Positions 1 through 53,021 of a stretch of DNA of 53,021 bases are shown here, one piece after another (positions within the stretch are counted from its first letter, which is position 1; every line of letters starts with the position of its first letter). The stretch covers positions 1-53,021 of the forward strand of contig SVOR01000009.1 in the NCBI GenBank assembly GCA_015066295.1. Reading direction: 5' to 3'. Origin of the DNA: Oscillospiraceae bacterium. GTDB taxonomy: Bacteria; Bacillota; Clostridia; Oscillospirales; Acutalibacteraceae. Made by a program: the position numbers and the translations under genes. The notes below the pieces were generated by a model, which had not been told where the DNA came from, did not search any database, and saw nothing but the letters and a program-made list of their open reading frames with translations.

Positions 1-1
1 T

Positions 2-265
2 CGCGATGAGGATGCTTTAGCACCTGATGAGGCTGCACTTAAAACTATAACCAACGAGGATATTGATAACGTTCTAAAAACTCTTACCCCAAGAGAAGAA
101 CAGGTTGTAAGACTTCGTTTTGGTCTGCACGACGGAAGATGCCATACTCTTGAAGAGGTCGGTATGGAATTCAACGTAACAAGAGAAAGAATCAGACAGA
201 TTGAAGCAAAGGCATTGAGAAAGCTTCGTCATCCCGTTCGCAGTAACAAATTTAAGGATAGGTAA
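2..265 (+). CDS. rpoD: RNA polymerase primary sigma factor, C-terminal end (partial)
   Basis: The open frame enters from the left edge and gives the last 87 residues of a sigma-70 factor. Region 4 is complete: [15 protein letters not shown], then [29 protein letters not shown], the helix-turn-helix that contacts the -35 element, and a short basic tail ending NKFKDR. The match to primary sigma factors (RpoD/SigA) is close, whereas alternative sigma factors diverge in this stretch. The 5' part, including regions 1-3, is outside the window. The next gene starts 5 bp after the stop, so read-through transcription is likely. Confidence 0.95.
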
Positions 266-270
266 GAAAA

Positions 271-660
271 ATGTTTTTAAACAGCGAAGCAGATTACGCA
301 ATACGTATTGTTTCTTGCCTTGTTGATTATGACGAGCGACTTGACGCCGCTTCAATTGCTGAAAAAACAGGTGTAACTCTTAGATATTCCTTAAAGATTT
401 TAAATAAGCTTTCACAAGCCAATATCGTAAAATCCTTTAAGGGCTCAAAGGGTGGCTACGTGCTTGCAAAATCTCCCGAAAGCATAACACTGCTTGAGGT
501 AATTGAACTGATATGTGGCCCCATAACCTTTAGTCGTTGCACGGGCGAAGCAGGTGAGTGTACCCACCCGTCAGGTGTTTGCTATTTTAGGCAGAGCTTT
601 GATGACGTCAGCAATTATATGCGTAAAAAATTAGGCGAAGTGACTTTTGAAAGGAAATAA
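271..660 (+). CDS. Rrf2 family transcriptional regulator, putative Fe-S type
   Basis: This 129-aa protein has the Rrf2 winged helix: MFLNSEADYAIRIVSCL at the N terminus, a recognition helix near residues 30-50 (AEKTGVTLRYSLKILNKL) and the wing GSKGGYVLAKSPESITLLEVIE. Three cysteines in the C-terminal part (C-X6-C-X6-C, about residues 90-104) sit where IscR-like members bind an iron-sulfur cluster, so it may sense Fe-S, redox or nitric oxide state; that is inference. It lies 5 bp after rpoD and one base before the TSCPD gene, so the three downstream genes probably form one unit. The target operon cannot be read from the sequence. IscR or CymR specificity is not claimed. Confidence 0.85.
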   Translation: MFLNSEADYAIRIVSCLVDYDERLDAASIAEKTGVTLRYSLKILNKLSQANIVKSFKGSKGGYVLAKSPESITLLEVIELICGPITFSRCTGEAGECTHPSGVCYFRQSFDDVSNYMRKKLGEVTFERK

Positions 661-661
661 T

Positions 662-922
662 ATGGAATTTACATATACCCCAAAGGGTGTTTGTTCAAGA
701 CAAATCACAGTAGAACTCGCAGATGATAATACCATTAAAGACGTAACTTTTTATGGTGGCTGTAACGGTAATCTTAAAGGTATATCAAGTCTTGTTAAGG
801 GTATGAAAATCGAGGACGTAATTGAGCGCCTTGAAAATATTACCTGTGGTTTTAAACAAACTTCTTGTCCGGCTCAGTTGGCCGAGGCTCTAAAACAAAT
901 CAATTCACAAATAGGTGACTAA
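662..922 (+). CDS. TSCPD domain protein, four-cysteine (TIGR03905-like)
   Basis: An 86-aa protein starting at the ATG at 662, preceded by GAAAGG seven bases upstream; an upstream in-frame start at 647 would lie inside the Rrf2 gene. It contains the TSCPD-type sequence TSCPAQLAEALK near the C terminus and conserved cysteines at about residues 11, 29, 59 and 66, including GGCNGN. Proteins of this family are short and uncharacterised; a related domain is found at the C terminus of adenosylcobalamin-dependent ribonucleotide reductases, where cysteines act in redox or metal chemistry. Placement directly behind an Rrf2 regulator with a possible Fe-S site fits a redox or metal role (inference). Confidence 0.8.
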   Translation: MEFTYTPKGVCSRQITVELADDNTIKDVTFYGGCNGNLKGISSLVKGMKIEDVIERLENITCGFKQTSCPAQLAEALKQINSQIGD

Positions 923-923
923 T

Positions 924-1457
924 ATGTTTGATGACAGAGATATGAAAATTGCTGGCAGCAAGCCCTCCGAAAGTATTAAGCGCAACAATGTCGAAGATAC
1001 GGCGTTAACGCTTGAAAAAATTGCTGCTGCTAAAAATCTCGGAAAAAATATCGGCGTTAAATTTTGCGAATCGGTAAATACCGCCTTCGTTGACGATACA
1101 ACCGATTCACAGATGCTTATTCAAAGACAGTTTTTATTGTCCTTTACGGTATCGGTTACACTTGATGAACTGTGCTTTGACGATTCGGCCGCCGGTATTG
1201 CCGAAAAGAGCTTTTTAGATTATTTAAAAGGGCATGCACCGCAGATATATGCAACATGCTCTGATACCGGTGCCTTCTCTTTTTACTATTTAGCATATCG
1301 CAGAAAAATTGAGGTTGAGCGTAGAATCGGTCAGACCTTTGCTATGTTGTGCGCCCACGACGGCGACCCAATTTATCAAGAGCTCGGCGAGGTTCTTTAT
1401 TGTTGGTTCCGCTCGGTAGTACAAAAAGAAATCGAAAAATGCGATTTGGCAAAATAA
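924..1457 (+). CDS. Uncharacterised protein
   Basis: A 177-aa soluble protein with no domain I recognise. I chose the ATG at 924 because AGGTGAC lies just upstream, inside the end of the TSCPD gene (the stop codons nearly overlap). It is rich in alpha-helix-forming sequence, has cysteines at scattered positions (for example near residues 48, 83, 112, 142 and 165) and no signal peptide or membrane segment. It forms the last gene of the Rrf2-TSCPD unit and is followed by a strong hairpin with a T-run at 1469-1509. Co-occurrence with the TSCPD protein is the only functional clue. Confidence 0.6.
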   Translation: MFDDRDMKIAGSKPSESIKRNNVEDTALTLEKIAAAKNLGKNIGVKFCESVNTAFVDDTTDSQMLIQRQFLLSFTVSVTLDELCFDDSAAGIAEKSFLDYLKGHAPQIYATCSDTGAFSFYYLAYRRKIEVERRIGQTFAMLCAHDGDPIYQELGEVLYCWFRSVVQKEIEKCDLAK

Positions 1458-1468
1458 TTTAACAATTA

Positions 1469-1509
1469 ACCCCTTCGATGCATATTATGTGCAGAAGGGG
1501 TGATTTTTT
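1469..1509 (+). terminator. Hairpin with T-run that also carries the RBS of the amidase gene
   Basis: An 8-bp perfect stem (ACCCCTTC at 1469-1476 with GAAGGGGT at 1494-1501), with a small inner TGCA/TGCA pairing, is followed by a run of T. It looks like a Rho-independent terminator for the preceding operon. The 3' arm GAAGGGGTG is at the same time the Shine-Dalgarno sequence for the TTG start at 1508, so the folded RNA would hide the ribosome binding site. Confidence 0.65.
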
Positions 1510-2248
1510 GCCTAGAATATATTTAAGTCCGTCCACTCAGGAATTTAATCCTTACGTGAACGGGGGCAACGAAGAGCAATATATGAATTTAATTGCCGAT
1601 GCAATGATACCTTATCTCAATGCAACGGGCATTTCTTACACGCGCAATACACCTGAAATGACGGCCGGCACATCAATAGCCGCGTCAAATGCGGGAAACT
1701 ACGATTTTCATTTGGCGTTACACTCAAATGCGGCAGGCGGTAACAATGCGGGTCAGGTGCAGGGAAGCGAGGTCTACTACTATCCGAGAAGTGCTAACGG
1801 AAGACGTGCTGCCGAGATATTTGCAAATAATTTAAAGTTAATTTATCCTAATCCAAATTTGGTAAAAACGGTTCCAACAACCAGTCTTGGTGAGGTAGTG
1901 CGTACACGTGCGCCCAGCGTACTTATTGAGTTTGCTTATCATGATAACGAGCAGGATGCAAATTGGATTAAGAGCAATATCGATGCCATTGCACAAAACG
2001 TTGTGTTATCGCTTGCAGACTATTTCGGCATACCTTTTATGATGCCAAACGGCAACCGATATGCACGTGTGGTGACAAACGGCAGAAATCTTAATATCCG
2101 TAGTGCGCCCAATATAAATTCATCGGTTATCGGCAGTATACCAAACGGTTCAATAATTACCGTTTATTCGGTAAACGGCGGTTGGAGTTCGGTAGATTTC
2201 AACGGCATAACAGGTTTTGTCAGCAATAAATATATTACATTCATTTAG
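1508..2248 (+). CDS. N-acetylmuramoyl-L-alanine amidase with C-terminal SH3 domain
   Basis: A 246-aa cell-wall hydrolase. The amidase_3 fold is seen from the N terminus (RIYLSPSTQEFNPYVNGGNEEQ), the HSNAAGG motif near residue 80 with a zinc-binding histidine, and the catalytic Glu in VLIEFAYHDN near 140. Usual members start with a metal histidine in a [KR]-x-[FVI]-[LIV]-[DS]-x-GHGG-type motif; here the first position is PSTQEFNPY, as in the phage/spore CwlC-like branch. An SH3-like domain (ARVVTNGRNLNIRSAPNINS to SNKYITFI, about residues 185-246) probably binds peptidoglycan. No signal peptide is visible, so export may depend on lysis or on the mother cell. The TTG start is chosen because GAAGGGG precedes it by 7-8 bases. 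Confidence 0.8.
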   Translation: MPRIYLSPSTQEFNPYVNGGNEEQYMNLIADAMIPYLNATGISYTRNTPEMTAGTSIAASNAGNYDFHLALHSNAAGGNNAGQVQGSEVYYYPRSANGRRAAEIFANNLKLIYPNPNLVKTVPTTSLGEVVRTRAPSVLIEFAYHDNEQDANWIKSNIDAIAQNVVLSLADYFGIPFMMPNGNRYARVVTNGRNLNIRSAPNINSSVIGSIPNGSIITVYSVNGGWSSVDFNGITGFVSNKYITFI

Positions 2249-2273
2249 CTTGCGAAATTTCGCAAGCTTTTTC
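2247..2273 (+). terminator. Rho-independent terminator after the amidase gene
   Basis: A perfect 11-bp dyad AGCTTGCGAAA/TTTCGCAAGCT at 2247-2268, overlapping the amidase stop codon, followed by TTTTCTT. The next gene has its own RBS. Confidence 0.85.
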
Positions 2274-2328
2274 TTGTATTTTGGGCGATTTTGGTATATA
2301 ATAAATAATTAGATTGGAGTGGTATGCG

Positions 2329-3009
2329 TTGTTATTTGATATTATTCGTGGCGATATAAGTTTTATCGAAATAATCATAGGTTTTATATCGGCTCTGATA
2401 GTTATTTTTATCACTATGCCAATTCACGAATGTGCGCACGCTTTCATTGCGTACAAGCTTGGTGACCCCACCGCAAAAAGCATGGGTCGATTAACCCTTA
2501 ATCCGCTTGCCCATATAAATTGGCTTGGTGCTGCGGCAATTTTTCTAATTGGCATCGGTTGGGCAGAGCCTGTGCCAGTAAATATGTACTATTTTAAAAA
2601 GCCTAAAAGGGATATGGCGCTTTCGGCACTCGCAGGTCCCGTTTCGAATTTGCTTTTGGCGTTTGTTGCTTTATTATTTAATAACTTGTTTTTTACATTA
2701 TCCGAAATTTTTATATCAGACGCGCTCGTTTTTATCGGTTTAGTATTTTTCTATGTTGCAATTATAAATATATCCTTGGCGGTATTTAATTTAATACCAA
2801 TTGCACCGCTTGATGGCTCAAAGATTTTGGCGGCTATATTGCCTGACAGGGCATATGCAAAATTTATGCAGTTGAAAAAATATTCGTATATTATTTTACT
2901 TGTAGTGATTGTAAGCGGTGTTTTAGATAAACCTTTATCATTTCTTGTAAATAACGTAGCTTACGGCTTGGATTTTGTGGCGAGATTACCATTTGAATTG
3001 ATTTTTTAA
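2329..3009 (+). CDS. Site-2 protease family membrane metalloprotease (M50)
   Basis: A polytopic membrane protein of 226 aa with the zinc motif HECAH (PIHECAHAFIAYKLGD, about residues 28-43) and the second metal-binding site near the C-terminal half (NLIPIAPLDGSKILAAILP). At least five hydrophobic segments are visible. It belongs to the short, PDZ-less YwhC-like group of M50 proteases, whose substrates are mostly unknown; related SpoIVFB cleaves pro-sigma-K, but that identity is not supported here. The TTG start at 2329 follows GGAG with a spacing of 9 and gives a standard N terminus. It is 12 bp upstream of scpA, a common Firmicutes arrangement. Confidence 0.88.
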   Translation: MLFDIIRGDISFIEIIIGFISALIVIFITMPIHECAHAFIAYKLGDPTAKSMGRLTLNPLAHINWLGAAAIFLIGIGWAEPVPVNMYYFKKPKRDMALSALAGPVSNLLLAFVALLFNNLFFTLSEIFISDALVFIGLVFFYVAIINISLAVFNLIPIAPLDGSKILAAILPDRAYAKFMQLKKYSYIILLVVIVSGVLDKPLSFLVNNVAYGLDFVARLPFELIF

Positions 3010-3021
3010 CAGGAGTAGATT

Positions 3022-3747
3022 ATGGAAAACAATTTTCTGTACAGGCTCGACTCGTTTGAGGGTCCCCTCGATTTGCTTTTACAGCTAATCGCCAGAAATA
3101 AACTGAATATTTATGATATAAAACTCTCTGTTTTAATTGAGCAGTATTTGGAGCAAATCGAAATTATGCAGCGCGATGACGCCGATATTGCAAGTGAGTT
3201 TTTGGAGATGGCTTCTCGTCTTATTTATTTAAAGACGGCCAAGTTATTGCCGAAGCACGAGGAGTACGAGCGACTAAAAGACGAGTTTTGCGGCGAGCTT
3301 ATCGAATATCAAACCTGTCGCGCAATTGCCGAAATGCTCTCTAAGCAAACCGATGGTTTCGATAAATTTGTCAGAAATCAGTTGGAGATTGAACTTCCTA
3401 AAACGTACGAGTTAACACACGATAAAAACGTGATTTTTGATGCATACATATCGGCGGTCGGTCGTGGTCAACGTCGACTTCCGCCACCCACAACGGCATT
3501 TACACAAATTGTTGCAAAGAAAATCGTTGCCGTATCTACTAAAATCGTTTACGTTATGCGTAATCTGTTTAAGCGTGGTCCCCAAAAATTAAGCCGATTA
3601 TATCGTGATGCAAAAAGCCGTTCAGAGCTTGTGGCAACCTTCTTGGCTGTGCTTGAACTATGTAAGGCTAATCGAATTTCGGTTAACGGCGACGGCGAGC
3701 ATGCCGAAATAAAACTTATAAAGGAGAGAAAAAACGGTGGAGTTTAA
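3022..3747 (+). CDS. scpA: Segregation and condensation protein A
   Basis: A 241-aa kleisin subunit of the Smc-ScpA-ScpB condensin. The N terminus carries the signature FEGPLDLLLQLIARNKLNIYD, followed by FLEMASRLIYLKTAKLLP, the helix that engages the Smc neck, and a C-terminal winged helix (SRSELVATFLAVLELCKANRI) that binds the Smc head. Length matches the family. The RBS AGGAG is 7 bases upstream of the ATG. Its stop overlaps the scpB start, implying translational coupling. Confidence 0.96.
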   Translation: MENNFLYRLDSFEGPLDLLLQLIARNKLNIYDIKLSVLIEQYLEQIEIMQRDDADIASEFLEMASRLIYLKTAKLLPKHEEYERLKDEFCGELIEYQTCRAIAEMLSKQTDGFDKFVRNQLEIELPKTYELTHDKNVIFDAYISAVGRGQRRLPPPTTAFTQIVAKKIVAVSTKIVYVMRNLFKRGPQKLSRLYRDAKSRSELVATFLAVLELCKANRISVNGDGEHAEIKLIKERKNGGV

Positions 3748-4312
3748 TGAATTAGTTTTGGCTTTTGAAGCCGTATTATTTGCAAGCGGTGAGCCTATAA
3801 GCATTCAGCGTCTTTCTCAAACCTTTGAGGTTGAGCCAAGTGAGGTTCAAAAGGCGGCAGAGGCACTTGCTAAAAAGCTTGAAAGCGGTTCACTCGAGCT
3901 ATTAACACTTGAAAACACATATCAACTTTCAACTAAAAAAGAATATGCGCCCTATATTAAAAAAGCGTTTGATATTAAAAGAAAAACACCGCTTTCTCAG
4001 GCTGCATTTGAGGTGTTGGCCGTTGTAGCTTATAATCAGCCTGTTACCAAGGCTTTTATCGAGCAGGTAAGAGGTGTTGACTGTTCGGCTGTTATTACAA
4101 CACTTACCGAAAAGGAGCTTATCGAAGAGCGTGGCCGACTTGAATTGCCGGGACGCCCACTTCTTTACGGTACAACCAAAAACTTCCTTCGTTGCTTCGG
4201 GGTAAGCGATTTAAGCGAGCTACCTCAGTTACCCAACGAAAACACAAATGAGGTTGATTTGGCAGAACAGCTTGAGGTTGAAGATTTAACCGAATCGGAC
4301 GAAAAAGAGTAA
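3737..4312 (+). CDS. scpB: Segregation and condensation protein B
   Basis: A 191-aa partner of ScpA in bacterial condensin, with two winged-helix domains. Recognisable segments are LVLAFEAVLFASGEPI at the N terminus, SQAAFEVLAVVAYNQPVTKAFIEQVRGVD near residues 85-115 and GRPLLYGTTKNFLRCFG near 140-155. The C-terminal tail is acidic, typical of ScpB. The start is GTG at 3737, overlapping the end of scpA by 11 bases, with AAGGAGAG about 10 bases upstream. Confidence 0.95.
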   Translation: MEFNELVLAFEAVLFASGEPISIQRLSQTFEVEPSEVQKAAEALAKKLESGSLELLTLENTYQLSTKKEYAPYIKKAFDIKRKTPLSQAAFEVLAVVAYNQPVTKAFIEQVRGVDCSAVITTLTEKELIEERGRLELPGRPLLYGTTKNFLRCFGVSDLSELPQLPNENTNEVDLAEQLEVEDLTESDEKE

Positions 4313-4357
4313 TATTTTTACAATTTTTATAAATACTAATGACGGAGTGTGAACGAT

Positions 4358-4717
4358 TTGAGCGATTCAAACATTAAAGGTATTATTGATTCTGTTATGG
4401 ACAAGCTTCGCGCAATGGTTAATGCCGATACTATCATTGGCACACCTGTTGTTGCGGGCACAACTACGATTATACCCGTTTCAAAGGTTAGCTACGGTCT
4501 TGCAACGGGTGCTACCGAAATGCCTAAGCAAGATAAAAGCGGTGTTATCGGCGGTGGTGGTGCAGGTGTTAGCATAGCCCCCATTGCCTTTATTGCCATA
4601 AACGGCGATAACGTAAAGCTTTTACCGCTTTACAGCGATATTACTGCCGTAGAGCGCGCAATTGCAATGACCCCTGAAATGATTGAGAAAATAAGAGACA
4701 TTTTCAAGGGTAAGTAA
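4358..4717 (+). CDS. gerW: Spore protein GerW (YtfJ) family
   Basis: A 119-aa protein with the YtfJ/GerW pattern: IKGIIDSVMDKLRAM at the N terminus, IIGTPVVAGTTTIIPVSKVSYGL, the glycine stretch GVIGGGGAGVSIAPIAF and a C-terminal helix. GerW is made under sigma-F or sigma-G in the forespore and is needed for normal germination with some nutrients in Bacillus. The TTG at 4358 is preferred over the GTG at 4349 because GGAG sits 9 bases before it. The position after scpB and before a sporulation-type carboxypeptidase is the usual one in Clostridia. Confidence 0.9.
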   Translation: MSDSNIKGIIDSVMDKLRAMVNADTIIGTPVVAGTTTIIPVSKVSYGLATGATEMPKQDKSGVIGGGGAGVSIAPIAFIAINGDNVKLLPLYSDITAVERAIAMTPEMIEKIRDIFKGK

Positions 4718-4774
4718 TGAATACTAAATCTCATTTCGAAATATAATTTATTATCATTATTTCGGAGTGATTTT

Positions 4775-5872
4775 TTGAAAAAACTGTATTCACTAATTTT
4801 TTCGTTAGCGTTATTATTTACTTTTAGCTTGCCGACTGCTGCCGTAACTACTTCAGCACAGTCGGCTGTACTTATAAACGCCGATACGCTGCGCGTAATT
4901 TATGAACATAATATGAAAACGCGTTTGCCAATGGCAAGCACCACTAAAATTATGACGGGACTCTTGCTTGCCGAGCAAAATACACCGCAAAAAACTGTGA
5001 CTGTCACCCGGGAAATGATTGCGGTTGAGGGCTCGTCCATGGGACTAAAGGCGGGAGATACGGTTTCTTATAAGGACCTTTTGTATGGGCTTATGTTGGC
5101 GTCGGGTAATGATGCTGCAAACAGCATTGCAATAAGTCTTTGTGGGAGTACCGATGAGTTCGCAAAATTGATGAACAATAAGGCGAAGCAAATCGGGCTT
5201 AAAAATACAAACTTTGTAACACCGTCGGGTTTAGATGATGAAAATCACTATACCACCGCCTATGATTTAGCAATTTTGACGGCGTGTGCCTTAAAAAATG
5301 ATGAGTTTTTAAAGGTCGTGTCTACAAAAAGCGCAAAGCTTGAATACAGTGGCGGTTACGTCAATAATCACAACAAATTACTTAAGATTTACGATGGCGC
5401 CATTGGTGTTAAAACGGGTTTTACCAAGCGTTCGGGCAGGTGTCTTGTGTCTGCGGCGAAGCGGGGGAACGTGACCTTAATTGCGGTAACACTTAACGAT
5501 AAAAACGATTGGCATGACCATAAGAATTTGCTTGATTTCGGATTTCAGAATTCGAGAGAAGAAAGTGTATCGTTTACCTTGCCGTCACACGTAAGGGTCG
5601 CTAATTCAAATAATGAGCTTTGTATTAAAGCCAATCCTATTGTTTGTGCATTATCATTGCAAGATGATTTAACTTATGATGTGAATTTGCCATCGTTCTT
5701 GTTTGCCCCAATTAAAAAAGGGGATAAGGTTGGCGAAGTTGTGGTATATTGTAACGGAAAATCTATTGCTATAAGCAATATAACTGCAGAAAATTCGGTT
5801 TATATTACCGAAAAAGAAAATCAAATATTTAAAATTTTAAATACATATTTAAATTTAATCAGGAGTTTTTAA
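4775..5872 (+). CDS. D-alanyl-D-alanine carboxypeptidase (DacB/DacF-type)
   Basis: A 365-aa penicillin-binding protein (S11 family) that removes the terminal D-Ala from peptidoglycan stem peptides. The signal peptide is at residues 1-23 (KKLYSLIFSLALLFTFSLPTAAV). Catalytic motifs are SxxK in ASTTKIM (about residue 54), SGN in ASGNDAANS (about 112) and KTG in VKTGFTKRSGRC (about 216). A C-terminal beta domain of about 80 residues follows. The TTG start has CGGAGTG 6-7 bases upstream. It sits between gerW and rluB, the neighbourhood of dacB/dacF-like sporulation genes, so a role in spore cortex is possible but not certain. Confidence 0.93.
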   Translation: MKKLYSLIFSLALLFTFSLPTAAVTTSAQSAVLINADTLRVIYEHNMKTRLPMASTTKIMTGLLLAEQNTPQKTVTVTREMIAVEGSSMGLKAGDTVSYKDLLYGLMLASGNDAANSIAISLCGSTDEFAKLMNNKAKQIGLKNTNFVTPSGLDDENHYTTAYDLAILTACALKNDEFLKVVSTKSAKLEYSGGYVNNHNKLLKIYDGAIGVKTGFTKRSGRCLVSAAKRGNVTLIAVTLNDKNDWHDHKNLLDFGFQNSREESVSFTLPSHVRVANSNNELCIKANPIVCALSLQDDLTYDVNLPSFLFAPIKKGDKVGEVVVYCNGKSIAISNITAENSVYITEKENQIFKILNTYLNLIRSF

Positions 5873-6609
5873 TGAAATCGAACAAAATAAGATTGCAAAA
5901 ACATTTGTCAGCTTGCGGTGTTGCTTCACGCAGAAAGGCCGAGGAACTAATAAGCTTAGGCAAGGTAAAGGTCAATGGTCACGTGGCGCATATTGGCGAC
6001 TCGGTTGACCCCAAAAGAGATAAGGTTACTGTTAGCGGTAAGCCCGTTATCGCCACAAATGAAAAGGTTTACATAATGTTGCATAAGCCGAGAGGCTTCG
6101 TAACCACAATGAGTGATGAAAGGGAGCGCAAGTGCGTTGCCGATTTAATTAAAGACGTACCGCAAAAGGTCTTTCCCGTCGGTAGATTAGATAAAAACTC
6201 AGAGGGACTACTGCTTATGACCAACGACGGAGATTTTGCCAATAAACTCACACACCCGTCAAGTCACGTTAATAAGACATATCGCGTTACCGTTGCAGGA
6301 AACGTTGATGATGAGATTTTGGCAAAGCTCTCAACAGGTATAGTTTTGGACGGCAAAAAAACGTTGCCCTGTGACGTATTTGTTGCTGAGCGTAAACCCG
6401 ACCGCACCGTGCTGATTTTCATAATACACGAGGGAAGAAACCGACAGATAAGACGTATGTGCGAGGCGGTAAAACTCGACGTATTGCGTCTTAAACGTAC
6501 CGAAATTGCCGGCGTAAAGCTTGGTATGCTTGGTCAGGGTAAATGGCGTGACCTTAATGAAAAAGAGCTTCACCGTTTAACCTCGATTAGTTCTTCAAAG
6601 GAGCAGTAG
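5872..6609 (+). CDS. rluB: 23S rRNA pseudouridine synthase, RluB family
   Basis: A 245-aa enzyme that converts a uridine in 23S rRNA (U2605 in E. coli) to pseudouridine. The N-terminal S4 RNA-binding domain spans residues 5-60 (IRLQKHLSACGVASRRKAEELI). The catalytic motif GRLDKNSEGLLLMTNDG holds the nucleophilic Asp near residue 107, and GRNRQIRRMCEAV is the family's C-terminal motif. The ATG overlaps the stop of the carboxypeptidase gene by one base, with AGGAG upstream. RsuA/RluE/RluF relatives are less likely given the operon position. Confidence 0.93.
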   Translation: MKSNKIRLQKHLSACGVASRRKAEELISLGKVKVNGHVAHIGDSVDPKRDKVTVSGKPVIATNEKVYIMLHKPRGFVTTMSDERERKCVADLIKDVPQKVFPVGRLDKNSEGLLLMTNDGDFANKLTHPSSHVNKTYRVTVAGNVDDEILAKLSTGIVLDGKKTLPCDVFVAERKPDRTVLIFIIHEGRNRQIRRMCEAVKLDVLRLKRTEIAGVKLGMLGQGKWRDLNEKELHRLTSISSSKEQ

Positions 6610-6610
6610 T

Positions 6611-6985
6611 ATGATCAACGTTTTACCCGTTAATGATAAAATAGAAGTTGAGGCAATTTTCACCGAATGCGGTTTTGAGTTTAACGATAAATCGGGGTGT
6701 GTTATTGCCGATGATAAGGGTGAGGTGCTGGGCAGAAGCCTTTATTATATTGACGACAGCTCTATAACCATCGCACTTATCGAGCCCACCGATGATATTA
6801 TGATGGCAGACGGTATTTTAAGATGCGCCTTACACGTTGCCGATTTTAGAAATATAACCGATGCGTTTTACCTGGAGAGCGTACCGGTTGACCTACTAAA
6901 AAAGCTCGATTTTATTAAAAATGAGGCGGACAAGTCCTTAAAAATCGAAAAATTACATCAATCTTCCTGTAATTGTGAAAAATAA
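6611..6985 (+). CDS. Uncharacterised protein
   Basis: A 124-aa soluble protein, starting 1 base after the rluB stop with GGAG about 9 bases upstream, so it is cotranscribed and probably coupled. The N-terminal half (VNDKIEVEAIFTECGFEFNDKSGCVIADDKGEVLGRSLY) resembles the opening strands of small GNAT-like or GyrI-like folds but lacks an acetyl-CoA binding motif I can identify. The C terminus ends in a cysteine cluster, SSCNCEK, that could bind metal. No signal peptide or membrane segment. Function unknown. Confidence 0.55.
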   Translation: MINVLPVNDKIEVEAIFTECGFEFNDKSGCVIADDKGEVLGRSLYYIDDSSITIALIEPTDDIMMADGILRCALHVADFRNITDAFYLESVPVDLLKKLDFIKNEADKSLKIEKLHQSSCNCEK

Positions 6986-6988
6986 ACC

Positions 6989-7017
6989 TTGCAAATTCTA
7001 AAAATGTGTGTTATTAT
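6989..7017 (+). promoter_or_regulatory. Sigma-A type promoter for secG
   Basis: TTGCAA at 6989-6994 and TATTAT at 7012-7017 are separated by 17 bases. The predicted transcript would start near 7024 and carry the AGGAGGAG ribosome binding site of secG. Confidence 0.6.
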
Positions 7018-7054
7018 AACATTTGCATTTAAATATATTTAGGAGGAGTTCTTA

Positions 7055-7306
7055 ATGGGAGCTTTAGAAATAATTGTAGGCATTGCCGTAATTATCATTT
7101 CAATTGTAATTATTGCAGTTGTTATTTTACAGAAGGGTCATCGCCGTGGTATTAATGGTGCTATCTCTGGTGGTGCAGATACCTTCCTTTCAAAAAATCA
7201 GGTAAAGACTGCAGACGTTTTGCTTGCTAAATGGACCAAATATTTTGCTGTTGCTTTCTTCGTGCTCGCAATCGTTGCAAACGTAATTTCCATTTACGCA
7301 AAATAA
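7055..7306 (+). CDS. secG: Preprotein translocase subunit SecG
   Basis: An 83-aa membrane protein with two hydrophobic segments (residues 5-26 and 58-80) and, between them, the family loop VILQKGHRRGINGAISGGADTFLSKN. SecG joins SecYE in the inner membrane and assists protein export. The ATG follows a very strong AGGAGGAG. It has its own promoter at 6989-7017 and is closed by a bidirectional terminator. Confidence 0.93.
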   Translation: MGALEIIVGIAVIIISIVIIAVVILQKGHRRGINGAISGGADTFLSKNQVKTADVLLAKWTKYFAVAFFVLAIVANVISIYAK

Positions 7307-7318
7307 TTTTATTAAAAC

Positions 7319-7357
7319 AAAAAGGCTATGTGAGTTTTCACATAGCCTTTTTTATTT
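7319..7357. terminator. Bidirectional terminator between secG and the fumarase gene
   Basis: A perfect 15-bp inverted repeat, AAAAAGGCTATGTGA at 7319-7333 and TCACATAGCCTTTTT at 7338-7352, with a GTTT loop and flanking A and T runs. It serves secG on the plus strand and the fumarase gene on the minus strand; the fumarase stop codon lies inside the stem. Confidence 0.9.
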
Positions 7358-7880
7358 TAAAAATATTGTTACCCTTTGAGTCAATTGCAACGATAAGTGG
7401 CAGATTATGGAATTCTAATTTTTTTACCGATTCACAACCAAGGTCATCGAAAGCAATTACCTCACAGCGTGTAATAGATTTAGCATAAAGCGCACCTGCG
7501 CCGCCAATGGCACAAAGATAAAGCGCTTTATTCTTAATAATTGCATCACAAACTGCGTCATTTCGTTCACCTTTGCCGATAGTAGCACTAAGTGACATAT
7601 CATAAAGGGTAGGAGCAAACGAGTCCATTCTTGCCGAGGTTGTCGGACCGCAGCTGCCAATTGCAAAGCCTTCGGGAGTCGGTGTCGGTCCGCAATAATA
7701 AATAACAGAATTCTCGATTGGAAAAGGTAGAGACTTTTTACTTTCAAGTAACTCAAAAATACGTTTATGAGCCGCATCGCGAGCGGTATACACGGTGCCC
7801 GATAAATAAATTTTATCGCCGACACTTACCTCAGTTTTCCAAACGGCAATATTATTTATGTTTAAATAATACTCTTTCAT
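7338..7880 (-). CDS. Fumarate hydratase class I, beta (C-terminal) subunit
   Basis: A 180-aa protein matching the C-terminal half of the Fe-S fumarase/tartrate dehydratase family: VGDKIYLSGTVYTARDAAHKRIFE near residues 20-43, the GPTPTPEGFAIGSCGPTTSARMD segment around 64-86 and ALYLCAIGGAGALYAKSI. It forms the swivelling domain that completes the active site with the alpha subunit, which binds the 4Fe-4S cluster. The alpha partner is not adjacent: the gene upstream is a DivIVA-like protein whose stop overlaps this start (TAATG). The alpha subunit must therefore lie elsewhere. Confidence 0.88.
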   Translation of the reverse strand: MKEYYLNINNIAVWKTEVSVGDKIYLSGTVYTARDAAHKRIFELLESKKSLPFPIENSVIYYCGPTPTPEGFAIGSCGPTTSARMDSFAPTLYDMSLSATIGKGERNDAVCDAIIKNKALYLCAIGGAGALYAKSITRCEVIAFDDLGCESVKKLEFHNLPLIVAIDSKGNNIFKIKKAM

Positions 7881-8428
7881 TATTTGGTTAAGCTTTCAAA
7901 AACAGTTTCATATTCCTGCTTACCGGTAGTGGCGTCAACGTCTGCCGAGTCAATAATTGCCTTGGTTTTAATTAGCGAATTATTTAATTCGTCAACCTTA
8001 GCACAGAAATCGGCGGTTAATTCGTTAATACGCACCTTCATATCGTTGAGCGATTCATTAGTCGAATCAATTACGGCAATACTGTTGGCGATTTCACTAT
8101 TTGCAGCTTCCTTTGATTTTTCGGCAGCATCAATGATAGCATTTGCATTGGTCTGTGCCACAAGATAAAGCTTGCCAATATTTTCGCTTAACACCTTAAT
8201 TTCTTCGTATTTCGCTTGATAAAATTCAAGCTGCTTAGTGATTTCTGCCTTCTCGTTATTTATAGAGTCAATTTCAGAATTAAGTTCAGAAATTTTCTGT
8301 TCGGCATCCTTAATCTTTTTGTTTAAAGAATTTTGAATTTCTTGATTTGAGGAAATAGTCTTATGTACGTACTCGGTAACCTCTTCACAGTTATAGCCGA
8401 AAAGACTTTTATGGAATCCTAAAGCCAT
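7880..8428 (-). CDS. DivIVA-like coiled-coil protein
   Basis: A 182-aa protein with a DivIVA-like N terminus (MALGFHKSLFGYNCEEVTEYVHKTI), where a glycine- and phenylalanine-containing segment would insert into the membrane, then a long coiled coil at about residues 25-95 and a second helical region. Such proteins recruit cell-division or wall-synthesis factors to curved membrane, but the family is broad and this member is short. I start it at the ATG at 8428, behind GGGAGGG, rather than at an upstream in-frame start. It is cotranscribed with the fumarase beta subunit and overlaps it. Confidence 0.7.
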   Translation of the reverse strand: MALGFHKSLFGYNCEEVTEYVHKTISSNQEIQNSLNKKIKDAEQKISELNSEIDSINNEKAEITKQLEFYQAKYEEIKVLSENIGKLYLVAQTNANAIIDAAEKSKEAANSEIANSIAVIDSTNESLNDMKVRINELTADFCAKVDELNNSLIKTKAIIDSADVDATTGKQEYETVFESLTK

Positions 8429-8528
8429 ATTCAACCCTCCCAAATTTCGTCAGAATACATTATACCAACTTTTTCTACAATTTACAAGTATATATTTTTG
8501 CATTTATGCATATTTTATGCAATAATTC

Positions 8529-8557
8529 TTGCAAAAGTGAGATATATAGTATATAAT
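8529..8557 (+). promoter_or_regulatory. Sigma-A type promoter of the nusB-tyrS operon
   Basis: TTGCAA at 8529-8534 and a perfect TATAAT at 8552-8557 with a 17-base spacer, ahead of nusB. The ten genes that follow to 18152 have gaps of no more than 13 bp and are probably one transcript. Confidence 0.75.
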
Positions 8558-8589
8558 AATTTAATAAGTTATTAGAAAGACGGTGCTTT

Positions 8590-8988
8590 ATGCTTACACG
8601 TAAACAGGCAAGAGAACAGGCCTTTATTTTGATTTTTGAAAAGTGCTTTAGAGATGAAACGGTGGATGAGATTTTGGAAACCGCCGTTGAGTTTCGCGAG
8701 TTTGAAACCGATGAATATACGGTTAATACCTTTAGGGGTGTTTATGAAAATCTTGAAACAATCGATGCCAAGATAAGTGCAAATTCACAAAAGTGGGACA
8801 TTGCAAGAATTTCCCGTGTGTCACTCGCAATTCTTCGCCTTGCATTGTATGAGATTTTATTTATCGACGAGATACCCGAAAGCGTTTCGGCAAACGAAGC
8901 GGTTGAGCTCGCTAAAAAATATGCAGCCGAAAGTGATGCATCGTTTATAAACGGCGTGCTTGGCGCAGTAATCAGAAGTGAGGGCTAA
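8590..8988 (+). CDS. nusB: Transcription antitermination factor NusB
   Basis: A 132-aa all-helical protein that binds boxA RNA together with NusE (S10) during rRNA transcription. It has the N-terminal LTRKQAREQAFILIFE and the C-terminal EIPESVSANEAVELAKKYAAESDASFINGVLGAV typical of NusB. Length fits the family. It opens the housekeeping operon, with AGAAAGACGG as a modest RBS. Confidence 0.94.
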   Translation: MLTRKQAREQAFILIFEKCFRDETVDEILETAVEFREFETDEYTVNTFRGVYENLETIDAKISANSQKWDIARISRVSLAILRLALYEILFIDEIPESVSANEAVELAKKYAAESDASFINGVLGAVIRSEG

Positions 8989-8991
8989 AAT

Positions 8992-10203
8992 ATGCCGTCG
9001 GTTTTAACGGTTAGACAGTTAAATACCTACGTTCGTTCACTCTTGGAGGGTGATAGCCGCTTGGCGTTTTTAAGTGTCAGCGGTGAAATTTCAAATTTTA
9101 AAAATCATTACGGCAGCGGTCACCTTTATTTTTCACTAAAAGACAAGGATGCGCTTATTAAGTGCGTTATGTTTAGAGGGAACGCTGCAGGTCTTGGTTT
9201 TGTGCCCGAGGATGGTATGCAGGTTGTTTGCACCGGCAGAGTTTCGCTTTATGAGAAGGACGGACAATATCAGTTTTATATCGACAGCATGGTTAAAAGC
9301 GGTCAAGGCGACCTTCTTGAACAATTCAAACTAATTAAAGAAAAGTTAGAAAAAGAGGGCTTATTTGCTCCCGAAACCAAAAGAGCGTTACCAAAATTTC
9401 CGCAGAGAATTGCAGTTATTACCTCAAAAACGGGTGCGGCGCTACAAGATATTACCAATATTATTTCACGGCGCTACCCAATTTGCGAAATAATTTTATG
9501 CGGCGTTTTGGTGCAGGGCGCTGATGCGGCACCGTCAATGATTAAAGCACTCGATAACGTTTACAAAAATGCCGATGCCGATTTAATAATTATCGGTCGT
9601 GGCGGCGGCTCCGCCGAGGACCTATGGGCTTTTAACGACGAGGCTTTGGCACGCAAAATTTATGAGTCACCGATTCCCGTAATATCTGCCGTCGGTCACG
9701 AAACAGATTTTTCTATTTCCGATTTTGTTGCCGATTTGCGTGCACCAACTCCGTCTGCCGCCGCTGAAATTGCGGTGCCCGATATGTCTGAGCTTAAAGG
9801 TTATATTAACGGCTGCGCAACACGCATTAAAAATTCGGCAAATTATTATATTGCGAATGCCGAGGCTTCGCTTAATAAGTGCCGACAGTCATCTTTCTTA
9901 TTAAATCCTTTTTCGCTTATTGATAATAACTCAATTTTTGTCGACCGCTTGTCCGAGAGGCTTAAAAATTCCTTTGATAATAAAATGTTAAAGGATTGGG
10001 GCCGATTTGAAAAGGCGGCCGCCAAGCTTGACGCTATTAGTCCGCTAAAGGTTTTATCACGAGGATATTCAATTACCGAGTGTGACAAAGGTATTGTTAA
10101 AAGTGTTAAGGAGCTTTCGGGCGGCGATAATGTTAAAATTCGACTTAGCGACGGCAGTGCTGATTGTACGGTTATTACTACCAAGGAAATTGATTGGAGA
10201 TAA
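8992..10203 (+). CDS. xseA: Exodeoxyribonuclease VII large subunit
   Basis: A 403-aa catalytic subunit of exonuclease VII, which degrades single-stranded DNA from both ends. The N-terminal OB fold spans residues 3-100 (VLTVRQLNTYVRSLLEGD; SGHLYFSLKDKDALIKCVMFRG). The catalytic region includes IAVITSKTGAALQDI and GRGGGSAEDLWAFNDEALAR, followed by VGHETDFSISDFVADLRAPTPSAAAE. The usual length is 400-450. The coiled-coil C-terminal region binds XseB, encoded next. Confidence 0.96.
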   Translation: MPSVLTVRQLNTYVRSLLEGDSRLAFLSVSGEISNFKNHYGSGHLYFSLKDKDALIKCVMFRGNAAGLGFVPEDGMQVVCTGRVSLYEKDGQYQFYIDSMVKSGQGDLLEQFKLIKEKLEKEGLFAPETKRALPKFPQRIAVITSKTGAALQDITNIISRRYPICEIILCGVLVQGADAAPSMIKALDNVYKNADADLIIIGRGGGSAEDLWAFNDEALARKIYESPIPVISAVGHETDFSISDFVADLRAPTPSAAAEIAVPDMSELKGYINGCATRIKNSANYYIANAEASLNKCRQSSFLLNPFSLIDNNSIFVDRLSERLKNSFDNKMLKDWGRFEKAAAKLDAISPLKVLSRGYSITECDKGIVKSVKELSGGDNVKIRLSDGSADCTVITTKEIDWR

Positions 10204-10205
10204 TT

Positions 10206-10397
10206 ATGTCTGATAAAAAAATCAACTTTGAAGAGACTTTAAATGAATTAGAAAAGGTTGTGGCTCGGCTCGAAAAGGGTGAGTGCACACTCGATGAGTC
10301 AATTGAACTTTTTTCAAAAGGCGTAGAGCTTACTAAGCTATGTAATGCACGACTTGAAGAAGCAAAATTGCAGATTAAGCAGTTGGAGGCAGAATAA
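10206..10397 (+). CDS. xseB: Exodeoxyribonuclease VII small subunit
   Basis: A 63-aa helical protein with the family pattern FEETLNELEKVVARLEKGECTLDESIELFSKGVELTKLCNARLEEAKLQI. It decorates the long coiled coil of XseA and is required for activity. The ATG at 10206 follows GGAGA with a 5-base gap; an earlier in-frame start at 10194 would lie inside xseA. Its stop overlaps the next start (AATAATG). Confidence 0.93.
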   Translation: MSDKKINFEETLNELEKVVARLEKGECTLDESIELFSKGVELTKLCNARLEEAKLQIKQLEAE

Positions 10398-11275
10398 TGT
10401 CTAAAATTGATGGCGTAATGTCGTATTACGCCGAGCTATTAAATGCCGAACTAAATAAGGCAATAATTGCCGACAACAACGATTATGGAATACTTGCCGA
10501 AGCTATGAAATATAGCACAATTGACGGCGGCAAGCGTATCAGACCGATTTTACTTTTAGAGTTTTATAAGTTGTTCGGTGGTAAAAGTGCCGAGGCGGTT
10601 AAATTTGCCACAGCGCTTGAGATGATTCATTCCTATTCGTTGGTGCATGATGATTTACCTTGTATGGATAACGATGATTTTCGCCGCGGTAAACCTTCTT
10701 GTCATAAGGCGTATGGTGAAAATATTGCGGTGCTTACGGGTGACGCTCTTTTAACGAGCGCCTTCGAATACGCGTCAAGTGTTACCGATATTAGTCCCGA
10801 AAGGGTTATAAAGGCAATAAACATATTAGCATCTGCGGCAGGCATTAACGGTATGGTGGGCGGTCAAGTGCTTGATATTTTAAGCATCAACCTTGATACT
10901 GCCGAAGGACTTAAAAAAATGTATGCGCTTAAAACGGGTGCACTTCTTAAAAGCGCGGCTATGATTGGTTGCGTTTTAGCAGGCGGCGATGAAAAAATTG
11001 AGCATTGCCAAAGATATGCCGATGCATTGGGTCTTGCTTTCCAAATTGTTGACGATATGCTTGACGTTATAGGTGATGAAAGTAAGCTCGGTAAACCCGT
11101 TGGCAGCGATGAAAAGAACGATAAGCTTACCTTTGTTTCTATTTTTGGTATGGAAAAGGCGAAGCAGACCGTTATCGATTTAACCGTTGATGCTAAAAAC
11201 TGCATTGATGAAATCGGTGGTAACGGTGAATTTTTAAAGGATTTTGCTGATTATTTAGCATCTCGTACTTTTTAG
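10397..11275 (+). CDS. ispA: Polyprenyl synthetase (farnesyl/geranyl diphosphate synthase)
   Basis: A 292-aa prenyltransferase that condenses isopentenyl diphosphate with allylic diphosphates. The first aspartate-rich motif is HDDLPCMDNDDFRRGKPSCHK (about residues 80-100), and the second is FQIVDDMLDVIGD (about 215-228). GGKRIRP near 45 is also conserved. Position between xseB and dxs is the classic arrangement, giving the precursor for undecaprenyl phosphate and quinones. Chain length, probably C15, is inferred from the family. Confidence 0.93.
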   Translation: MSKIDGVMSYYAELLNAELNKAIIADNNDYGILAEAMKYSTIDGGKRIRPILLLEFYKLFGGKSAEAVKFATALEMIHSYSLVHDDLPCMDNDDFRRGKPSCHKAYGENIAVLTGDALLTSAFEYASSVTDISPERVIKAINILASAAGINGMVGGQVLDILSINLDTAEGLKKMYALKTGALLKSAAMIGCVLAGGDEKIEHCQRYADALGLAFQIVDDMLDVIGDESKLGKPVGSDEKNDKLTFVSIFGMEKAKQTVIDLTVDAKNCIDEIGGNGEFLKDFADYLASRTF

Positions 11276-11285
11276 GAGAAAAGTT

Positions 11286-13130
11286 TTGGAATATAAAATT
11301 TTAAGCAAAATATCATCGCCTGATGATATAAAGGGATTTAATATCGACGAATTAAATGAGCTGTGTGCCGAGCTTCGTCAATGTATGATTCAAACAGTTT
11401 CGGCTAACGGCGGTCATCTTGCATCTAATCTTGGTGCTGTAGAATTGACCGTTGCTCTGCACAAGTGCTTCAATTCGCCCAATGATACAATATTGTTTGA
11501 CGTAGGTCATCAAAGCTATGCCCATAAATTACTTACGGGCAGATTTGATAAATTTTCTACCTTACGTACCGAGAATGGTATTTCAGGCTTTATGCGTCCT
11601 GATGAGAGTCCACACGACCCGTTTATCACAGGGCACAGCAGTAATTCTGTTTCGGCATCGTATGGTATAAGTAAAGCCAAAGCTCTGCAAGGCAAAAACG
11701 ATTATACAATTACGGTTGTTGGCGACGGTGCTATGACGGGTGGTATGCTTTACGAAGCACTTAATAATGCGGGCAACACTAAAAGCAACTTTATTATCAT
11801 ACTTAACGATAACAAAATGTCGATTTCCCGCAACGTTGGTAGCCTTTCAAGACATTTAAAGTCTATCCGTCATAAAAAGGGTTATCATCGCTCTAAGAAG
11901 GCCGTTAAATCCTTCCTTAATAAAATACCGTTAATCGGTAAACCCTTGGCAAACTGCGTTTTGAAGATTAAAGCATCACTAAAAAGAGCCGTCTATAAAA
12001 ACAATATTTTTGAAACACTTGGATTCGAATATTACGGACCGGTTGATGGCCATAATCTTGATGATTTAATAAAAATTCTCGAAATTGCCAAGCAGGAAAA
12101 CAGACCTGTATTTATTCATTCTGTCACAACCAAGGGCAAGGGATACTCTTTTGCTGAGGCTAACCCTAAAATATATCACGGCGTTTCATCCTTTGACATC
12201 AATATGGGTGCGCAGTCAAATGGTGTGAAGTCCTATTCGGATATTTTTGGTGAGACAATGTGTGCACTTGCCAAAAAGGATAAAAAGGTTTGCACCATCA
12301 CCGCCGCTATGAGCGAGGGAACGGGACTTACTGAATTTGCTGAAAAATTTAAGAACAGAGCCTTCGACGTAGGTATTGCCGAGCAACACGCAGCAACCTT
12401 TGCGGCAGGACTTGCAATTCAGGGTATGAAACCATACTTTGCGGTTTATTCCACATTCTTACAAAGGTCCTTTGATCAGATCTTGCATGATATTGCTATT
12501 TTAGGTCTGCCTGTACGCCTTTGCGTTGACCGCGCAGGTATCGTCGGTGAGGACGGGGAGACCCATCAGGGTATTTTCGACGTAGCGTTTTTAAGCAGCG
12601 TACCGGGTATGAATATTTATTCACCCTGCTATTTTGATGAGCTGAGAAACGTTCTTAAAAAATCGGTTGATTTCGATTTTCCGTGTGCTATAAGATATCC
12701 ACGTGGTACCGAGCGTGTTGGTAATGATTATAAGATTACCGATGAAGCTTTTGATATAATCGGCGGTGGTAAAAAGGCAATTATCACCTATGGCAGAATT
12801 TTTGATAACGCTTATGAAGCGTATAAACAACTTAAAAGTGATGGCGAAGAAATTACACTTATTAAGCTCAATAAAATTTATCCGCTTGAAAAAGAACTGA
12901 TTGACGGGCTTGGTAAATTTGAAAAGGTTTACTTTTTTGAAGAGGGTATTAAGCGCGGCGGAATTGGTGAACTGCTCGGTAGTATGCTTAATGAAAAGAA
13001 GATAAAAACCGATTATAAGATTTTTGCAATTGATAACACCTTTGTTAAGAGTGCCAAGGTTGCTGATTCACTCAAAAAATACCATTTAGATAGCGAATCA
13101 ATGGTAAAAATTATTAAAGGAGAAATTTAG
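11286..13130 (+). CDS. dxs: 1-deoxy-D-xylulose-5-phosphate synthase
   Basis: A 614-aa thiamine diphosphate enzyme that makes DXP from pyruvate and glyceraldehyde-3-phosphate, the first step of the MEP isoprenoid pathway. Seen motifs are HLASNLGAVELTVALH, DVGHQSYAHKLLTGR, VVGDGAMTGGMLYEALNNAG (the ThDP site), FDVGIAEQHAATFAAGLA with the catalytic Glu, and DRAGIVGEDGETHQGIFD. It starts at TTG 11286, after AGGAGAAAAG. An approximately 25-residue region around 195-235 (IRHKKGYHRSKKAVKSFLNK) is basic, as in other members. Confidence 0.97.
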   Translation: MEYKILSKISSPDDIKGFNIDELNELCAELRQCMIQTVSANGGHLASNLGAVELTVALHKCFNSPNDTILFDVGHQSYAHKLLTGRFDKFSTLRTENGISGFMRPDESPHDPFITGHSSNSVSASYGISKAKALQGKNDYTITVVGDGAMTGGMLYEALNNAGNTKSNFIIILNDNKMSISRNVGSLSRHLKSIRHKKGYHRSKKAVKSFLNKIPLIGKPLANCVLKIKASLKRAVYKNNIFETLGFEYYGPVDGHNLDDLIKILEIAKQENRPVFIHSVTTKGKGYSFAEANPKIYHGVSSFDINMGAQSNGVKSYSDIFGETMCALAKKDKKVCTITAAMSEGTGLTEFAEKFKNRAFDVGIAEQHAATFAAGLAIQGMKPYFAVYSTFLQRSFDQILHDIAILGLPVRLCVDRAGIVGEDGETHQGIFDVAFLSSVPGMNIYSPCYFDELRNVLKKSVDFDFPCAIRYPRGTERVGNDYKITDEAFDIIGGGKKAIITYGRIFDNAYEAYKQLKSDGEEITLIKLNKIYPLEKELIDGLGKFEKVYFFEEGIKRGGIGELLGSMLNEKKIKTDYKIFAIDNTFVKSAKVADSLKKYHLDSESMVKIIKGEI

Positions 13131-13131
13131 T

Positions 13132-13944
13132 TTGGCTGACAAGATTCGTCTTGACGTCGCTTTGGTTGAGGCAGGACTTGCTGAAAGTCGCGAAAAGGCT
13201 AAGGCATATATTATGTCGGGCATCGTTTACGTTAACAACCAAAAGGCCGATAAGGCCGGCGTAAATATCAAAAAGGATGATAATATCGAGGTGCGTGGCT
13301 CTACCTTAAAATATGTAAGTCGTGGCGGTTTAAAGCTCGAAAAGGCTATGCAGAACTTTGATATTGTGCTTCAAGATAAAATATGTGCAGATATCGGCGC
13401 ATCTACCGGTGGCTTTACCGATTGTATGCTTCAAAACGGCGCTGCCAAGGTCTATGCTATCGACGTTGGATATGGACAGTTGGCGTGGAAATTGCGAACC
13501 GACGAGCGTGTTATAAATCTTGAGCGAACAAATTTCAGATACGTAACAAGCGAGCAAATACCCGATATGTTAGAGTTTGCTTCGGTAGACGTTTCATTTA
13601 TTTCACTTTCAATAATTCTACCCGTTATGCACACGCTATTAAAGGACGGCGCTGAGGCTGTTTGCCTTATAAAACCACAGTTTGAGGCGGGTAAGGATAA
13701 GGTTGGCAAGAAGGGCGTCGTAAGGGACAAAAACGTTCATTTAGAGGTTATTGAAAAAATATTCGGCGTTATTATAAATACAGGCTTTTCTATATTGCAT
13801 CTTGATTATTCGCCAATTAAGGGACCTGAGGGCAATATAGAATATTTAGTACATATTATTAAATCAGGCGAGGCTTCGATTTTGTGCGAAACAACACCCG
13901 AAGAGGTGGTCGAAGCATCACATACTGAACTCAGTAAGGGGTGA
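13132..13944 (+). CDS. tlyA: TlyA family rRNA 2'-O-methyltransferase / hemolysin-like
   Basis: A 270-aa protein with an N-terminal S4 RNA-binding domain (RLDVALVEAGLAESREKAKAYIMSG, residues 4-65) and an FtsJ-like SAM methyltransferase domain (CADIGASTGGFTDCMLQNGA near residue 83; CLIKPQFEAGKDKVGKKGVVRD near 182). TlyA methylates rRNA 2'-O positions in mycobacteria; the Firmicutes members (YqxC) sit, as here, between dxs and nadK/argR/recN. The TTG start is placed by AAAGGAG upstream. Confidence 0.92.
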   Translation: MADKIRLDVALVEAGLAESREKAKAYIMSGIVYVNNQKADKAGVNIKKDDNIEVRGSTLKYVSRGGLKLEKAMQNFDIVLQDKICADIGASTGGFTDCMLQNGAAKVYAIDVGYGQLAWKLRTDERVINLERTNFRYVTSEQIPDMLEFASVDVSFISLSIILPVMHTLLKDGAEAVCLIKPQFEAGKDKVGKKGVVRDKNVHLEVIEKIFGVIINTGFSILHLDYSPIKGPEGNIEYLVHIIKSGEASILCETTPEEVVEASHTELSKG

Positions 13945-13949
13945 TTTTC

Positions 13950-14786
13950 TTGAAAATAGGTGTTTTACCAAACCTCGATAAAAGAGGTGCTGCGGCTGCC
14001 GTTGAAAAAATGGGTAAGATATTTAAAAATCTTGGCGTCGAGGCATATCTGCCCGATAACATTTGCGGTACTGATTATAAGCATTTGCCCGAGCGCGAGG
14101 TTTTTGAAGTTGCCGATATTATTGTAACTGTTGGCGGCGACGGTACAATTATGCGCTATGGAAAGCAGGCGGCAAAACTCAATAAGCCCGTTCTTGGCGT
14201 AAATGCAGGCCGTATGGGCTTTTTAGCCGATGTTGAACCGCACGACCTTGAATCGTTAAGTAAGCTGACGAGCGGCGACTATACCATTGAAAACAGAATG
14301 CTTTTAAACGTTTCTATGGTAGAAAACGGCGAAGAAAAGTATTCACAGGTTGCCGTTAACGATATGGTAATTACAAGTGGATTTATTTCAAGAATTATTG
14401 ATATTAAGGCATATTTTGGTGATGATTGCATTTCTTATCGCGCCGATGGTTTAATTGTTGCAACACCAACGGGCTCTACGGCGTATAGCTTGTCGGCGGG
14501 TGGCCCGATTATCGACCCGCTATCGGAAAACATTTGCATTACCCCAATTTGTTCACATTCGCTTTCGGCAAGACCTATTATGCTTAATAAAAATGCAAAG
14601 GTTAAATTCAATGCTTATTCGTTAAAGCATTCCGACGTATATCTTTCGGTGGATGGTCGACGCACACCCGCAATAAAACCTAATACCGATATATTTGTCA
14701 GTAAAGCAGATTATTGCTTAAAACTTATTAGACTTTCAAACAAGTCGTTTTATAAAATTCTTTCAGAAAAATTTAAAGAGAAGTAG
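13950..14786 (+). CDS. nadK: NAD kinase
   Basis: A 278-aa NAD(+) kinase that forms NADP. The diphosphate-binding motif VGGDGTIMRYGKQAA is at about residues 62-76 and the second family motif PTGSTAYSLSAGGPIIDP at about 170-188, with LGVNAGRMGFLADV between. The TTG at 13950 is preferred as start because AAGGGG lies 7 bases upstream, in the end of tlyA. The sequence around the start follows the pattern seen for other TTG genes of this window. Confidence 0.95.
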   Translation: MKIGVLPNLDKRGAAAAVEKMGKIFKNLGVEAYLPDNICGTDYKHLPEREVFEVADIIVTVGGDGTIMRYGKQAAKLNKPVLGVNAGRMGFLADVEPHDLESLSKLTSGDYTIENRMLLNVSMVENGEEKYSQVAVNDMVITSGFISRIIDIKAYFGDDCISYRADGLIVATPTGSTAYSLSAGGPIIDPLSENICITPICSHSLSARPIMLNKNAKVKFNAYSLKHSDVYLSVDGRRTPAIKPNTDIFVSKADYCLKLIRLSNKSFYKILSEKFKEK

Positions 14787-14797
14787 AGGTGATACCG

Positions 14798-15259
14798 TTG
14801 AAGAGTAAAAGACACGAGAAAATTTTAAAGCTTATTGAAGAGAAAATAATTGTAACTCAGGATGAATTACAAGATTGTTTGTTAAACCTCGGTTATAACG
14901 TTACGCAATCAACCGTATCACGAGATATTAAAGAGTTACGAATTATCAAAGCGCAGGACCGAAACGGCACATATAGATATATGAGTACTGCCGGCCGTGG
15001 ACTTTCGGTAAGCGATAAATCAAGAGACCATTTTACCGATATTTTCGCCAAAAGTGTTATTGACGTTAAATATGCACTTAATAATATCGTTATTAAGTGC
15101 TATAACGGTATGGCTTCAAGCGCATGTGTAGCATTTGATACCTTATTTTCAAATGATATTTTAGGCTCGCTTGCAGGTGATGATACGATTATTGTTGTTA
15201 CCAAAAGTGAGACCGATTCAAAAAATCTTGCGGCGCAACTATTAAATATAATAAAATAA
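14798..15259 (+). CDS. argR: Arginine repressor ArgR
   Basis: A 153-aa arginine-dependent regulator (ArgR/AhrC). The N-terminal winged helix spans residues 1-70 (KRHEKILKLIEEKIIVTQDELQDCLLNLGYNVTQSTVSRDIKELRI) and the C-terminal hexamerisation/arginine-binding domain includes GSLAGDDTIIVVTKS. The TTG at 14798 is chosen over GTG 14789 because GAGGTG then has normal spacing. The argR-recN pair within this operon is typical of Firmicutes. Confidence 0.94.
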   Translation: MKSKRHEKILKLIEEKIIVTQDELQDCLLNLGYNVTQSTVSRDIKELRIIKAQDRNGTYRYMSTAGRGLSVSDKSRDHFTDIFAKSVIDVKYALNNIVIKCYNGMASSACVAFDTLFSNDILGSLAGDDTIIVVTKSETDSKNLAAQLLNIIK

Positions 15260-15271
15260 CGGCGGTTTATT

Positions 15272-16930
15272 ATGTTAAATTATTTACATATTGAAAATAT
15301 TGCGGTAATTGAAAATACCGAGCTTGAACTGTCAAATGGATTTAACGTTTTAACGGGAGAAACGGGCGCAGGTAAGTCAATTGTTATTGACGCAATAAAT
15401 GCGGTGCTTGGTGCTCGAACCTCACGTGATAAAATTCGCAGCGGTTGCAGTGATGCAAAGGTGGTTGCTGAGTTTTCACAGGCGGGCGATGCCGTTAATA
15501 ATCTTTTGCTTGAAAACGGTATTACACCCGATGAAAGTAATAACCTGCTTATTCAGCGTGTTTTATCTGCTGATGGCAAGACGGCTTTCCGTATAAATGG
15601 ACAACCATCAACCGCGGCAATCGTTAAAGAGATTGGCAGATATTTGATAAACATCCATGGTCAGCACGATAACCAGTCCTTGCTTGACCCCGATAAGCAT
15701 TGTTATTTTCTCGATAAAATTGCCGAGAATTCACAACTGATTGCACAGTATTATGAAGAGTTTAAACTTCTTAATACAATTCGCAGAGAGCTTAAAGAGC
15801 TCGAGGATGACGACGAAGCAAAGGCAAGAAAGATTGATTTGCTTCAGTTTCAGATTGAGGAAATTAAACAAGCGCAAATTAAGGCAGGTGAATTTGAGAA
15901 GCTTAAAGAAAGGCAAAAACAGGCGCACAGTCTTGAAAGCAGCCTAAAAGCCCTTAAAAACGCTTATATTTCGCTTGTGGGCGACGAAAATGCGGGTGCT
16001 TTGGAACAAATTGGCAATGCTCTTAAACTGATTGAGAAGTTAGAATTTAAGGAAACAGAAAACCTTACCCAAAGACTTGGCGAAATCTTGGAAAATGCAA
16101 CCGATATATCGGGAGAAATCAGAAACCTTAATGACCGACTTGCGAGTGATGAATTTAATATTGAAGAAATCGAGGATAGGCTTGATTTAATATCATCACT
16201 TATGTTAAAATACGGTAATAGTGAGCAAAAGATATTAGATTATCTTGGTGATAGTGAAAAGCAACTTGAAAAAATTCGTTTTTCAGACCAAAGAGCAGCA
16301 GAGCTTGAAAAAGAATTGCTTGACTCACAGGATAGACTTATTGCATTTGGCAAAAAGCTTACCGAATCACGCGTTAATACGGCTTTAACGTTTGAAAAAC
16401 AGGTATGCGAAATTCTCGAATATTTAGATATGCCTTACGTTAAGTTTAAGGTAGATATAAAAGAGGGCAGGTATACCAAAAACGGTTGCGATGCTGTTGA
16501 ATTTTTAATTAGCGCTAACGCGGGCGAGTCCCTAAAGCCTCTTTCAAAGGTTGCCTCGGGTGGTGAGCTTTCACGTGTTATGCTTGCAATTAAGAGCGTT
16601 CTGTCTGATAAAGACGATGTCGATACCTTGATATTTGATGAAATTGATACGGGCATTAGCGGTAGGGCTGCCAATAAGGTTGCATTTCAACTTAAAAAGG
16701 TGGCTGAAAACCGTCAGGTGATTTGTGTTACCCATTTAGCACAAATTGCAGCCTGTGCCAAAAATCATCTGTTAATCGAAAAAAACGTTAGTGGTGAGCG
16801 AACCTATACAACCGTCACGTCACTAAGCTATGAAAAGAGAATTGACGAAATTTCCCGCATTATGTCGGGTACCGAAAAAACCGAAACAACACACAATTCT
16901 GCCAAAGAGTTGTTAGATAGGAGCTTATAA
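15272..16930 (+). CDS. recN: DNA repair protein RecN
   Basis: A 552-aa SMC-like ATPase that acts early in double-strand-break repair. Walker A is GETGAGKSIVIDAINAVLG near residue 30, the signature is LSKVASGGELSRVMLAIKSVL near 430 and Walker B is VDTLIFDEIDTGISGRAA near 455. Long coiled coils lie between about residues 150 and 360. IHGQHDNQSLL near 130 is a RecN hallmark. Confidence 0.96.
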   Translation: MLNYLHIENIAVIENTELELSNGFNVLTGETGAGKSIVIDAINAVLGARTSRDKIRSGCSDAKVVAEFSQAGDAVNNLLLENGITPDESNNLLIQRVLSADGKTAFRINGQPSTAAIVKEIGRYLINIHGQHDNQSLLDPDKHCYFLDKIAENSQLIAQYYEEFKLLNTIRRELKELEDDDEAKARKIDLLQFQIEEIKQAQIKAGEFEKLKERQKQAHSLESSLKALKNAYISLVGDENAGALEQIGNALKLIEKLEFKETENLTQRLGEILENATDISGEIRNLNDRLASDEFNIEEIEDRLDLISSLMLKYGNSEQKILDYLGDSEKQLEKIRFSDQRAAELEKELLDSQDRLIAFGKKLTESRVNTALTFEKQVCEILEYLDMPYVKFKVDIKEGRYTKNGCDAVEFLISANAGESLKPLSKVASGGELSRVMLAIKSVLSDKDDVDTLIFDEIDTGISGRAANKVAFQLKKVAENRQVICVTHLAQIAACAKNHLLIEKNVSGERTYTTVTSLSYEKRIDEISRIMSGTEKTETTHNSAKELLDRSL

Positions 16931-16931
16931 T

Positions 16932-18152
16932 ATGCAAATTTATGAAGAGTTGGTAGCAAGAGGCCTAATTGCTCAGGTTACCGACGAAAAGGAAATCAGA
17001 GAACTTGTAAATAACGGTAAGGCAGTGTTCTATATTGGCTTTGACCCCACTGCAGACAGCCTTCACGTTGGTCATTTTATGGCACTCTGCTTAATGAAGC
17101 GTCTGCAAATGGCAGGCAATAAGCCGATAGCACTTATCGGCGGCGGCACAGGCTATATTGGTGACCCTTCGGGCAGAAGCGATATGCGCTCGATGCTCAC
17201 ACCCGAAATGATAGAGCACAACTGCGAATGCTTTAAAAAGCAGATGTCACGCTTTATTGAATTCGGGGATGATAAGGCTATGATGGTTAATAACGCCGAT
17301 TGGCTTTTAGACCTTAAATACGTTGACGTTTTACGTGACGTTGGCGCCTGCTTCTCGGTAAACAATATGCTTCGTGCTGAGTGCTACAAGCAGCGTATGG
17401 AGAAGGGTCTTAGCTTCCTTGAGTTTAACTATATGATTATGCAGAGCTATGACTTCTATCATCTCTTTAAAGAATATGGCTGTAATATGCAGTTCGGCGG
17501 TGACGACCAGTGGTCTAATATGCTTGGCGGCACCGAGCTAATTCGTCGCAAGCTCGGTAAGGATGCCTATGCTATGACAATTACCTTGCTTATGAATTCA
17601 GAGGGTAAAAAGATGGGCAAAACTGCCAACGGCGCAGTATGGCTTGACCCGAACAAAACCTCGCCTTACGAGTTCTATCAGTATTGGCGCAACGTTTCTG
17701 ACGCCGACGTTTTAAAGTGTATCAGAATGTTGACCTTCTTGCCGCTCGAGGAAATCGATAAGATGAACGACTGGGAGGGTAGTCAGCTTAATACTGCTAA
17801 GGACATTCTCGCCTTTGAACTTACAAAGCTTGTTCATGGTGAGGATGAGGCTGCAAAGGCTCGTGAGGTTTCGCAATCACTCTTTGCAAAGGGCGGCATC
17901 AGTGAAGATATGCCTAATACAGTATTAGAGGCGGCAGATTTTGTTGATGGTAAAATTGGCATACTTGACCTTATGGTTAAGGGCGAATTAACTGCTTCAA
18001 AGGGAGAGGCCAGACGTCTTGTACAGCAGGGTGGCGTCTCGGTAAATAACGACAAGGTTACCGACCCCACAACTACCTATGAGCAGTCACAGTTTACCGA
18101 AGCCGTTATTGTTAAAAAGGGCAAAAAGGTATTCCACAAATTCTCAATGTAA
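16932..18152 (+). CDS. tyrS: Tyrosyl-tRNA synthetase
   Basis: A 406-aa class I aminoacyl-tRNA synthetase that charges tRNA-Tyr. The HIGH motif appears as HVGHFMALCLMKRLQ (about residue 42), tyrosine-binding residues as NYMIMQSYDFYHL and GGDDQWSNMLGGTELIRR, and the KMSKS loop as KKMGKT (about 232). A C-terminal S4 domain (KGEARRLVQQGGVSVNNDKV) binds the tRNA. No T-box is found ahead of it; it ends the operon and is followed by a bidirectional terminator. Confidence 0.97.
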   Translation: MQIYEELVARGLIAQVTDEKEIRELVNNGKAVFYIGFDPTADSLHVGHFMALCLMKRLQMAGNKPIALIGGGTGYIGDPSGRSDMRSMLTPEMIEHNCECFKKQMSRFIEFGDDKAMMVNNADWLLDLKYVDVLRDVGACFSVNNMLRAECYKQRMEKGLSFLEFNYMIMQSYDFYHLFKEYGCNMQFGGDDQWSNMLGGTELIRRKLGKDAYAMTITLLMNSEGKKMGKTANGAVWLDPNKTSPYEFYQYWRNVSDADVLKCIRMLTFLPLEEIDKMNDWEGSQLNTAKDILAFELTKLVHGEDEAAKAREVSQSLFAKGGISEDMPNTVLEAADFVDGKIGILDLMVKGELTASKGEARRLVQQGGVSVNNDKVTDPTTTYEQSQFTEAVIVKKGKKVFHKFSM

Positions 18153-18154
18153 AT

Positions 18155-18187
18155 AAAAAAACACCGAGGTTAATCCTCGGTGTTTTT
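18155..18187. terminator. Bidirectional terminator between tyrS and the XRE gene
   Basis: Inverted repeat ACACCGAGG at 18161-18169 with CCTCGGTGT at 18175-18183, flanked by an A run on the left and a T run on the right, so it can work on both strands. Confidence 0.9.
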
Positions 18188-18583
18188 AATTAGTGAATCA
18201 ATATAATTTTCAACTAATTCTTTCAAATCATTTGGTAGGTAACGGTACTTTTTAAGGTGCTTTCGCTCACGGTTGGTGAGAACGGCAAAATTTTCTTCTT
18301 CATCATTTTTAATTTGAAATTTTGGTTGATTTAATGTTTGAACTTCGTTCTTGGGTTCTGTCGGGAATTTAATTGGGTGAGAAATTTCACCTTTTAGCAG
18401 TGCGTCCAAAGAAACAGAGAATAATTCTGAAATTAATTTTAGATCTTCGGCGGTAAAAGCAGAATTTCTTTCACGATAAGCGTAGGTAGAACGCTTAATA
18501 TTAAGCTTTTTTGCAAGCTCATCTTGAGAAAAACCATTCATTTTTCTAAGGCGTCTAATAAGAATACCGATTGGCTCAGACAA
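18170..18583 (-). CDS. XRE family helix-turn-helix regulator
   Basis: A 137-aa protein with a Cro/C1-type HTH at residues 4-60 (IGILIRRLRKMNGFSQDELAKKLNIKRSTYAYRERNSAFTAEDLKLISELFSVSLDALLKG). The C-terminal 70 residues are charged and end in a helical ENYIDSLIKN. I place the start at TTG 18583: GGAGGTG precedes it, whereas an ATG at 18598 would put that sequence inside the gene. It faces the tRNA-Thr gene. Its target is unknown. Confidence 0.8.
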   Translation of the reverse strand: MSEPIGILIRRLRKMNGFSQDELAKKLNIKRSTYAYRERNSAFTAEDLKLISELFSVSLDALLKGEISHPIKFPTEPKNEVQTLNQPKFQIKNDEEENFAVLTNRERKHLKKYRYLPNDLKELVENYIDSLIKNTED

Positions 18584-18607
18584 AAAAATCACCTCCATAT
18601 AAAATAC

Positions 18608-18636
18608 TTGACGATATAGTTAAAAGTTGCTATAAT
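18608..18636 (+). promoter_or_regulatory. Promoter of tRNA-Thr
   Basis: TTGACG at 18608-18613 and TATAAT at 18631-18636 with a 17-base spacer, 13 bases before the mature tRNA 5' end. Confidence 0.8.
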
Positions 18637-18649
18637 ATCAATTGTGCTC

Positions 18650-18725
18650 GCTGGAGTGGCTCAGTTGGTAGAGCAGCTGATTCGTAATCAGCAGGTCGTG
18701 GGTTCGAGTCCCATCTTCAGCTCCA
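18650..18725 (+). tRNA. tRNA-Thr (anticodon CGU)
   Basis: A 76-nt cloverleaf. The acceptor stem GCTGGAG (18650-18656) pairs with CTTCAGC (18715-18721); the D arm holds GGCTCAGTTGGTAGAGC; the anticodon stem GCTGA/TCAGC encloses the loop TTCGTAA with anticodon CGT; the T arm has GGTTCGAGTCC. The discriminator is T and the 3' CCA is encoded. It reads ACG threonine codons. A single tRNA with its own promoter and terminator. Confidence 0.95.
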
Positions 18726-18752
18726 AGGTCAACCGTTTGGTTGGCCTTTTTA
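18725..18752 (+). terminator. Terminator after tRNA-Thr
   Basis: Stem AAGGTCAACC (18725-18734) with GGTTGGCCTT (18739-18748), one G-T pair, GTTT loop, followed by a T run. It starts at the last base of the tRNA. Confidence 0.85.
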
Positions 18753-18784
18753 ATTTTAATATACTTGTCGAAAAAAGTCAATAA

Positions 18785-18826
18785 AAAAAGGAATTCGAAG
18801 TATTTTTTCGAATTCCTTTTTATTTT
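18785..18826. terminator. Terminator downstream of the DUF4364 gene
   Basis: A 15-bp inverted repeat AAAAAGGAATTCGAA (18785-18799) and TTCGAATTCCTTTTT (18807-18821) with a 7-base loop. On the minus strand it follows the DUF4364 stop codon. Confidence 0.85.
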
Positions 18827-19368
18827 GTAAATAAATCAATTATTTGTGAATAAATATCTGACGGATTTTCAATAAATTTGTTTTTAATGCTCATTGCTTG
18901 ATTTTCGTCAGTAACGAGCAATTTAACACTCATAATGGTTTTATCGTTATCAAGCGCCGAGCAGGTGATAAAGGTATTATCGCCTTCACGCGTAATGGCA
19001 ATGTCGGTCTCGTTGGTGTTGCGGATTTTAGCGAGCATATTTAAGGTTGCGCGACAAGCCTTATCTCTGACGGTTAGGGGAACGGTGGTTTTTAGTGTTT
19101 TTGCAATTTCACTACCCGACGAGGTAACGGTATAGTTTTCGCCAAGGTCGTCCGTACAGATAATATGGCCGCTTTTTGAAAGAGCCTCAATATTATCGCT
19201 AACCTCAAAGATATTAGCAATACCCTCGAAATTAAGCAGTTCACAGAGTCCCGTAGCGCTAACGGGTACGCCGACACTGTCAAGCACGTAGCAAATAAGC
19301 ACCTTAACCTCCGCAGAGCTAACAAGGCCGCCGGGTAAAACTCCCGCGGTTACTGCATCAAAATCCAA
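18820..19368 (-). CDS. DUF4364 family protein
   Basis: A 182-aa protein resembling DUF4364 (VSSAEVKVLICYVLDSVGVPVSATGLCELLNFEG, then a winged-helix-like DNIEALSKSGHIIC...YTVTSSGSEIAKTL). The first 90 residues look like a winged helix, and the C-terminal half is an alpha-beta domain. The family is common in Clostridia with no known role. The TTG at 19368 is preferred because CAGGTGG is positioned 8-9 bases before it; upstream residues would include the RBS. It is transcribed with the BofC-like gene. Confidence 0.75.
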   Translation of the reverse strand: MDFDAVTAGVLPGGLVSSAEVKVLICYVLDSVGVPVSATGLCELLNFEGIANIFEVSDNIEALSKSGHIICTDDLGENYTVTSSGSEIAKTLKTTVPLTVRDKACRATLNMLAKIRNTNETDIAITREGDNTFITCSALDNDKTIMSVKLLVTDENQAMSIKNKFIENPSDIYSQIIDLFTK

Positions 19369-19433
19369 ATTTATCACCACCTGAATAATAGTATAATCGT
19401 TTTGGCGATAATTTGCAAGTGGATAAGTCAATT

Positions 19434-19721
19434 TTATTGGTTTCCGTCGAAATCTTCAATTATTTGCGTAACCGCTGCCATATCAGGCAAAATAATGCCG
19501 CTTTTAAGGTTATCTTGGTCGGTAAGCGGTAAAATATTAGTATCAACGTCATAACATCTAACAAGTTTTTCACCTTTATAAAGAGTTAGTACGTCATCAA
19601 CGCTTTTTAATACGTAATATTCGTCAGTTGTATTTTGAGTTTTGTCGTGATAATAATCAAACAATACAACCGCCAGTAAAAAAAGGCTCAAAACGGCAAA
19701 CAGAGTATATTTTTTATACAT
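19434..19721 (-). CDS. Single-pass membrane protein with BofC C-terminal-like domain
   Basis: A 95-aa protein with one N-terminal membrane segment (residues 5-22, TLFAVLSLFLLAVVLFDYY) and an extracytoplasmic part containing YYVLKSVDDVLTLYKGEKLVRCYDV and NILPLTDQDNLKSGIIL. This resembles the BofC C-terminal domain (a strand-turn-strand followed by a lysine-rich helix) found in small clostridial membrane proteins. BofC itself controls SpoIVB in sporulation, but the family link alone does not show that role. The ATG at 19721 follows GGTGA; an upstream in-frame start lacks an RBS. Confidence 0.65.
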   Translation of the reverse strand: MYKKYTLFAVLSLFLLAVVLFDYYHDKTQNTTDEYYVLKSVDDVLTLYKGEKLVRCYDVDTNILPLTDQDNLKSGIILPDMAAVTQIIEDFDGNQ

Positions 19722-19877
19722 AAAATCACCGTTGCTATTTTTTGCTAAATTGTTAATTTTATTCAAATTTAGTAAATATTAAAAAATTGTAACCCCATTT
19801 TTGTTTTTTTGTGATATAATAATTTAAAAGGAAAAGTATTCCCTTGGTTTTTAACTTGCTGGCTGGGAGGTATTTTT

Positions 19878-22103
19878 ATGTCACATTATCAGCAGGACAA
19901 TAATAAAAGAGATGAAGGTAGCATCGATTTAAACAGCTTTTCTGATAAAGCTAAACAAACGAATAATTCCAAAAAGAAGGCGCCCAAAGCAAGCGTTTTA
20001 TCGAAATCAAAATTGGTTAGAAATATTGTTGCTTGTTTCTTGGCACTTGTTATTTTAGGCAGCGTTTGTGTTGGCGCATTCCTCGTATATGCGTTTTGCT
20101 TTGTTGATTCATCAATGGACGTTGACCTTGATAATCTTGAACTCAACTTCACAACAACTATTTATGCGCGCGAAGCAAATTCTTCCGAATTTGTCGAGTA
20201 TCAAAGATTACACGGCGAGGATAACCGAATTTGGATTGAGGATGAAAACGGTAATATCCCCGAGAACCTAAAACTTGCATTTATTGCTGTTGAGGATAAA
20301 ACCTTTAGAGAGCATAAGGGTGTTAACTGGAAGCGTACCTTTAGCGCCTTTATGAACCTGTTTTTTAAGTTCTATTCATCAAACCAAGGTGGTTCGACAA
20401 TAACACAGCAGTTGGTTAAAAACTTAACTATGGATAATGAGTCGGGCGGTCTTGAAGGCGCAAACCGTAAGATTCGTGAAATCATGCGTGCGCGTGAGCT
20501 TGAGGAACATTATTCTAAGGATACTATTCTTGAGTGTTATCTTAACACCATTGCTATGGGCGGCGGTATGTACGGCGTCGAGGTTGCTTCTAACTACTAT
20601 TTTGATAAGAGCGCTAAGGATTTAACCCTTGAGGAATGTGCGGCATTGGCATCTATTGCCAAAGCACCCGAGGACTATCGTCCCGATAAGCAACCCGAGG
20701 CCAATAAAGAACGTAGAAGAACTGTGCTTAATCTTATGTTAGAGCAAGGTTTAATTACCGAGAAAGAGCACAAAAAAGCGTATGACGCAAATTTAAAAAT
20801 TGCGGCTAATAAGGAAAATCTTAACGAGGTTGAAATAAATTCATATTTCGTTGATTTACTAATAGAAGACGTTGTTAAGGATTTAATGGCAAAATATAAC
20901 TATACCGAGTCTGAGGCATATAACGCCTTCTACACAAGTGGTTATAAGGTTTATGCAACCGTTATTCCCAAAATTCAGGATAAGCTTGACGAGACCTTTA
21001 CTTCGAGCAAATACAAAATTAAAAATCGCGATGGCGACTATTTGCAGGCATCGATGACGGTTATGGACTATAAGGGTCATGTTGTCGGTATGGTCGGCGG
21101 TCTTGGCGAAAAGAAAAAGAATCTTGCCTTTAACCGAGCCACAAGTGCGGTTCGTCAACCGGGTTCCACTATGAAACCAATGTCGGCTTATGCACCCGCT
21201 ATTGAAAACAATATCATAACCTATTCTACAATCGTTAACGATAAAGAAACCTATTATGGTAAATGGAAGCCAAACAACTGGTATAGTGATAAATACAGAG
21301 GTCATATAACAATTGAATATGCACTCAAAATTTCGGCAAATACAATTCCCACAATGCTCGTTGACCAATTAACCACACAGAGCTCATATAATTTCTTAAC
21401 TCAAAATCTTGGTCTTAAGCATCTCACCAAAGAGGATATCAACTATTCGCCGCTCGGAATGGGTGGTACCAACGGCGGTGTAACAACGCTTGAGGAAGCA
21501 GCTGCATACGCAACCTTCGGTAACGGCGGTATTTATTACGAGCCTGTGACCTACTATAAGGTTACCGACCAAAATGATAACACCATTCTTACCAAGGAAT
21601 CGAAGTATAAGGTCGCTATGAGTGCATCAACAGCCTCTGTTATGAATAAGCTTTTGCAAAACGTTGTTTACGGCTCAGGGGGTACGGGTGCCGGTATGGG
21701 TTCAACCGTTCCTAATATGAAGATATTTGCGAAAACCGGTACTTCTAACGAGAATAGCAATAGCTGGTTTACCGGTGGTACACCATACTTTGTTGCTTCA
21801 ACCTGGTGTGGATTTGATGAATATAAGCCGCTTACTTCTTCACAGGCATATAACTCTAAGCTTTTATGGCGTGAGGTTATGTCGGTAGCTCATAAGGGCT
21901 TAAAGGCTAAATCATTCAAATTTACCGATGCGGTTAGCAAAAAATATTGCACAACGTCAGGACTGTTGGCAACACCAAATTGTCCGTCAACTGCAACAGG
22001 TTGGTATCGAAACGGTAAAAATCCCGAGGATAAGTATATTCCGCCTATGTGTACAATTCACCCGGGCGGCGAAGCCGAAGCACCACCTGCAACTACTGAA
22101 TAA
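19878..22103 (+). CDS. Penicillin-binding protein 1A (bifunctional transglycosylase/transpeptidase)
   Basis: A 741-aa class A PBP that polymerises and cross-links peptidoglycan. A cytoplasmic N terminus of about 50 residues rich in Lys is followed by a TM segment (residues 51-74). The GT51 domain has EDKTFREHKGVNW (catalytic Glu) and QGGSTITQQLVKNL; the transpeptidase has SxxK in RQPGSTMKP (about residue 430), SAN in KISANTIPT and KTG in FAKTGTSNENS (about 620). The acidic-proline C terminus ends PPATTE. The ATG follows GGGAGG. It diverges from the BofC-like gene and ends in a terminator at 22109. Confidence 0.95.
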   Translation: MSHYQQDNNKRDEGSIDLNSFSDKAKQTNNSKKKAPKASVLSKSKLVRNIVACFLALVILGSVCVGAFLVYAFCFVDSSMDVDLDNLELNFTTTIYAREANSSEFVEYQRLHGEDNRIWIEDENGNIPENLKLAFIAVEDKTFREHKGVNWKRTFSAFMNLFFKFYSSNQGGSTITQQLVKNLTMDNESGGLEGANRKIREIMRARELEEHYSKDTILECYLNTIAMGGGMYGVEVASNYYFDKSAKDLTLEECAALASIAKAPEDYRPDKQPEANKERRRTVLNLMLEQGLITEKEHKKAYDANLKIAANKENLNEVEINSYFVDLLIEDVVKDLMAKYNYTESEAYNAFYTSGYKVYATVIPKIQDKLDETFTSSKYKIKNRDGDYLQASMTVMDYKGHVVGMVGGLGEKKKNLAFNRATSAVRQPGSTMKPMSAYAPAIENNIITYSTIVNDKETYYGKWKPNNWYSDKYRGHITIEYALKISANTIPTMLVDQLTTQSSYNFLTQNLGLKHLTKEDINYSPLGMGGTNGGVTTLEEAAAYATFGNGGIYYEPVTYYKVTDQNDNTILTKESKYKVAMSASTASVMNKLLQNVVYGSGGTGAGMGSTVPNMKIFAKTGTSNENSNSWFTGGTPYFVASTWCGFDEYKPLTSSQAYNSKLLWREVMSVAHKGLKAKSFKFTDAVSKKYCTTSGLLATPNCPSTATGWYRNGKNPEDKYIPPMCTIHPGGEAEAPPATTE

Positions 22104-22108
22104 AAAAT

Positions 22109-22138
22109 AAACCCGTCAACGACGGGTTTTATTTTTTT
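22109..22138. terminator. Terminator between PBP1A and phosphoglucomutase
   Basis: Inverted repeat AAACCCGTC (22109-22117) and GACGGGTTT (22121-22129), a 3-base loop, then T run. It stands between convergent genes. Confidence 0.85.
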
Positions 22139-22142
22139 ATAA

Positions 22143-23852
22143 TTATTTTAATAGTTCAGCAACCGTATTTTCAAGCTGAGATAATTTTTCGGTAGCAACC
22201 TTTTTGTCAGTGTCATAAGCGCAGATATAAATCTTAATCTTAGGCTCAGTACCTGATGGACGGAATATAACCTTACTTGAATCACTTAAAGTAAATGCAA
22301 CAACGTTTGATTTTGGTAATGTGATTTTTGTTTCACTACCGTTTAAAAGGTCGGTTTTAAGAGATTTTTCATAATCTTCAATAATAATAACAGCACTATT
22401 TGCAATTTTTGCAGGTGGATTGATATGAAGATTATTCATAATTTGCTTCATTGTTTCCATACCGCTTTGACCTTCAAAGGCGAAGCTCTTTTGTGAGTTT
22501 AGGAAGTAACCGTATTTCTTGAATATCAAATCAAGCTGGTCGAGAAGCGAAAGTCCCTTTTGCTTATAATAGGCCGCCATTTCACAGATAAGCATTGATG
22601 CAACAACGGCATCCTTATCTCTTACGTAGCTGCCGGGCAGATAGCCGTAGCTTTCCTCATAACCAAGTATATATCGGTTTTCCTCATTCTTTTCTTCCAA
22701 TAATGCGATTTGCTCACCAATAAACTTAAAGCCTGTAAGAACGTTTATAAGTTGGCAACCGTAGTCGTCGGCAATTTTCTGACAAACCTCGGTGGTTACG
22801 ATTGTTTTAATGGCAATCGGATTTTTCGGAAGTGTGCCGTTTTTAATTCGCATTTCGAGAATGTAATTAAGAAGTAAAGCGCCAACGTCGTTACCTGAAA
22901 CGAGGGTGTATTCATTGCCATCCTTAACGGCAATACCAACTCGGTCGGCATCGGGGTCGGTGGCAAGTAAAAGGTCAGCACCATTCTGCTTTGCTAAATC
23001 AAGAGCCAACTCGAAGGGTTGCTTAATTTCGGGGTTGGGATAAGGCGCGGTAGGGAAGTTACCGTCGGGTAATTCCTGCTGCTTAACAATTGTGACGTCG
23101 TTAACGCCAATTCTTTTAAGTATTGCGCGAACAGGCTTGTTACCTGTGCCGTGAAGGGGAGTATAGATGATTTTTAGTGAAGATAAATCAACGTTCTTAT
23201 CTCGAACCGACTGTTTTTCCACTTCGTCGAGATATTCTTCAATCAGCCAATCTTCAATAAATTCAATAATGCCGTCTGATACTGCTTTTTCAAAATCGAT
23301 AGTTTTTATATCATTAAAGCAGTCAATCTTTGACATAAGAGACATAATATACTTTGCGGCATCGGGAGGCATTTGACAACCATCAGAGCCGTATGCTTTA
23401 TAACCGTTGTATTTTGCAGGATTGTGACTTGCGGTTATAACAATACCTGCATCACATTTAAGGCGTCTTACTGCAAAAGAAAGCATAGGGGTAGGCATAA
23501 GCTCTTTGTAAATATATACCTTAACGCCGTTTGCAGCAAGTACCGAAGCAGCAGTTTTAGCAAATAAATCGGATTTAATACGGCTGTCGTATGCAATAGC
23601 CACACTGGGCTTGTTGTTAACCGAATTCACGTAGCCCGCAAGCGCTTGCGATGCCTTTGAAACTATATAAACGTTCATACGGTTTGTGCCGGCTCCAATA
23701 ACACCTCGAAGTCCGGCTGTACCAAACTCCAATTCGGTATAAAATCGGTCCGAAATTTCTTCGGGCTTATCAGCGATAGAATTAAGCTCCGTTATTAAAT
23801 CAGCATCGGCAGTAGCGTTGTTTTTCCAAATGTTAAAGATTTCAGAATACAA
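22143..23852 (-). CDS. pgcA: Phosphoglucomutase/phosphomannomutase (alpha-D-phosphohexomutase)
   Basis: A 569-aa enzyme interconverting glucose-1- and glucose-6-phosphate. Motifs: catalytic serine in VITASHNPAKYNGYKAYG (about residues 138-154), metal site DPDADRVG (about 300), sugar-binding GYEESYGYLPG (about 398) and phosphate site FRPSGTEPKIKIYI (about 530). The length fits the PgcA subfamily of Firmicutes. The start is TTG at 23852 after GGGGG. It is monocistronic. Substrate preference (glucose or mannose) is not decidable from motifs. Confidence 0.92.
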   Translation of the reverse strand: MYSEIFNIWKNNATADADLITELNSIADKPEEISDRFYTELEFGTAGLRGVIGAGTNRMNVYIVSKASQALAGYVNSVNNKPSVAIAYDSRIKSDLFAKTAASVLAANGVKVYIYKELMPTPMLSFAVRRLKCDAGIVITASHNPAKYNGYKAYGSDGCQMPPDAAKYIMSLMSKIDCFNDIKTIDFEKAVSDGIIEFIEDWLIEEYLDEVEKQSVRDKNVDLSSLKIIYTPLHGTGNKPVRAILKRIGVNDVTIVKQQELPDGNFPTAPYPNPEIKQPFELALDLAKQNGADLLLATDPDADRVGIAVKDGNEYTLVSGNDVGALLLNYILEMRIKNGTLPKNPIAIKTIVTTEVCQKIADDYGCQLINVLTGFKFIGEQIALLEEKNEENRYILGYEESYGYLPGSYVRDKDAVVASMLICEMAAYYKQKGLSLLDQLDLIFKKYGYFLNSQKSFAFEGQSGMETMKQIMNNLHINPPAKIANSAVIIIEDYEKSLKTDLLNGSETKITLPKSNVVAFTLSDSSKVIFRPSGTEPKIKIYICAYDTDKKVATEKLSQLENTVAELLK

Positions 23853-23955
23853 AAGAATAACCCCCAGGATAATTACTATATTTATTTTAATTATAATTTA
23901 TTAGTATGTCAACCGTATTATTAAAATATACCAAAAAATGCACAATTTTTTTCAC

Positions 23956-23984
23956 TTGACAAAATAATTTTTATATAGTATTAT
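23956..23984 (+). promoter_or_regulatory. Sigma-A type promoter of the sigH-like gene
   Basis: TTGACA at 23956-23961 and TATTAT at 23979-23984 with a 17-base spacer, about 40 bases before the sigma factor gene. Confidence 0.7.
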
Positions 23985-24022
23985 TAAAATAATTAGTCGG
24001 ACTATATTTTAGTGGTGCATAT

Positions 24023-24601
24023 ATGAAGTTTTTTAATTATGAAAAATCGGTTGATTATTCAGATGAAGAGCTAGTTTCTTTCATCAATTCAGGTAATGAT
24101 GACGTGCTTCATATTTTGGTTAACCGATATATGCCGCTTATTAACAATAAGGCTCGCGAATTTTCTTTGTCGTATGGCATCGATAACGATGATTTAGTGC
24201 AGGAAGGGTTAATTGCTCTTTATTCGGCTGTTAAGGTATATAAGGATGAGGTATCCTTGTTTTCTACCTTCGCGTCGGTTTGCATTAAGCGTGGTTTGTT
24301 GTCGTTTTGTCGTTCACAGAACAGAAAAAAGGACATTCCTCGAGATAAGCTTGTTTACTCAGATTATGATGTTGAGATTTCTGAGGTTAAGAGCCCTGAG
24401 GCAATTTTAATTGAAAAAGAAGAATCATTTATTTTAACTGAAGATATAAAGAAAATTTTATCAAGTCTTGAGTATAAGGTTTTGATTGCTTTCATAGAAT
24501 TTAATTCGTATGATGTTATTGCACAGCGTTTGGGTATTACCGTTAAATCGGTTAATAATACCATGTGTCGTGTGCGCAAAAAAATCAGGGAAATACATTG
24601 A
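24023..24601 (+). CDS. RNA polymerase sigma factor, SigH-like
   Basis: A 192-aa sigma-70 family factor with region 2 (VNRYMPLINNKAREFSLSYGIDNDDLVQEGLIALYSAVKVYKD, FSTFASVCIKRGLLSF) and region 4 (ILSSLEYKVLIAFIEFNSYDVIAQRLGITVKSVNNTMCRVRKKIREI). Region 3 is short, and the size and DDLVQEG spacing match SigH/sigma-30 of Firmicutes, which drives early stationary-phase and sporulation genes. Normally SigH is near cysS-rlmB-yacP; here it lies before a zinc-ribbon gene, so the orthology is probable but not certain. Confidence 0.75.
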   Translation: MKFFNYEKSVDYSDEELVSFINSGNDDVLHILVNRYMPLINNKAREFSLSYGIDNDDLVQEGLIALYSAVKVYKDEVSLFSTFASVCIKRGLLSFCRSQNRKKDIPRDKLVYSDYDVEISEVKSPEAILIEKEESFILTEDIKKILSSLEYKVLIAFIEFNSYDVIAQRLGITVKSVNNTMCRVRKKIREIH

Positions 24602-24651
24602 TTATTTCAATTTTATATGCCTACGTAGCTTAAAGAGGAGAGCGTTTTAAG

Positions 24652-24714
24652 ATGACGGTGCAATTCCGTCCGGGGCCAAAAAACCAACTGAGAGAGGTAA
24701 AAAGAGATGTTTGA
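24652..24714 (+). CDS. Possible 20-codon upstream ORF overlapping the zinc-ribbon gene
   Basis: ATG at 24652, preceded by GAGGAGAG about 10 bases upstream, begins a frame of 20 residues (starting MTVQFRPGPKN and rich in Arg and Lys) that ends at TGA 24712-24714. It overlaps the start of the zinc-ribbon gene at 24707 by 8 bases, in another frame, so translation could be coupled. The DNA also folds into a small hairpin GACGG/CCGTC at 24655-24671. No homology was tested; the ORF may be fortuitous. Confidence 0.35.
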   Translation: MTVQFRPGPKNQLREVKRDV

Positions 24715-25000
24715 AGACAAGACACTAGTTTGCAAGGACTGCGGAGAAGAATTCGTTTTCACCGCAAGAGAACAGGAATTCTACGAGTCCAAGGGCTTTG
24801 TAAATGAGCCGCAGCGCTGTAAGCCTTGCCGTGACAAGCGCAAGAATGCAGGTAGAGCACCGCGTGAATTCCACGAGGCTGTTTGTAATGCTTGTGGTGG
24901 AGTTGCAAAGGTTCCTTTTGTTCCGCGTGACGACCGTCCTGTTTATTGCAGCGAGTGCTTCGCAAAGATGAAAGAAAACGAAAACGCAGACGCTGAATAA
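24707..25000 (+). CDS. Zinc-ribbon domain protein
   Basis: A 97-aa protein with two CxxC pairs for zinc in the N-terminal domain (DKTLVCKDCGEEFVFTAREQEFYESKGFVNEPQRCKPCRDKRK) and a second zinc ribbon in the C-terminal part (CNACGGVAKVPFVPRDDRPVYCSECF). This two-ribbon layout is typical of a small, highly conserved family in Clostridia, often highly expressed, of unknown role. The RBS GAGAGAGG precedes the ATG. Followed by a strong terminator. Confidence 0.88.
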   Translation: MFEDKTLVCKDCGEEFVFTAREQEFYESKGFVNEPQRCKPCRDKRKNAGRAPREFHEAVCNACGGVAKVPFVPRDDRPVYCSECFAKMKENENADAE

Positions 25001-25015
25001 TTATTTTGTTGTTTT

Positions 25016-25042
25016 ACCACCCGTTTTTTACGGGTGGTTTTA
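25016..25042 (+). terminator. Terminator after the zinc-ribbon gene
   Basis: Inverted repeat ACCACCCGT (25016-25024) with ACGGGTGGT (25030-25038), a T-rich loop of 5 bases, followed by TTTTA. Confidence 0.85.
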
Positions 25043-25075
25043 CTTTATTTACATTTTGTTAACCAAAAATAATGT

Positions 25076-25105
25076 TTGACAAAGTAAAATAGCATATAGT
25101 ATTGT
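25076..25105 (+). promoter_or_regulatory. Putative promoter of the two-component/htrA operon
   Basis: TTGACA at 25076-25081 and TATTGT at 25100-25105, spacer 18, ahead of the response regulator. The -10 is imperfect. Confidence 0.5.
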
Positions 25106-25127
25106 TGTTATTAGGAGTGATATTGTT

Positions 25128-25811
25128 TTGAATAAAAAAATCTTAATTGTTGATGACGACCAAAATATATGCGAGCTTTTGCGCCTTTATATCGAGAAGG
25201 AAGGTTACACCGCCGTTCTCGCTTATGACGGACAAGCTGCGCTCACTCAATTTAATAACTTATCACCCGATTTGGTGCTGCTTGATATAATGTTGCCGAA
25301 ACTTGATGGCTGGCAAGTTTGCAGAGAAATCCGCAAAACGTCGGACACACCAATAATAATGCTTACCGCAAAGGGCGAGGTTTTTGACAAGGTGTTGGGG
25401 CTTGAGCTTGGCGCCGATGATTATGTTACCAAACCTTTTGAAACCAAGGAAATTATTGCGCGTATTAAGGCTGTGTTAAGAAGAGCAAATATGCAAAATA
25501 ATAGCGACGTTTGCGAGGTTAAATATGACAAGCTTACAATAAACCTTACCAATTATGAGTTAATTGTTGATGGTGTTGCCGTTGATACACCGCCAAAAGA
25601 ACTCGAGCTTTTATATCATTTGGCGAGCAATCCCAATAGGGTATATACCCGCGACCAATTACTTGATGAGGTTTGGGGCTTCGATTATTACGGTGATTCT
25701 CGCACCGTTGACGTGCATATTAAACGACTTAGAGAGAAACTTGAAAATACCTCGGACAGATGGACGCTAAAAACAGTTTGGGGCGTCGGTTATAAATTTG
25801 AGGCAAAATAG
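25128..25811 (+). CDS. OmpR/PhoB family response regulator
   Basis: A 227-aa regulator. The receiver has the acidic pair in VDDDQNICELL, the phospho-acceptor Asp in LVLLDIMLPKLDG (about residue 52), Thr in IIMLTAKGE and Lys in VTKPFE. The C-terminal winged helix (residues 130-225) has YHLASNPNRVYTRDQLLDEVWGFDYYGDSRTVDVHIKRLREKLE. The TTG start follows GGAGTG. It is 12 bp ahead of the sensor kinase gene, and htrA follows, suggesting a cell-envelope stress circuit like CssRS-HtrA (inference). Confidence 0.92.
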   Translation: MNKKILIVDDDQNICELLRLYIEKEGYTAVLAYDGQAALTQFNNLSPDLVLLDIMLPKLDGWQVCREIRKTSDTPIIMLTAKGEVFDKVLGLELGADDYVTKPFETKEIIARIKAVLRRANMQNNSDVCEVKYDKLTINLTNYELIVDGVAVDTPPKELELLYHLASNPNRVYTRDQLLDEVWGFDYYGDSRTVDVHIKRLREKLENTSDRWTLKTVWGVGYKFEAK

Positions 25812-25823
25812 TGTGGTATTAAA

Positions 25824-27245
25824 ATGCATTTTAAGTTATTTAAAAAATTAGTAATTACGATAGGTCTTGTAATTATTATCAGCTTATCTGCGATTGTAAT
25901 GATTTTGAGTTTTGTCGTTTCAAAATACTTTTCAGAAGAAAAGTACGTTCAGTTAAGCCAAAACTGTGATTCGGTGGCAGAGGTCGTAATGAACGATATA
26001 AATTCGGCAGAATTTAAGAGAAATATGTTTAACATTATTGCGGTGCAAAATGAAGTTTCAGGTGTAGATACGTTTATTTGCGATAATTACGGCAGAATAA
26101 TTGTGTGTGGGTGTAATAAGTTTATGCTCGGCGAAAATTGTGCACATGCGGGCAAAACTATGTCACCTAATATTTTAAAAAGTGCTCAGGATGAATATTT
26201 TGCGGTTGATGACCTAAATCATTTATATAAAAAATCGCACTATACGGTTGGTAAGGCGATTATTTCTGCCGACGGCACAATATTAGGTTATGTTTTTTCA
26301 TCAACATCAGCGCAGTCGCTAAGAAATTTAATCAATAAAATATACGAAATGTATTTTGTTTCGGCTATAATACCACTAATAGTAATGCTTATAATTCTAT
26401 ATGCAATGACATATAGGTACACAAGGCCGTTAAAATCGATGTCGGAAGCGGCACGCGCCATGTCAAAGGGTGATTTCAGCAAAAAAATTCCCGTAATGAG
26501 TAATGACGAAATTGGTGAATTGTCGGTTGCCTTTAACAATATGACCGATTCGTTGGCTCGGCTCGAAAAAATGCGTAGGAGCTTTATTGCCGACGTATCA
26601 CACGAGTTGCGAACACCTATGACTACCATTTCAGGCTTTATTGACGGAATTATTGATGGAACTATTGATGAGGCGCAACAACCGCATTATCTTGGCATTG
26701 TTTCAAGTGAGGTTAAGCGCTTATCCCGTGTTGTTGAATCTATGCTTAATCTCTCAAAGCTTGATTCGGGAGAAATTACACTAAATTTGATTATGTTTAA
26801 CATAACCGATACGTTGGTTGATATTGTTGTCAGCCGTGAAAAGCAAATTGAGGAAAAGAATATAAGTATTACAGGACTTGATAACCTCGAAAAAACGTTT
26901 GTGTATGGCGATTATGATTTGCTTTATCAAGCCCTTTATAATCTTGTTGATAATGCGGTTAAGTTTGCCGACTTTGGTGGTGAAATATCATTCTCGGTAA
27001 AAAGCGCGGCTAAATCTACACAGATTATCATAAAAAATACCGGTGAAGGCATACCCGAGGACAAGCTTAATAATATTTTTGATAGATTTTACAAGGTGGA
27101 TAAATCACGCTCTGCGAATAAGAATAGCACAGGCTTGGGACTTTATATTGTTAAGACCATTATCGGTATTCATTCAGGTACCATAACTGCACAAAGTAAA
27201 GAAGGCGAGTATACGCAGTTTACTGTTACCTTACCAAATAAATAG
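25824..27245 (+). CDS. Sensor histidine kinase with HAMP domain
   Basis: A 473-aa membrane kinase. TM1 is at about residues 10-35 and TM2 at about 170-195. The extracytoplasmic sensor between them has several cysteines (TFICDNYGRIIVCGCNKFMLGENCAHAG). A HAMP domain follows (YRYTRPLKSMSEAARAMSKGDFSKKIPVMSNDEIGEL), then the dimerisation helix with the phospho-accepting His in FIADVSHELRTPMTTISGFIDGI (about 259), and the ATPase domain (LVDNAVKFADFGG; IFDRFYKVDKSRSANKNSTGLGLYIVKTI). The stimulus is unknown. Confidence 0.92.
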   Translation: MHFKLFKKLVITIGLVIIISLSAIVMILSFVVSKYFSEEKYVQLSQNCDSVAEVVMNDINSAEFKRNMFNIIAVQNEVSGVDTFICDNYGRIIVCGCNKFMLGENCAHAGKTMSPNILKSAQDEYFAVDDLNHLYKKSHYTVGKAIISADGTILGYVFSSTSAQSLRNLINKIYEMYFVSAIIPLIVMLIILYAMTYRYTRPLKSMSEAARAMSKGDFSKKIPVMSNDEIGELSVAFNNMTDSLARLEKMRRSFIADVSHELRTPMTTISGFIDGIIDGTIDEAQQPHYLGIVSSEVKRLSRVVESMLNLSKLDSGEITLNLIMFNITDTLVDIVVSREKQIEEKNISITGLDNLEKTFVYGDYDLLYQALYNLVDNAVKFADFGGEISFSVKSAAKSTQIIIKNTGEGIPEDKLNNIFDRFYKVDKSRSANKNSTGLGLYIVKTIIGIHSGTITAQSKEGEYTQFTVTLPNK

Positions 27246-27254
27246 GAGAAACGT

Positions 27255-28493
27255 ATGAACGAATTTAATAATTATGATGAGCAATTTGAGGTTATCGACG
27301 ATACCGAAAACGAAAAAATTGAATTTGATGAAGTTAATGCTTCATCGCCTAAAAGAAAAGGCAGGGGCTTTAAGATTTTTATTGCATGCATTAGCTTAAC
27401 GGTTGCCCTGTGTATTGCGGTATCTTGCGGATATTTAGTGGGTATATATTCGTCGGGCGGTAGTGAAATTGAATTGTTTGGTAAGCCCGATAAAAAGCTT
27501 TCGGCTGAGGACATTTATAAGACGGTTAATAAATCGGTTGTAGGTATTGTAATTTATAATAACACCGGTATAAAAGGATATGCAAGCGGTGTTATATATT
27601 CGGCCGATGGTTATATCGTTACAAATGACCATATTTATGAGGACGTTCCCGATGCTAAGTTTAAAATTTATACCGCTGACGAAAAAATATATGACGGCAA
27701 ATTTATTGCAGGCGATACAAGAAGTGATTTATCGGTAATTAAGGTTAATGCGACTGCGCTTACACCTGCTGTGTTTGGTAATTCGGGTGAGAGTGTTTGT
27801 GGCGAAGAGGTGTTAGCTATTGGCAGACCGCGAGATGCTTCTGCTGCCTCGTCGGTGACTAAGGGTATCATATCTTACGTTAATCGTAGGGTTAAAAATT
27901 CAACCAATTATTCCGAAAAACTAATTGAAACCGATTCACCAATCAATCCCGGAAGCTCGGGTGGAGCACTTGTTAATATGTACGGACAGGTTATTGGTAT
28001 TACGTCGGCAAAGCTCGTAGGTGAGGATTACGATTCGGTAGGCTATGCGATACCGAGTGCTACCGTTAAGTCGGTTATTGAATCCCTTATTAAAAACGGA
28101 AAGGTTGTCGGACGCTCGCGCCTTGGCATTACCTATCAGGAATTTGACAGTGCGACGGCTTCTATTGAGGGCAGTAAGCACTTTGGCTTAAAAATTATTG
28201 AGGTTAGTGAAGATAGCGATTTATTTGGCAAGGTAAAGGCAGATGATATAATTACCCACGTAAACGACGTCGCTGTTATCAATGATGGTGTTGTTTTGGA
28301 CGTTATCGAAACTAACAAACCAGGTACTGTAATTACGCTCACCATAATAAGCGAAAATAATACGCCTAAAAAATTAAAGTGTAAGCTGTTAAGTTATGTT
28401 GGCGGTTCAAGCTACGTAAGCTCATCGGGTGAGCTTACACCTGATGGCGATTCTTCATCAGATAAAACCTTTGATTTTCCATACGGAAATTAA
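27255..28493 (+). CDS. HtrA/DegP-like serine protease with PDZ domain
   Basis: A 412-aa membrane-anchored protease. After an acidic cytoplasmic stretch (residues 1-35) comes a TM segment (about 39-62). The trypsin-like domain has the triad His in GYIVTNDHIYED, Asp in TRSDLSVIKVN and Ser in NPGSSGGALVN. One PDZ domain (about residues 290-375) follows, with GLKIIEVSEDSDLFGKVKADDIITHVNDV. It probably degrades misfolded exported protein. The last gene of the two-component operon; the C terminus is Ser- and Asp-rich (SSSGELTPDGDSSSD). Confidence 0.92.
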   Translation: MNEFNNYDEQFEVIDDTENEKIEFDEVNASSPKRKGRGFKIFIACISLTVALCIAVSCGYLVGIYSSGGSEIELFGKPDKKLSAEDIYKTVNKSVVGIVIYNNTGIKGYASGVIYSADGYIVTNDHIYEDVPDAKFKIYTADEKIYDGKFIAGDTRSDLSVIKVNATALTPAVFGNSGESVCGEEVLAIGRPRDASAASSVTKGIISYVNRRVKNSTNYSEKLIETDSPINPGSSGGALVNMYGQVIGITSAKLVGEDYDSVGYAIPSATVKSVIESLIKNGKVVGRSRLGITYQEFDSATASIEGSKHFGLKIIEVSEDSDLFGKVKADDIITHVNDVAVINDGVVLDVIETNKPGTVITLTIISENNTPKKLKCKLLSYVGGSSYVSSSGELTPDGDSSSDKTFDFPYGN

Positions 28494-28520
28494 AAAACTC
28501 CCTTCGGGGAGTTTTTTAAT
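28492..28520 (+). terminator. Terminator after htrA
   Basis: Stem AAAAAACTCCC (28492-28502), TTCG tetraloop, GGGAGTTTTTT (28507-28517). A textbook Rho-independent terminator. Confidence 0.92.
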
Positions 28521-28524
28521 TTAC

Positions 28525-28558
28525 TTCGACAAAATAAACGAACACTTTACTGTATAAT
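28525..28558 (+). promoter_or_regulatory. spoIIG promoter with Spo0A box
   Basis: TTCGACA at 28525-28531 is an exact Spo0A box (TGTCGAA on the other strand). It lies 21 bases before TATAAT at 28553-28558. A Spo0A box in place of a normal -35 with a wide spacer is how the Bacillus spoIIG promoter works, so the same control of spoIIGA-sigE is expected here. Confidence 0.65.
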
Positions 28559-28577
28559 ATACGTACGGGGTGAGTGT

Positions 28578-29411
28578 ATGGTTATATATGCCGACGTGCT
28601 TGTAATTGTAAATATGATAGTCGATTATTTTATTTTGTTGCTTAGTGCCGCAATAAATAAGGCACAATATAAAAATTTTCGGTTACTGTTAGGCGCATTT
28701 TTTGGTGGGCTTTCATCACTTTACATTTTTCTGCCGCAACAACCAATAATAATCGAATTGTTATATAGAATTTTAACGGCGCTTTTAATAACCTTTATTT
28801 CATTTGGCTTTAAAAAGCTTAAAATTTTTGTACGTAACGCCTTTTCTTTTCTGCTTGCAACCATAGTCTATGGCGGCGCTGTCTTTGCTATTTGGCTTAT
28901 TTTTAAGCCTAATAGCATCCTTATAAATAATACATACGTTTATTATGATATTTCGGCAGTGCTTTTAATAATAATTTCGGTCGTAATTTATTTAGTAATT
29001 ACCATAACAAAGTCAATTTTGAAAAGAGAAGCTGTTGCGGCAGAAAGATGCGATATTGTATTTCTGTGTGAAAATAGAAGGGCATCTGTTAAGGGAATTT
29101 TAGATACGGGTAATTCGGTGACCGATATTATGGGAGATGCGGCAGTATTTTTTGTTAGCGACCAAATTTTTATTAAATTGTTTGGTAATAATTTTGAAAT
29201 TTCTAAAAGTGAAAATAAAAATAGATATAGAATAATTCCGTGTGCTACCGTAAACGAAAAAGGTATTTTAGAAGGGCTTAGGTGTGACGCGGCTACCGTT
29301 ATTTGCGATAAAAAGCATTTTAATTTTAATCACCCTGTTTTGTTAAAAAGCAATACAAAATTCAGTGATGATTATGATGCAATTGTAAATCCCGAAATTT
29401 TAATGTATTAG
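28578..29411 (+). CDS. spoIIGA: Sigma-E processing peptidase SpoIIGA
   Basis: A 277-aa membrane-embedded aspartic protease that cleaves pro-sigma-E in the mother cell. The N-terminal part has five hydrophobic segments (residues 5-150) and the C-terminal protease domain has the aspartic motif [11 protein letters not shown] (about residue 178). The ATG follows GGGGTGAG. It is 10 bp ahead of sigE, the standard pair. Confidence 0.93.
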
Positions 29412-29421
29412 GAGAATATCT

Positions 29422-30126
29422 ATGTTTTTAAAAGACATTTTTAATAAAATTTTGTATTTATTTTATGCCAAGAAAATACACTATATTAACGGCAGCGAAA
29501 CGTTGCCTGCGCCACTAACGTTTGAGGAAGAAGCAGAGGTTATTTCGCAATTTTCATCACGTCCAAAATATGCAAGGGAACAGCTGATTATTCATAATTT
29601 AAGGCTTGTTGTTTATATAGCGCGAAAGTTTGAGACTAACGCAAGTAATCTCGAAGATTTAATTTCAATAGGCACCATAGGTCTTATAAAGGCGGTTAAC
29701 ACCTTTTGTCCCGAGAAGAATATAAAGCTTGCCACCTATGCGTCGCGCTGTATAGAAAATGAAATTTTAATGTATTTAAGGAAAAATTCAAACCTAAAAA
29801 ATGAAATATCAATTGATGAGCCGTTAAATGTTGACTGGGACGGCAACGAGTTATTATTGTCCGACGTTTTGGGTACTGACAGCGACGATATTTGTATCGG
29901 CATTGAGCTTGAGGATGAGAAAAACCTGCTAAATAAAATAATTTCAAAATTATCCCGACGCGAAAGACAGATAATGCAGATGCGTTTTGGACTTAACGGT
30001 TATGAGGAGTATACACAAAAGGACGTTGCCGATACACTCGGCATTTCTCAATCATACATATCACGTCTTGAAAAAAGGATAATACAAAAGCTTAAAAAAC
30101 AAATTGAAAATGCGCAAACAATATAA
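29422..30126 (+). CDS. sigE: Sporulation sigma factor SigE (pro-sigma-E)
   Basis: A 234-aa sigma factor that directs early mother-cell transcription. An N-terminal pro-sequence of about 28 residues ([28 protein letters not shown]) would be removed by SpoIIGA. Region 2 ([61 protein letters not shown]) and region 4 ([46 protein letters not shown]) are full. SigG, often next, is not present here. Confidence 0.95.
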
Positions 30127-30159
30127 AAAATCGGTATTCAAAAGAATACCGATTTTTTT
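30125..30159. terminator. Bidirectional terminator between sigE and mgtE
   Basis: Inverted repeat AAAAAATCGGTATTC (30125-30139) with GAATACCGATTTTTT (30144-30158), loop AAAA. Confidence 0.92.
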
Positions 30160-31537
30160 AAATCTTTAATATTAGCGCCGCTATAGTAAAGTAAATTAAA
30201 AGCGAGAAGGCATCAAGAATTGTCGTTACAAGCGGGCTTGCCATAACGGCGGGGTCAAAGCCTAAACGCTTGGCAATAATCGGCAGAGTACAACCAATAA
30301 ATTTTGCAACAACCACAACTAAGAATAGGGTAATGCAAACAACCAACATTTCGGGTATTGCAACCATTGCATCAAAATTATTAAGCAGCAAATAATCAAT
30401 GAGATACAATTTGCCAAAGTTAATAACGCTGAGTGCTAAGCCGCAAATTGCCGAAACGCGAAGCTCTTTCCAAATAACTCGCCATATATCGCTAAATTCA
30501 ACGTCGCCGAGTGACAAAGCACGAATAACCGTAACCGATGCCTGACTACCTGAGTTACCGCCGGTACCCATAAGCATCGGAATAAATACTATGAGTGCGG
30601 CATAGGTGGTTAATTGCAACTCAAATTTTGAAATAATAGCGCCTGTAAATGTGGCCGAAATCATAAGGAACAATAGCCAAGGGATGCGTGCCTTAAAGGT
30701 TTCAAACACACCAGTTCTAAGATAGGGCTTTTCACTTGGCAAAATAGCTGCCATTTTTTCGATATCTTCGGATGCTTCCTCTTGGATAACGTCAATAGCA
30801 TCGTCGACCGTAACAATACCGACAAGTCTATTTTCATTATCAACGACAGGCATTGCGATGTGGTCGTACTTATCGAAAAGCATGGCGACCGATTCCTTAT
30901 CCTCATCGGTTGAAACCGACATAACGTTTGTATCCATTATATCACGGATAATATCGGTCGGTTTAGCAAGAATAAGGGTGCGAAGTGTTACACTACCAAT
31001 CAACACGCGGTCACGTTGGGTGACGTAGCAGGTGTTAATTGTTTCTTTATCAAGCGCGGTCTTGTGTATATGCTCAAGCGCGGCCTCGACGGTAACGTTT
31101 GATTTTAGATTTACAAACTCGGTAGTCATAACACTACCGACGCTGTCCTCAGGATATTTAAGCAGTTCGTTAATATCCTTGCGCATTTCGGGGCTTGCTT
31201 GTTTTAATATTCTGTTGACAACGTTAGCAGGCATTTCTTCAATAATATCTACGGCATCGTCAACGTATAATTCGTTAATAACGTCTTTAAGTTCGCGGTC
31301 AGAGAAGCCTTTGACAAGTAACTCCTGCAGGTCTGATTCCATTTCAACAAAGGTATCAGCCGCTAATTCTTTGGGTAGAAGCCTAAATAATTTCGGTAAA
31401 ATTTCTTCAGGCATATCTTCAAATAATGAAGCAATATCAACACTATTCATAGTTACAAGAATATCTTTAATAGTGCTGAATTTTTTGCTCTCAATAAGTG
31501 TGAGTAGGGTATCACTAATTGTGATATTGTTTTCCAT
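30158..31537 (-). CDS. mgtE: Magnesium transporter MgtE
   Basis: A 459-aa Mg2+ channel. The cytosolic N domain (residues 1-130, with repeated helices such as LFRLLPKELAADTFVEMES) is followed by two CBS domains (about 131-255, VGSVMTTEFVNLKSNVTVEAALEHI; NRLVGIVTVDDAIDVIQEEASED) and five TM helices (MLMGTGGNSGSQASVTVIRALSLGD in the pore region; LGFDPAVMASPLVTTILDAFSLLIYF). The ATG at 31537 follows AAGGAGG. Its 5' leader contains a possible 27-codon ORF at 31595-31678 rather than a recognisable M-box. Confidence 0.95.
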   Translation of the reverse strand: MENNITISDTLLTLIESKKFSTIKDILVTMNSVDIASLFEDMPEEILPKLFRLLPKELAADTFVEMESDLQELLVKGFSDRELKDVINELYVDDAVDIIEEMPANVVNRILKQASPEMRKDINELLKYPEDSVGSVMTTEFVNLKSNVTVEAALEHIHKTALDKETINTCYVTQRDRVLIGSVTLRTLILAKPTDIIRDIMDTNVMSVSTDEDKESVAMLFDKYDHIAMPVVDNENRLVGIVTVDDAIDVIQEEASEDIEKMAAILPSEKPYLRTGVFETFKARIPWLLFLMISATFTGAIISKFELQLTTYAALIVFIPMLMGTGGNSGSQASVTVIRALSLGDVEFSDIWRVIWKELRVSAICGLALSVINFGKLYLIDYLLLNNFDAMVAIPEMLVVCITLFLVVVVAKFIGCTLPIIAKRLGFDPAVMASPLVTTILDAFSLLIYFTIAALILKI

Positions 31538-31594
31538 AGTCTTACCTCCTTAAAAAATTTGCAGGGAACGGAAGTAAAACACATCTTACGGGGT

Positions 31595-31678
31595 TTATAA
31601 ATCAAACAGACGCAATTTTAAGGTCTGCAATGTAAAATTTCGCCCCAAAGGTGTGATATTACCACTGTCTGCGTCCAT
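31595..31678 (-). CDS. Possible 27-aa leader peptide of mgtE
   Basis: On the mgtE transcript, ATG at 31678 is preceded by AGAGGTG with 7-base spacing and begins a 27-codon frame ending at TAA (31595-31597), 57 bases before mgtE. The peptide starts MDADSGNITP and ends LKLRLFDL. An acidic N terminus close to a proline and a leucine- and basic-rich end recall Mg2+-sensing leader peptides such as MgtL in Salmonella, where low Mg2+ destabilises ribosomes on acidic-proline stretches. Its RNA also allows alternative pairings: GACGCA (31669-31674) or CAGAC (two copies) with the TGCGTCTG segment near 31607-31614. Function is inference; no M-box (ykoK) signature was found. Confidence 0.5.
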   Translation of the reverse strand: MDADSGNITPLGRNFTLQTLKLRLFDL

Positions 31679-31721
31679 TTAATTTCACCTCTTGTTATAA
31701 AATTTGGCAAATGCCTATATT

Positions 31722-31750
31722 ATCTTAACATTATGGCATTTGAGAGTCAA
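31722..31750 (-). promoter_or_regulatory. mgtE promoter with flanking inverted repeat
   Basis: On the minus strand, TTGACT (31750-31745) and TAAGAT (31727-31722) are 17 bases apart. A 7-bp inverted repeat AAATGCC (31709-31715) and GGCATTT (31735-31741) brackets the -10 region and could be an operator. The predicted transcript starts near 31714 and holds the leader ORF. Confidence 0.65.
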
Positions 31751-31768
31751 CATTTTTTTAAAAAAGCC

Positions 31769-31797
31769 TTGACTTTTTATATGTAAAGTGATAATAT
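31769..31797 (+). promoter_or_regulatory. Promoter of the Leu T-box operon
   Basis: TTGACT at 31769-31774 and TAATAT at 31792-31797 with 17-base spacing, 22 bases before T-box Stem I, divergent from the mgtE promoter. Confidence 0.7.
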
Positions 31798-31817
31798 CAT
31801 CTTATATTTTAAATACT

Positions 31818-32079
31818 GTGATGGAATTATGCTATTTATAGTTTGCTTTCAGAGAGTTATCGTTTGGTGCGAGATAACACAAATTTAAATTAGCAGTCTC
31901 ATTCCGGAGTAGAGCATTGAAGAACCTTTGGTTTGGTAGATTGCTACGGATGCCCCGTTATCATGGCTTTGGACTTGTTAGAGTCTTAATGAGTGACCGC
32001 TTGTGCGGTAATCAGGGTGGTACCACGGATAAATTATTCGTCCCTGAGATTGCTTTTATGCAGTCTCGGGGATTTTTTA
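31818..32079 (+). promoter_or_regulatory. T-box riboswitch, specifier read as CUC (Leu)
   Basis: Stem I base GGAA (31823-31826) pairs with UUCC (31902-31905) and GCUA (31831-31834) with UAGC (31891-31894), leaving UUAU on the 5' side and AGU-CUC-A on the 3' side. By the usual layout (three-base loop-E part, specifier, purine) the specifier is CUC at 31898-31900, for leucine. The upper stem has AGAGAG and GGTG. The antitermination bulge is AGGGTGGTACCACGG at 32014-32028, whose T pairs with discriminator A. A terminator (TCCCTGAGA with TCTCGGGGA, 32041-32072, plus T run) follows. The loop-E sequence is atypical, so the codon assignment is probable rather than certain. Confidence 0.8.
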
Positions 32080-32117
32080 TTACCCGAGCAAAATTATTTT
32101 GAGAGAGGTATATTTTT

Positions 32118-33509
32118 ATGAAAATCAGAATCGCAGACAGAACCTTGTGTCGCGCAGAAAACGCTTTTACATTTAAGGAGAAAATTGAGATTGCGCGTCA
32201 ACTTTATAAGCTAAACGTTGACGTTATTGAATTATCTGAAATTGTGAACATTAAGGCAGACACACTTCTTGTTAAAACTATATCCTCATTTGTTAAGGAT
32301 ACTGTTTTGTCTGTTGCCACCGGTCTTACGGTTGATGGCGTTAATAATGCTGCTGAAGCACTTGGCGGCGCAAAGAAGCCTCGCCTTCGTATTGAGGCAC
32401 CCGTTTCAACCGTTGGTATGGAGTATGTTTGTCATAAGAAAGCCCCCGCAATGCTCGAGCTTGTTAAAAAGCTAATTATTGCCGCTAAAGAAAAAATTGA
32501 TGACGTTGAGCTTTGCTTGCTTGATGCTACCCGTGCTGAAAAAGACGTTATAGCAGAAATGTTTTCAGTAGCTAAGGAGAATGGTGTTACCACTATAACC
32601 TTGTGTGATAATGCTGCCGAAATGTTGCCCGATGAGTTTTCGGCCTTTGTAAAGGAAATGACCGATTCTATTAACGACACCAATATTTCGGTTGGTGTTA
32701 TGTGTGAAAATAAAAACGGTCTTGCCGCAGCAAATACCGTTATGTCGATTAAAAAAGGTGTTAACACTATTAAAACCGATATTGACGGCAACATTTCTTC
32801 GGTTATGACCATAGGTTCAATAATTAAAAATGCAGGTCAAAACTACGGTTTTGAGTCTACTCTTAAATTGACCGAGCTTAACAGAATTTATAATCAGATT
32901 AACTGGATAATCGGTAATTCAAAAAATCAAAAGAATATTGTATCCTCTGCTGATGCAGATAATAACGAAGTTGTACTCAGCAATAAGGATACCGCACAAA
33001 CCGTTAGTTCTGCTGTTTATAAGCTTGGCTACGATTTAAGCGAAGAAGATAATGCTAAGGTTTACGAGGAATTTTTACGTGTTACTGAGAAGAAAAATGT
33101 TACGGTTAAAGAGCTTGATGCAATTGTTGCAAGCGTAGCTTTACAGGTGCCTACTACCTACAAGTTAATCAGCTATTTGGTTAACAACGGTAATATCATC
33201 TCTGCAACTGCACAAATTACACTCGAAATGGACGGCAAAGAATTGCAGGGTGTTAGCATTGGCGACGGTCCTATTGATGCTGCATTTTTGGCTATTGAGC
33301 AGATTATCGGTCACCGCTATGAATTGGATGATTTCCAAATTCAGTCGGTAACCGAAGGTACCGAGGCTATGGGCTCAGCTGTCGTGAAATTACGCTCTGG
33401 CGGTAAGCTTTATTCGGGTAACGGTATTTCAACCGATATTATTGGCGCCGCAATTAAAGCATATCTTGCTGCCGTAAACAAGATTGTTTACGAGGAGGTT
33501 AATATATGA
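32118..33509 (+). CDS. LeuA-like protein: degenerate isopropylmalate synthase fold with intact LeuA allosteric domain
   Basis: A 463-aa protein. The N-terminal 270 residues follow the HMGL-like TIM barrel of 2-isopropylmalate synthase by position (IEIARQLYKLNVDVIE, KPRLRIEAPVSTVGMEY, LCLLDATRAEKDVIAEM), but the catalytic signatures are gone: DTTLRDGEQ is RTLCRAENA, the metal HxHND segment is MCENKNG and the ERAGN part is lost. The C terminus (about residues 345-460, YLVNNGNIISATAQITLEMDGKELQGVSIGDGPIDAAF to AVNKIVYEE) keeps the leucine-binding dimerisation domain. It is under a Leu T-box. It may be a leucine sensor, a partner of another enzyme or a changed-function enzyme; canonical LeuA activity is unlikely. 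Confidence 0.75.
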   Translation: MKIRIADRTLCRAENAFTFKEKIEIARQLYKLNVDVIELSEIVNIKADTLLVKTISSFVKDTVLSVATGLTVDGVNNAAEALGGAKKPRLRIEAPVSTVGMEYVCHKKAPAMLELVKKLIIAAKEKIDDVELCLLDATRAEKDVIAEMFSVAKENGVTTITLCDNAAEMLPDEFSAFVKEMTDSINDTNISVGVMCENKNGLAAANTVMSIKKGVNTIKTDIDGNISSVMTIGSIIKNAGQNYGFESTLKLTELNRIYNQINWIIGNSKNQKNIVSSADADNNEVVLSNKDTAQTVSSAVYKLGYDLSEEDNAKVYEEFLRVTEKKNVTVKELDAIVASVALQVPTTYKLISYLVNNGNIISATAQITLEMDGKELQGVSIGDGPIDAAFLAIEQIIGHRYELDDFQIQSVTEGTEAMGSAVVKLRSGGKLYSGNGISTDIIGAAIKAYLAAVNKIVYEEVNI

Positions 33510-36004
33510 AACTCTCTTTCTCAACAAAGGGTTGGCACGGAAATTCCTTCGATGAGTTTTGTGAAATAGCACAAGACCTCAATTTTAAGGGTATTGAACT
33601 GCACAACATTTATAATCCGCTTTTTACCGAAAAGGATGGCGCATTTTATGATTATGCCGCCAATGCTACCGTGCGCAAACTGTACGAAATGAAGTTAAGT
33701 CTTCCGTGTATTGATACTGTCTGCAATCCTTGTGATAAATCAAAACGCGGTGAAACAATTGGTGAAATAACAAAGTGTATGCAAATCGCTAAGAATTTAC
33801 ATATACCTTATGTCAGAATTCGCGCTATCAGTGATGATTCTGTCGAATCGGTCAGCGAAATTATGTCTGATGTTATTTCTGAAATTCTGCCCAAAGCCGA
33901 GCAAAACGGAATTACGATTTTGATAGAAACCTGCGGTGTATATTGTGATACCGCGGCTTTGAGAGATTTGCTCGAAAGATTTGCGTCGGATAATCTTGCG
34001 GCACTTTGGGATATGTATTCCACATATTTTTGTGGAAACGAGACGGCAGACACAACCATTAAGAACCTTGGTGCATACGTTCGCCATGTTCACATTAAGG
34101 ATGCGGTCAAAAAGGATGATACGACCGAATTTTGTCTTTTAGGTGAGGGCGAGCTTCCTATAAATGAAATGATGAACGCCTTGCGCTCGGTTAATTTTGA
34201 CGAGTTTATCTCGCTTGAATGGGACCCCAAATGGTGCGAAGAACTTGACGATATGGAGATAATTTTCTCACAATTTGTCAACTTTATGCGTCAGTTTGGC
34301 GACACTTCAAAAAATGATTCGGCACTTTATTACAACCGCGCCCACACGGGTAAATACGTTTGGGAGAAGGATAGACTTATTGATTTAACCTTCTCACAGG
34401 TGCTTGACCGCATGGTTGAGGAATTCCCTGACCAGTATGCTTTTAAGTATACAACTCTTGATTATACAAGAACTTACAGCGAATTTAGAGATGACGTTGA
34501 CGAATTTGCACGTACACTTATTGCACTTGGTGTTAAGGCAGGCTCGCACGTTGCGGTTTGGGCTTCTAACGTGCCGCAGTGGTATATTGCTTTTTGGGCT
34601 ACCGTTAAGCTTGGCGCAGTGCTCGTAACAGTAAATACCGCCTACAAAATTCACGAAATAGAGTATCTTTTAAAGCAGTCAGATACCCACACCTTAATTA
34701 TGACCGAGGGTGGTAAGGACTGCAATTATGGTGACGTAATTGCTGAATTGTGCCCTGAGCTTAAAAATACTAAGGCAGGGGAGCCATTGCATGCAAAACG
34801 CTTACCGTTTTTGCGCAACGTAATTACTGTTGGATATAGACTGAAAGGCTGTCTTAACTGGAATGAAGCGCTCGAGCTTGCTTCTCAGGTGCCGATTAGC
34901 GAAGTGTATAGACTTGCCGCCGCCGTTGAAAAGGACGACGTTTGTAATATGCAGTACACGTCGGGTACAACAGGCTTCCCGAAGGGTGTAATGCTTACCC
35001 ACTATAACGTTGTAAATAACGGTAAATACATTGGTGACCATATGGAATTATCAACTACCGACCGCATGATGATTCAGGTGCCTATGTTCCATTGCTTTGG
35101 TATGGTGCTTTCTATGACTGCATCTATGACACATGGTGCAACCATGAGTCCGTTACCGTATTTTTCACCAAAATCAGCACTCGCTTGCATTAACTCTGAG
35201 CGCATAACGACCTTTAACGGTGTGCCCACAATGTTTATTGCAATGATGGAGCATCCCGATTTTGCCAAGACCGATTTCTCACATATTCGTGTAGGAATTA
35301 TGGCCGGCGCTAACTGTCCTGCCGATTTAATGAAAAAGGCGACAGAGGTTATGAATATGCGTGAAATAGTTTCGGTTTACGGTCAGACCGAAGCGTCACC
35401 GGGCTGTACTATGAGCAGCTACTATGATTCTTTAACAGTACGTACCGAGACGGTTGGTAGCGCATTTGCTAACGTTGAGTGCAAAATCGTTGACCCTGAC
35501 ACAGGCAAAGAATGTCCAAACGGTGTTAACGGCGAATTTGTTGCACGCGGTTACAATATTATGAAGGGCTATTACAAGATGCCCACCGCCACCGCTGAGG
35601 CTATTGATGAGAATGGATGGCTTCATACGGGTGACCTCGCTTGCAGGGATGACGACGGTAACTATCGTATAACAGGCAGACTTAAGGATATGATTATTCG
35701 CGGTGGTGAAAACATCTATCCTAAGGAAATAGAAGAGTTCATTTATACCTGTGACAAGGTGAGTGACGTTCAGGTTATTGGTGTACCCGATAAACAGTAT
35801 GGTGAAGAAATTATGGCTTGCATCATACTAAAAGAGGGCGAGACAATGACCGAGGAAGAAATGAAGAAGTATATTTCCGACCATATGGCACGTCATAAGG
35901 TACCGAGATATATCGATTTTGTAGATTCCTTCCCAATGAATGCGGCGGGCAAAATATTAAAATATAAGATGCGGGAGGATGCAGTTAAAAAGCTTGGCTT
36001 ATAA
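33506..36004 (+). CDS. Fusion: xylose-isomerase-like TIM barrel + acyl-CoA synthetase (AMP-binding)
   Basis: An 832-aa two-part protein with a continuous frame. Residues 1-270 are a sugar-phosphate isomerase/epimerase-type barrel (FKGIELHN; ILIETCGVYCD; ALWDMYSTYFC; RHVHIKD; FISLEWDP), with plausible metal ligands. After a linker, residues about 285-832 form an adenylating acyl-CoA synthetase with MQYTSGTTGFPKGVMLTHYN, SVYGQTEASPG, WLHTGDLACRDDDGNYRITGRLKDMIIRGGENIYPKEIEEF and the lysine in NAAGKILKYKMR. All key ligase motifs are intact. The start overlaps the LeuA-like gene by 4 bases. By context it probably activates a branched short-chain acid such as isovalerate (inference). Confidence 0.85.
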   Translation: MKLSFSTKGWHGNSFDEFCEIAQDLNFKGIELHNIYNPLFTEKDGAFYDYAANATVRKLYEMKLSLPCIDTVCNPCDKSKRGETIGEITKCMQIAKNLHIPYVRIRAISDDSVESVSEIMSDVISEILPKAEQNGITILIETCGVYCDTAALRDLLERFASDNLAALWDMYSTYFCGNETADTTIKNLGAYVRHVHIKDAVKKDDTTEFCLLGEGELPINEMMNALRSVNFDEFISLEWDPKWCEELDDMEIIFSQFVNFMRQFGDTSKNDSALYYNRAHTGKYVWEKDRLIDLTFSQVLDRMVEEFPDQYAFKYTTLDYTRTYSEFRDDVDEFARTLIALGVKAGSHVAVWASNVPQWYIAFWATVKLGAVLVTVNTAYKIHEIEYLLKQSDTHTLIMTEGGKDCNYGDVIAELCPELKNTKAGEPLHAKRLPFLRNVITVGYRLKGCLNWNEALELASQVPISEVYRLAAAVEKDDVCNMQYTSGTTGFPKGVMLTHYNVVNNGKYIGDHMELSTTDRMMIQVPMFHCFGMVLSMTASMTHGATMSPLPYFSPKSALACINSERITTFNGVPTMFIAMMEHPDFAKTDFSHIRVGIMAGANCPADLMKKATEVMNMREIVSVYGQTEASPGCTMSSYYDSLTVRTETVGSAFANVECKIVDPDTGKECPNGVNGEFVARGYNIMKGYYKMPTATAEAIDENGWLHTGDLACRDDDGNYRITGRLKDMIIRGGENIYPKEIEEFIYTCDKVSDVQVIGVPDKQYGEEIMACIILKEGETMTEEEMKKYISDHMARHKVPRYIDFVDSFPMNAAGKILKYKMREDAVKKLGL

Positions 36005-36037
36005 TTTGTCAATTCTTTTCTTTCTGCATAAGATGTA

Positions 36038-36832
36038 ATGTATCCGATTATTGATTGCCATTGCCATATTTATCCCGATAAAATCGCCCAAAAGGCATCT
36101 GATGCAACGGGTAAATTTTATGATATTAAAATGCACTATAATGGTACTGCCAAGGAGCTTGGCAGTATCGGTGCTGCGGCACGAATTTCGCATTATATAG
36201 TTTTTTCTGTTGCCACCACGCCTAAGCAGGTTGCATCAATTAACAGTTTTATTGCCGACCTTGTTTCAAAAAACACAAATATGACGGGACTCGGCACTCT
36301 GCATCCCGATAGTGACGATTTAGAGGGCGATATTGAAAATATCGTTTCTTTAGGCCTTCGCGGTGTTAAACTTCATCCCGAAATTCAAGGCTTTAAAATT
36401 GATGACTACCGTTGCCTTAAAATCTATGAAAAATGCGAGGGTAAATTACCCGTTCTTATTCACACGGGGGATTCTCGCTATGATATGTCAAATCCCAACC
36501 GATTAAAACCAATTCTTGAAACCTATACCGATTTAACGGTAATCGGTGCCCATTTTGGTGGTTATTCGGTTTGGGAAAACGCTGTTGAAGAGCTAAAGTC
36601 TTATAAGAATTTCTTTGTTGACACCTCGTCAACCTTTCCGTTTATAAGTAAAGAGCAGGCGAGAAGGTATATAAAAACATACGGCGCCGAAAAAATTATG
36701 TTTGGTACCGATTATCCAATGTGGAATCCCAAAGATGAGGTTGAATATCTACTGAATCTTGGTTTAGATGAGGATGAATATAAAAAAATATTCTACGAAA
36801 ATGCTCAAAAGCTGTTTAAAATACAGCTTTAA
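36038..36832 (+). CDS. Amidohydrolase family protein (Amidohydro_2)
   Basis: A 264-aa metal-dependent hydrolase-like barrel. Zinc-type ligands: HCHIYP near residue 8 (HxH), LHPEIQG near 111, GAHFGG near 170 and FGTDYPMWNP near 228. ACMSD, resorcylate decarboxylases and other Amidohydro_2 members share this layout; many act on C-C bonds or amides. It starts 33 bp after the fusion gene with no clear RBS (CATAAGATGTA before the ATG), so translation may depend on the upstream gene. No terminator separates it, so it is the third gene of the Leu T-box operon. Substrate unknown. Confidence 0.82.
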   Translation: MYPIIDCHCHIYPDKIAQKASDATGKFYDIKMHYNGTAKELGSIGAAARISHYIVFSVATTPKQVASINSFIADLVSKNTNMTGLGTLHPDSDDLEGDIENIVSLGLRGVKLHPEIQGFKIDDYRCLKIYEKCEGKLPVLIHTGDSRYDMSNPNRLKPILETYTDLTVIGAHFGGYSVWENAVEELKSYKNFFVDTSSTFPFISKEQARRYIKTYGAEKIMFGTDYPMWNPKDEVEYLLNLGLDEDEYKKIFYENAQKLFKIQL

Positions 36833-36844
36833 AGCAATTTTTAG

Positions 36845-36873
36845 TTGACAGAGTATAATTTCTGTGTTATTAT
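36845..36873 (+). promoter_or_regulatory. Promoter of the lysC-lysA operon
   Basis: A perfect TTGACA at 36845-36850 and TATTAT at 36868-36873 with a 17-base spacer, starting the lysine riboswitch transcript near 36880. Confidence 0.8.
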
Positions 36874-36880
36874 CTTTGAA

Positions 36881-37098
36881 GTGATAGAGGTGCGTTTGAT
36901 TATTAGTAATCGCGGTGTATAAGCTTGGCAAGCGTTACCGCAATGAAAGGAATCGGCGCCGAAGGCGGTTGTTGCCAACAATCGTACTGGCAAAACGGGT
37001 TAATACCTGTTTTGTTGTCGCAGTTTTCTGCGGAGTGCTATCTGCTTAACATTTTTTGTTTTTGGCGGATAGTCGTTTTGCGACTATCCTTTTTTTAA
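36881..37098 (+). promoter_or_regulatory. Lysine riboswitch with terminator platform
   Basis: The aptamer runs from GTGATAGAGGTGCG (36881) to GGAGTGCTATC (37042), the L-box signature; internal GGCGCCGAAGGCGG and CTGG...CCTG segments match lysine riboswitches. P1 is GATAG (36883-36887) with CTATC (37038-37042). The antiterminator pairs CTATCTGC (37038-37045) with GCGGATAG (37065-37072); the terminator pairs GGATAGTCG (37067-37075) with CGACTATCC (37081-37089) and ends in a T run. Lysine binding closes P1, frees the terminator and stops transcription of lysC. Confidence 0.93.
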
Positions 37099-37123
37099 GT
37101 ATTTTATTTATGGGGGAAAACTC

Positions 37124-38443
37124 ATGTTAAAGGTATTAAAATTTGGCGGTAGTTCACTCGCCGATGCCAATCAGTTCAGAAAGGTTGCCGATATAATTAA
37201 GGCCGAAAAAGAGCGTCGTTATATCGTTGCGTCGGCTCCCGGTAAGCGTCATGCAAATGACATTAAAATTACCGATATGCTGCTTGATTGTTTCGAGCAT
37301 CTTTATGATGAAGAGTATGCCGAGACAAGCTTTAACGCAATTGAAAATCGTTACAGAGAAATCATTGCCGATTTAGGATTAGACTTCTCGTTAGAGGAGG
37401 ATTTTAAGAATATCAGAACTTCTTTTATGAACCACGCTGGTCGCGATTACTTTGCAAGCCGTGGTGAATATCTTAACGCCAAGATTCTTGCAAAATATCT
37501 TGATTATAAATTTGTAGATGCAGGCTCGTGCATTTTCTTTAATAATGATGGCTCTCTTGATACTGAGAAAACCAATATTACTATTGCTAAGGTGCTTGAG
37601 AAGTACGAATACGCCGTTTTACCGGGCTTTTACGGCTCAATGCCTAACGGTACTATTAAGACCTTCTCACGTGGTGGTTCAGATATAACGGGTTCGTTGG
37701 TTGCTCGTGCCGTTCTTGCTGATATTTACGAAAATTGGACCGACGTTTCGGGTCTATTGATGGTTGACCCACGAATTGTAGAAAATCCGAAAACCGTTAG
37801 CGAGATTACCTATCGTGAGCTTCGCGAATTATCTTATATGGGCGCAACTGTTTTGCACGAGGAGGCAATTTTCCCCGTACGTAAGGCAGGCATACCGATA
37901 AATATTAAAAACACCAATGCGCCTGAGGATAAGGGTACTATGATTGTTTCCAAGGCAACAACCGACTCTACCGAAACGGTAATTACAGGTGTTGCAGGCT
38001 TGCCCGGATTTACAGCGATTTATATCGAGAAAGATATGATGAATTCAGAGGTTGGCTTTACAAGACGCGTTCTTGAAACACTTCAAAATCATAATATCTG
38101 TTTTGAGCATTTACCGAGTGGTATTGACACAATGTCCATTGTACTTCGCTCTGATGATATCAAGGAGTTCAAGGGCAATATTACTGCCGACATCGTTAAA
38201 AAGGTAAATCCCGATTCTATTACCTTGCTTGAAAATTTGGCTTTGGTTGCCGTTGTTGGTCGTGGTATGATTAGTGCTGCCGGTACTGCCGCAAAGATAT
38301 TTAAGGCACTTGCCGACGCAAATATCAATATCAGAATGATAGACCAGGGTTCAAGTGAGCTTAATATCATAATCGGTGTTGAGGATAAGGACTATAAGAA
38401 CGCCATTAAGGCAATTTACAACAAGTTTGTTAATGAGGAATAA
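37124..38443 (+). CDS. lysC: Aspartokinase (lysine-responsive)
   Basis: A 439-aa kinase for the first step of aspartate-family amino acid synthesis. The amino-acid kinase domain starts KFGGSSLADANQFRKVADII; further motifs are AKYLDYKFVDAG, TFSRGGSDITGSLVARA and DVSGLLMVDPRI. Two ACT domains at about residues 300-439 (AIYIEKDMMNSEVGFTRRVLETL; LALVAVVGRGMISAAGTAAKIF) bind the effector. The lysine riboswitch and the lysA neighbour indicate the lysine branch. Confidence 0.95.
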   Translation: MLKVLKFGGSSLADANQFRKVADIIKAEKERRYIVASAPGKRHANDIKITDMLLDCFEHLYDEEYAETSFNAIENRYREIIADLGLDFSLEEDFKNIRTSFMNHAGRDYFASRGEYLNAKILAKYLDYKFVDAGSCIFFNNDGSLDTEKTNITIAKVLEKYEYAVLPGFYGSMPNGTIKTFSRGGSDITGSLVARAVLADIYENWTDVSGLLMVDPRIVENPKTVSEITYRELRELSYMGATVLHEEAIFPVRKAGIPINIKNTNAPEDKGTMIVSKATTDSTETVITGVAGLPGFTAIYIEKDMMNSEVGFTRRVLETLQNHNICFEHLPSGIDTMSIVLRSDDIKEFKGNITADIVKKVNPDSITLLENLALVAVVGRGMISAAGTAAKIFKALADANINIRMIDQGSSELNIIIGVEDKDYKNAIKAIYNKFVNEE

Positions 38444-38445
38444 TA

Positions 38446-39741
38446 ATGATTTGCGATAATATTTCGATAAATAATAATGGCGTTTTAACCTTTGCGGGTC
38501 AAGACGTAACAGAGTTAGCACAAAAGTACGGTACGCCGCTTTATTTGCTTGATGAAGAAAAAATCAGAGAAAAATGCCAAACCTACGTTAATGCTATGCG
38601 CGAGAATTTTGGCGACAAATATGCTGTTCTTTACGCAAGCAAGGCTAATTCCTTCAAAAAAATCTATAATATAGTCGAAAGCGAAGGCATGTGCGTTGAC
38701 GTTGTTTCAATTGGTGAAATATATACCGCACTCAAAGCAGGTTATCCGCTTGAGAGGGCTTATTTTCATAGCAATAATAAAACCGATTTTGACGTTGAGT
38801 TTGCAATTGATAACGGCGTTGGACATTTTGTGGTTGACAATCGTGAGGAATTAGAGGTTATTGACCGTTATGCCGCGAAAAAAGGCATTAAGCAAAAAAT
38901 CCTTTTAAGACTCACACCCGGTATTGATACCCATACCTATGAGGCTGTAAATACGGGTAAGGTTGATTCAAAATTTGGTACCGCTATTGAGACAGGTCAG
39001 GCCGAAGAAATTGTTAAGTACACCTTAGGCTTTAAAAATATCGATTTGTGTGGTTTCCACTGTCATATTGGCTCAATGGTTTTCGATTCGGATACGTTTT
39101 TGCGTGGTGCAGAAATTATGCTGCAGTTTATGGCAAAAATGAAAAAGGATTTTGCCTTCGAAACCAAAGAGCTTAATCTCGGTGGTGGATATGGTGTTAG
39201 ATATACCGAGAATGACCCAACTATTGATATTGCTGCTAATATTGCCGAGGTTGCTGATTTTATTAAATCAAACTGTAATGAATTAGGGCTTGATTTACCG
39301 ATAATTCTTATGGAGCCGGGCAGAAGCATAGTTGCCGATGCAGGTATGACCTTATACACTGTTGGTACCGTAAAAAGAATTACAGGTTATAAGAATTACG
39401 TTTCGGTTGACGGCGGTATGTCGGATAACCCGAGATACGCACTCTATGAGTCGGAATACACTCTTTTTAATGCTGCAAAGGCAAATGCCGAGGCTACCTT
39501 AAAGTGTGACGTAGTTGGTCGTTGCTGCGAAAGCGGCGATATTATTCAACCCGACGTTTTATTACCTGAAACCGAGCGTGGTGATATCCTTGCCGTTTGC
39601 ACTACCGGTGCATATAACTTCTCAATGGCAATGAATTATAACAGAATTGCACGACCGCCCATTGTTATGCTTAATAAGGGCGATTCCTACGTTGCTGTTC
39701 GCCGCGAATCACTTGATGATATTATAAGAAATGATATTTAA
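38446..39741 (+). CDS. lysA: Diaminopimelate decarboxylase
   Basis: A 431-aa PLP enzyme (fold III) that makes lysine from meso-DAP. PLP lysine is in LYASKANSFKKIY (about residue 63), with GFHCHIGSMVFD, LNLGGGYGV and the Cys-containing GRCCESGDIIQPDVLLP near 360. It starts 2 bp after lysC. Followed by a strong hairpin terminator at 39774. Confidence 0.95.
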   Translation: MICDNISINNNGVLTFAGQDVTELAQKYGTPLYLLDEEKIREKCQTYVNAMRENFGDKYAVLYASKANSFKKIYNIVESEGMCVDVVSIGEIYTALKAGYPLERAYFHSNNKTDFDVEFAIDNGVGHFVVDNREELEVIDRYAAKKGIKQKILLRLTPGIDTHTYEAVNTGKVDSKFGTAIETGQAEEIVKYTLGFKNIDLCGFHCHIGSMVFDSDTFLRGAEIMLQFMAKMKKDFAFETKELNLGGGYGVRYTENDPTIDIAANIAEVADFIKSNCNELGLDLPIILMEPGRSIVADAGMTLYTVGTVKRITGYKNYVSVDGGMSDNPRYALYESEYTLFNAAKANAEATLKCDVVGRCCESGDIIQPDVLLPETERGDILAVCTTGAYNFSMAMNYNRIARPPIVMLNKGDSYVAVRRESLDDIIRNDI

Positions 39742-39773
39742 TTTTTATAACTTAAAATTGGTTAAATTTTTAG

Positions 39774-39806
39774 CTCGTCTCAAGGCAATTTGAGGCGAGT
39801 TTTTTG
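39774..39806 (+). terminator. Terminator after lysA
   Basis: Inverted repeat CTCGTCTCAA (39774-39783) with TTGAGGCGAG (39790-39799), a loop of 6, then T run. The stem sequence reappears in the T-box terminator at 40094-40134. Confidence 0.9.
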
Positions 39807-39817
39807 TTTTATTTATA

Positions 39818-39846
39818 TTGACAAACACAGTAAAATGTGGTATAAT
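39818..39846 (+). promoter_or_regulatory. Consensus promoter of the Val T-box operon
   Basis: TTGACA at 39818-39823 and TATAAT at 39841-39846 with a 17-base spacer: a full consensus sigma-A promoter, about 20 bases before T-box Stem I. Confidence 0.9.
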
Positions 39847-39864
39847 TTTTAAAAATTTTCAAAA

Positions 39865-40135
39865 GCGTTGAAGAAGAGTTATCCTTTATGATGTTTTTCA
39901 GAGAATTGGCGTTTGGTGCGAGCCAATAAAACTAATTTTGGATATGTAGCTTCTGAGCCGAAGGGAAGAACGTCTTATACTTAGATTAGTAGAACCCTTT
40001 CGTGATTGCTGCGTAAAGGCATAGGATTTGACAGAATCCGAGAGTGGCGGTTTAAAACTGCAATTTGAGTGGTACCGCGGGTTATGATTTTTAACTCGTC
40101 TCAAAGATTTTCTGCGTCTTTGAGGCGAGTTTTTC
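39865..40135 (+). promoter_or_regulatory. T-box riboswitch, specifier read as GUA (Val)
   Basis: Stem I base AGAAG (39872-39876) pairs with CTTCT (39950-39954); AGTT (39877-39880) is the loop-E side; ATCC (39881-39884) pairs with GGAT (39940-39943). Counting back from CTTC, G-[GTA] gives specifier GUA (39946-39948) for valine, with the purine G at 39949. The upper stem has CAGAGA and GGTG. The T-box core GAGTGGTACCGCGG is at 40067-40080, with T for discriminator A. The terminator ACTCGTCTCAAAG (40094-40106) / CTTTGAGGCGAGT (40118-40130) plus T run follows. The frame reading could be off by one or two bases. Confidence 0.8.
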
Positions 40136-40163
40136 GTTCTCAAAGCTATTTTGGAGGGTTATT

Positions 40164-42452
40164 ATGGAGCAAATGACAGGACTTGATTTAAAAATCAAGG
40201 AAATGGCATCGCGTATTAAAGAACTGCGCGAAATTGAAGGCTTGACCACGGCACAAATGGCTGAAAAAACAGGCATAAGCGAAAGCGAATACGTTAATTG
40301 TGAAAACGGCAAGAGTGACCTTAACTTTGCCTTTATTTATCGTTGTGCACAAGCATTTAACGTCGACGTTACCGATATTATTGAGGGCAGCAGTCCGAAA
40401 CTTAAATCTCTGGTTGTAACAAGAGCGGGCGGCGGTCAAAGGATTGAGCAAGCGCATGGTATGACATATTATAACTTGGCATCAGCTTTTCAAAACAGAA
40501 TTGCTGAGCCTCTTTACGTACATAGTGTATACAGCGAGGAAGCACAGAAGCGCGAAATTGAACTAACCTCACACTCGGGACAAGAATGTGATATCATTAT
40601 TCAAGGTCACTTACTTGTTCAGGTTGGTAAGCATAAAGAGGTTTTAGGACCTGGTGATACTATTTATTACGATAGTAGTACACCGCACGGTATGATTGCG
40701 ACTAATGGCAGCGACTGTCTTTTCTATGCAATTGTACTTAATCCGACAGGCGAGCCCATTCCCGAGCTTACCAAGGGCGAGGCTGTAACACTTAAAAAGG
40801 CTGCTCCAAGCGATAAGAAACCACGTATTTATAAAAACTTTATTGATACCGAGGTTGACGAAAACGGCACACCTACAAAAATCACCTTTAAGAATACCGA
40901 TAAGTTTAATTTCGCATTTGATTTGGTTGACGGACTTGCCGAACGTGAGCCCGAAAAGCTTGCAATGCTTTATATCGGTAAGGATTTAAGCGAGCGCAGA
41001 TTTACCTTTAAGGATATGAAAAAAGCGTCTAACCAGTGCGCTAATTACTTTAAATCGCTCGGTATTAAAAAGGGCGATAGGGTAATGCTCGTTCTTAAAC
41101 GTCATTATCAGTTTTGGTTTGCTATTCTTGGACTTAATAAGCTTGGTGCAATTGCGATTCCTGCAACGAATCAGCTTTTAGACCACGACTTTGAATATCG
41201 CTTTAATGCGGCGGGCATCAGCACTGTTATTTGTACTGCCGATGGCGATACCGCAAGACAAATTGAAATCGCGGCAGAGAAGTCACCCAGTCTTGTTAAT
41301 AAGCTAATCGTTAACGGTGAGCGCGAGGGTTGGCGCAGTTTTGATGAAGAATATACACTATTCAGTACTCATTTTGAGCGTACAGTTGATTCACCCTGCG
41401 GCAACGATACAATGATGATGTATTTTACATCGGGTACAACGGGTTATCCCAAAATTGCTACCCATAATTACAAATATGCTTTGGGTCACTTCCACACCGC
41501 TAAATATTGGCACTATGTTGACCCCGAGGGACTTCACTTTACCATTTCCGACACAGGTTGGGCAAAGGCAATGTGGGGCAAGCTCTATGGTCAATGGTTG
41601 TGTGAGGCGGCAACCTTTGTTTATGATTTTGACCGCTTTGATGCGGCTGAAATTCTGCCAATGTTTGAAAAATATCATATTACTACCTTCTGCGCACCGC
41701 CGACGATGCTTAGAATGATGGTAAAGCAGGATATTTCAAAATATGATTTCTCATCTGTAAGACACATGTCAACAGCAGGCGAGGCGCTAAACCCCGAGGT
41801 TTACCGTCAGTTTGAAAAAGCTACGGGTCTACAAATTCTTGAAGGATTTGGTCAGACAGAGAGCACCATGATAATCGGCAATATGATTGGCGCACCGCAT
41901 AAAATCGGCTCTATGGGTAAGCCTGCACCGATTTACAACGTTGCATTGCTTGATAGCGACGGCAAACGTGTTAAAGACGGTGAAAACGGCGAAATTTGTA
42001 TTGACGTTTCACAAGGTATGCCTTGTGGCTTGTTTACCGGTTATTATATGGATAAAGAAAAGACCGATGAGGTGCTTCACGACGGCTACTATCACACAGG
42101 CGACGTTGCTTGGCGTGATGAGGACGGTTTCTATTGGTATGTTGGTCGTGTTGACGACGTTATTAAGTCGTCGGGTTACCGTATTGGACCGTTTGAAATT
42201 GAAAACGTTATTATGGAATTACCTTATGTTCTCGAATGTGGCGTTTCGGCTGCTCCCGATGAAATTCGTGGTCAGGTTGTTAAGGCAAGCATTGTACTTA
42301 CACCGGGCACCGAGGGTACCGAGGAATTAAAGAAGGAAATCCAAACTTACGTTAAGGAGCATACGGCACCTTACAAATATCCGCGTATCGTTGTTTTCCG
42401 CGACGAGTTGCCCAAGACCGTTAGCGGTAAAATAATTCGCAATAAGCTATAG
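40164..42452 (+). CDS. Fusion: HTH-cupin regulator + acyl-CoA synthetase
   Basis: A 762-aa protein. Residues 10-66 are an XRE-type HTH (IKELREIEGLTTAQMAEKTGISESEYVNCENGKSD), residues about 110-195 a cupin (GQECDIIIQGHLLVQVGKHKEVLGPGDTIYYDSSTPHGM), the pair usually found alone as a 180-aa regulator. Residues 240-762 are a medium-chain-type acyl-CoA synthetase: MYFTSGTTGYPKIATHNY, EGFGQTESTMIIGN, YHTGDVAWRDEDGFYWYVGRVDDVIKSSGYRIGPFEIE and the lysine in KTVSGKIIRNKL. All ligase motifs are intact. By context the substrate is probably isobutyrate or similar (inference). It heads the vor-ilvE operon behind the Val T-box. Confidence 0.88.
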   Translation: MEQMTGLDLKIKEMASRIKELREIEGLTTAQMAEKTGISESEYVNCENGKSDLNFAFIYRCAQAFNVDVTDIIEGSSPKLKSLVVTRAGGGQRIEQAHGMTYYNLASAFQNRIAEPLYVHSVYSEEAQKREIELTSHSGQECDIIIQGHLLVQVGKHKEVLGPGDTIYYDSSTPHGMIATNGSDCLFYAIVLNPTGEPIPELTKGEAVTLKKAAPSDKKPRIYKNFIDTEVDENGTPTKITFKNTDKFNFAFDLVDGLAEREPEKLAMLYIGKDLSERRFTFKDMKKASNQCANYFKSLGIKKGDRVMLVLKRHYQFWFAILGLNKLGAIAIPATNQLLDHDFEYRFNAAGISTVICTADGDTARQIEIAAEKSPSLVNKLIVNGEREGWRSFDEEYTLFSTHFERTVDSPCGNDTMMMYFTSGTTGYPKIATHNYKYALGHFHTAKYWHYVDPEGLHFTISDTGWAKAMWGKLYGQWLCEAATFVYDFDRFDAAEILPMFEKYHITTFCAPPTMLRMMVKQDISKYDFSSVRHMSTAGEALNPEVYRQFEKATGLQILEGFGQTESTMIIGNMIGAPHKIGSMGKPAPIYNVALLDSDGKRVKDGENGEICIDVSQGMPCGLFTGYYMDKEKTDEVLHDGYYHTGDVAWRDEDGFYWYVGRVDDVIKSSGYRIGPFEIENVIMELPYVLECGVSAAPDEIRGQVVKASIVLTPGTEGTEELKKEIQTYVKEHTAPYKYPRIVVFRDELPKTVSGKIIRNKL

Positions 42453-42460
42453 AGGAAAAT

Positions 42461-43144
42461 ATGAAGGCTAAAAGACTTACTTTATTCGCAGGTCATTACG
42501 GCAGCGGTAAGACAAACATCGCAGTTAATTATGCCTTTGAACTTTGCGCACGTAATTTACCTGTAATAATTGCTGATTTGGATATAGTTAATCCATATTT
42601 CAGAACCAAAGACAGTGAGGCCGAATTTATTGAGAAGGGAATTGAGCTTGTTTGCTCGTCTTTTACGAATTCCAATCTTGATATTCCGGCTTTGCCTCAA
42701 GAAATGTATAAAGTAGTGCAAAACAAATCAAAGTATGGTATAATAGATATTGGTGGTGACGACCAAGGTGCGGTGGCGCTGGGCCGTTACGTGCCGTACA
42801 TATTAGAGGAAAACAACTACGATATGCTGTTTGTTGCTAATTGCTTCAGACCGCTCACTACAACTCCTGAGGATACAATCACTGTTATGCGTGAAATTGA
42901 GGCCGCCTGCGGCATTAAATTCACGGGAATTGTTAATAATTCTAACCTCGGTAACGAAACAACTTCGGATGACGTTATTATGAGTTTGGAATATATAAAA
43001 AAGATTTCTGACAGTACGGGGCTGCCTGTGGTTATGAACTGCGTCAAGGCAGATCTTTACGGTCAGTTATTAGGCAAGGTTGATAATTTATTTTCTTTGA
43101 CCTTACAAACAAAATATTTTGATATAAATACTGGGGGTATTTAG
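42461..43144 (+). CDS. P-loop ATPase, MinD/ParA-like, of the vor operon
   Basis: A 227-aa ATPase with a deviant Walker A at the N terminus (TLFAGHYGSGKTNIAVNYAFEL, GSGKT at about residue 15), VIIADLDIVNPYFRTKD and GIIDIGGDDQGAVALGRYV. It lacks a membrane-targeting helix at its C terminus. Such ATPases occur in clostridial 2-oxoacid:ferredoxin operons; a role in cluster or cofactor insertion is possible (NUBPL/Mrp-like ATPases do this) but unproven. It is 9 bp after the ligase and 2 bp before the ferredoxin-type subunit. Confidence 0.8.
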   Translation: MKAKRLTLFAGHYGSGKTNIAVNYAFELCARNLPVIIADLDIVNPYFRTKDSEAEFIEKGIELVCSSFTNSNLDIPALPQEMYKVVQNKSKYGIIDIGGDDQGAVALGRYVPYILEENNYDMLFVANCFRPLTTTPEDTITVMREIEAACGIKFTGIVNNSNLGNETTSDDVIMSLEYIKKISDSTGLPVVMNCVKADLYGQLLGKVDNLFSLTLQTKYFDINTGGI

Positions 43145-43145
43145 A

Positions 43146-43352
43146 ATGGCGAAGCTTACTTTTAAAACCGATATGTGTAAGGGTTGCGGACTTTGCGTTG
43201 ATGCTTGTCCCAAAAAGCTTCTTGTTATCGCAAAAGACAAAATCAACAAAAAAGGACATTCTCCCGCCGAGATTACCGACGAGAGTCAGTGCATTGGTTG
43301 TGCATTCTGTGCAACTATGTGTCCCGATTGTATTATAACTGTTGAAAGGTAG
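43146..43352 (+). CDS. vorD: 2-ketoisovalerate:ferredoxin oxidoreductase, ferredoxin-like delta subunit
   Basis: A 68-aa bicluster ferredoxin with two 4Fe-4S motifs: CKGCGLCVDACP (about residues 13-24) and CIGCAFCATMCPDC (about 49-62). It transfers electrons from the TPP site to external ferredoxin. It is small, typical of the delta subunit of four-subunit VOR/KOR/POR complexes, and leads the subunit cluster D-B-A-C. Confidence 0.92.
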   Translation: MAKLTFKTDMCKGCGLCVDACPKKLLVIAKDKINKKGHSPAEITDESQCIGCAFCATMCPDCIITVER

Positions 43353-43360
43353 GGGTAAAA

Positions 43361-44425
43361 ATGGCAAAAAAGGTACTTATGAAGGGTAACGAAGCAATTG
43401 CTGAAGCCGCTATTATGGCTGGTTGCAGACACTATTTTGGTTATCCTATAACTCCTCAAACTGAAATTGCGGCCTATATGGCTAAAAGAATGCCTAAAAT
43501 CGGCGGTACGTTTTTACAGGCTGAGAGCGAGGTTGCCGCTATAAATATGGTTTATGGCGTTGCTTCAACCGGTAAGCGTGTTATGACTTCTTCTTCAAGC
43601 CCGGGCGTTGCCTTAAAGAGTGAAGGTCTTTCATATATGGCCGGTAGTGATTTGCCCGGTCTTATCGTTAACGTTCAGCGTGGTGGTCCCGGTCTTGGCG
43701 GCATTCAGCCTTCACAGTCCGACTACTTTATGGCTACAAAGGCAGGCGGTCACGGTGACTTCCGTATGATAGTTTTGGCACCGTCGTCTGTTCAAGAAAT
43801 GGCAGACCTTACCATCAAGGGCTTTGACCTTGCAGAAAAATACCGTATGACTACTATGATTTTGGCAGATGGTACAATGGGTCAGATGATGGAACCGGTT
43901 GAGCTTAAAGAACCCGAAATCAATGAATATGATAAATCTTGGGCTGTTACCGGTACCAAGATGCAGCGTAAGCACAATATCATTAACTCTTTGTCACTTA
44001 TTCCTGATGAACTCGAACAGCTTAACTTTGCTCGTTTTGAGAGATATAAGACAATTGAGGAAAACGAGGTTATGTACGAGGAATTTATGATGGATGATGC
44101 CGAAATTTGCGTTGCTGCATTTGGTATCGCTGCGCGTATTTCGAAGAATGCTATCATAGCAGCTCGTCAGCAGGGTATTAAGGTTGGTCTTATCCGTCCT
44201 ATTACTCTTTGGCCGTTCCCGACAGACGTATTTGCAAAGGCTGCCGATAAGGTTAATTCCTTTATTTCGGTTGAGCTTTCAATGGGTCAGATGATTGAGG
44301 ACGTTCGTCTTGCAACAGGTTGTAAAAAGCCGGTTACTCTTTGCAACCGCGCAGGCGGTATGATTCCGTCACCTGAGCAGGTATTAGAAAAAATTATTGA
44401 AGCTTCAAAGGGAGGTAACAAGTAA
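43361..44425 (+). CDS. vorB: 2-ketoisovalerate:ferredoxin oxidoreductase, alpha subunit (VorB type)
   Basis: A 354-aa protein with the transketolase pyrimidine domain (GNEAIAEAAIMAGCRHYFGYPITPQTEIAAYMAKRMP) and domain II (ARISKNAIIAARQQGIKVGLIRPITLWPFP). The motif GYPITPQTE is characteristic of the KorA/VorB group. It works with the TPP subunit next to it in reversible oxidation of 2-oxoisovalerate to isobutyryl-CoA and CO2. 2-Oxoglutarate cannot be excluded by sequence, but the Val T-box and IlvE support the branched-chain assignment. Confidence 0.88.
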   Translation: MAKKVLMKGNEAIAEAAIMAGCRHYFGYPITPQTEIAAYMAKRMPKIGGTFLQAESEVAAINMVYGVASTGKRVMTSSSSPGVALKSEGLSYMAGSDLPGLIVNVQRGGPGLGGIQPSQSDYFMATKAGGHGDFRMIVLAPSSVQEMADLTIKGFDLAEKYRMTTMILADGTMGQMMEPVELKEPEINEYDKSWAVTGTKMQRKHNIINSLSLIPDELEQLNFARFERYKTIEENEVMYEEFMMDDAEICVAAFGIAARISKNAIIAARQQGIKVGLIRPITLWPFPTDVFAKAADKVNSFISVELSMGQMIEDVRLATGCKKPVTLCNRAGGMIPSPEQVLEKIIEASKGGNK

Positions 44426-45177
44426 TGGTAGTTTTTGAAAAACCAAAGGCTTTGGCTGACGTGTCAATGCACTATTGTCCGGGTTGTACACACGGTATCA
44501 TTCACCGTCTTGTTGCCGAAGTTATTGATGAATTAGGCATTGAGGGTAAAACAATTGGTGTTGCGCCTGTTGGTTGCTCTGTTATGGCTTATAATTACTT
44601 TAACTGTGATATGGTAGAGGCGGCTCATGGTCGTGCTCCTGCCGTTGCAACTGGACTTAAGCGTTCAGATCCTGAAAATCATATTGTATTTACATATCAG
44701 GGCGATGGCGACTTAGCATCAATCGGTATGGCAGAAACCGTACACTCAGCAACTCGTAATGAAAATATCACCGTTATATTTGTTAACAATGCCATTTATG
44801 GTATGACCGGTGGTCAGATGGCACCGACCTCATTACCGGGTCAGGTAACACAGACTTCACCCTATGGTCGTGACACTAATCATTGCGGCTTTCCTATAAA
44901 GGTTTGCGAAATGTTATCAGAGCTTGATGGTCCCGAGTATTTAGAGCGTGTTGCAGTAAATAACGTTAAAAACGTTAGAAACGCAAAAAAGGCCATCAAA
45001 AAGGCTTTTGAAAACCAAATCAACAACAAAGGCTTCTCACTTATTGAGGTTGTTTCAAGCTGTCCTACCAACTGGGGTATGACACCGCAAAAGGCTTTGG
45101 AATGGGTTGAAGAAAAAATGATTCCTTACTATCCGCTCGGTGTTTACAAAGACCGCAGTGCAGATAGTGATAAATAG
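44425..45177 (+). CDS. vorA: 2-ketoisovalerate:ferredoxin oxidoreductase, beta subunit (TPP-binding)
   Basis: A 250-aa TPP-dependent subunit. The cysteine in YCPGCTHGIIHR (near residue 19), the Mg-TPP motif YQGDGDLASIGMAETVHSATRNENITVIFVNNAIYGMTGGQMAPTS and GCSVMAYNYFNCDM are typical of KorB/VorA. It overlaps the stop of the alpha subunit by one base (TAATG). No 4Fe-4S site of its own is seen beyond the cysteines at the N-terminal end. Confidence 0.9.
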   Translation: MVVFEKPKALADVSMHYCPGCTHGIIHRLVAEVIDELGIEGKTIGVAPVGCSVMAYNYFNCDMVEAAHGRAPAVATGLKRSDPENHIVFTYQGDGDLASIGMAETVHSATRNENITVIFVNNAIYGMTGGQMAPTSLPGQVTQTSPYGRDTNHCGFPIKVCEMLSELDGPEYLERVAVNNVKNVRNAKKAIKKAFENQINNKGFSLIEVVSSCPTNWGMTPQKALEWVEEKMIPYYPLGVYKDRSADSDK

Positions 45178-45194
45178 TCGGGAGGGCAATAATT

Positions 45195-45731
45195 ATGAAA
45201 ACTACACAAATTCTTATTGCCGGTTTCGGCGGTCAAGGCGTTCTTTTTGCAGGTAAATTTTTAGCCTACAAGGGACTAATTGAGGATAAAAACGTAAGCT
45301 GGTTGCCGTCCTACGGTCCTGAGATGCGTGGCGGTACCGCTAACTGCAGTATTATAATCAGTGATACTCCGGTTGGCTCACCGATTGTCTCTACACCCGA
45401 TTGCTTAATTGCAATGAATTTGCCGTCTTTATTGAAGTATAAGGATAGCGTTGTATCGGGTGGTGTCATTATTGTTGATTCTACCTTAATTGATGAGAAA
45501 ATCGACCGTGATGATGTATCGGTTTACTATGTGCCTGCTACAAAAATGGCAAGTGATGAAGGCTTCTCTACACTTGCTAATATGATTCTTATTGGTAAGC
45601 TTTTAGATGCTTGTAATGAGTTTACCATTGATGGTACCGAGGCGGCTCTTGAAAAGGTAATTCCTCCGCGTAAGGCTGAAATGTCAGGTATCAACCTAAA
45701 AGCAATTAAGCTTGGTTATGATTTTAAATAA
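45195..45731 (+). CDS. vorC: 2-ketoisovalerate:ferredoxin oxidoreductase, gamma subunit
   Basis: A 178-aa subunit with the gamma-domain start TTQILIAGFGGQGVLFAGKFLAYKGLIED and LPSYGPEMRGGTANCSIIISD. It completes the four-subunit oxidoreductase, probably binding CoA at the interface. RBS GGGAGGG, 17 bp after the beta subunit. Confidence 0.92.
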   Translation: MKTTQILIAGFGGQGVLFAGKFLAYKGLIEDKNVSWLPSYGPEMRGGTANCSIIISDTPVGSPIVSTPDCLIAMNLPSLLKYKDSVVSGGVIIVDSTLIDEKIDRDDVSVYYVPATKMASDEGFSTLANMILIGKLLDACNEFTIDGTEAALEKVIPPRKAEMSGINLKAIKLGYDFK

Positions 45732-45749
45732 TTTAAAGAAGGTATTTTA

Positions 45750-46814
45750 ATGTTAGATATTAAAGTTACAAAAACAACAAATCCGAAAGAAAAACCTGCA
45801 AAAGGTGCTGCTTTAGGATTCGGTCGTATTTTTACCGACCATATGTTTATTATGAACTATACAGAGGGCAAGGGTTGGCATGATGCACGTATTGAGCCTT
45901 ATCACAACCTTGAATTATCTCCTGCATCAATGGTGTTCCATTACGGTCAGGAAATGTTTGAAGGTCTTAAAGCGTATAGAAACGGCGACAACGCTTATCT
46001 TTTCCGTCCCGATATGAATGCTAAGCGTGCAAACGCTTCTAATGAGCGTCTTTGCATCCCTGAGATTCCGGAAGAAGATTTCGTTCAGGCAGTAGCCGAG
46101 CTTGTAAAGATTGATAAGGATTGGATTCCTACCGACGAGGGTACTTCGCTTTACATCCGTCCTTTTGTTATTGCAACCGACGATTTCCTCGGTGTTGCAC
46201 CTTCAAAGACCTATATGTTCATCGTAATTCTTTCTCCAAGTGGCGCTTACTACGCGAGTGGTTTAGCACCTGTTGGCATTTGGATTGAGGATGAATACGT
46301 ACGTGCCGTTAAGGGTGGTATGGGCTTTGCTAAAACAGGCGGTAACTATGCCGCAAGCCTTATTGCTCAGGTAAAAGCACACGATGGCGGCTATTCTCAG
46401 GTACTTTGGCTCGACGGTGTTGAGAGAAAGTACATCGAAGAAGTTGGCGCTATGAATATTTTCTTCAAAATCGGCGGCAAGATTGTTACACCTATGCTCA
46501 ATGGTAGCATCTTACCCGGTATTACACGTAACTCTGTAATTCAGGTTTGCAAATCTTGGGGTTATGAGGTTGAAGAGAGAAAAATCAGCGTTGATGAACT
46601 CGTTGCTGCCGCTAAATCGGGTGAGCTTGAGGAAGTATTTGGCACAGGTACTGCCGCTGTAGTTTCTCCCGTTGGTAAGCTTCGCTATGTTGATGACGTT
46701 ATGGAAATCGGCGGCGGAAAAATTGGCGAGCTTACTCAAAAACTCTATGATACCATCACCGGTATTCAGTGGGGTAAGACAGAAGACCCGTTTGGGTGGA
46801 GAATTGAACTCTAA
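45750..46814 (+). CDS. ilvE: Branched-chain amino acid aminotransferase
   Basis: A 354-aa fold-IV PLP aminotransferase. PASMVFHYGQEMFEGLKAYR near residue 54, LYIRPFVIATDDFLGV near 131, KTGGNYAASLIAQ with the PLP lysine in GGMGFAKTGGNYA near 198, and EVGAMNIFF. Transfers amino groups between glutamate and 2-ketoisovalerate, 2-ketoisocaproate or 2-keto-3-methylvalerate. It is in the Val T-box operon directly behind vorC, giving the last step of the predicted route. Confidence 0.95.
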   Translation: MLDIKVTKTTNPKEKPAKGAALGFGRIFTDHMFIMNYTEGKGWHDARIEPYHNLELSPASMVFHYGQEMFEGLKAYRNGDNAYLFRPDMNAKRANASNERLCIPEIPEEDFVQAVAELVKIDKDWIPTDEGTSLYIRPFVIATDDFLGVAPSKTYMFIVILSPSGAYYASGLAPVGIWIEDEYVRAVKGGMGFAKTGGNYAASLIAQVKAHDGGYSQVLWLDGVERKYIEEVGAMNIFFKIGGKIVTPMLNGSILPGITRNSVIQVCKSWGYEVEERKISVDELVAAAKSGELEEVFGTGTAAVVSPVGKLRYVDDVMEIGGGKIGELTQKLYDTITGIQWGKTEDPFGWRIEL

Positions 46815-46832
46815 TTTTTGGAGGATAAGCTA

Positions 46833-48119
46833 ATGAGCAACTACAATATTGAAACAAAATGTGTTCAGGGCGGTTATACACCTGGAAACGGCGAACCGCG
46901 TCAAATTCCTATTATCCAGAGCACAACCTTTAAATACGCAACAAGTGAAGATATGGGTAAGTTGTTTGACCTTGAGGCAAGCGGTTATTTCTATACCCGT
47001 CTTCAAAACCCTACAAATGATAGCGTTGCCGCTAAAATCTGCGATATGGAGGGTGGCACTGCCGCTATGCTGACTTCATCAGGTCAGGCAGCAAACTTCT
47101 ACAGCATATTTAATATTGCAAACTGCGGTGACCATATTGTTTCTTCATCGGCTATTTATGGCGGCACTTATAATCTTTTTGCCGTTACAATGAAAAAGAT
47201 GGGTATTGAATTTACCTTTCTTTCACCCGACTGTACCGACGAAGAGTTAGAGGCTGCTTTTAGACCTAACACAAAGGCAGTATTTGGTGAGACCATTGCT
47301 AACCCTGCAGTTAGCGTGTTGGATATTGAAAAATTTGCAAATGCAGCACATAAACACGGTGTTCCGCTTATTATTGATAATACCTTTGCGACACCCGTTA
47401 ACTGTCGTCCTTTCGAGTGGGGTGCAGATATTGTTACTCATTCAACCACGAAATATATGGATGGCCATGGTGCAGGCGTTGGCGGTTGTATTGTTGATTC
47501 AGGTAAATTCGACTGGACTAAATATGCCGATAAATATCCGGGTCTTTGTACACCCGATGACAGCTATCACGGTGTAACATATACAGAGCGTTTTGGACTT
47601 GAGGGTGCATTTATTACCAAGGCAACTGCACAGTTAATGCGCGACTTTGGTTCAATTCAGTCTCCGCAAAATGCATTTCTTTTAAATCTTGGACTTGAAA
47701 GCTTACACCTCAGAATGAAAAAGCATTGTGAAAACGGGCTTGCAATAGCAAAATATCTTAAAAATAACGAGAAGGTTGCTTGGGTTTCATATCCCGATTT
47801 AGAAGGGGATAAGTACTACGATTTAGCTAAGAAGTATTTACCCAACGGCTCTTGCGGTGTTGTTAGTTTTGGCGTTAAGGGTGGCAGAGCTGCCGCTGAA
47901 AAGCTTATGAAAAACTTAAAGATTGCCGCAATAGAGACCCACGTTGCCGATGCAAGAACCTGTTGTTTACATCCTGCAAGTGCAACTCACCGTCAGATGA
48001 ATGATGAAGAACTAATTGCGGCAGGTGTACCTGGTGACCTAATTCGTTTCTCTTGCGGCATTGAAAATGCCGAGGATTTAATTGCTGATTTACAGCAAGC
48101 ATTCGATAAAATTGACTAA
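46833..48119 (+). CDS. metY: O-acetylhomoserine (thiol)-lyase
   Basis: A 428-aa Cys/Met-metabolism PLP enzyme. Starts at 46833 after TTGGAGG, giving [29 protein letters not shown] motif [16 protein letters not shown] near residue 205 (lysine), [17 protein letters not shown], and [13 protein letters not shown]. It makes homocysteine from O-acetylhomoserine and sulfide. The length (over 420) and long insert fit MetY rather than the shorter MetB/MetC/MetZ. It is read through from the Val T-box operon, 18 bp after ilvE. Confidence 0.92.
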
Positions 48120-48133
48120 TTTGGAGTATTATT

Positions 48134-49054
48134 ATGCCAATTAAAATACCGAACGACCTTCCTGCTACCGAGGTTTTGCGTAACGAAAATATATTCGTTA
48201 TGACCGAAACCCGTGCTATTACGCAGGATATTCGACCGCTTAAAATTTTAATACTTAATTTAATGCCCACAAAGATTGATACTGAGACACAGTTATCACG
48301 TCTTCTCGGTAATACGCCTTTGCAGGTTGAGATTGATTTGATGAATACTTCATCTCACGCTTCAAAAAACACCTCGCAAGAGCATTTATTGGCGTTTTAT
48401 AAGCAATTTAAGGATATAAAACACAATTATTACGATGGTATGATTATTACCGGTGCTCCCGTTGAGCTTATGGAGTTTGAAGAGGTTGATTATTGGGAAG
48501 AGCTTTGCGAGATTTTTGAGTGGACGAAAAAACACGTTCACAGCACCTTCCATATTTGTTGGGGTGCACAGGCCGGTTTATACTACCATTTTGGTATAAA
48601 AAAGTATAAGCTCGATAAAAAAATGTTTGGTATTTTTCCGCATAAGGTCGACCATAAGAGCTCAATTCTTTTCAGAGGCTTTGATGATACCTTTTTAGTG
48701 CCGCATTCGCGCCACACAACAATCAGTAGGGAAGACCTTGAAAAAATTCCTGAGCTTAAAATTTTATCAACCTCTGATGAAGCGGGCGTTTATGCCATTG
48801 CAACCAATGAAGGCAAACAAATATTCATAACAGGTCATTCTGAGTATGATGCAGATACCTTGAAAAAGGAATATTTCCGCGATAAAAACGCAGGATTGCC
48901 AATTGAGGTACCTAAAAATTATTTCCCGAATGATGATGATACCTTGCCACCTTTGGTTACTTGGCGCGCACACGCAAATCTGCTTTATTCAAACTGGTTA
49001 AACTATTTCGTTTATCAAACAACACCATACGATATCGAGGATATCGATAAATAA
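48134..49054 (+). CDS. metA: Homoserine O-acetyltransferase (MetA family)
   Basis: A 306-aa enzyme of the MetA fold; nucleophilic Cys in [18 protein letters not shown] (about residue 142), and [10 protein letters not shown] and [15 protein letters not shown] further on. At the position that selects the acyl donor this protein has Glu (GAPVELMEF), where acetyl-CoA-using Bacillus MetA has Glu and the E. coli succinyl enzyme has Gly; acetyl transfer is therefore predicted, which matches MetY next to it. Last gene before a terminator at 49070. Confidence 0.92.
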
Positions 49055-49069
49055 TAGCATAAAAAAACA

Positions 49070-49120
49070 CCTTCGCTCATATCCTTTAACAAGTGGAAAT
49101 TTATGAGCGGAGGATTTTTT
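49070..49120 (+). terminator. Operon terminator that contains the spoIVA RBS
   Basis: A 12-bp stem CCTTCGCTCATA (49070-49081) with TATGAGCGGAGG (49102-49113), one G-T pair, then ATTTTTT. It follows metA. The 3' arm carries GGAGG, the Shine-Dalgarno sequence for spoIVA at 49121. Confidence 0.8.
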
Positions 49121-50602
49121 ATGAAAACACAAACAAATATTTATAATGATATTGCCCAAAGGACCGACGGCAATATTTACATTGGTGTTGTAGGTCCTGT
49201 GAGAAGTGGTAAATCAACCTTCATTAAGCAGTTTATGGACAAATTGGTTATTCCGAATATTGACGGACATTTTGAGAGAGAAAGAGCAAATGACGAGTTA
49301 CCTCAATCTTCCGCAGGTAGAACCATTATGACCACCGAACCGAAGTTTGTTCCCGAAAATGCTGTTAATATTAAATTGGATGACTGTGCTGGCTTTAACG
49401 TGCGACTAATTGACTGTGTTGGCTACATCGTGCCAAGCGCACTCGGTTATATCGAGGAGGACCAACCGAGAATGGTTATGACCCCTTGGTACGATACCGC
49501 AATACCGTTTAATATGGCTGCCGAAATTGGTACAAAAAAGGTAATTAACGAGCATTCAACAATTGGCCTTGTAATTACTACCGACGGTTCAATTAGTGAT
49601 ATACCGCGTGAGGAATATTATGAGGCCGAACAAAGAGTAATTAGCGAGCTAAAAGAAATTAACAAGCCGTTTGTTGTGCTTTTAAACTGTTCAAATCCTA
49701 CTTCTGATGAATCGCAAAATTTAGCCTCTAAATTAAGCGAGGAGTACCATACACCCGTAATTGCTGTAAACTGTTTAGATTTAACAGAGGGCGATATTAA
49801 GAATATTTTGGCACAAATTTTATACGAGTTTCCAATTAAGGAAATTAAGGTTAATTTTCCGCTGTGGATTAACTCGTTGCCGCTTGAACATTGGTTGCGC
49901 GCCGATATTGTTGATAGTGTTAAAAATTCTTGTAATGGTCTGACACGAATTCGTGATATTAGTCTATTTAAGGACGCGGTCAGCGATAATCAGTTTATTA
50001 GTAGTGCAAATACAGACAGCATAAATTTGGGCTCAGGTTCTGCTTTGGTGAATATTTCGGTTGCCAAGGAATTATACTATAAGATTTTAACCGAGCTATC
50101 AGAAATAGATATTAGTGATGATGAAGATTTACTTAAGAATTTAATAGAATTATCGGCTATTAAAAAGCAGTATTTGCGCTTTAAAAATGCGTTAGATGAG
50201 GTTGAATCTACGGGCTATGGTATTGTGATGCCGCAAATTGAGGAATTATCCCTTGAGGAGCCCGAAATTATGCGACAAGGCGGCAGATATGGCGTTAGAC
50301 TTCGTGCTTCGGCACCATCAATTCACATGATGAAGGCTAATATTACAACCGAGGTTAGTCCGATTGTGGGCAGTGAGAAACAAAGCGAAGACTTAATTAT
50401 GTATTTACTCAGCGAATTTGAAGAAGACCCCGTAAAAATTTGGGATTCTAATATATTTGGCAAATCATTGCACGAGCTTGTAAACGAGGGTCTGCATGCC
50501 AAATTGGCACATATGCCAAGTGATGCAAGAATGCGCTTGCAAGAAACCCTCGAACGAGTAATAAATGAGGGCTGTAATGGTTTGGTTTGCATTATTCTAT
50601 AA
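49121..50602 (+). CDS. spoIVA: Stage IV sporulation protein A
   Basis: A 493-aa ATPase that polymerises around the forespore to build the spore coat base. Walker A GPVRSGKSTFIKQF is at about residue 30; the length equals that of Bacillus SpoIVA (492). The ATG at 49121 is chosen over one at 49103 because GCGGAGG precedes it; the earlier ATG lies inside the terminator arm. N-terminal residues MKTQTNIYNDIAQRTDGNIYIGVVGPV are almost invariant in the family. Confidence 0.96.
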   Translation: MKTQTNIYNDIAQRTDGNIYIGVVGPVRSGKSTFIKQFMDKLVIPNIDGHFERERANDELPQSSAGRTIMTTEPKFVPENAVNIKLDDCAGFNVRLIDCVGYIVPSALGYIEEDQPRMVMTPWYDTAIPFNMAAEIGTKKVINEHSTIGLVITTDGSISDIPREEYYEAEQRVISELKEINKPFVVLLNCSNPTSDESQNLASKLSEEYHTPVIAVNCLDLTEGDIKNILAQILYEFPIKEIKVNFPLWINSLPLEHWLRADIVDSVKNSCNGLTRIRDISLFKDAVSDNQFISSANTDSINLGSGSALVNISVAKELYYKILTELSEIDISDDEDLLKNLIELSAIKKQYLRFKNALDEVESTGYGIVMPQIEELSLEEPEIMRQGGRYGVRLRASAPSIHMMKANITTEVSPIVGSEKQSEDLIMYLLSEFEEDPVKIWDSNIFGKSLHELVNEGLHAKLAHMPSDARMRLQETLERVINEGCNGLVCIIL

Positions 50603-50608
50603 AATATT

Positions 50609-50638
50609 AAAAAGACACCTAATCGGTGTCTTTTTTTG
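50609..50638. terminator. Bidirectional terminator between spoIVA and the recombinase
   Basis: Inverted repeat AAAAAGACACC (50609-50619) and GGTGTCTTTTT (50625-50635), loop of 5, flanked by A and T runs. Confidence 0.9.
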
Positions 50639-51617
50639 CGTTCGGTTTAACTTTGGATAGGGGATTGGCGTTAATAGCATTTTCTATCTGCTTGTTGGCA
50701 ACGTGTGTATAAATTTGCGTTGTGCCAAGATTCGAGTGACCAAGAATTTCTTTTAAAACTCTTACGTCAACGTTTCCTTCTTGATACATAAGTGTTGCGG
50801 CGGTGTGACGTAGCTTATGGGTTGATAGACCTTGGTCGCCAAGACCCGCTTTTTCAAGATAGGTTTTAACTATATGCTGAACAGTTTTATTGCTAATTCG
50901 ACGTTTATTACGACTAATAAATAAAGCGTTTTTATAGTTTGCAGGAACGCCTTCGTTTGGTCTAACGGCCAAATAGGCATTAACCGCATCAATACAGGCT
51001 TGATTTAGGTAGACAAGACGTTGTTTATTGCCTTTACCGGTTATAACAAGACTTCCGTCAGACTTAATATCACTAACATTAAGTGAAACAAGCTCAGATA
51101 AACGCATACCACAGTTTAAAAATAAGGTTAAAATACAGTAATCTCTCTCGGCATTGTTACCCGTTACTGAATTTAGTAATTTTAGGGAATCGTCTAACGA
51201 AAGGTGTTTTGGTAGTGATTGCTTAATTTTTGGGGATTCTAATAGTTCGGCAGGGTTAACATCTAATAAATGTTCTTGCACGGTTAAGTATCTAAAGAAA
51301 ATACGAAGTGTTGAAGCCTTGCGAGCACGAGTTGCAGCATTGTTGCCACGTTCATTTTTACAAAATACCAAAAATGAATATAGGTCGGTTAAAGTGATAG
51401 TTTTTATTAAATCTATATCAACGCCCGAAATGTCAATTTCATCAAACTCGATTACAGACGATACAAGACCTCGCGATGATATAATGTATCGAAAGAAGGT
51501 CTGCAAATCAAAGTAGTATTCGTCGATAGACATAGAAGATTTACCTTTAATGGTTTCATTGTAAGCTAAGAAGTTACGAATGATTAAAGGAGCAGATAAT
51601 AAAATTTCGTGCTTCAA
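50619..51617 (-). CDS. Tyrosine recombinase (XerC/XerD/integrase family)
   Basis: A 332-aa site-specific recombinase. N-terminal SAM-like DNA-binding domain at about residues 1-120; catalytic domain with Arg in LNCGMRLSELVSLNVSD, Lys in KGNKQRLVYL, HxxR in STHKLRHTAATLMYQEG, His in LKEILGHSNLGTTQIY and the Tyr nucleophile in YTHV. All catalytic residues are intact. The start is TTG at 51617 behind TTGGAG. It may be the host XerC/XerD-type resolvase or the integrase of the adjacent inovirus-like element; the dyad at 51777-51806 lies upstream of it. Confidence 0.88.
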   Translation of the reverse strand: MKHEILLSAPLIIRNFLAYNETIKGKSSMSIDEYYFDLQTFFRYIISSRGLVSSVIEFDEIDISGVDIDLIKTITLTDLYSFLVFCKNERGNNAATRARKASTLRIFFRYLTVQEHLLDVNPAELLESPKIKQSLPKHLSLDDSLKLLNSVTGNNAERDYCILTLFLNCGMRLSELVSLNVSDIKSDGSLVITGKGNKQRLVYLNQACIDAVNAYLAVRPNEGVPANYKNALFISRNKRRISNKTVQHIVKTYLEKAGLGDQGLSTHKLRHTAATLMYQEGNVDVRVLKEILGHSNLGTTQIYTHVANKQIENAINANPLSKVKPNAKKDTD

Positions 51618-51811
51618 AAAAACAACTCCAAATAAATTATTATATACTAATTATAAATAATGTAATTAAAATAGTCAATGTTAAATAGATAGAATAGACG
51701 GGTTAGTAAATCAGAAGTGCTGCAAACGGCTGTAAAAGGGCTATTTAGCCAAAATATCATATTAACCTCTACCCTTAATTATACAAAATATTCATTTTGT
51801 ATAATTGGAAG
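51618..51811. other. Spacer between recombinase and phage genes with a 13-bp perfect dyad
   Basis: This 194-bp AT-rich stretch holds no gene I can support. It contains AATTATACAAAAT (51777-51789) and its exact inverse ATTTTGTATAATT (51794-51806) separated by ATTC. Written as 11-6-11 the inner 28 bases have the architecture of a Xer/dif core site, and the right arm TTTTGTATAAT matches the dif XerD arm at 8 of 11 positions by eye. No T-run follows, so it is not a normal terminator. Confidence 0.45.
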
Positions 51812-52018
51812 TCAATTCCGTTTGAGGTTCAATAATACCATTATATCGCCTATTATCTCATTACACAAGTCTCTGCGAGTCTTTTTTATTATCATTTCGA
51901 GATAATCGTTCTCGTCAGGACTACGGTACCGATAATAATTAACCTGGTCTAAGTATTCATTATCAAGTCTTTCAGATTTATTATGTAGATAGATTATAAT
52001 TTTATCTTTGAATGTCAT
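51812..52018 (-). CDS. Small uncharacterised phage protein
   Basis: A 68-aa charged protein (MTFKDKIIIYLHNKSERLDNEYLDQVNYYRYRS...). The ATG at 52018 lies within the end of the Zot-like gene (overlap 17 bases) and follows GTGAGGA; an upstream GTG at 52033 would include that RBS. Lysine- and tyrosine-rich, no membrane segment, no recognised domain. Position just after a Zot gene suggests a phage gene. Confidence 0.55.
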   Translation of the reverse strand: MTFKDKIIIYLHNKSERLDNEYLDQVNYYRYRSPDENDYLEMIIKKTRRDLCNEIIGDIMVLLNLKRN

Positions 52019-52715
52019 TTTGATTTTCCTCACTATTTTTAGATTTAGAACTACGCAGCTTGTCAGTCACTCGCTGTACAGCGAGTGACAGCCTTCGGCC
52101 GTACACGTGCTGAGGTAGTTCCTCAGAGCTCCACTTACCTCTTGGTATCTGAGGACGTTGTGGGCGCGAATAACTATCAAACATAAAATAATAAGGACTT
52201 CGTAAAAACATAAATAAAGGCGGCTCAAATAAAAACGGTAACAATAAATGCCATGGTTTATGAAACTCAAAGCCTTCACATATCTGATGAGTCTCTTTAT
52301 CAACGAATACAAACTTCTTAACCTTACGGCACATTGTAAATGGTCCTACTTTTCTTATATAAATAAGACGGTTAGCAAGTCTGCGAATAGTTATATCGGT
52401 ATCCTCCCAGGACTGAGACAAAAATACAATATCTACACCGTAATGTCGATGCAGCTTAAAGAATTCTATAACGGACTGTTTCAAATCTTTAAAACGTCTA
52501 TTATTAAACTCAATACCGGACTCGTCAATGATAACTAAACTATTCTCTGCAGGTGTGAACGTTGCAAAGTCTGAAGACTGTATCTGATAAGCGCCTTTAC
52601 ACTCAAAGTTAGTATATACTTTATCGTAAATTTGCTTTTTTTGATTCTTAAATACAAGACGTGCGGCAAGGGTACTCTTCCCTGCTCCGGGACTACCAAA
52701 ATACAAACTATTCAT
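52002..52715 (-). CDS. Zot-domain morphogenesis ATPase of an inovirus-like element
   Basis: A 237-aa protein with Walker A GSPGAGKST near residue 8 and Walker B NSLVIIDESGIEF near 60, followed by RRFKDLKQSVIEFFKLHRHYGVDIVFLSQSWEDTD. This is the Zot/gpI ATPase core used by filamentous phages for assembly and export. A hydrophobic stretch (about residues 170-190, PWHLLLPFLFEPPLFMFLRSP) may sit in the membrane. It overlaps the preceding TM protein gene (TAATG). Confidence 0.85.
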   Translation of the reverse strand: MNSLYFGSPGAGKSTLAARLVFKNQKKQIYDKVYTNFECKGAYQIQSSDFATFTPAENSLVIIDESGIEFNNRRFKDLKQSVIEFFKLHRHYGVDIVFLSQSWEDTDITIRRLANRLIYIRKVGPFTMCRKVKKFVFVDKETHQICEGFEFHKPWHLLLPFLFEPPLFMFLRSPYYFMFDSYSRPQRPQIPRGKWSSEELPQHVYGRRLSLAVQRVTDKLRSSKSKNSEENQNDIQR

Positions 52716-52858
52716 TATTTATCACCTAATACAAACATTTTTAAAATTACAATTAAACCTAAACCAAAAAACAAACCAAAAATATATGTAAATGGATTAT
52801 TTAAGTCCATAAATACTTTAGTTAAAACATAAGATATTAAATTAAAAAATTCACTCAT
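52715..52858 (-). CDS. Small single-pass membrane protein (phage)
   Basis: A 47-aa protein with one TM segment (MSEFFNLISYVLTKVFMD then PFTYIFGLFFGLGLIVILKMFVLGDK). The ATG at 52858 follows TAGGTGAT. Its stop overlaps the Zot start. Between the coat-like gene and Zot, this is where filamentous phages carry minor membrane or coat proteins such as gVI/gVII/gIX; exact identity unknown. Confidence 0.55.
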   Translation of the reverse strand: MSEFFNLISYVLTKVFMDLNNPFTYIFGLFFGLGLIVILKMFVLGDK

Positions 52859-52878
52859 AATATCACCTATAATAACAA

Positions 52879-52900
52879 GTGCGGCATATTTCAGCCGCAC
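52879..52900 (-). terminator. Hairpin between the coat-like gene and downstream phage genes
   Basis: Perfect 7-bp GC-rich stem GTGCGGC (52879-52885) and GCCGCAC (52894-52900) with an 8-base loop. Filamentous phages place an attenuating terminator just after the major coat gene. The U run here is weak (CTTGTTATT), so it may only attenuate. Confidence 0.55.
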
Positions 52901-52909
52901 CGTATTTAA

Positions 52910-53021
52910 TTAACCGCGAACAAAACGGTTCCAAATGGCAACACAACCGCCACCGATGAAGAACACAAGAGTAGGAACGAGAATCAAAGGCTGTTCCATT
53001 ACAAATGTTGCAACATCACCG
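52910..53021 (-). CDS. Coat-like small membrane protein, C-terminal part (partial)
   Basis: The 5' end lies beyond the window. The 36 visible residues start GDVATFVMEQP and run into a membrane segment (LILVPTLVFFIGGGCVAIW) followed by a basic tail NRFVRG. An N-terminal soluble part, one TM helix and a basic C terminus is the layout of filamentous-phage coat proteins. Position before a hairpin supports a coat role; a minor protein is also possible. Confidence 0.5.
   Translation of the reverse strand, partial: GDVATFVMEQPLILVPTLVFFIGGGCVAIWNRFVRG

Follow-up and report, generated by a model that had tools for sequence, protein, structure and literature searches.

A conserved leader peptide with competing RNA helices upstream of the magnesium transporter gene mgtE in Clostridia

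The window analysed in this study, that is, the whole 53-kb stretch of DNA, contains the Mg2+ transporter gene mgtE on the minus strand, preceded by a short leader ORF whose end is separated from mgtE by 57 nt. The main features of the locus are as follows:
30158-31537, minus strand: mgtE, the regulated gene, encoding a Mg2+ transporter with MgtE_N, CBS and MgtE domains (PF01769, PF03448, CBS).
31595-31678, minus strand: leader ORF of 27 codons, reading MDADSGNITPLGRNFTLQTLKLRLFDL and a stop codon (ORF list, peptide family and frame evidence).
31686-31692, minus strand: leader Shine-Dalgarno (SD) sequence AGAGGTG, kept in relatives.
31722-31750, minus strand: likely promoter of leader and mgtE, TTGACT and TAAGAT separated by 17 nt, with TG ahead of the -10 box.

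The original prediction had proposed a 27-codon ORF with its own SD in the mgtE leader, and the ORF, the SD AAGAGGTG directly preceding it and the downstream mgtE were all found in place. The promoter boxes match at 9 of 12 positions, which is weak evidence alone (4 sites against 3.0 expected in shuffled sequences), and similar boxes are also present in two relatives (L005 and L006). The ORF by itself is uninformative because 86 ORFs of at least 20 amino acids overlap the surrounding 6 kb. It had also been claimed that the ORF stands in place of an M-box, and a divergent M-box had been named as one of the findings that would speak against the peptide. No M-box was detected at the Rfam gathering threshold anywhere in the 53-kb window, a relaxed scan of the mgtE leader gave no credible match, and a divergent M-box was rejected on the basis of both scans; other relatives use an M-box in that place. 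The RNA elements identified in the window were two T-boxes, a lysine riboswitch (36877-37048, plus strand) and a tRNA. One T-box (31809-32048, plus strand) precedes a gene (32118-33509) that resembles 2-isopropylmalate synthase, has HMGL-like and LeuA_dimer domains and is divergent from mgtE, and the other (39859-40106, plus strand) is located elsewhere in the window.

Orthologues of mgtE were gathered from 60 relatives, 394 genomes of the order and 80 named records, and the regions upstream of them were read. Most orthologues are preceded by a short ORF behind a purine-rich SD, with an N-terminus of the form MDA[G/D]S[S/T]xGT that is usually followed by GR or Pro, giving the family consensus MDA[G/D]S[S/T]xGTx(P)xGR. 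The same start, N-terminal peptide and position before mgtE recur in dozens of genomes, including Ruminococcus bromii ATCC 27255 (L133), many Oscillospiraceae and Ruminococcaceae metagenome-assembled genomes and some Lachnospiraceae (L070, L087, L108 and L138). In the closest relative (L005, with an MgtE 93% identical), codons 1-13 differ by one change, and the later codons diverge with frame and length kept. The leader was found upstream of 85 of the 131 distinct mgtE loci, some of the calls beyond the automatic list being made by eye. An M-box was present at 17 loci, alone at 12 and in tandem with the leader at 5, and the remaining 34 loci carried neither element, so the leader is not the sole solution for mgtE. 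In Oscillibacter-type genomes the M-box occupies the place of the leader. A strictly M-box-exclusive distribution of the leader was rejected, as five loci (L026, L053 with its copy L116, L070, L108 and L132) carry both elements before one mgtE. Upstream of mgtE at L070, the M-box and the leader ORF are separated by a Clostridiales-1 RNA (RF01699, positions 1124-1281). At L055 and L130 the leader ORF apparently runs across the mgtE start, with no stop before mgtE.

The specificity of the leader for mgtE was examined by a gene-blind search with two DNA patterns of the leader beginning, chosen without reference to the downstream gene and applied to genomes of the order (295 and 345) and of the class (291). 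Most matches lay, by their coordinates, directly upstream of known mgtE places, and the remainder were inspected singly. All matches that combine an SD with a short ORF of leader type directly precede mgtE; two of these come from other families of the class (L172 and L174). Four matches located inside or across unrelated ORFs (L141, L152, L170 and L171) and one with no SD and a broken motif frame (L173) were discarded as chance, and the reversed-pattern controls returned 0, 1 and 0 matches. The strict patterns recover the family only partly (16/295 and 16/345 genomes of the order) because the SD spacing and codons 4-9 vary; the second pattern, used on the 345 genomes, misses even the divergent codons of the window's own leader. 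In the genome of the window, the strict pattern search matched only the leader itself and no further copies. A search confined to the open-access literature turned up no account of an mgtE leader peptide in Clostridia.

Several lines of evidence strongly support reading of the leader in frame. The motif GGNCGA occupies one frame in 32/32 cases and GNAGTA in 65/65, at distances from the AUG that vary from 6 to 40 nt. When 57 leaders are aligned, all gaps measure 3 or 6 nt, each of the seven codons 2-8 varies most at its third position, and Ala3 is encoded by GCA, GCT, GCG and GCC. Over codons 2-13 of 23 disjoint pairs, 43% of the changes are synonymous, against 34 ± 3% when those substitutions are placed at random (p 0.006). 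This excess and the frame data together are moderate evidence, drawn from comparison of sequences, for selection on the leader peptide. The comparison across relatives called for at the outset bore out the ORF, which is conserved with frame-preserving changes and a synonymous excess. The leader ORF is genuine and very probably functional. The suggestion of a chance ORF in an untranslated leader draws on the commonness of ORFs of this length and has next to no probability, because all the conservation evidence opposes it; it was rejected on the peptide family, the one-frame motifs and the co-variation of helices described below.

An arginine codon is conserved within this frame.
31640-31642, minus strand: conserved in-frame CGA Arg codon, codon 13 (in-frame motif and CGA count in leaders).
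Arg after Gly or Pro is encoded by CGA in 38 of 43 leader cases (88%), whatever follows, and CGA accounts for 5% of the Arg codons of mgtE. The typed tRNA-Arg genes of the genome carry the anticodons TCT, CCG, ACG and CCT (a partial gene at a contig end was left out). Since no tRNA-Arg with anticodon TCG was present among the typed genes, CGA should be read only via inosine-A wobble by tRNA-Arg(ACG), as is usual in bacteria (PMC3711424). Either CGA at codons 9-16 or Pro at codons 9-14 was found in 55/58 leaders, and Pro replaces CGA in 12 of the 15 leaders without CGA at codons 11-14, although the latter test was post hoc (p 0.015). The rare, near-invariant CGA codon and the AGT codons for Ser might suggest an amino-acid or tRNA-charging attenuator unrelated to Mg2+. 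We regard this explanation as highly improbable: the leader has no run of a single amino acid, the controlled gene is a Mg2+ transporter in all cases found, and some loci carry an M-box in tandem.

Pairing within the leader was analysed using partner-swap tests rather than a covariance model, because loop lengths vary too much for a whole-leader MAFFT alignment. For 61 non-redundant leaders, the best duplex that fixed segments of one leader can form was set against those formed by segments taken from different leaders. Three helices were identified, with arms in the window as follows:
31670-31685, minus strand: H1 5' arm, leader start codon and codons 2-3 (co-variation z -16.7, pair types, minimum-energy fold).
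31599-31614, minus strand: H1 3' arm, final codons of the leader ORF (co-variation, pair types, minimum-energy fold).
31643-31669, minus strand: H2 5' arm (anti-anti-SD), leader codons 4-12 (co-variation z -11.0, pair types).
31567-31593, minus strand: H2 3' arm, containing the anti-SD (co-variation, pair types).
31570-31580, minus strand: H3 anti-SD arm, GTTTTACTTCC (minimum-energy fold, co-variation z -10.5).
31539-31549, minus strand: H3 SD arm, GGAGGTAAGAC, the mgtE Shine-Dalgarno (minimum-energy fold, co-variation, pair types).

In these 61 leaders, H1, between the leader start and the ORF end, averaged -23.3 for own and -16.5 for swapped partners (z -16.7); H2, between ORF codons 4-16 and the stretch before mgtE, -23.7 and -18.8 (z -11.0); and H3, between the stretch before mgtE and the mgtE SD, -18.9 and -14.9 (z -10.5). 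Base composition does not cause these signals because the four control segment pairs were flat (z -0.6 to +1.7). H1 shows all standard pair types at several positions and masks the SD and AUG of the leader itself, spanning -10 to +13 around the AUG. H3 joins the anti-SD to the mgtE SD, and the competing helix H2 draws its 5' arm from about codons 4-15 of the leader ORF. Both helices use the same anti-SD nucleotides (median 12 shared, and at least 4 in 58 of 61 leaders), and thus they are mutually exclusive; H1 and H2 cross. The minimum-energy fold of the window leader contains H1 and H3 together, and single-sequence folding would have missed the switch because this fold is only weakly better than shuffled sequences (z -1.35). 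Two competing pairings had been predicted. GACGCA/TGCGTC turned out to be the core of the conserved, co-varying H1, whereas CAGAC/GTCTG pairs these arms in an overlapping register and was discarded as the conserved one. The main competition, in which the ORF core and the mgtE SD contend for one anti-SD, was absent from the original prediction. The leucine/basic end of the peptide (LKLRLFDL), also offered as a signature, varies among leaders; the variable C-terminal part including it looks like a by-product of H1 pairing.

Constraint on the RNA is also plain. Serine in the leader is encoded by AGT in 55% of cases, against 9% in mgtE, a bias that fits the SD-mimic required for H2, and because of this strong codon bias, conservation of the leader lies partly at the RNA or codon level and not in the peptide. 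An RNA-only sensor, in which the leader is a riboswitch for Mg2+ or another ligand and the ORF is incidental, would agree with the AGT and CGA bias at the nucleotide level and with the three strongly co-varying helices, and the crossing of H1 and H2 could be a Mg2+-dependent pseudoknot. Such a sensor is nonetheless very unlikely, as the motifs keep one frame at varying distances from the AUG, the indels are triplets, synonymous changes are in excess, and the start, SD and ORF are kept. Moreover, a Mg2+-stabilised H2 would turn the importer on at high Mg2+, which is the wrong direction.

The leader is probably a translation-controlled leader-peptide attenuator of mgtE, in which failure of leader translation at low Mg2+ would turn mgtE on; this reading is built on sequence comparison. 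A ribosome translating the leader during transcription would open H1 and occupy the H2 arm, where it would be detained by a slow codon, CGA or Pro, among codons 9-14. With this arm occupied, the anti-SD would pair with the mgtE SD in H3 and mgtE would be off. If leader translation aborts early or never starts, as is expected at low Mg2+, H2 would form before the mgtE SD emerges, and the SD would be left free and mgtE on. The SD trap would be replaced by an intrinsic terminator in a few relatives; terminators of this kind were read from the sequence directly before mgtE at L016, L029 and L031. We infer the direction of control from this arrangement. Most of the H2 arm would be covered while a ribosome waits at codon 13, and this covering may be the purpose of CGA.

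The opposite direction would apply if ribosome arrest within the leader, whether at CGA or Pro codons or through a ligand-dependent nascent peptide, freed the mgtE SD, with Mg2+ or a different cue as the signal. In erm-type attenuators, antibiotic-induced arrest turns the gene on, and the mgtE leader resembles them in that leader ORF translation would decide whether a downstream SD is masked, yet its likely direction is opposite. Arrest of this type would be in keeping with the conserved N-terminal peptide and with the CGA found in frame at codons 11-14 in most leaders, or the Pro that takes its place, and with the ribosome at codon 13, codons 4-6 behind it would be left uncovered and able to reach the anti-SD. 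This explanation is unlikely, however, because the stalled ribosome would cover most of the H2 arm and favour H3 and the off state, and the Pro enrichment is the post hoc result given above.

Under the attenuator reading in which leader translation keeps mgtE off, Mg2+ is the likely signal, as suggested by the exclusive link to mgtE, the M-box in the same place and the tandem of M-box and leader. A point against is that the peptide is not of the typical ribosome-destabilising kind, with one conserved acidic residue and little Pro near the start. The acidic start that had been predicted is present (Asp or Glu at codon 2 in 56/58 leaders), but a second acidic residue occurs at codon 4 in just 10/58. 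As a family-wide signature the proposed combination of acidic residues and proline fails, since Pro takes up only 5 of 406 positions in codons 2-8; it is commoner at codons 9-14. With MDAD, acidic at residues 2 and 4, the window's peptide is among the more MgtL-like members of the family. More tentatively, the leader may represent a Mg2+ sensor of a new class, whose sensing element is weak decoding and not an acidic or proline-rich peptide. The near-invariant CGA and the MDA[G/D]SS start would then set the position of the ribosome when the mgtE switch is made, and translation speed or drop-off at low Mg2+ would control a third family of Mg2+ transporters.

Mg2+-responsive leader peptides have been described for MgtA and CorA of enterobacteria (PMC11552253, PMC11282234). 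Efficient translation of the uORF represses the transporter in both the MgtL and CorL systems (PMC11552253, PMC11282234), and acidic residues cause ribosome drop-off (PMC11282234). The mgtE leader shares with MgtL (mgtA; Salmonella and E. coli) a short uORF immediately ahead of the gene for a Mg2+ transporter, as judged by position, gene and frame evidence, an acidic codon 2 and two exclusive RNA folds, here H2 and H3, whose coupling to uORF translation would parallel the repression reported for MgtL. MgtL acts on the P-type ATPase MgtA, using Rho in Salmonella, whereas the mgtE leader would act via SD masking. In addition, the EPDP motif of MgtL supplies prolines and acidic residues at positions 2 and 4; the mgtE leader conserves MDA[G/D]SSxGT together with a CGA codon and usually has a single acidic residue and no Pro near its start, and closely spaced acidic residues with N-terminal prolines are not a feature of it. 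CorL (corA; Enterobacteria) has a uORF in a stem, a conserved N-terminus, few acidic or Pro residues and expression inverse to corA (PMC11552253); compared by description and not by sequence, it differs in acting on CorA, not MgtE, and in being Rho-dependent. The prediction of a leader peptide whose RNA pairings compete and can control mgtE is supported by the conserved peptide family and the co-variation of H1-H3, and the leader is similar in build to MgtL and CorL. The mgtE leader resembles both systems, with translation apparently deciding which fold forms and whether mgtE is made, but with a peptide, an RNA switch and a transporter of its own.

A widespread mgtE leader family in gut Clostridia would mean a small-ORF magnesium gauge for a third transporter family. 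Such a gauge would have arisen in a distant phylum, where it exchanges with the M-box or stands in tandem with it, and the in-frame codon signature would offer a direct handle on the sensing of an ion by the ribosome. The M-box riboswitch (RF00380) precedes mgtE in relatives, some of which match its covariance model in the mgtE leader, replacing the leader or in tandem with it; it is absent from the window, whose leader contains an ORF and lacks a matching aptamer. The Mbox-uORF platform of M. tuberculosis (PMC12810186) similarly combines competition among SD, anti-SD and anti-anti-SD, Mg2+ control and a conserved uORF; there, the M-box senses and the uORF is the target, whereas the leader in the window stands alone. 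The mgtE motif SRC-65-1 (PMC11109978) is also a candidate structured RNA before mgtE, but it was reported only in Thioalkalivibrio, as a riboswitch candidate and not a uORF, and is set apart by description. Finally, a hairpin of the form AAACCYYGTC-loop-GACRGGGTTT was observed within about 40 nt after the promoter at seven mgtE loci without leader ORF or M-box (L036, L060, L063, L074, L076, L090 and L124), and it is possibly another short control element.

Follow-up and report, generated by a model that had tools for sequence, protein, structure and literature searches.

The window, the whole 53,021-nucleotide stretch of contig SVOR01000009.1 from an Oscillospiraceae bacterium, carries two T-box leaders, each of which stands before a gene for an acyl-CoA synthetase fusion. 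The first-pass annotation, made from the letters alone, had read the leaders as Leu (CUC) and Val (GUA) T-boxes controlling ligases with different N-terminal modules, and had placed a four-subunit 2-oxoisovalerate:ferredoxin oxidoreductase (VOR) and ilvE in the Val operon. This description held, the N-terminal modules being a TIM barrel and an HTH-cupin part according to Pfam; VorB and IlvE exceeded their NCBIfam cut-offs, and the beta and gamma subunits exceeded Pfam cut-offs only. The features of the two operons are as follows.

31809..32048, + strand: T-box leader with Leu specifier CUC at 31898-31900 (RF00230, Stem I alignment, terminator hairpin)
32118..33509, + strand: pseudo-LeuA, LeuA-like without metal ligands, LeuA_dimer intact (Pfam HMGL-like and LeuA_dimer)
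33506..36004, + strand: TIM-barrel::acyl-CoA synthetase fusion (TIM-ligase), proposed isovaleryl-CoA ligase of the Leu arm (Pfam AP_endonuc_2, AMP-binding and AMP-binding_C)
36038..36832, + strand: amidohydrolase (Amidohydro_2), accessory (Pfam)
39859..40106, + strand: T-box leader with Val specifier GUA at 39946-39948 (RF00230, Stem I alignment, terminator hairpin)
40164..42452, + strand: HTH::cupin::acyl-CoA synthetase fusion (HTH-cupin ligase), proposed isobutyryl-CoA ligase of the Val arm (Pfam)
42461..43144, + strand: P-loop ATPase of CobQ/MinD/ParA type (CbiA, E 0.006, 16.9 bits, under the Pfam cut-off of 25.4)
43146..43352, + strand: VOR 4Fe-4S (delta) subunit, directly ahead of VorB
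43361..44425, + strand: VorB, 2-oxoisovalerate:ferredoxin oxidoreductase alpha subunit (NF005507, 544.8 bits, cut-off 399)
44425..45177, + strand: VOR beta (ThDP) subunit (Pfam TPP_enzyme_C over its cut-off, PorB_KorB under)
45195..45731, + strand: VOR gamma subunit (Pfam POR over its cut-off, NF006323 and PorC_KorC under theirs)
45750..46814, + strand: IlvE, branched-chain aminotransferase (TIGR01123, 414.8 bits, cut-off 250)
46818..49054, + strand: metY (O-acetylhomoserine sulfhydrylase) and metA (homoserine O-acetyltransferase) (TIGR01326 and NF047918 over cut-offs)

Beyond what the first-pass annotation had described, we observed the LeuA homologue heading the Leu operon, a lysine riboswitch with lysC-lysA between the Leu and Val units, the metY-metA pair, which closely follows ilvE at the end of the Val operon and lies outside the proposed pathway, and an Ile T-box-ligase unit.

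Both leaders matched RF00230 over the full length of the model, with 104.6 bits at 31809-32048 and 102.3 bits at 39859-40106 (gathering score 93). The hallmarks of the family were present in each, namely Stem I with the specifier loop, the antiterminator UGGN bulge (UGGU in both sequences) and a competing terminator, seen as a strong hairpin and a U-run downstream. Aligning the leaders on the lower helix of Stem I set the specifier register; the base following the specifier is A behind CUC and G behind GUA, and neither leader had a specifier for any other amino acid. The two leaders are full-length Rfam T-boxes, for which a response to tRNA is predicted. A third T-box, with the specifier AUC (Ile), was found on another contig of the same genome, where it controls a paralogous HTH-cupin ligase, and leucine, valine and isoleucine have one T-box-ligase unit apiece in this genome. 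The separate Leu and Val ligases had been regarded as unusual: dedicated ligases do exist, but there are three of them, and the arrangement recurs in many gut Clostridia.

The TIM-ligase was the next pathway gene behind pseudo-LeuA, on the same strand, in all 80 related loci compared, at a distance of at most 203 bases in 79 of them and 700 bases in L128; the duplicate record L097 (of L049) is inside all counts of 80 and was removed from the T-box and residue counts. A T-box lay immediately upstream of the Leu module in 64 of 93 loci, the window included, and 12 of the 93 pseudo-LeuA loci had no T-box and no pathway gene directly upstream. The 64 leaders were called as 50 CUC, 13 CUG and one GGA, that is, 63 Leu codons by a model (R1) that was built from 18 of the leaders and may therefore lean towards their codons. 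In the R1 search unrelated T-boxes nevertheless read other codons (UGG at L054:12607, UCC at L056:6846). The GGA call came from L121, where an inverted-repeat insertion splits the leader and the letters behind the insert read CUG by eye.

On the HTH-cupin ligases of the Leu-module stretches plus L043, with duplicates dropped, the specifiers were 25 AUC (Ile), 22 GUA and 3 GUC (Val). Homologous clusters keep Leu codons on the TIM-ligase module and Val or Ile codons on the HTH-cupin ligases, with synonymous exchanges between CUC and CUG and between GUA and GUC, which bears out the first-pass reading of one ligase for leucine and another for valine. In an unrooted tree of 49 HTH-cupin ligases (the 373-aa ORF of L155 was too short to include) a single branch with support of 100/100 separated the 24 rows with AUC from the 25 with GUA or GUC, and the Val-operon ligase of the window was placed among the Val-specifier rows. 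Moreover, site 467 is Ala in 25/25 Val rows, but Gly in 23/24 Ile rows and in 3etc. The ligases behind VOR in L116, L133, L140 and L152 were also considered as ligase-only genes; this was ruled out, since the HTH-cupin part was covered in them too.

The VOR is complete by gene content, with the alpha, beta, gamma and 4Fe-4S subunits encoded side by side, and its VorB was the sole gene over the NF005507 cut-off in the genome. Among the sources that have a strong VorB, the 4Fe-4S subunit immediately preceded it in 44/44, a total that includes one duplicate record. A strong VorB was present in 36 of the 80 stretches, many of which are short, and two further matches were weak (28%). At the genome level VorB exceeded its cut-off in 14/14 pseudo-LeuA carriers vs 27/46 other genomes. 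The P-loop ATPase, which adjoins the VOR genes in relatives, was matched in 36/80 stretches, and the amidohydrolase of the Leu operon, inconstant among relatives, in 27/80.

The search of the genome covered IlvC, IlvD and LeuA among the de novo enzymes, and no IlvC, no IlvD and no catalytically complete LeuA was found; a complete ilvBCD/leuABCD set had earlier been named as an argument against a supply route. The HMGL family has only three members here, and the LeuA-like one lacks the metal ligands. The assembly is a draft of 44 contigs with 96.75% completeness, and genes that were not found could be located in its gaps. Across 394 genomes, with thresholds of E up to 1e-60 for pseudo-LeuA and up to 1e-30 for IlvC, IlvC was detected in 11/85 pseudo-LeuA carriers vs 193/309 non-carriers. 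The two avoid each other, although, the genomes not being independent, the Fisher test (p of 7e-17) makes the avoidance look stronger than it is.

Taken as a prediction from sequence, these data make it highly probable that this gut bacterium, which seems to be without the usual route to the branched-chain amino acids, uses branched short fatty acids as the starting material for its leucine, valine and isoleucine, in a three-arm salvage pathway under T-box control. The substrates of the ligases and the direction of VOR are what we infer: isovalerate would be activated by the TIM-ligase, isobutyrate by the Val-type and 2-methylbutyrate by the Ile-type HTH-cupin ligase, all three enzymes being AMP-forming and each serving one acid. 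A single shared VOR would then convert the acyl-CoAs to 2-oxoacids by reductive carboxylation with reduced ferredoxin, and IlvE would aminate these to the three amino acids. Because a separate tRNA-sensing T-box governs each ligase, transcription would read through in whichever arm has its tRNA uncharged. The same route from acid through acyl-CoA and 2-oxoacid to amino acid had been proposed in the first-pass annotation, and the specifiers, the failure to find IlvC, IlvD and catalytic LeuA, and the comparative data support it.

The LeuA homologue that opens the Leu operon shares the two-part architecture of LeuA (2-isopropylmalate synthase), but its metal ligands are lost and its conservation pattern is reversed. 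The LeuA_dimer domain (PF08502) scored 110 bits against a cut-off of 24.9, with positions 2-130 of 131 matched. We take the Asp of LRDG (the catalytic Asp) and both His of HxHND to be the metal ligands of LeuA; these are lost in the pseudo-LeuA of the window, HCHND being replaced by MCENK in the alignment to 3rmj/3ewb, and residues were also counted over 93 rows. The protein also stays under the NCBIfam LeuA equivalog cut-offs (249.8 vs 532 and 220.6 vs 598.7). All three ligands were present in one of the 93 rows, L145, which stands next to the cluster as a true LeuA of its own and is no pseudo-LeuA, and at least one ligand occurred in 6 of the remaining 92. The mean pairwise identity of the pseudo-LeuA rows, with L145 still included, was 0.40 in the barrel and 0.62 in the leucine-binding part, whereas seven true LeuA rows gave 0.56 and 0.46. 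The AlphaFold model reached a moderate quality (pTM 0.58), with weak stretches in the regulatory domain, and served to assess the fold only; its top Foldseek matches were methylthioalkylmalate and isopropylmalate synthases. In a sequence search against solved structures the regulatory domain had one weak match, 3f6g (E 0.69).

Pseudo-LeuA is probably a repurposed leucine sensor, and leucine binding is predicted. We lean slightly towards a history in which LeuA outlived the loss of the de novo pathway as a pseudoenzyme: the active site decayed, the leucine-binding domain was kept, and the protein now acts as a leucine-sensing subunit of its own, gating the unrelated TIM-ligase that activates isovalerate. 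Co-made with the TIM-ligase, it would most likely exert leucine feedback at the protein level. If so, leucine would control the Leu arm twice, at the RNA level through the T-box and at the protein level, and pseudo-LeuA would clearly exemplify an allosteric domain that has outlasted the enzyme it came from. Alternatively, pseudo-LeuA could be no sensor but a divergent DRE-TIM lyase with new chemistry, acting on isovaleryl-CoA or on a product of the TIM domain. Its constant TIM-ligase partner (80/80) and the polar barrel residues that remain invariant in a 13-row alignment (e.g., H106, K108, E131, D136, R139 and K219) would fit such an enzyme; the near-universal loss of the metal ligands and a barrel less conserved than the leucine-binding part, the reverse of true LeuA, make it unlikely.

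The flux could also run in the opposite direction, with branched-chain amino acids transaminated and then oxidised by VOR to acyl-CoAs for energy or branched membrane lipids, and with the ligases feeding fatty-acid synthesis. VOR and IlvE are reversible, and the best NCBIfam match of the HTH-cupin ligase is AcylCoAsynMbcS (NF047394), yet with about half the family cut-off (431.7 vs 850); we take MbcS to be the short-chain acyl-CoA synthetase of Staphylococcus aureus. That enzyme supports branched fatty-acid synthesis according to PMC10026030, whereas the HTH-cupin ligases are proposed to serve amino acid supply. We consider consumption improbable, since a T-box raises expression at amino acid shortage, which is the wrong sign for it, three specifiers are matched to amino acids, the genome, in which IlvC and IlvD were not found, would otherwise depend on import for these amino acids, and AMP-forming ligases cost ATP. 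Still less credible is a Val leader that reads UGU (Cys) or AUG (Met), its link to the branched-chain genes being accidental. AUGUAG does contain these triplets in other registers and metY-metA ends the operon, but the lower helix GAAG/CUUC, which covaries from row to row, sets the register, relatives show GUA in varied contexts (TTTGTAG, TGCTGTAG) and GUC in three cases, and where relatives show metY-metA the pair adjoins the Leu module or stands upstream. The two registers were rejected on the covarying helix and the relatives.

The salvage pathway proposed here has the same precursors and products as the carboxylation route of rumen anaerobes, in which isovalerate gives leucine, isobutyrate valine and 2-methylbutyrate isoleucine, physiology long known from Allison and co-workers as cited in PMC7356843, and to which the first-pass annotation had rightly pointed. 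Those works, in the form in which PMC7356843 cites them, deal with physiology and labelling and leave the genes unnamed; what the genomes add is a predicted gene set, with a ligase for each acid, a single VOR, IlvE, control of every arm through its own tRNA, and a partner derived from LeuA. Among solved structures, the HTH-cupin ligase domain is closest to 3ETC, MacsMa of Methanosarcina acetivorans (E 4e-178), which prefers 2-methylbutyrate according to PMC10455477; the alignment with the 3etc chain starts only at residue 245 of the query, which implies that MacsMa shares the ligase domain but lacks the HTH-cupin part. T-box leaders of BCAA genes and transporters, surveyed in PMC2494555, belong to the same RNA class and follow the same tRNA logic, and the main text of that survey has no occurrence of "acyl-CoA", "CoA ligase", "ferredoxin" or "isovaler". 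The open-licence literature searched yielded no paper on branched-acid ligases under T-box control or on a pseudo-LeuA; as far as that literature goes, the gene set, the T-box triad and pseudo-LeuA look new, and the genes and control behind the long-known rumen uptake of branched acids into amino acids were unnamed.

The specifier codon of a T-box tells which amino acid its ligase leads to. For many uncultured gut Clostridia this lets ligase substrates be predicted from sequence, and genomes annotated as Leu, Val or Ile auxotrophs may belong to cross-feeders on isovalerate, isobutyrate and 2-methylbutyrate. The TIM-ligase alone was dropped as a marker of the pathway, because 77 of the 160 genomes with a match had it without pseudo-LeuA, in a search that scored at most two candidates per genome and in which some matches cover the ligase part only. 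Twenty of these 77 were sampled: a T-box was present on the ligase in 14, with the specifier CUC in 14/14, and none was seen on the other six. IlvC was kept in 10 of the 20, and in six of those ten the ligase has a Leu T-box; the route can thus also serve as a supplement to de novo synthesis. A herbivore host is named in the record titles of 37 of the 80 related loci.

The window is contig C20 of a 1.54 Mb draft genome that is 96.75% complete and has the sporulation genes sigE and spoIVA. Three leaders were detected in it with Rfam:

31809-32048, T-box (Leu), full-length Rfam match
36877-37048, lysine riboswitch, between the two T-boxes
39859-40106, T-box (Val), full-length Rfam match

Downstream of the first T-box lie a LeuA-like gene, a gene for a TIM-barrel::acyl-CoA synthetase fusion (TIM-ligase) and an amidohydrolase gene, and lysC-lysA follow the lysine riboswitch. 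The Val T-box operon runs in the order HTH::cupin::acyl-CoA synthetase fusion (HTH-cupin ligase), small P-loop ATPase, four subunits of 2-oxoisovalerate:ferredoxin oxidoreductase (VOR), ilvE, metY and metA. Both T-box leaders carry UGGU in the antiterminator bulge and end in a strong hairpin and, after it, U residues. Specifiers were called from a Stem I alignment of 18 T-boxes (A2), which shows covariation in the helix beneath the specifier loop (GGAA/UUCC, GAAG/CUUC, GCGG/CCGC, GAUA/UAUC). Three helices were tested in A2; 99.5% of their cells pair, and changes on both sides were observed in 64 cells versus 17.2 after shuffling and at most 10 when slid. The covarying lower helix thus fixes the Leu codon CUC as specifier of the first leader and the Val codon GUA as that of the second, in agreement with the by-eye calls of the first-pass annotation.

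In the whole genome nine T-boxes were detected at E 0.001. Six others precede pheS-pheT, trpB, thrS, cysE-cysS, ileS and aspS, genes named by reading the proteins and not by family search. The T-box on contig C39 reads AUC (Ile), and its single downstream gene encodes a second HTH-cupin ligase (776 aa, 61% identity to the Val-type enzyme). Together with the window units, this gives one T-box-controlled ligase each for Leu, Val and Ile. The search for the de novo route covered IlvC, IlvD and the HMGL family. IlvC and IlvD were not found in the source genome; the same family searches were positive in 14/14 control genomes. The HMGL family had three members: the LeuA-like protein of the window, which lacks the catalytic motifs, and two proteins named by reading only, one carboxyltransferase-like and the other Re-citrate-synthase-like, the latter encoded close to an aconitase-like gene. 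A complete ilvBCD/leuABCD pathway regulated in parallel, which according to the first-pass annotation would refute synthesis from branched acids, was looked for by way of IlvC, IlvD and a catalytic LeuA and not found in this genome. Stretch L044 (G000 C10) carries, in this order and named by reading, genes for a Re-citrate-synthase-like protein, a GntR/FadR-type regulator and an aconitase-like protein.

In the proposed mechanism, when a branched-chain amino acid runs short the matching tRNA would stay uncharged, its T-box would permit read-through, and the ligase of that arm would be produced. The acyl-CoA would then be carboxylated by VOR using reduced ferredoxin and CO2, and the product aminated by IlvE. 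One VorB (VOR alpha subunit) exceeded the cut-off in the source genome. VOR and IlvE are encoded in the Val operon there, and just upstream of the Leu module (the LeuA-like gene plus TIM-ligase) in the related stretches L047-L051. The conversion of isovalerate to Leu, isobutyrate to Val and 2-methylbutyrate to Ile has long been known in rumen physiology (PMC7356843, citing Allison and co-workers). The gene set with amino-acid-specific ligases, the T-box triad and the altered LeuA appear to be new relative to the open-licence papers searched.

The window LeuA-like protein has MCENK in place of the catalytic HCHND and LCRA in place of LRDG, and is hereafter called pseudo-LeuA. The Asp and both His were retained in 1/93 related rows, which is a true LeuA encoded separately next to the L145 cluster, and any one of the three residues in 6/92 others. 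This true LeuA (L145:15904, + strand, 505 aa, with LRDGE and HCHND) follows the pseudo-LeuA/TIM-ligase pair at a distance of about 2 kb, indicating that both forms can coexist in one record. Mean pairwise identity in pseudo-LeuA was 0.62 in the leucine-binding part versus 0.40 in the barrel, and the order was reversed in true LeuA (0.46 versus 0.56, 7 rows). The best reading of pseudo-LeuA is that of a putative leucine sensor; a sequence search of its regulatory domain against solved structures gave one weak match.

Genome contigs contained at least 587 pseudo-LeuA relatives, of which the best 80 were retained. Their record titles mostly name Clostridia or families inside this class, with a few outside it (e.g., Eggerthellaceae for L145 and Salinivirgaceae for L167), and 37/80 name a herbivore host. 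The next same-strand pathway gene was the TIM-ligase in all 80, at a median gap of 1 base (≤203 in 79/80, 700 in L128). With the Stem I model, a T-box was found directly upstream of pseudo-LeuA in 64 of 93 distinct loci, window included; Rfam's own model found one in 12/13 first-fetched carrier loci outside the window. The 64 specifiers were 50 CUC, 13 CUG and one GGA call, the last from the L121 leader, which is interrupted by an insertion and reads CUG by eye. This inverted-repeat, MITE-like insertion (L121:9301-10001) lies inside Stem I, and a similar sequence recurs just before the start codon. In 4 of the 29 loci without a T-box, the upstream sequence is <320 bases; another 13 loci come immediately after genes for IlvE, VOR or amidohydrolase, and the other 12 are neither short nor so placed.

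Co-occurrence was surveyed in 394 genomes of the order (E up to 1e-60 for pseudo-LeuA and 1e-30 for IlvC), with pseudo-LeuA present in 85 and IlvC in 204. IlvC occurred in 11/85 carriers of pseudo-LeuA versus 193/309 non-carriers (Fisher p 7e-17, the genomes not being independent). Among 60 nearer relatives, it occurred in 1/14 carriers versus 27/46 others (p 7e-4), and VorB exceeded the cut-off in 14/14 versus 27/46. A TIM-ligase was matched at E 1e-200 in 160 genomes, including 83 of the 85 carriers; the 77 others lack pseudo-LeuA, and some of these match by the ligase part only. Of 20 sampled from the 77, 14 had a T-box (8 by Rfam alone at its cut-off), and all 14 specifiers were CUC. The link between Leu T-box and ligase is thus wider, and perhaps older, than the partnership with pseudo-LeuA. 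IlvC was present in 6/14 of the sampled genomes with a T-box and 4/6 without, which implies that the route supplements de novo synthesis in some species.

Specifiers of the HTH-cupin ligases in the pseudo-LeuA stretches and L043, duplicates dropped, were AUC (25), GUA (22) and GUC (3). The question raised in the first-pass annotation, whether homologous clusters keep separate T-boxes for the two ligases, can thus be answered affirmatively: Leu codons precede pseudo-LeuA/TIM-ligase, and Val or Ile codons the HTH-cupin ligases. Because the codons vary synonymously, it is probably the amino acid that is conserved and not the triplet. In an unrooted tree of 49 HTH-cupin ligases, one branch (support 100/100) split 25 Val-specifier from 24 Ile-specifier rows; because genes inherit their leaders, this agreement does not prove the substrate independently. 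A near-full-length HTH-cupin ligase match without a stop was found in 14/14 carriers among the 60 nearer relatives; in several other relatives the match contains a stop codon, as though adjacent genes encoded cupin and ligase. In L116, L133, L140 and L152, a more divergent HTH-cupin and ligase stretch (ligase part 43-55% identity) lies behind VOR genes, and in L116 and L140 the match is interrupted between the two parts, perhaps reflecting two genes.

Among solved structures, 3etc is nearest to the HTH-cupin ligase; its preferred substrate is 2-methylbutyrate (PMC10455477). By a strict rule, residue 467 is the sole ligase-domain site separating Val from Ile rows (Ala in 25/25 and Gly in 23/24, respectively), the other seven such sites all lying within the HTH-cupin part. 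The aligned residue is Gly in 3etc and Ile in acetyl-CoA synthetase 7kds, at a place which we take to line the acyl pocket of these synthetases. A growing acyl group fits the series Ile/acetate, Ala/isobutyrate, Gly/2-methylbutyrate. Solved relatives of the TIM-ligase are broad (feruloyl-, malonyl- and fatty-acyl-CoA synthetases) and uninformative on isovalerate, its predicted substrate, for which the basis is the Leu T-box.

The P-loop ATPase adjoining the VOR genes (42461-43144) is MinD/ParA-like, below Pfam cut-offs; it recurs next to VOR genes in relatives, with a match in 36 of the 80 retained stretches, and is perhaps a candidate maturation factor for the Fe-S enzyme. The metY-metA pair (46818-49054), directly behind ilvE in the Val operon, occurs behind the Leu module in L048, L051, L095 and L164 and upstream of the cluster in L050. 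At the contig end, genes for a XerC-like tyrosine recombinase and a Zot-like (filamentous-phage pI type) ATPase (50619-52715, - strand) adjoin spoIVA and may mark the edge of a filamentous prophage.
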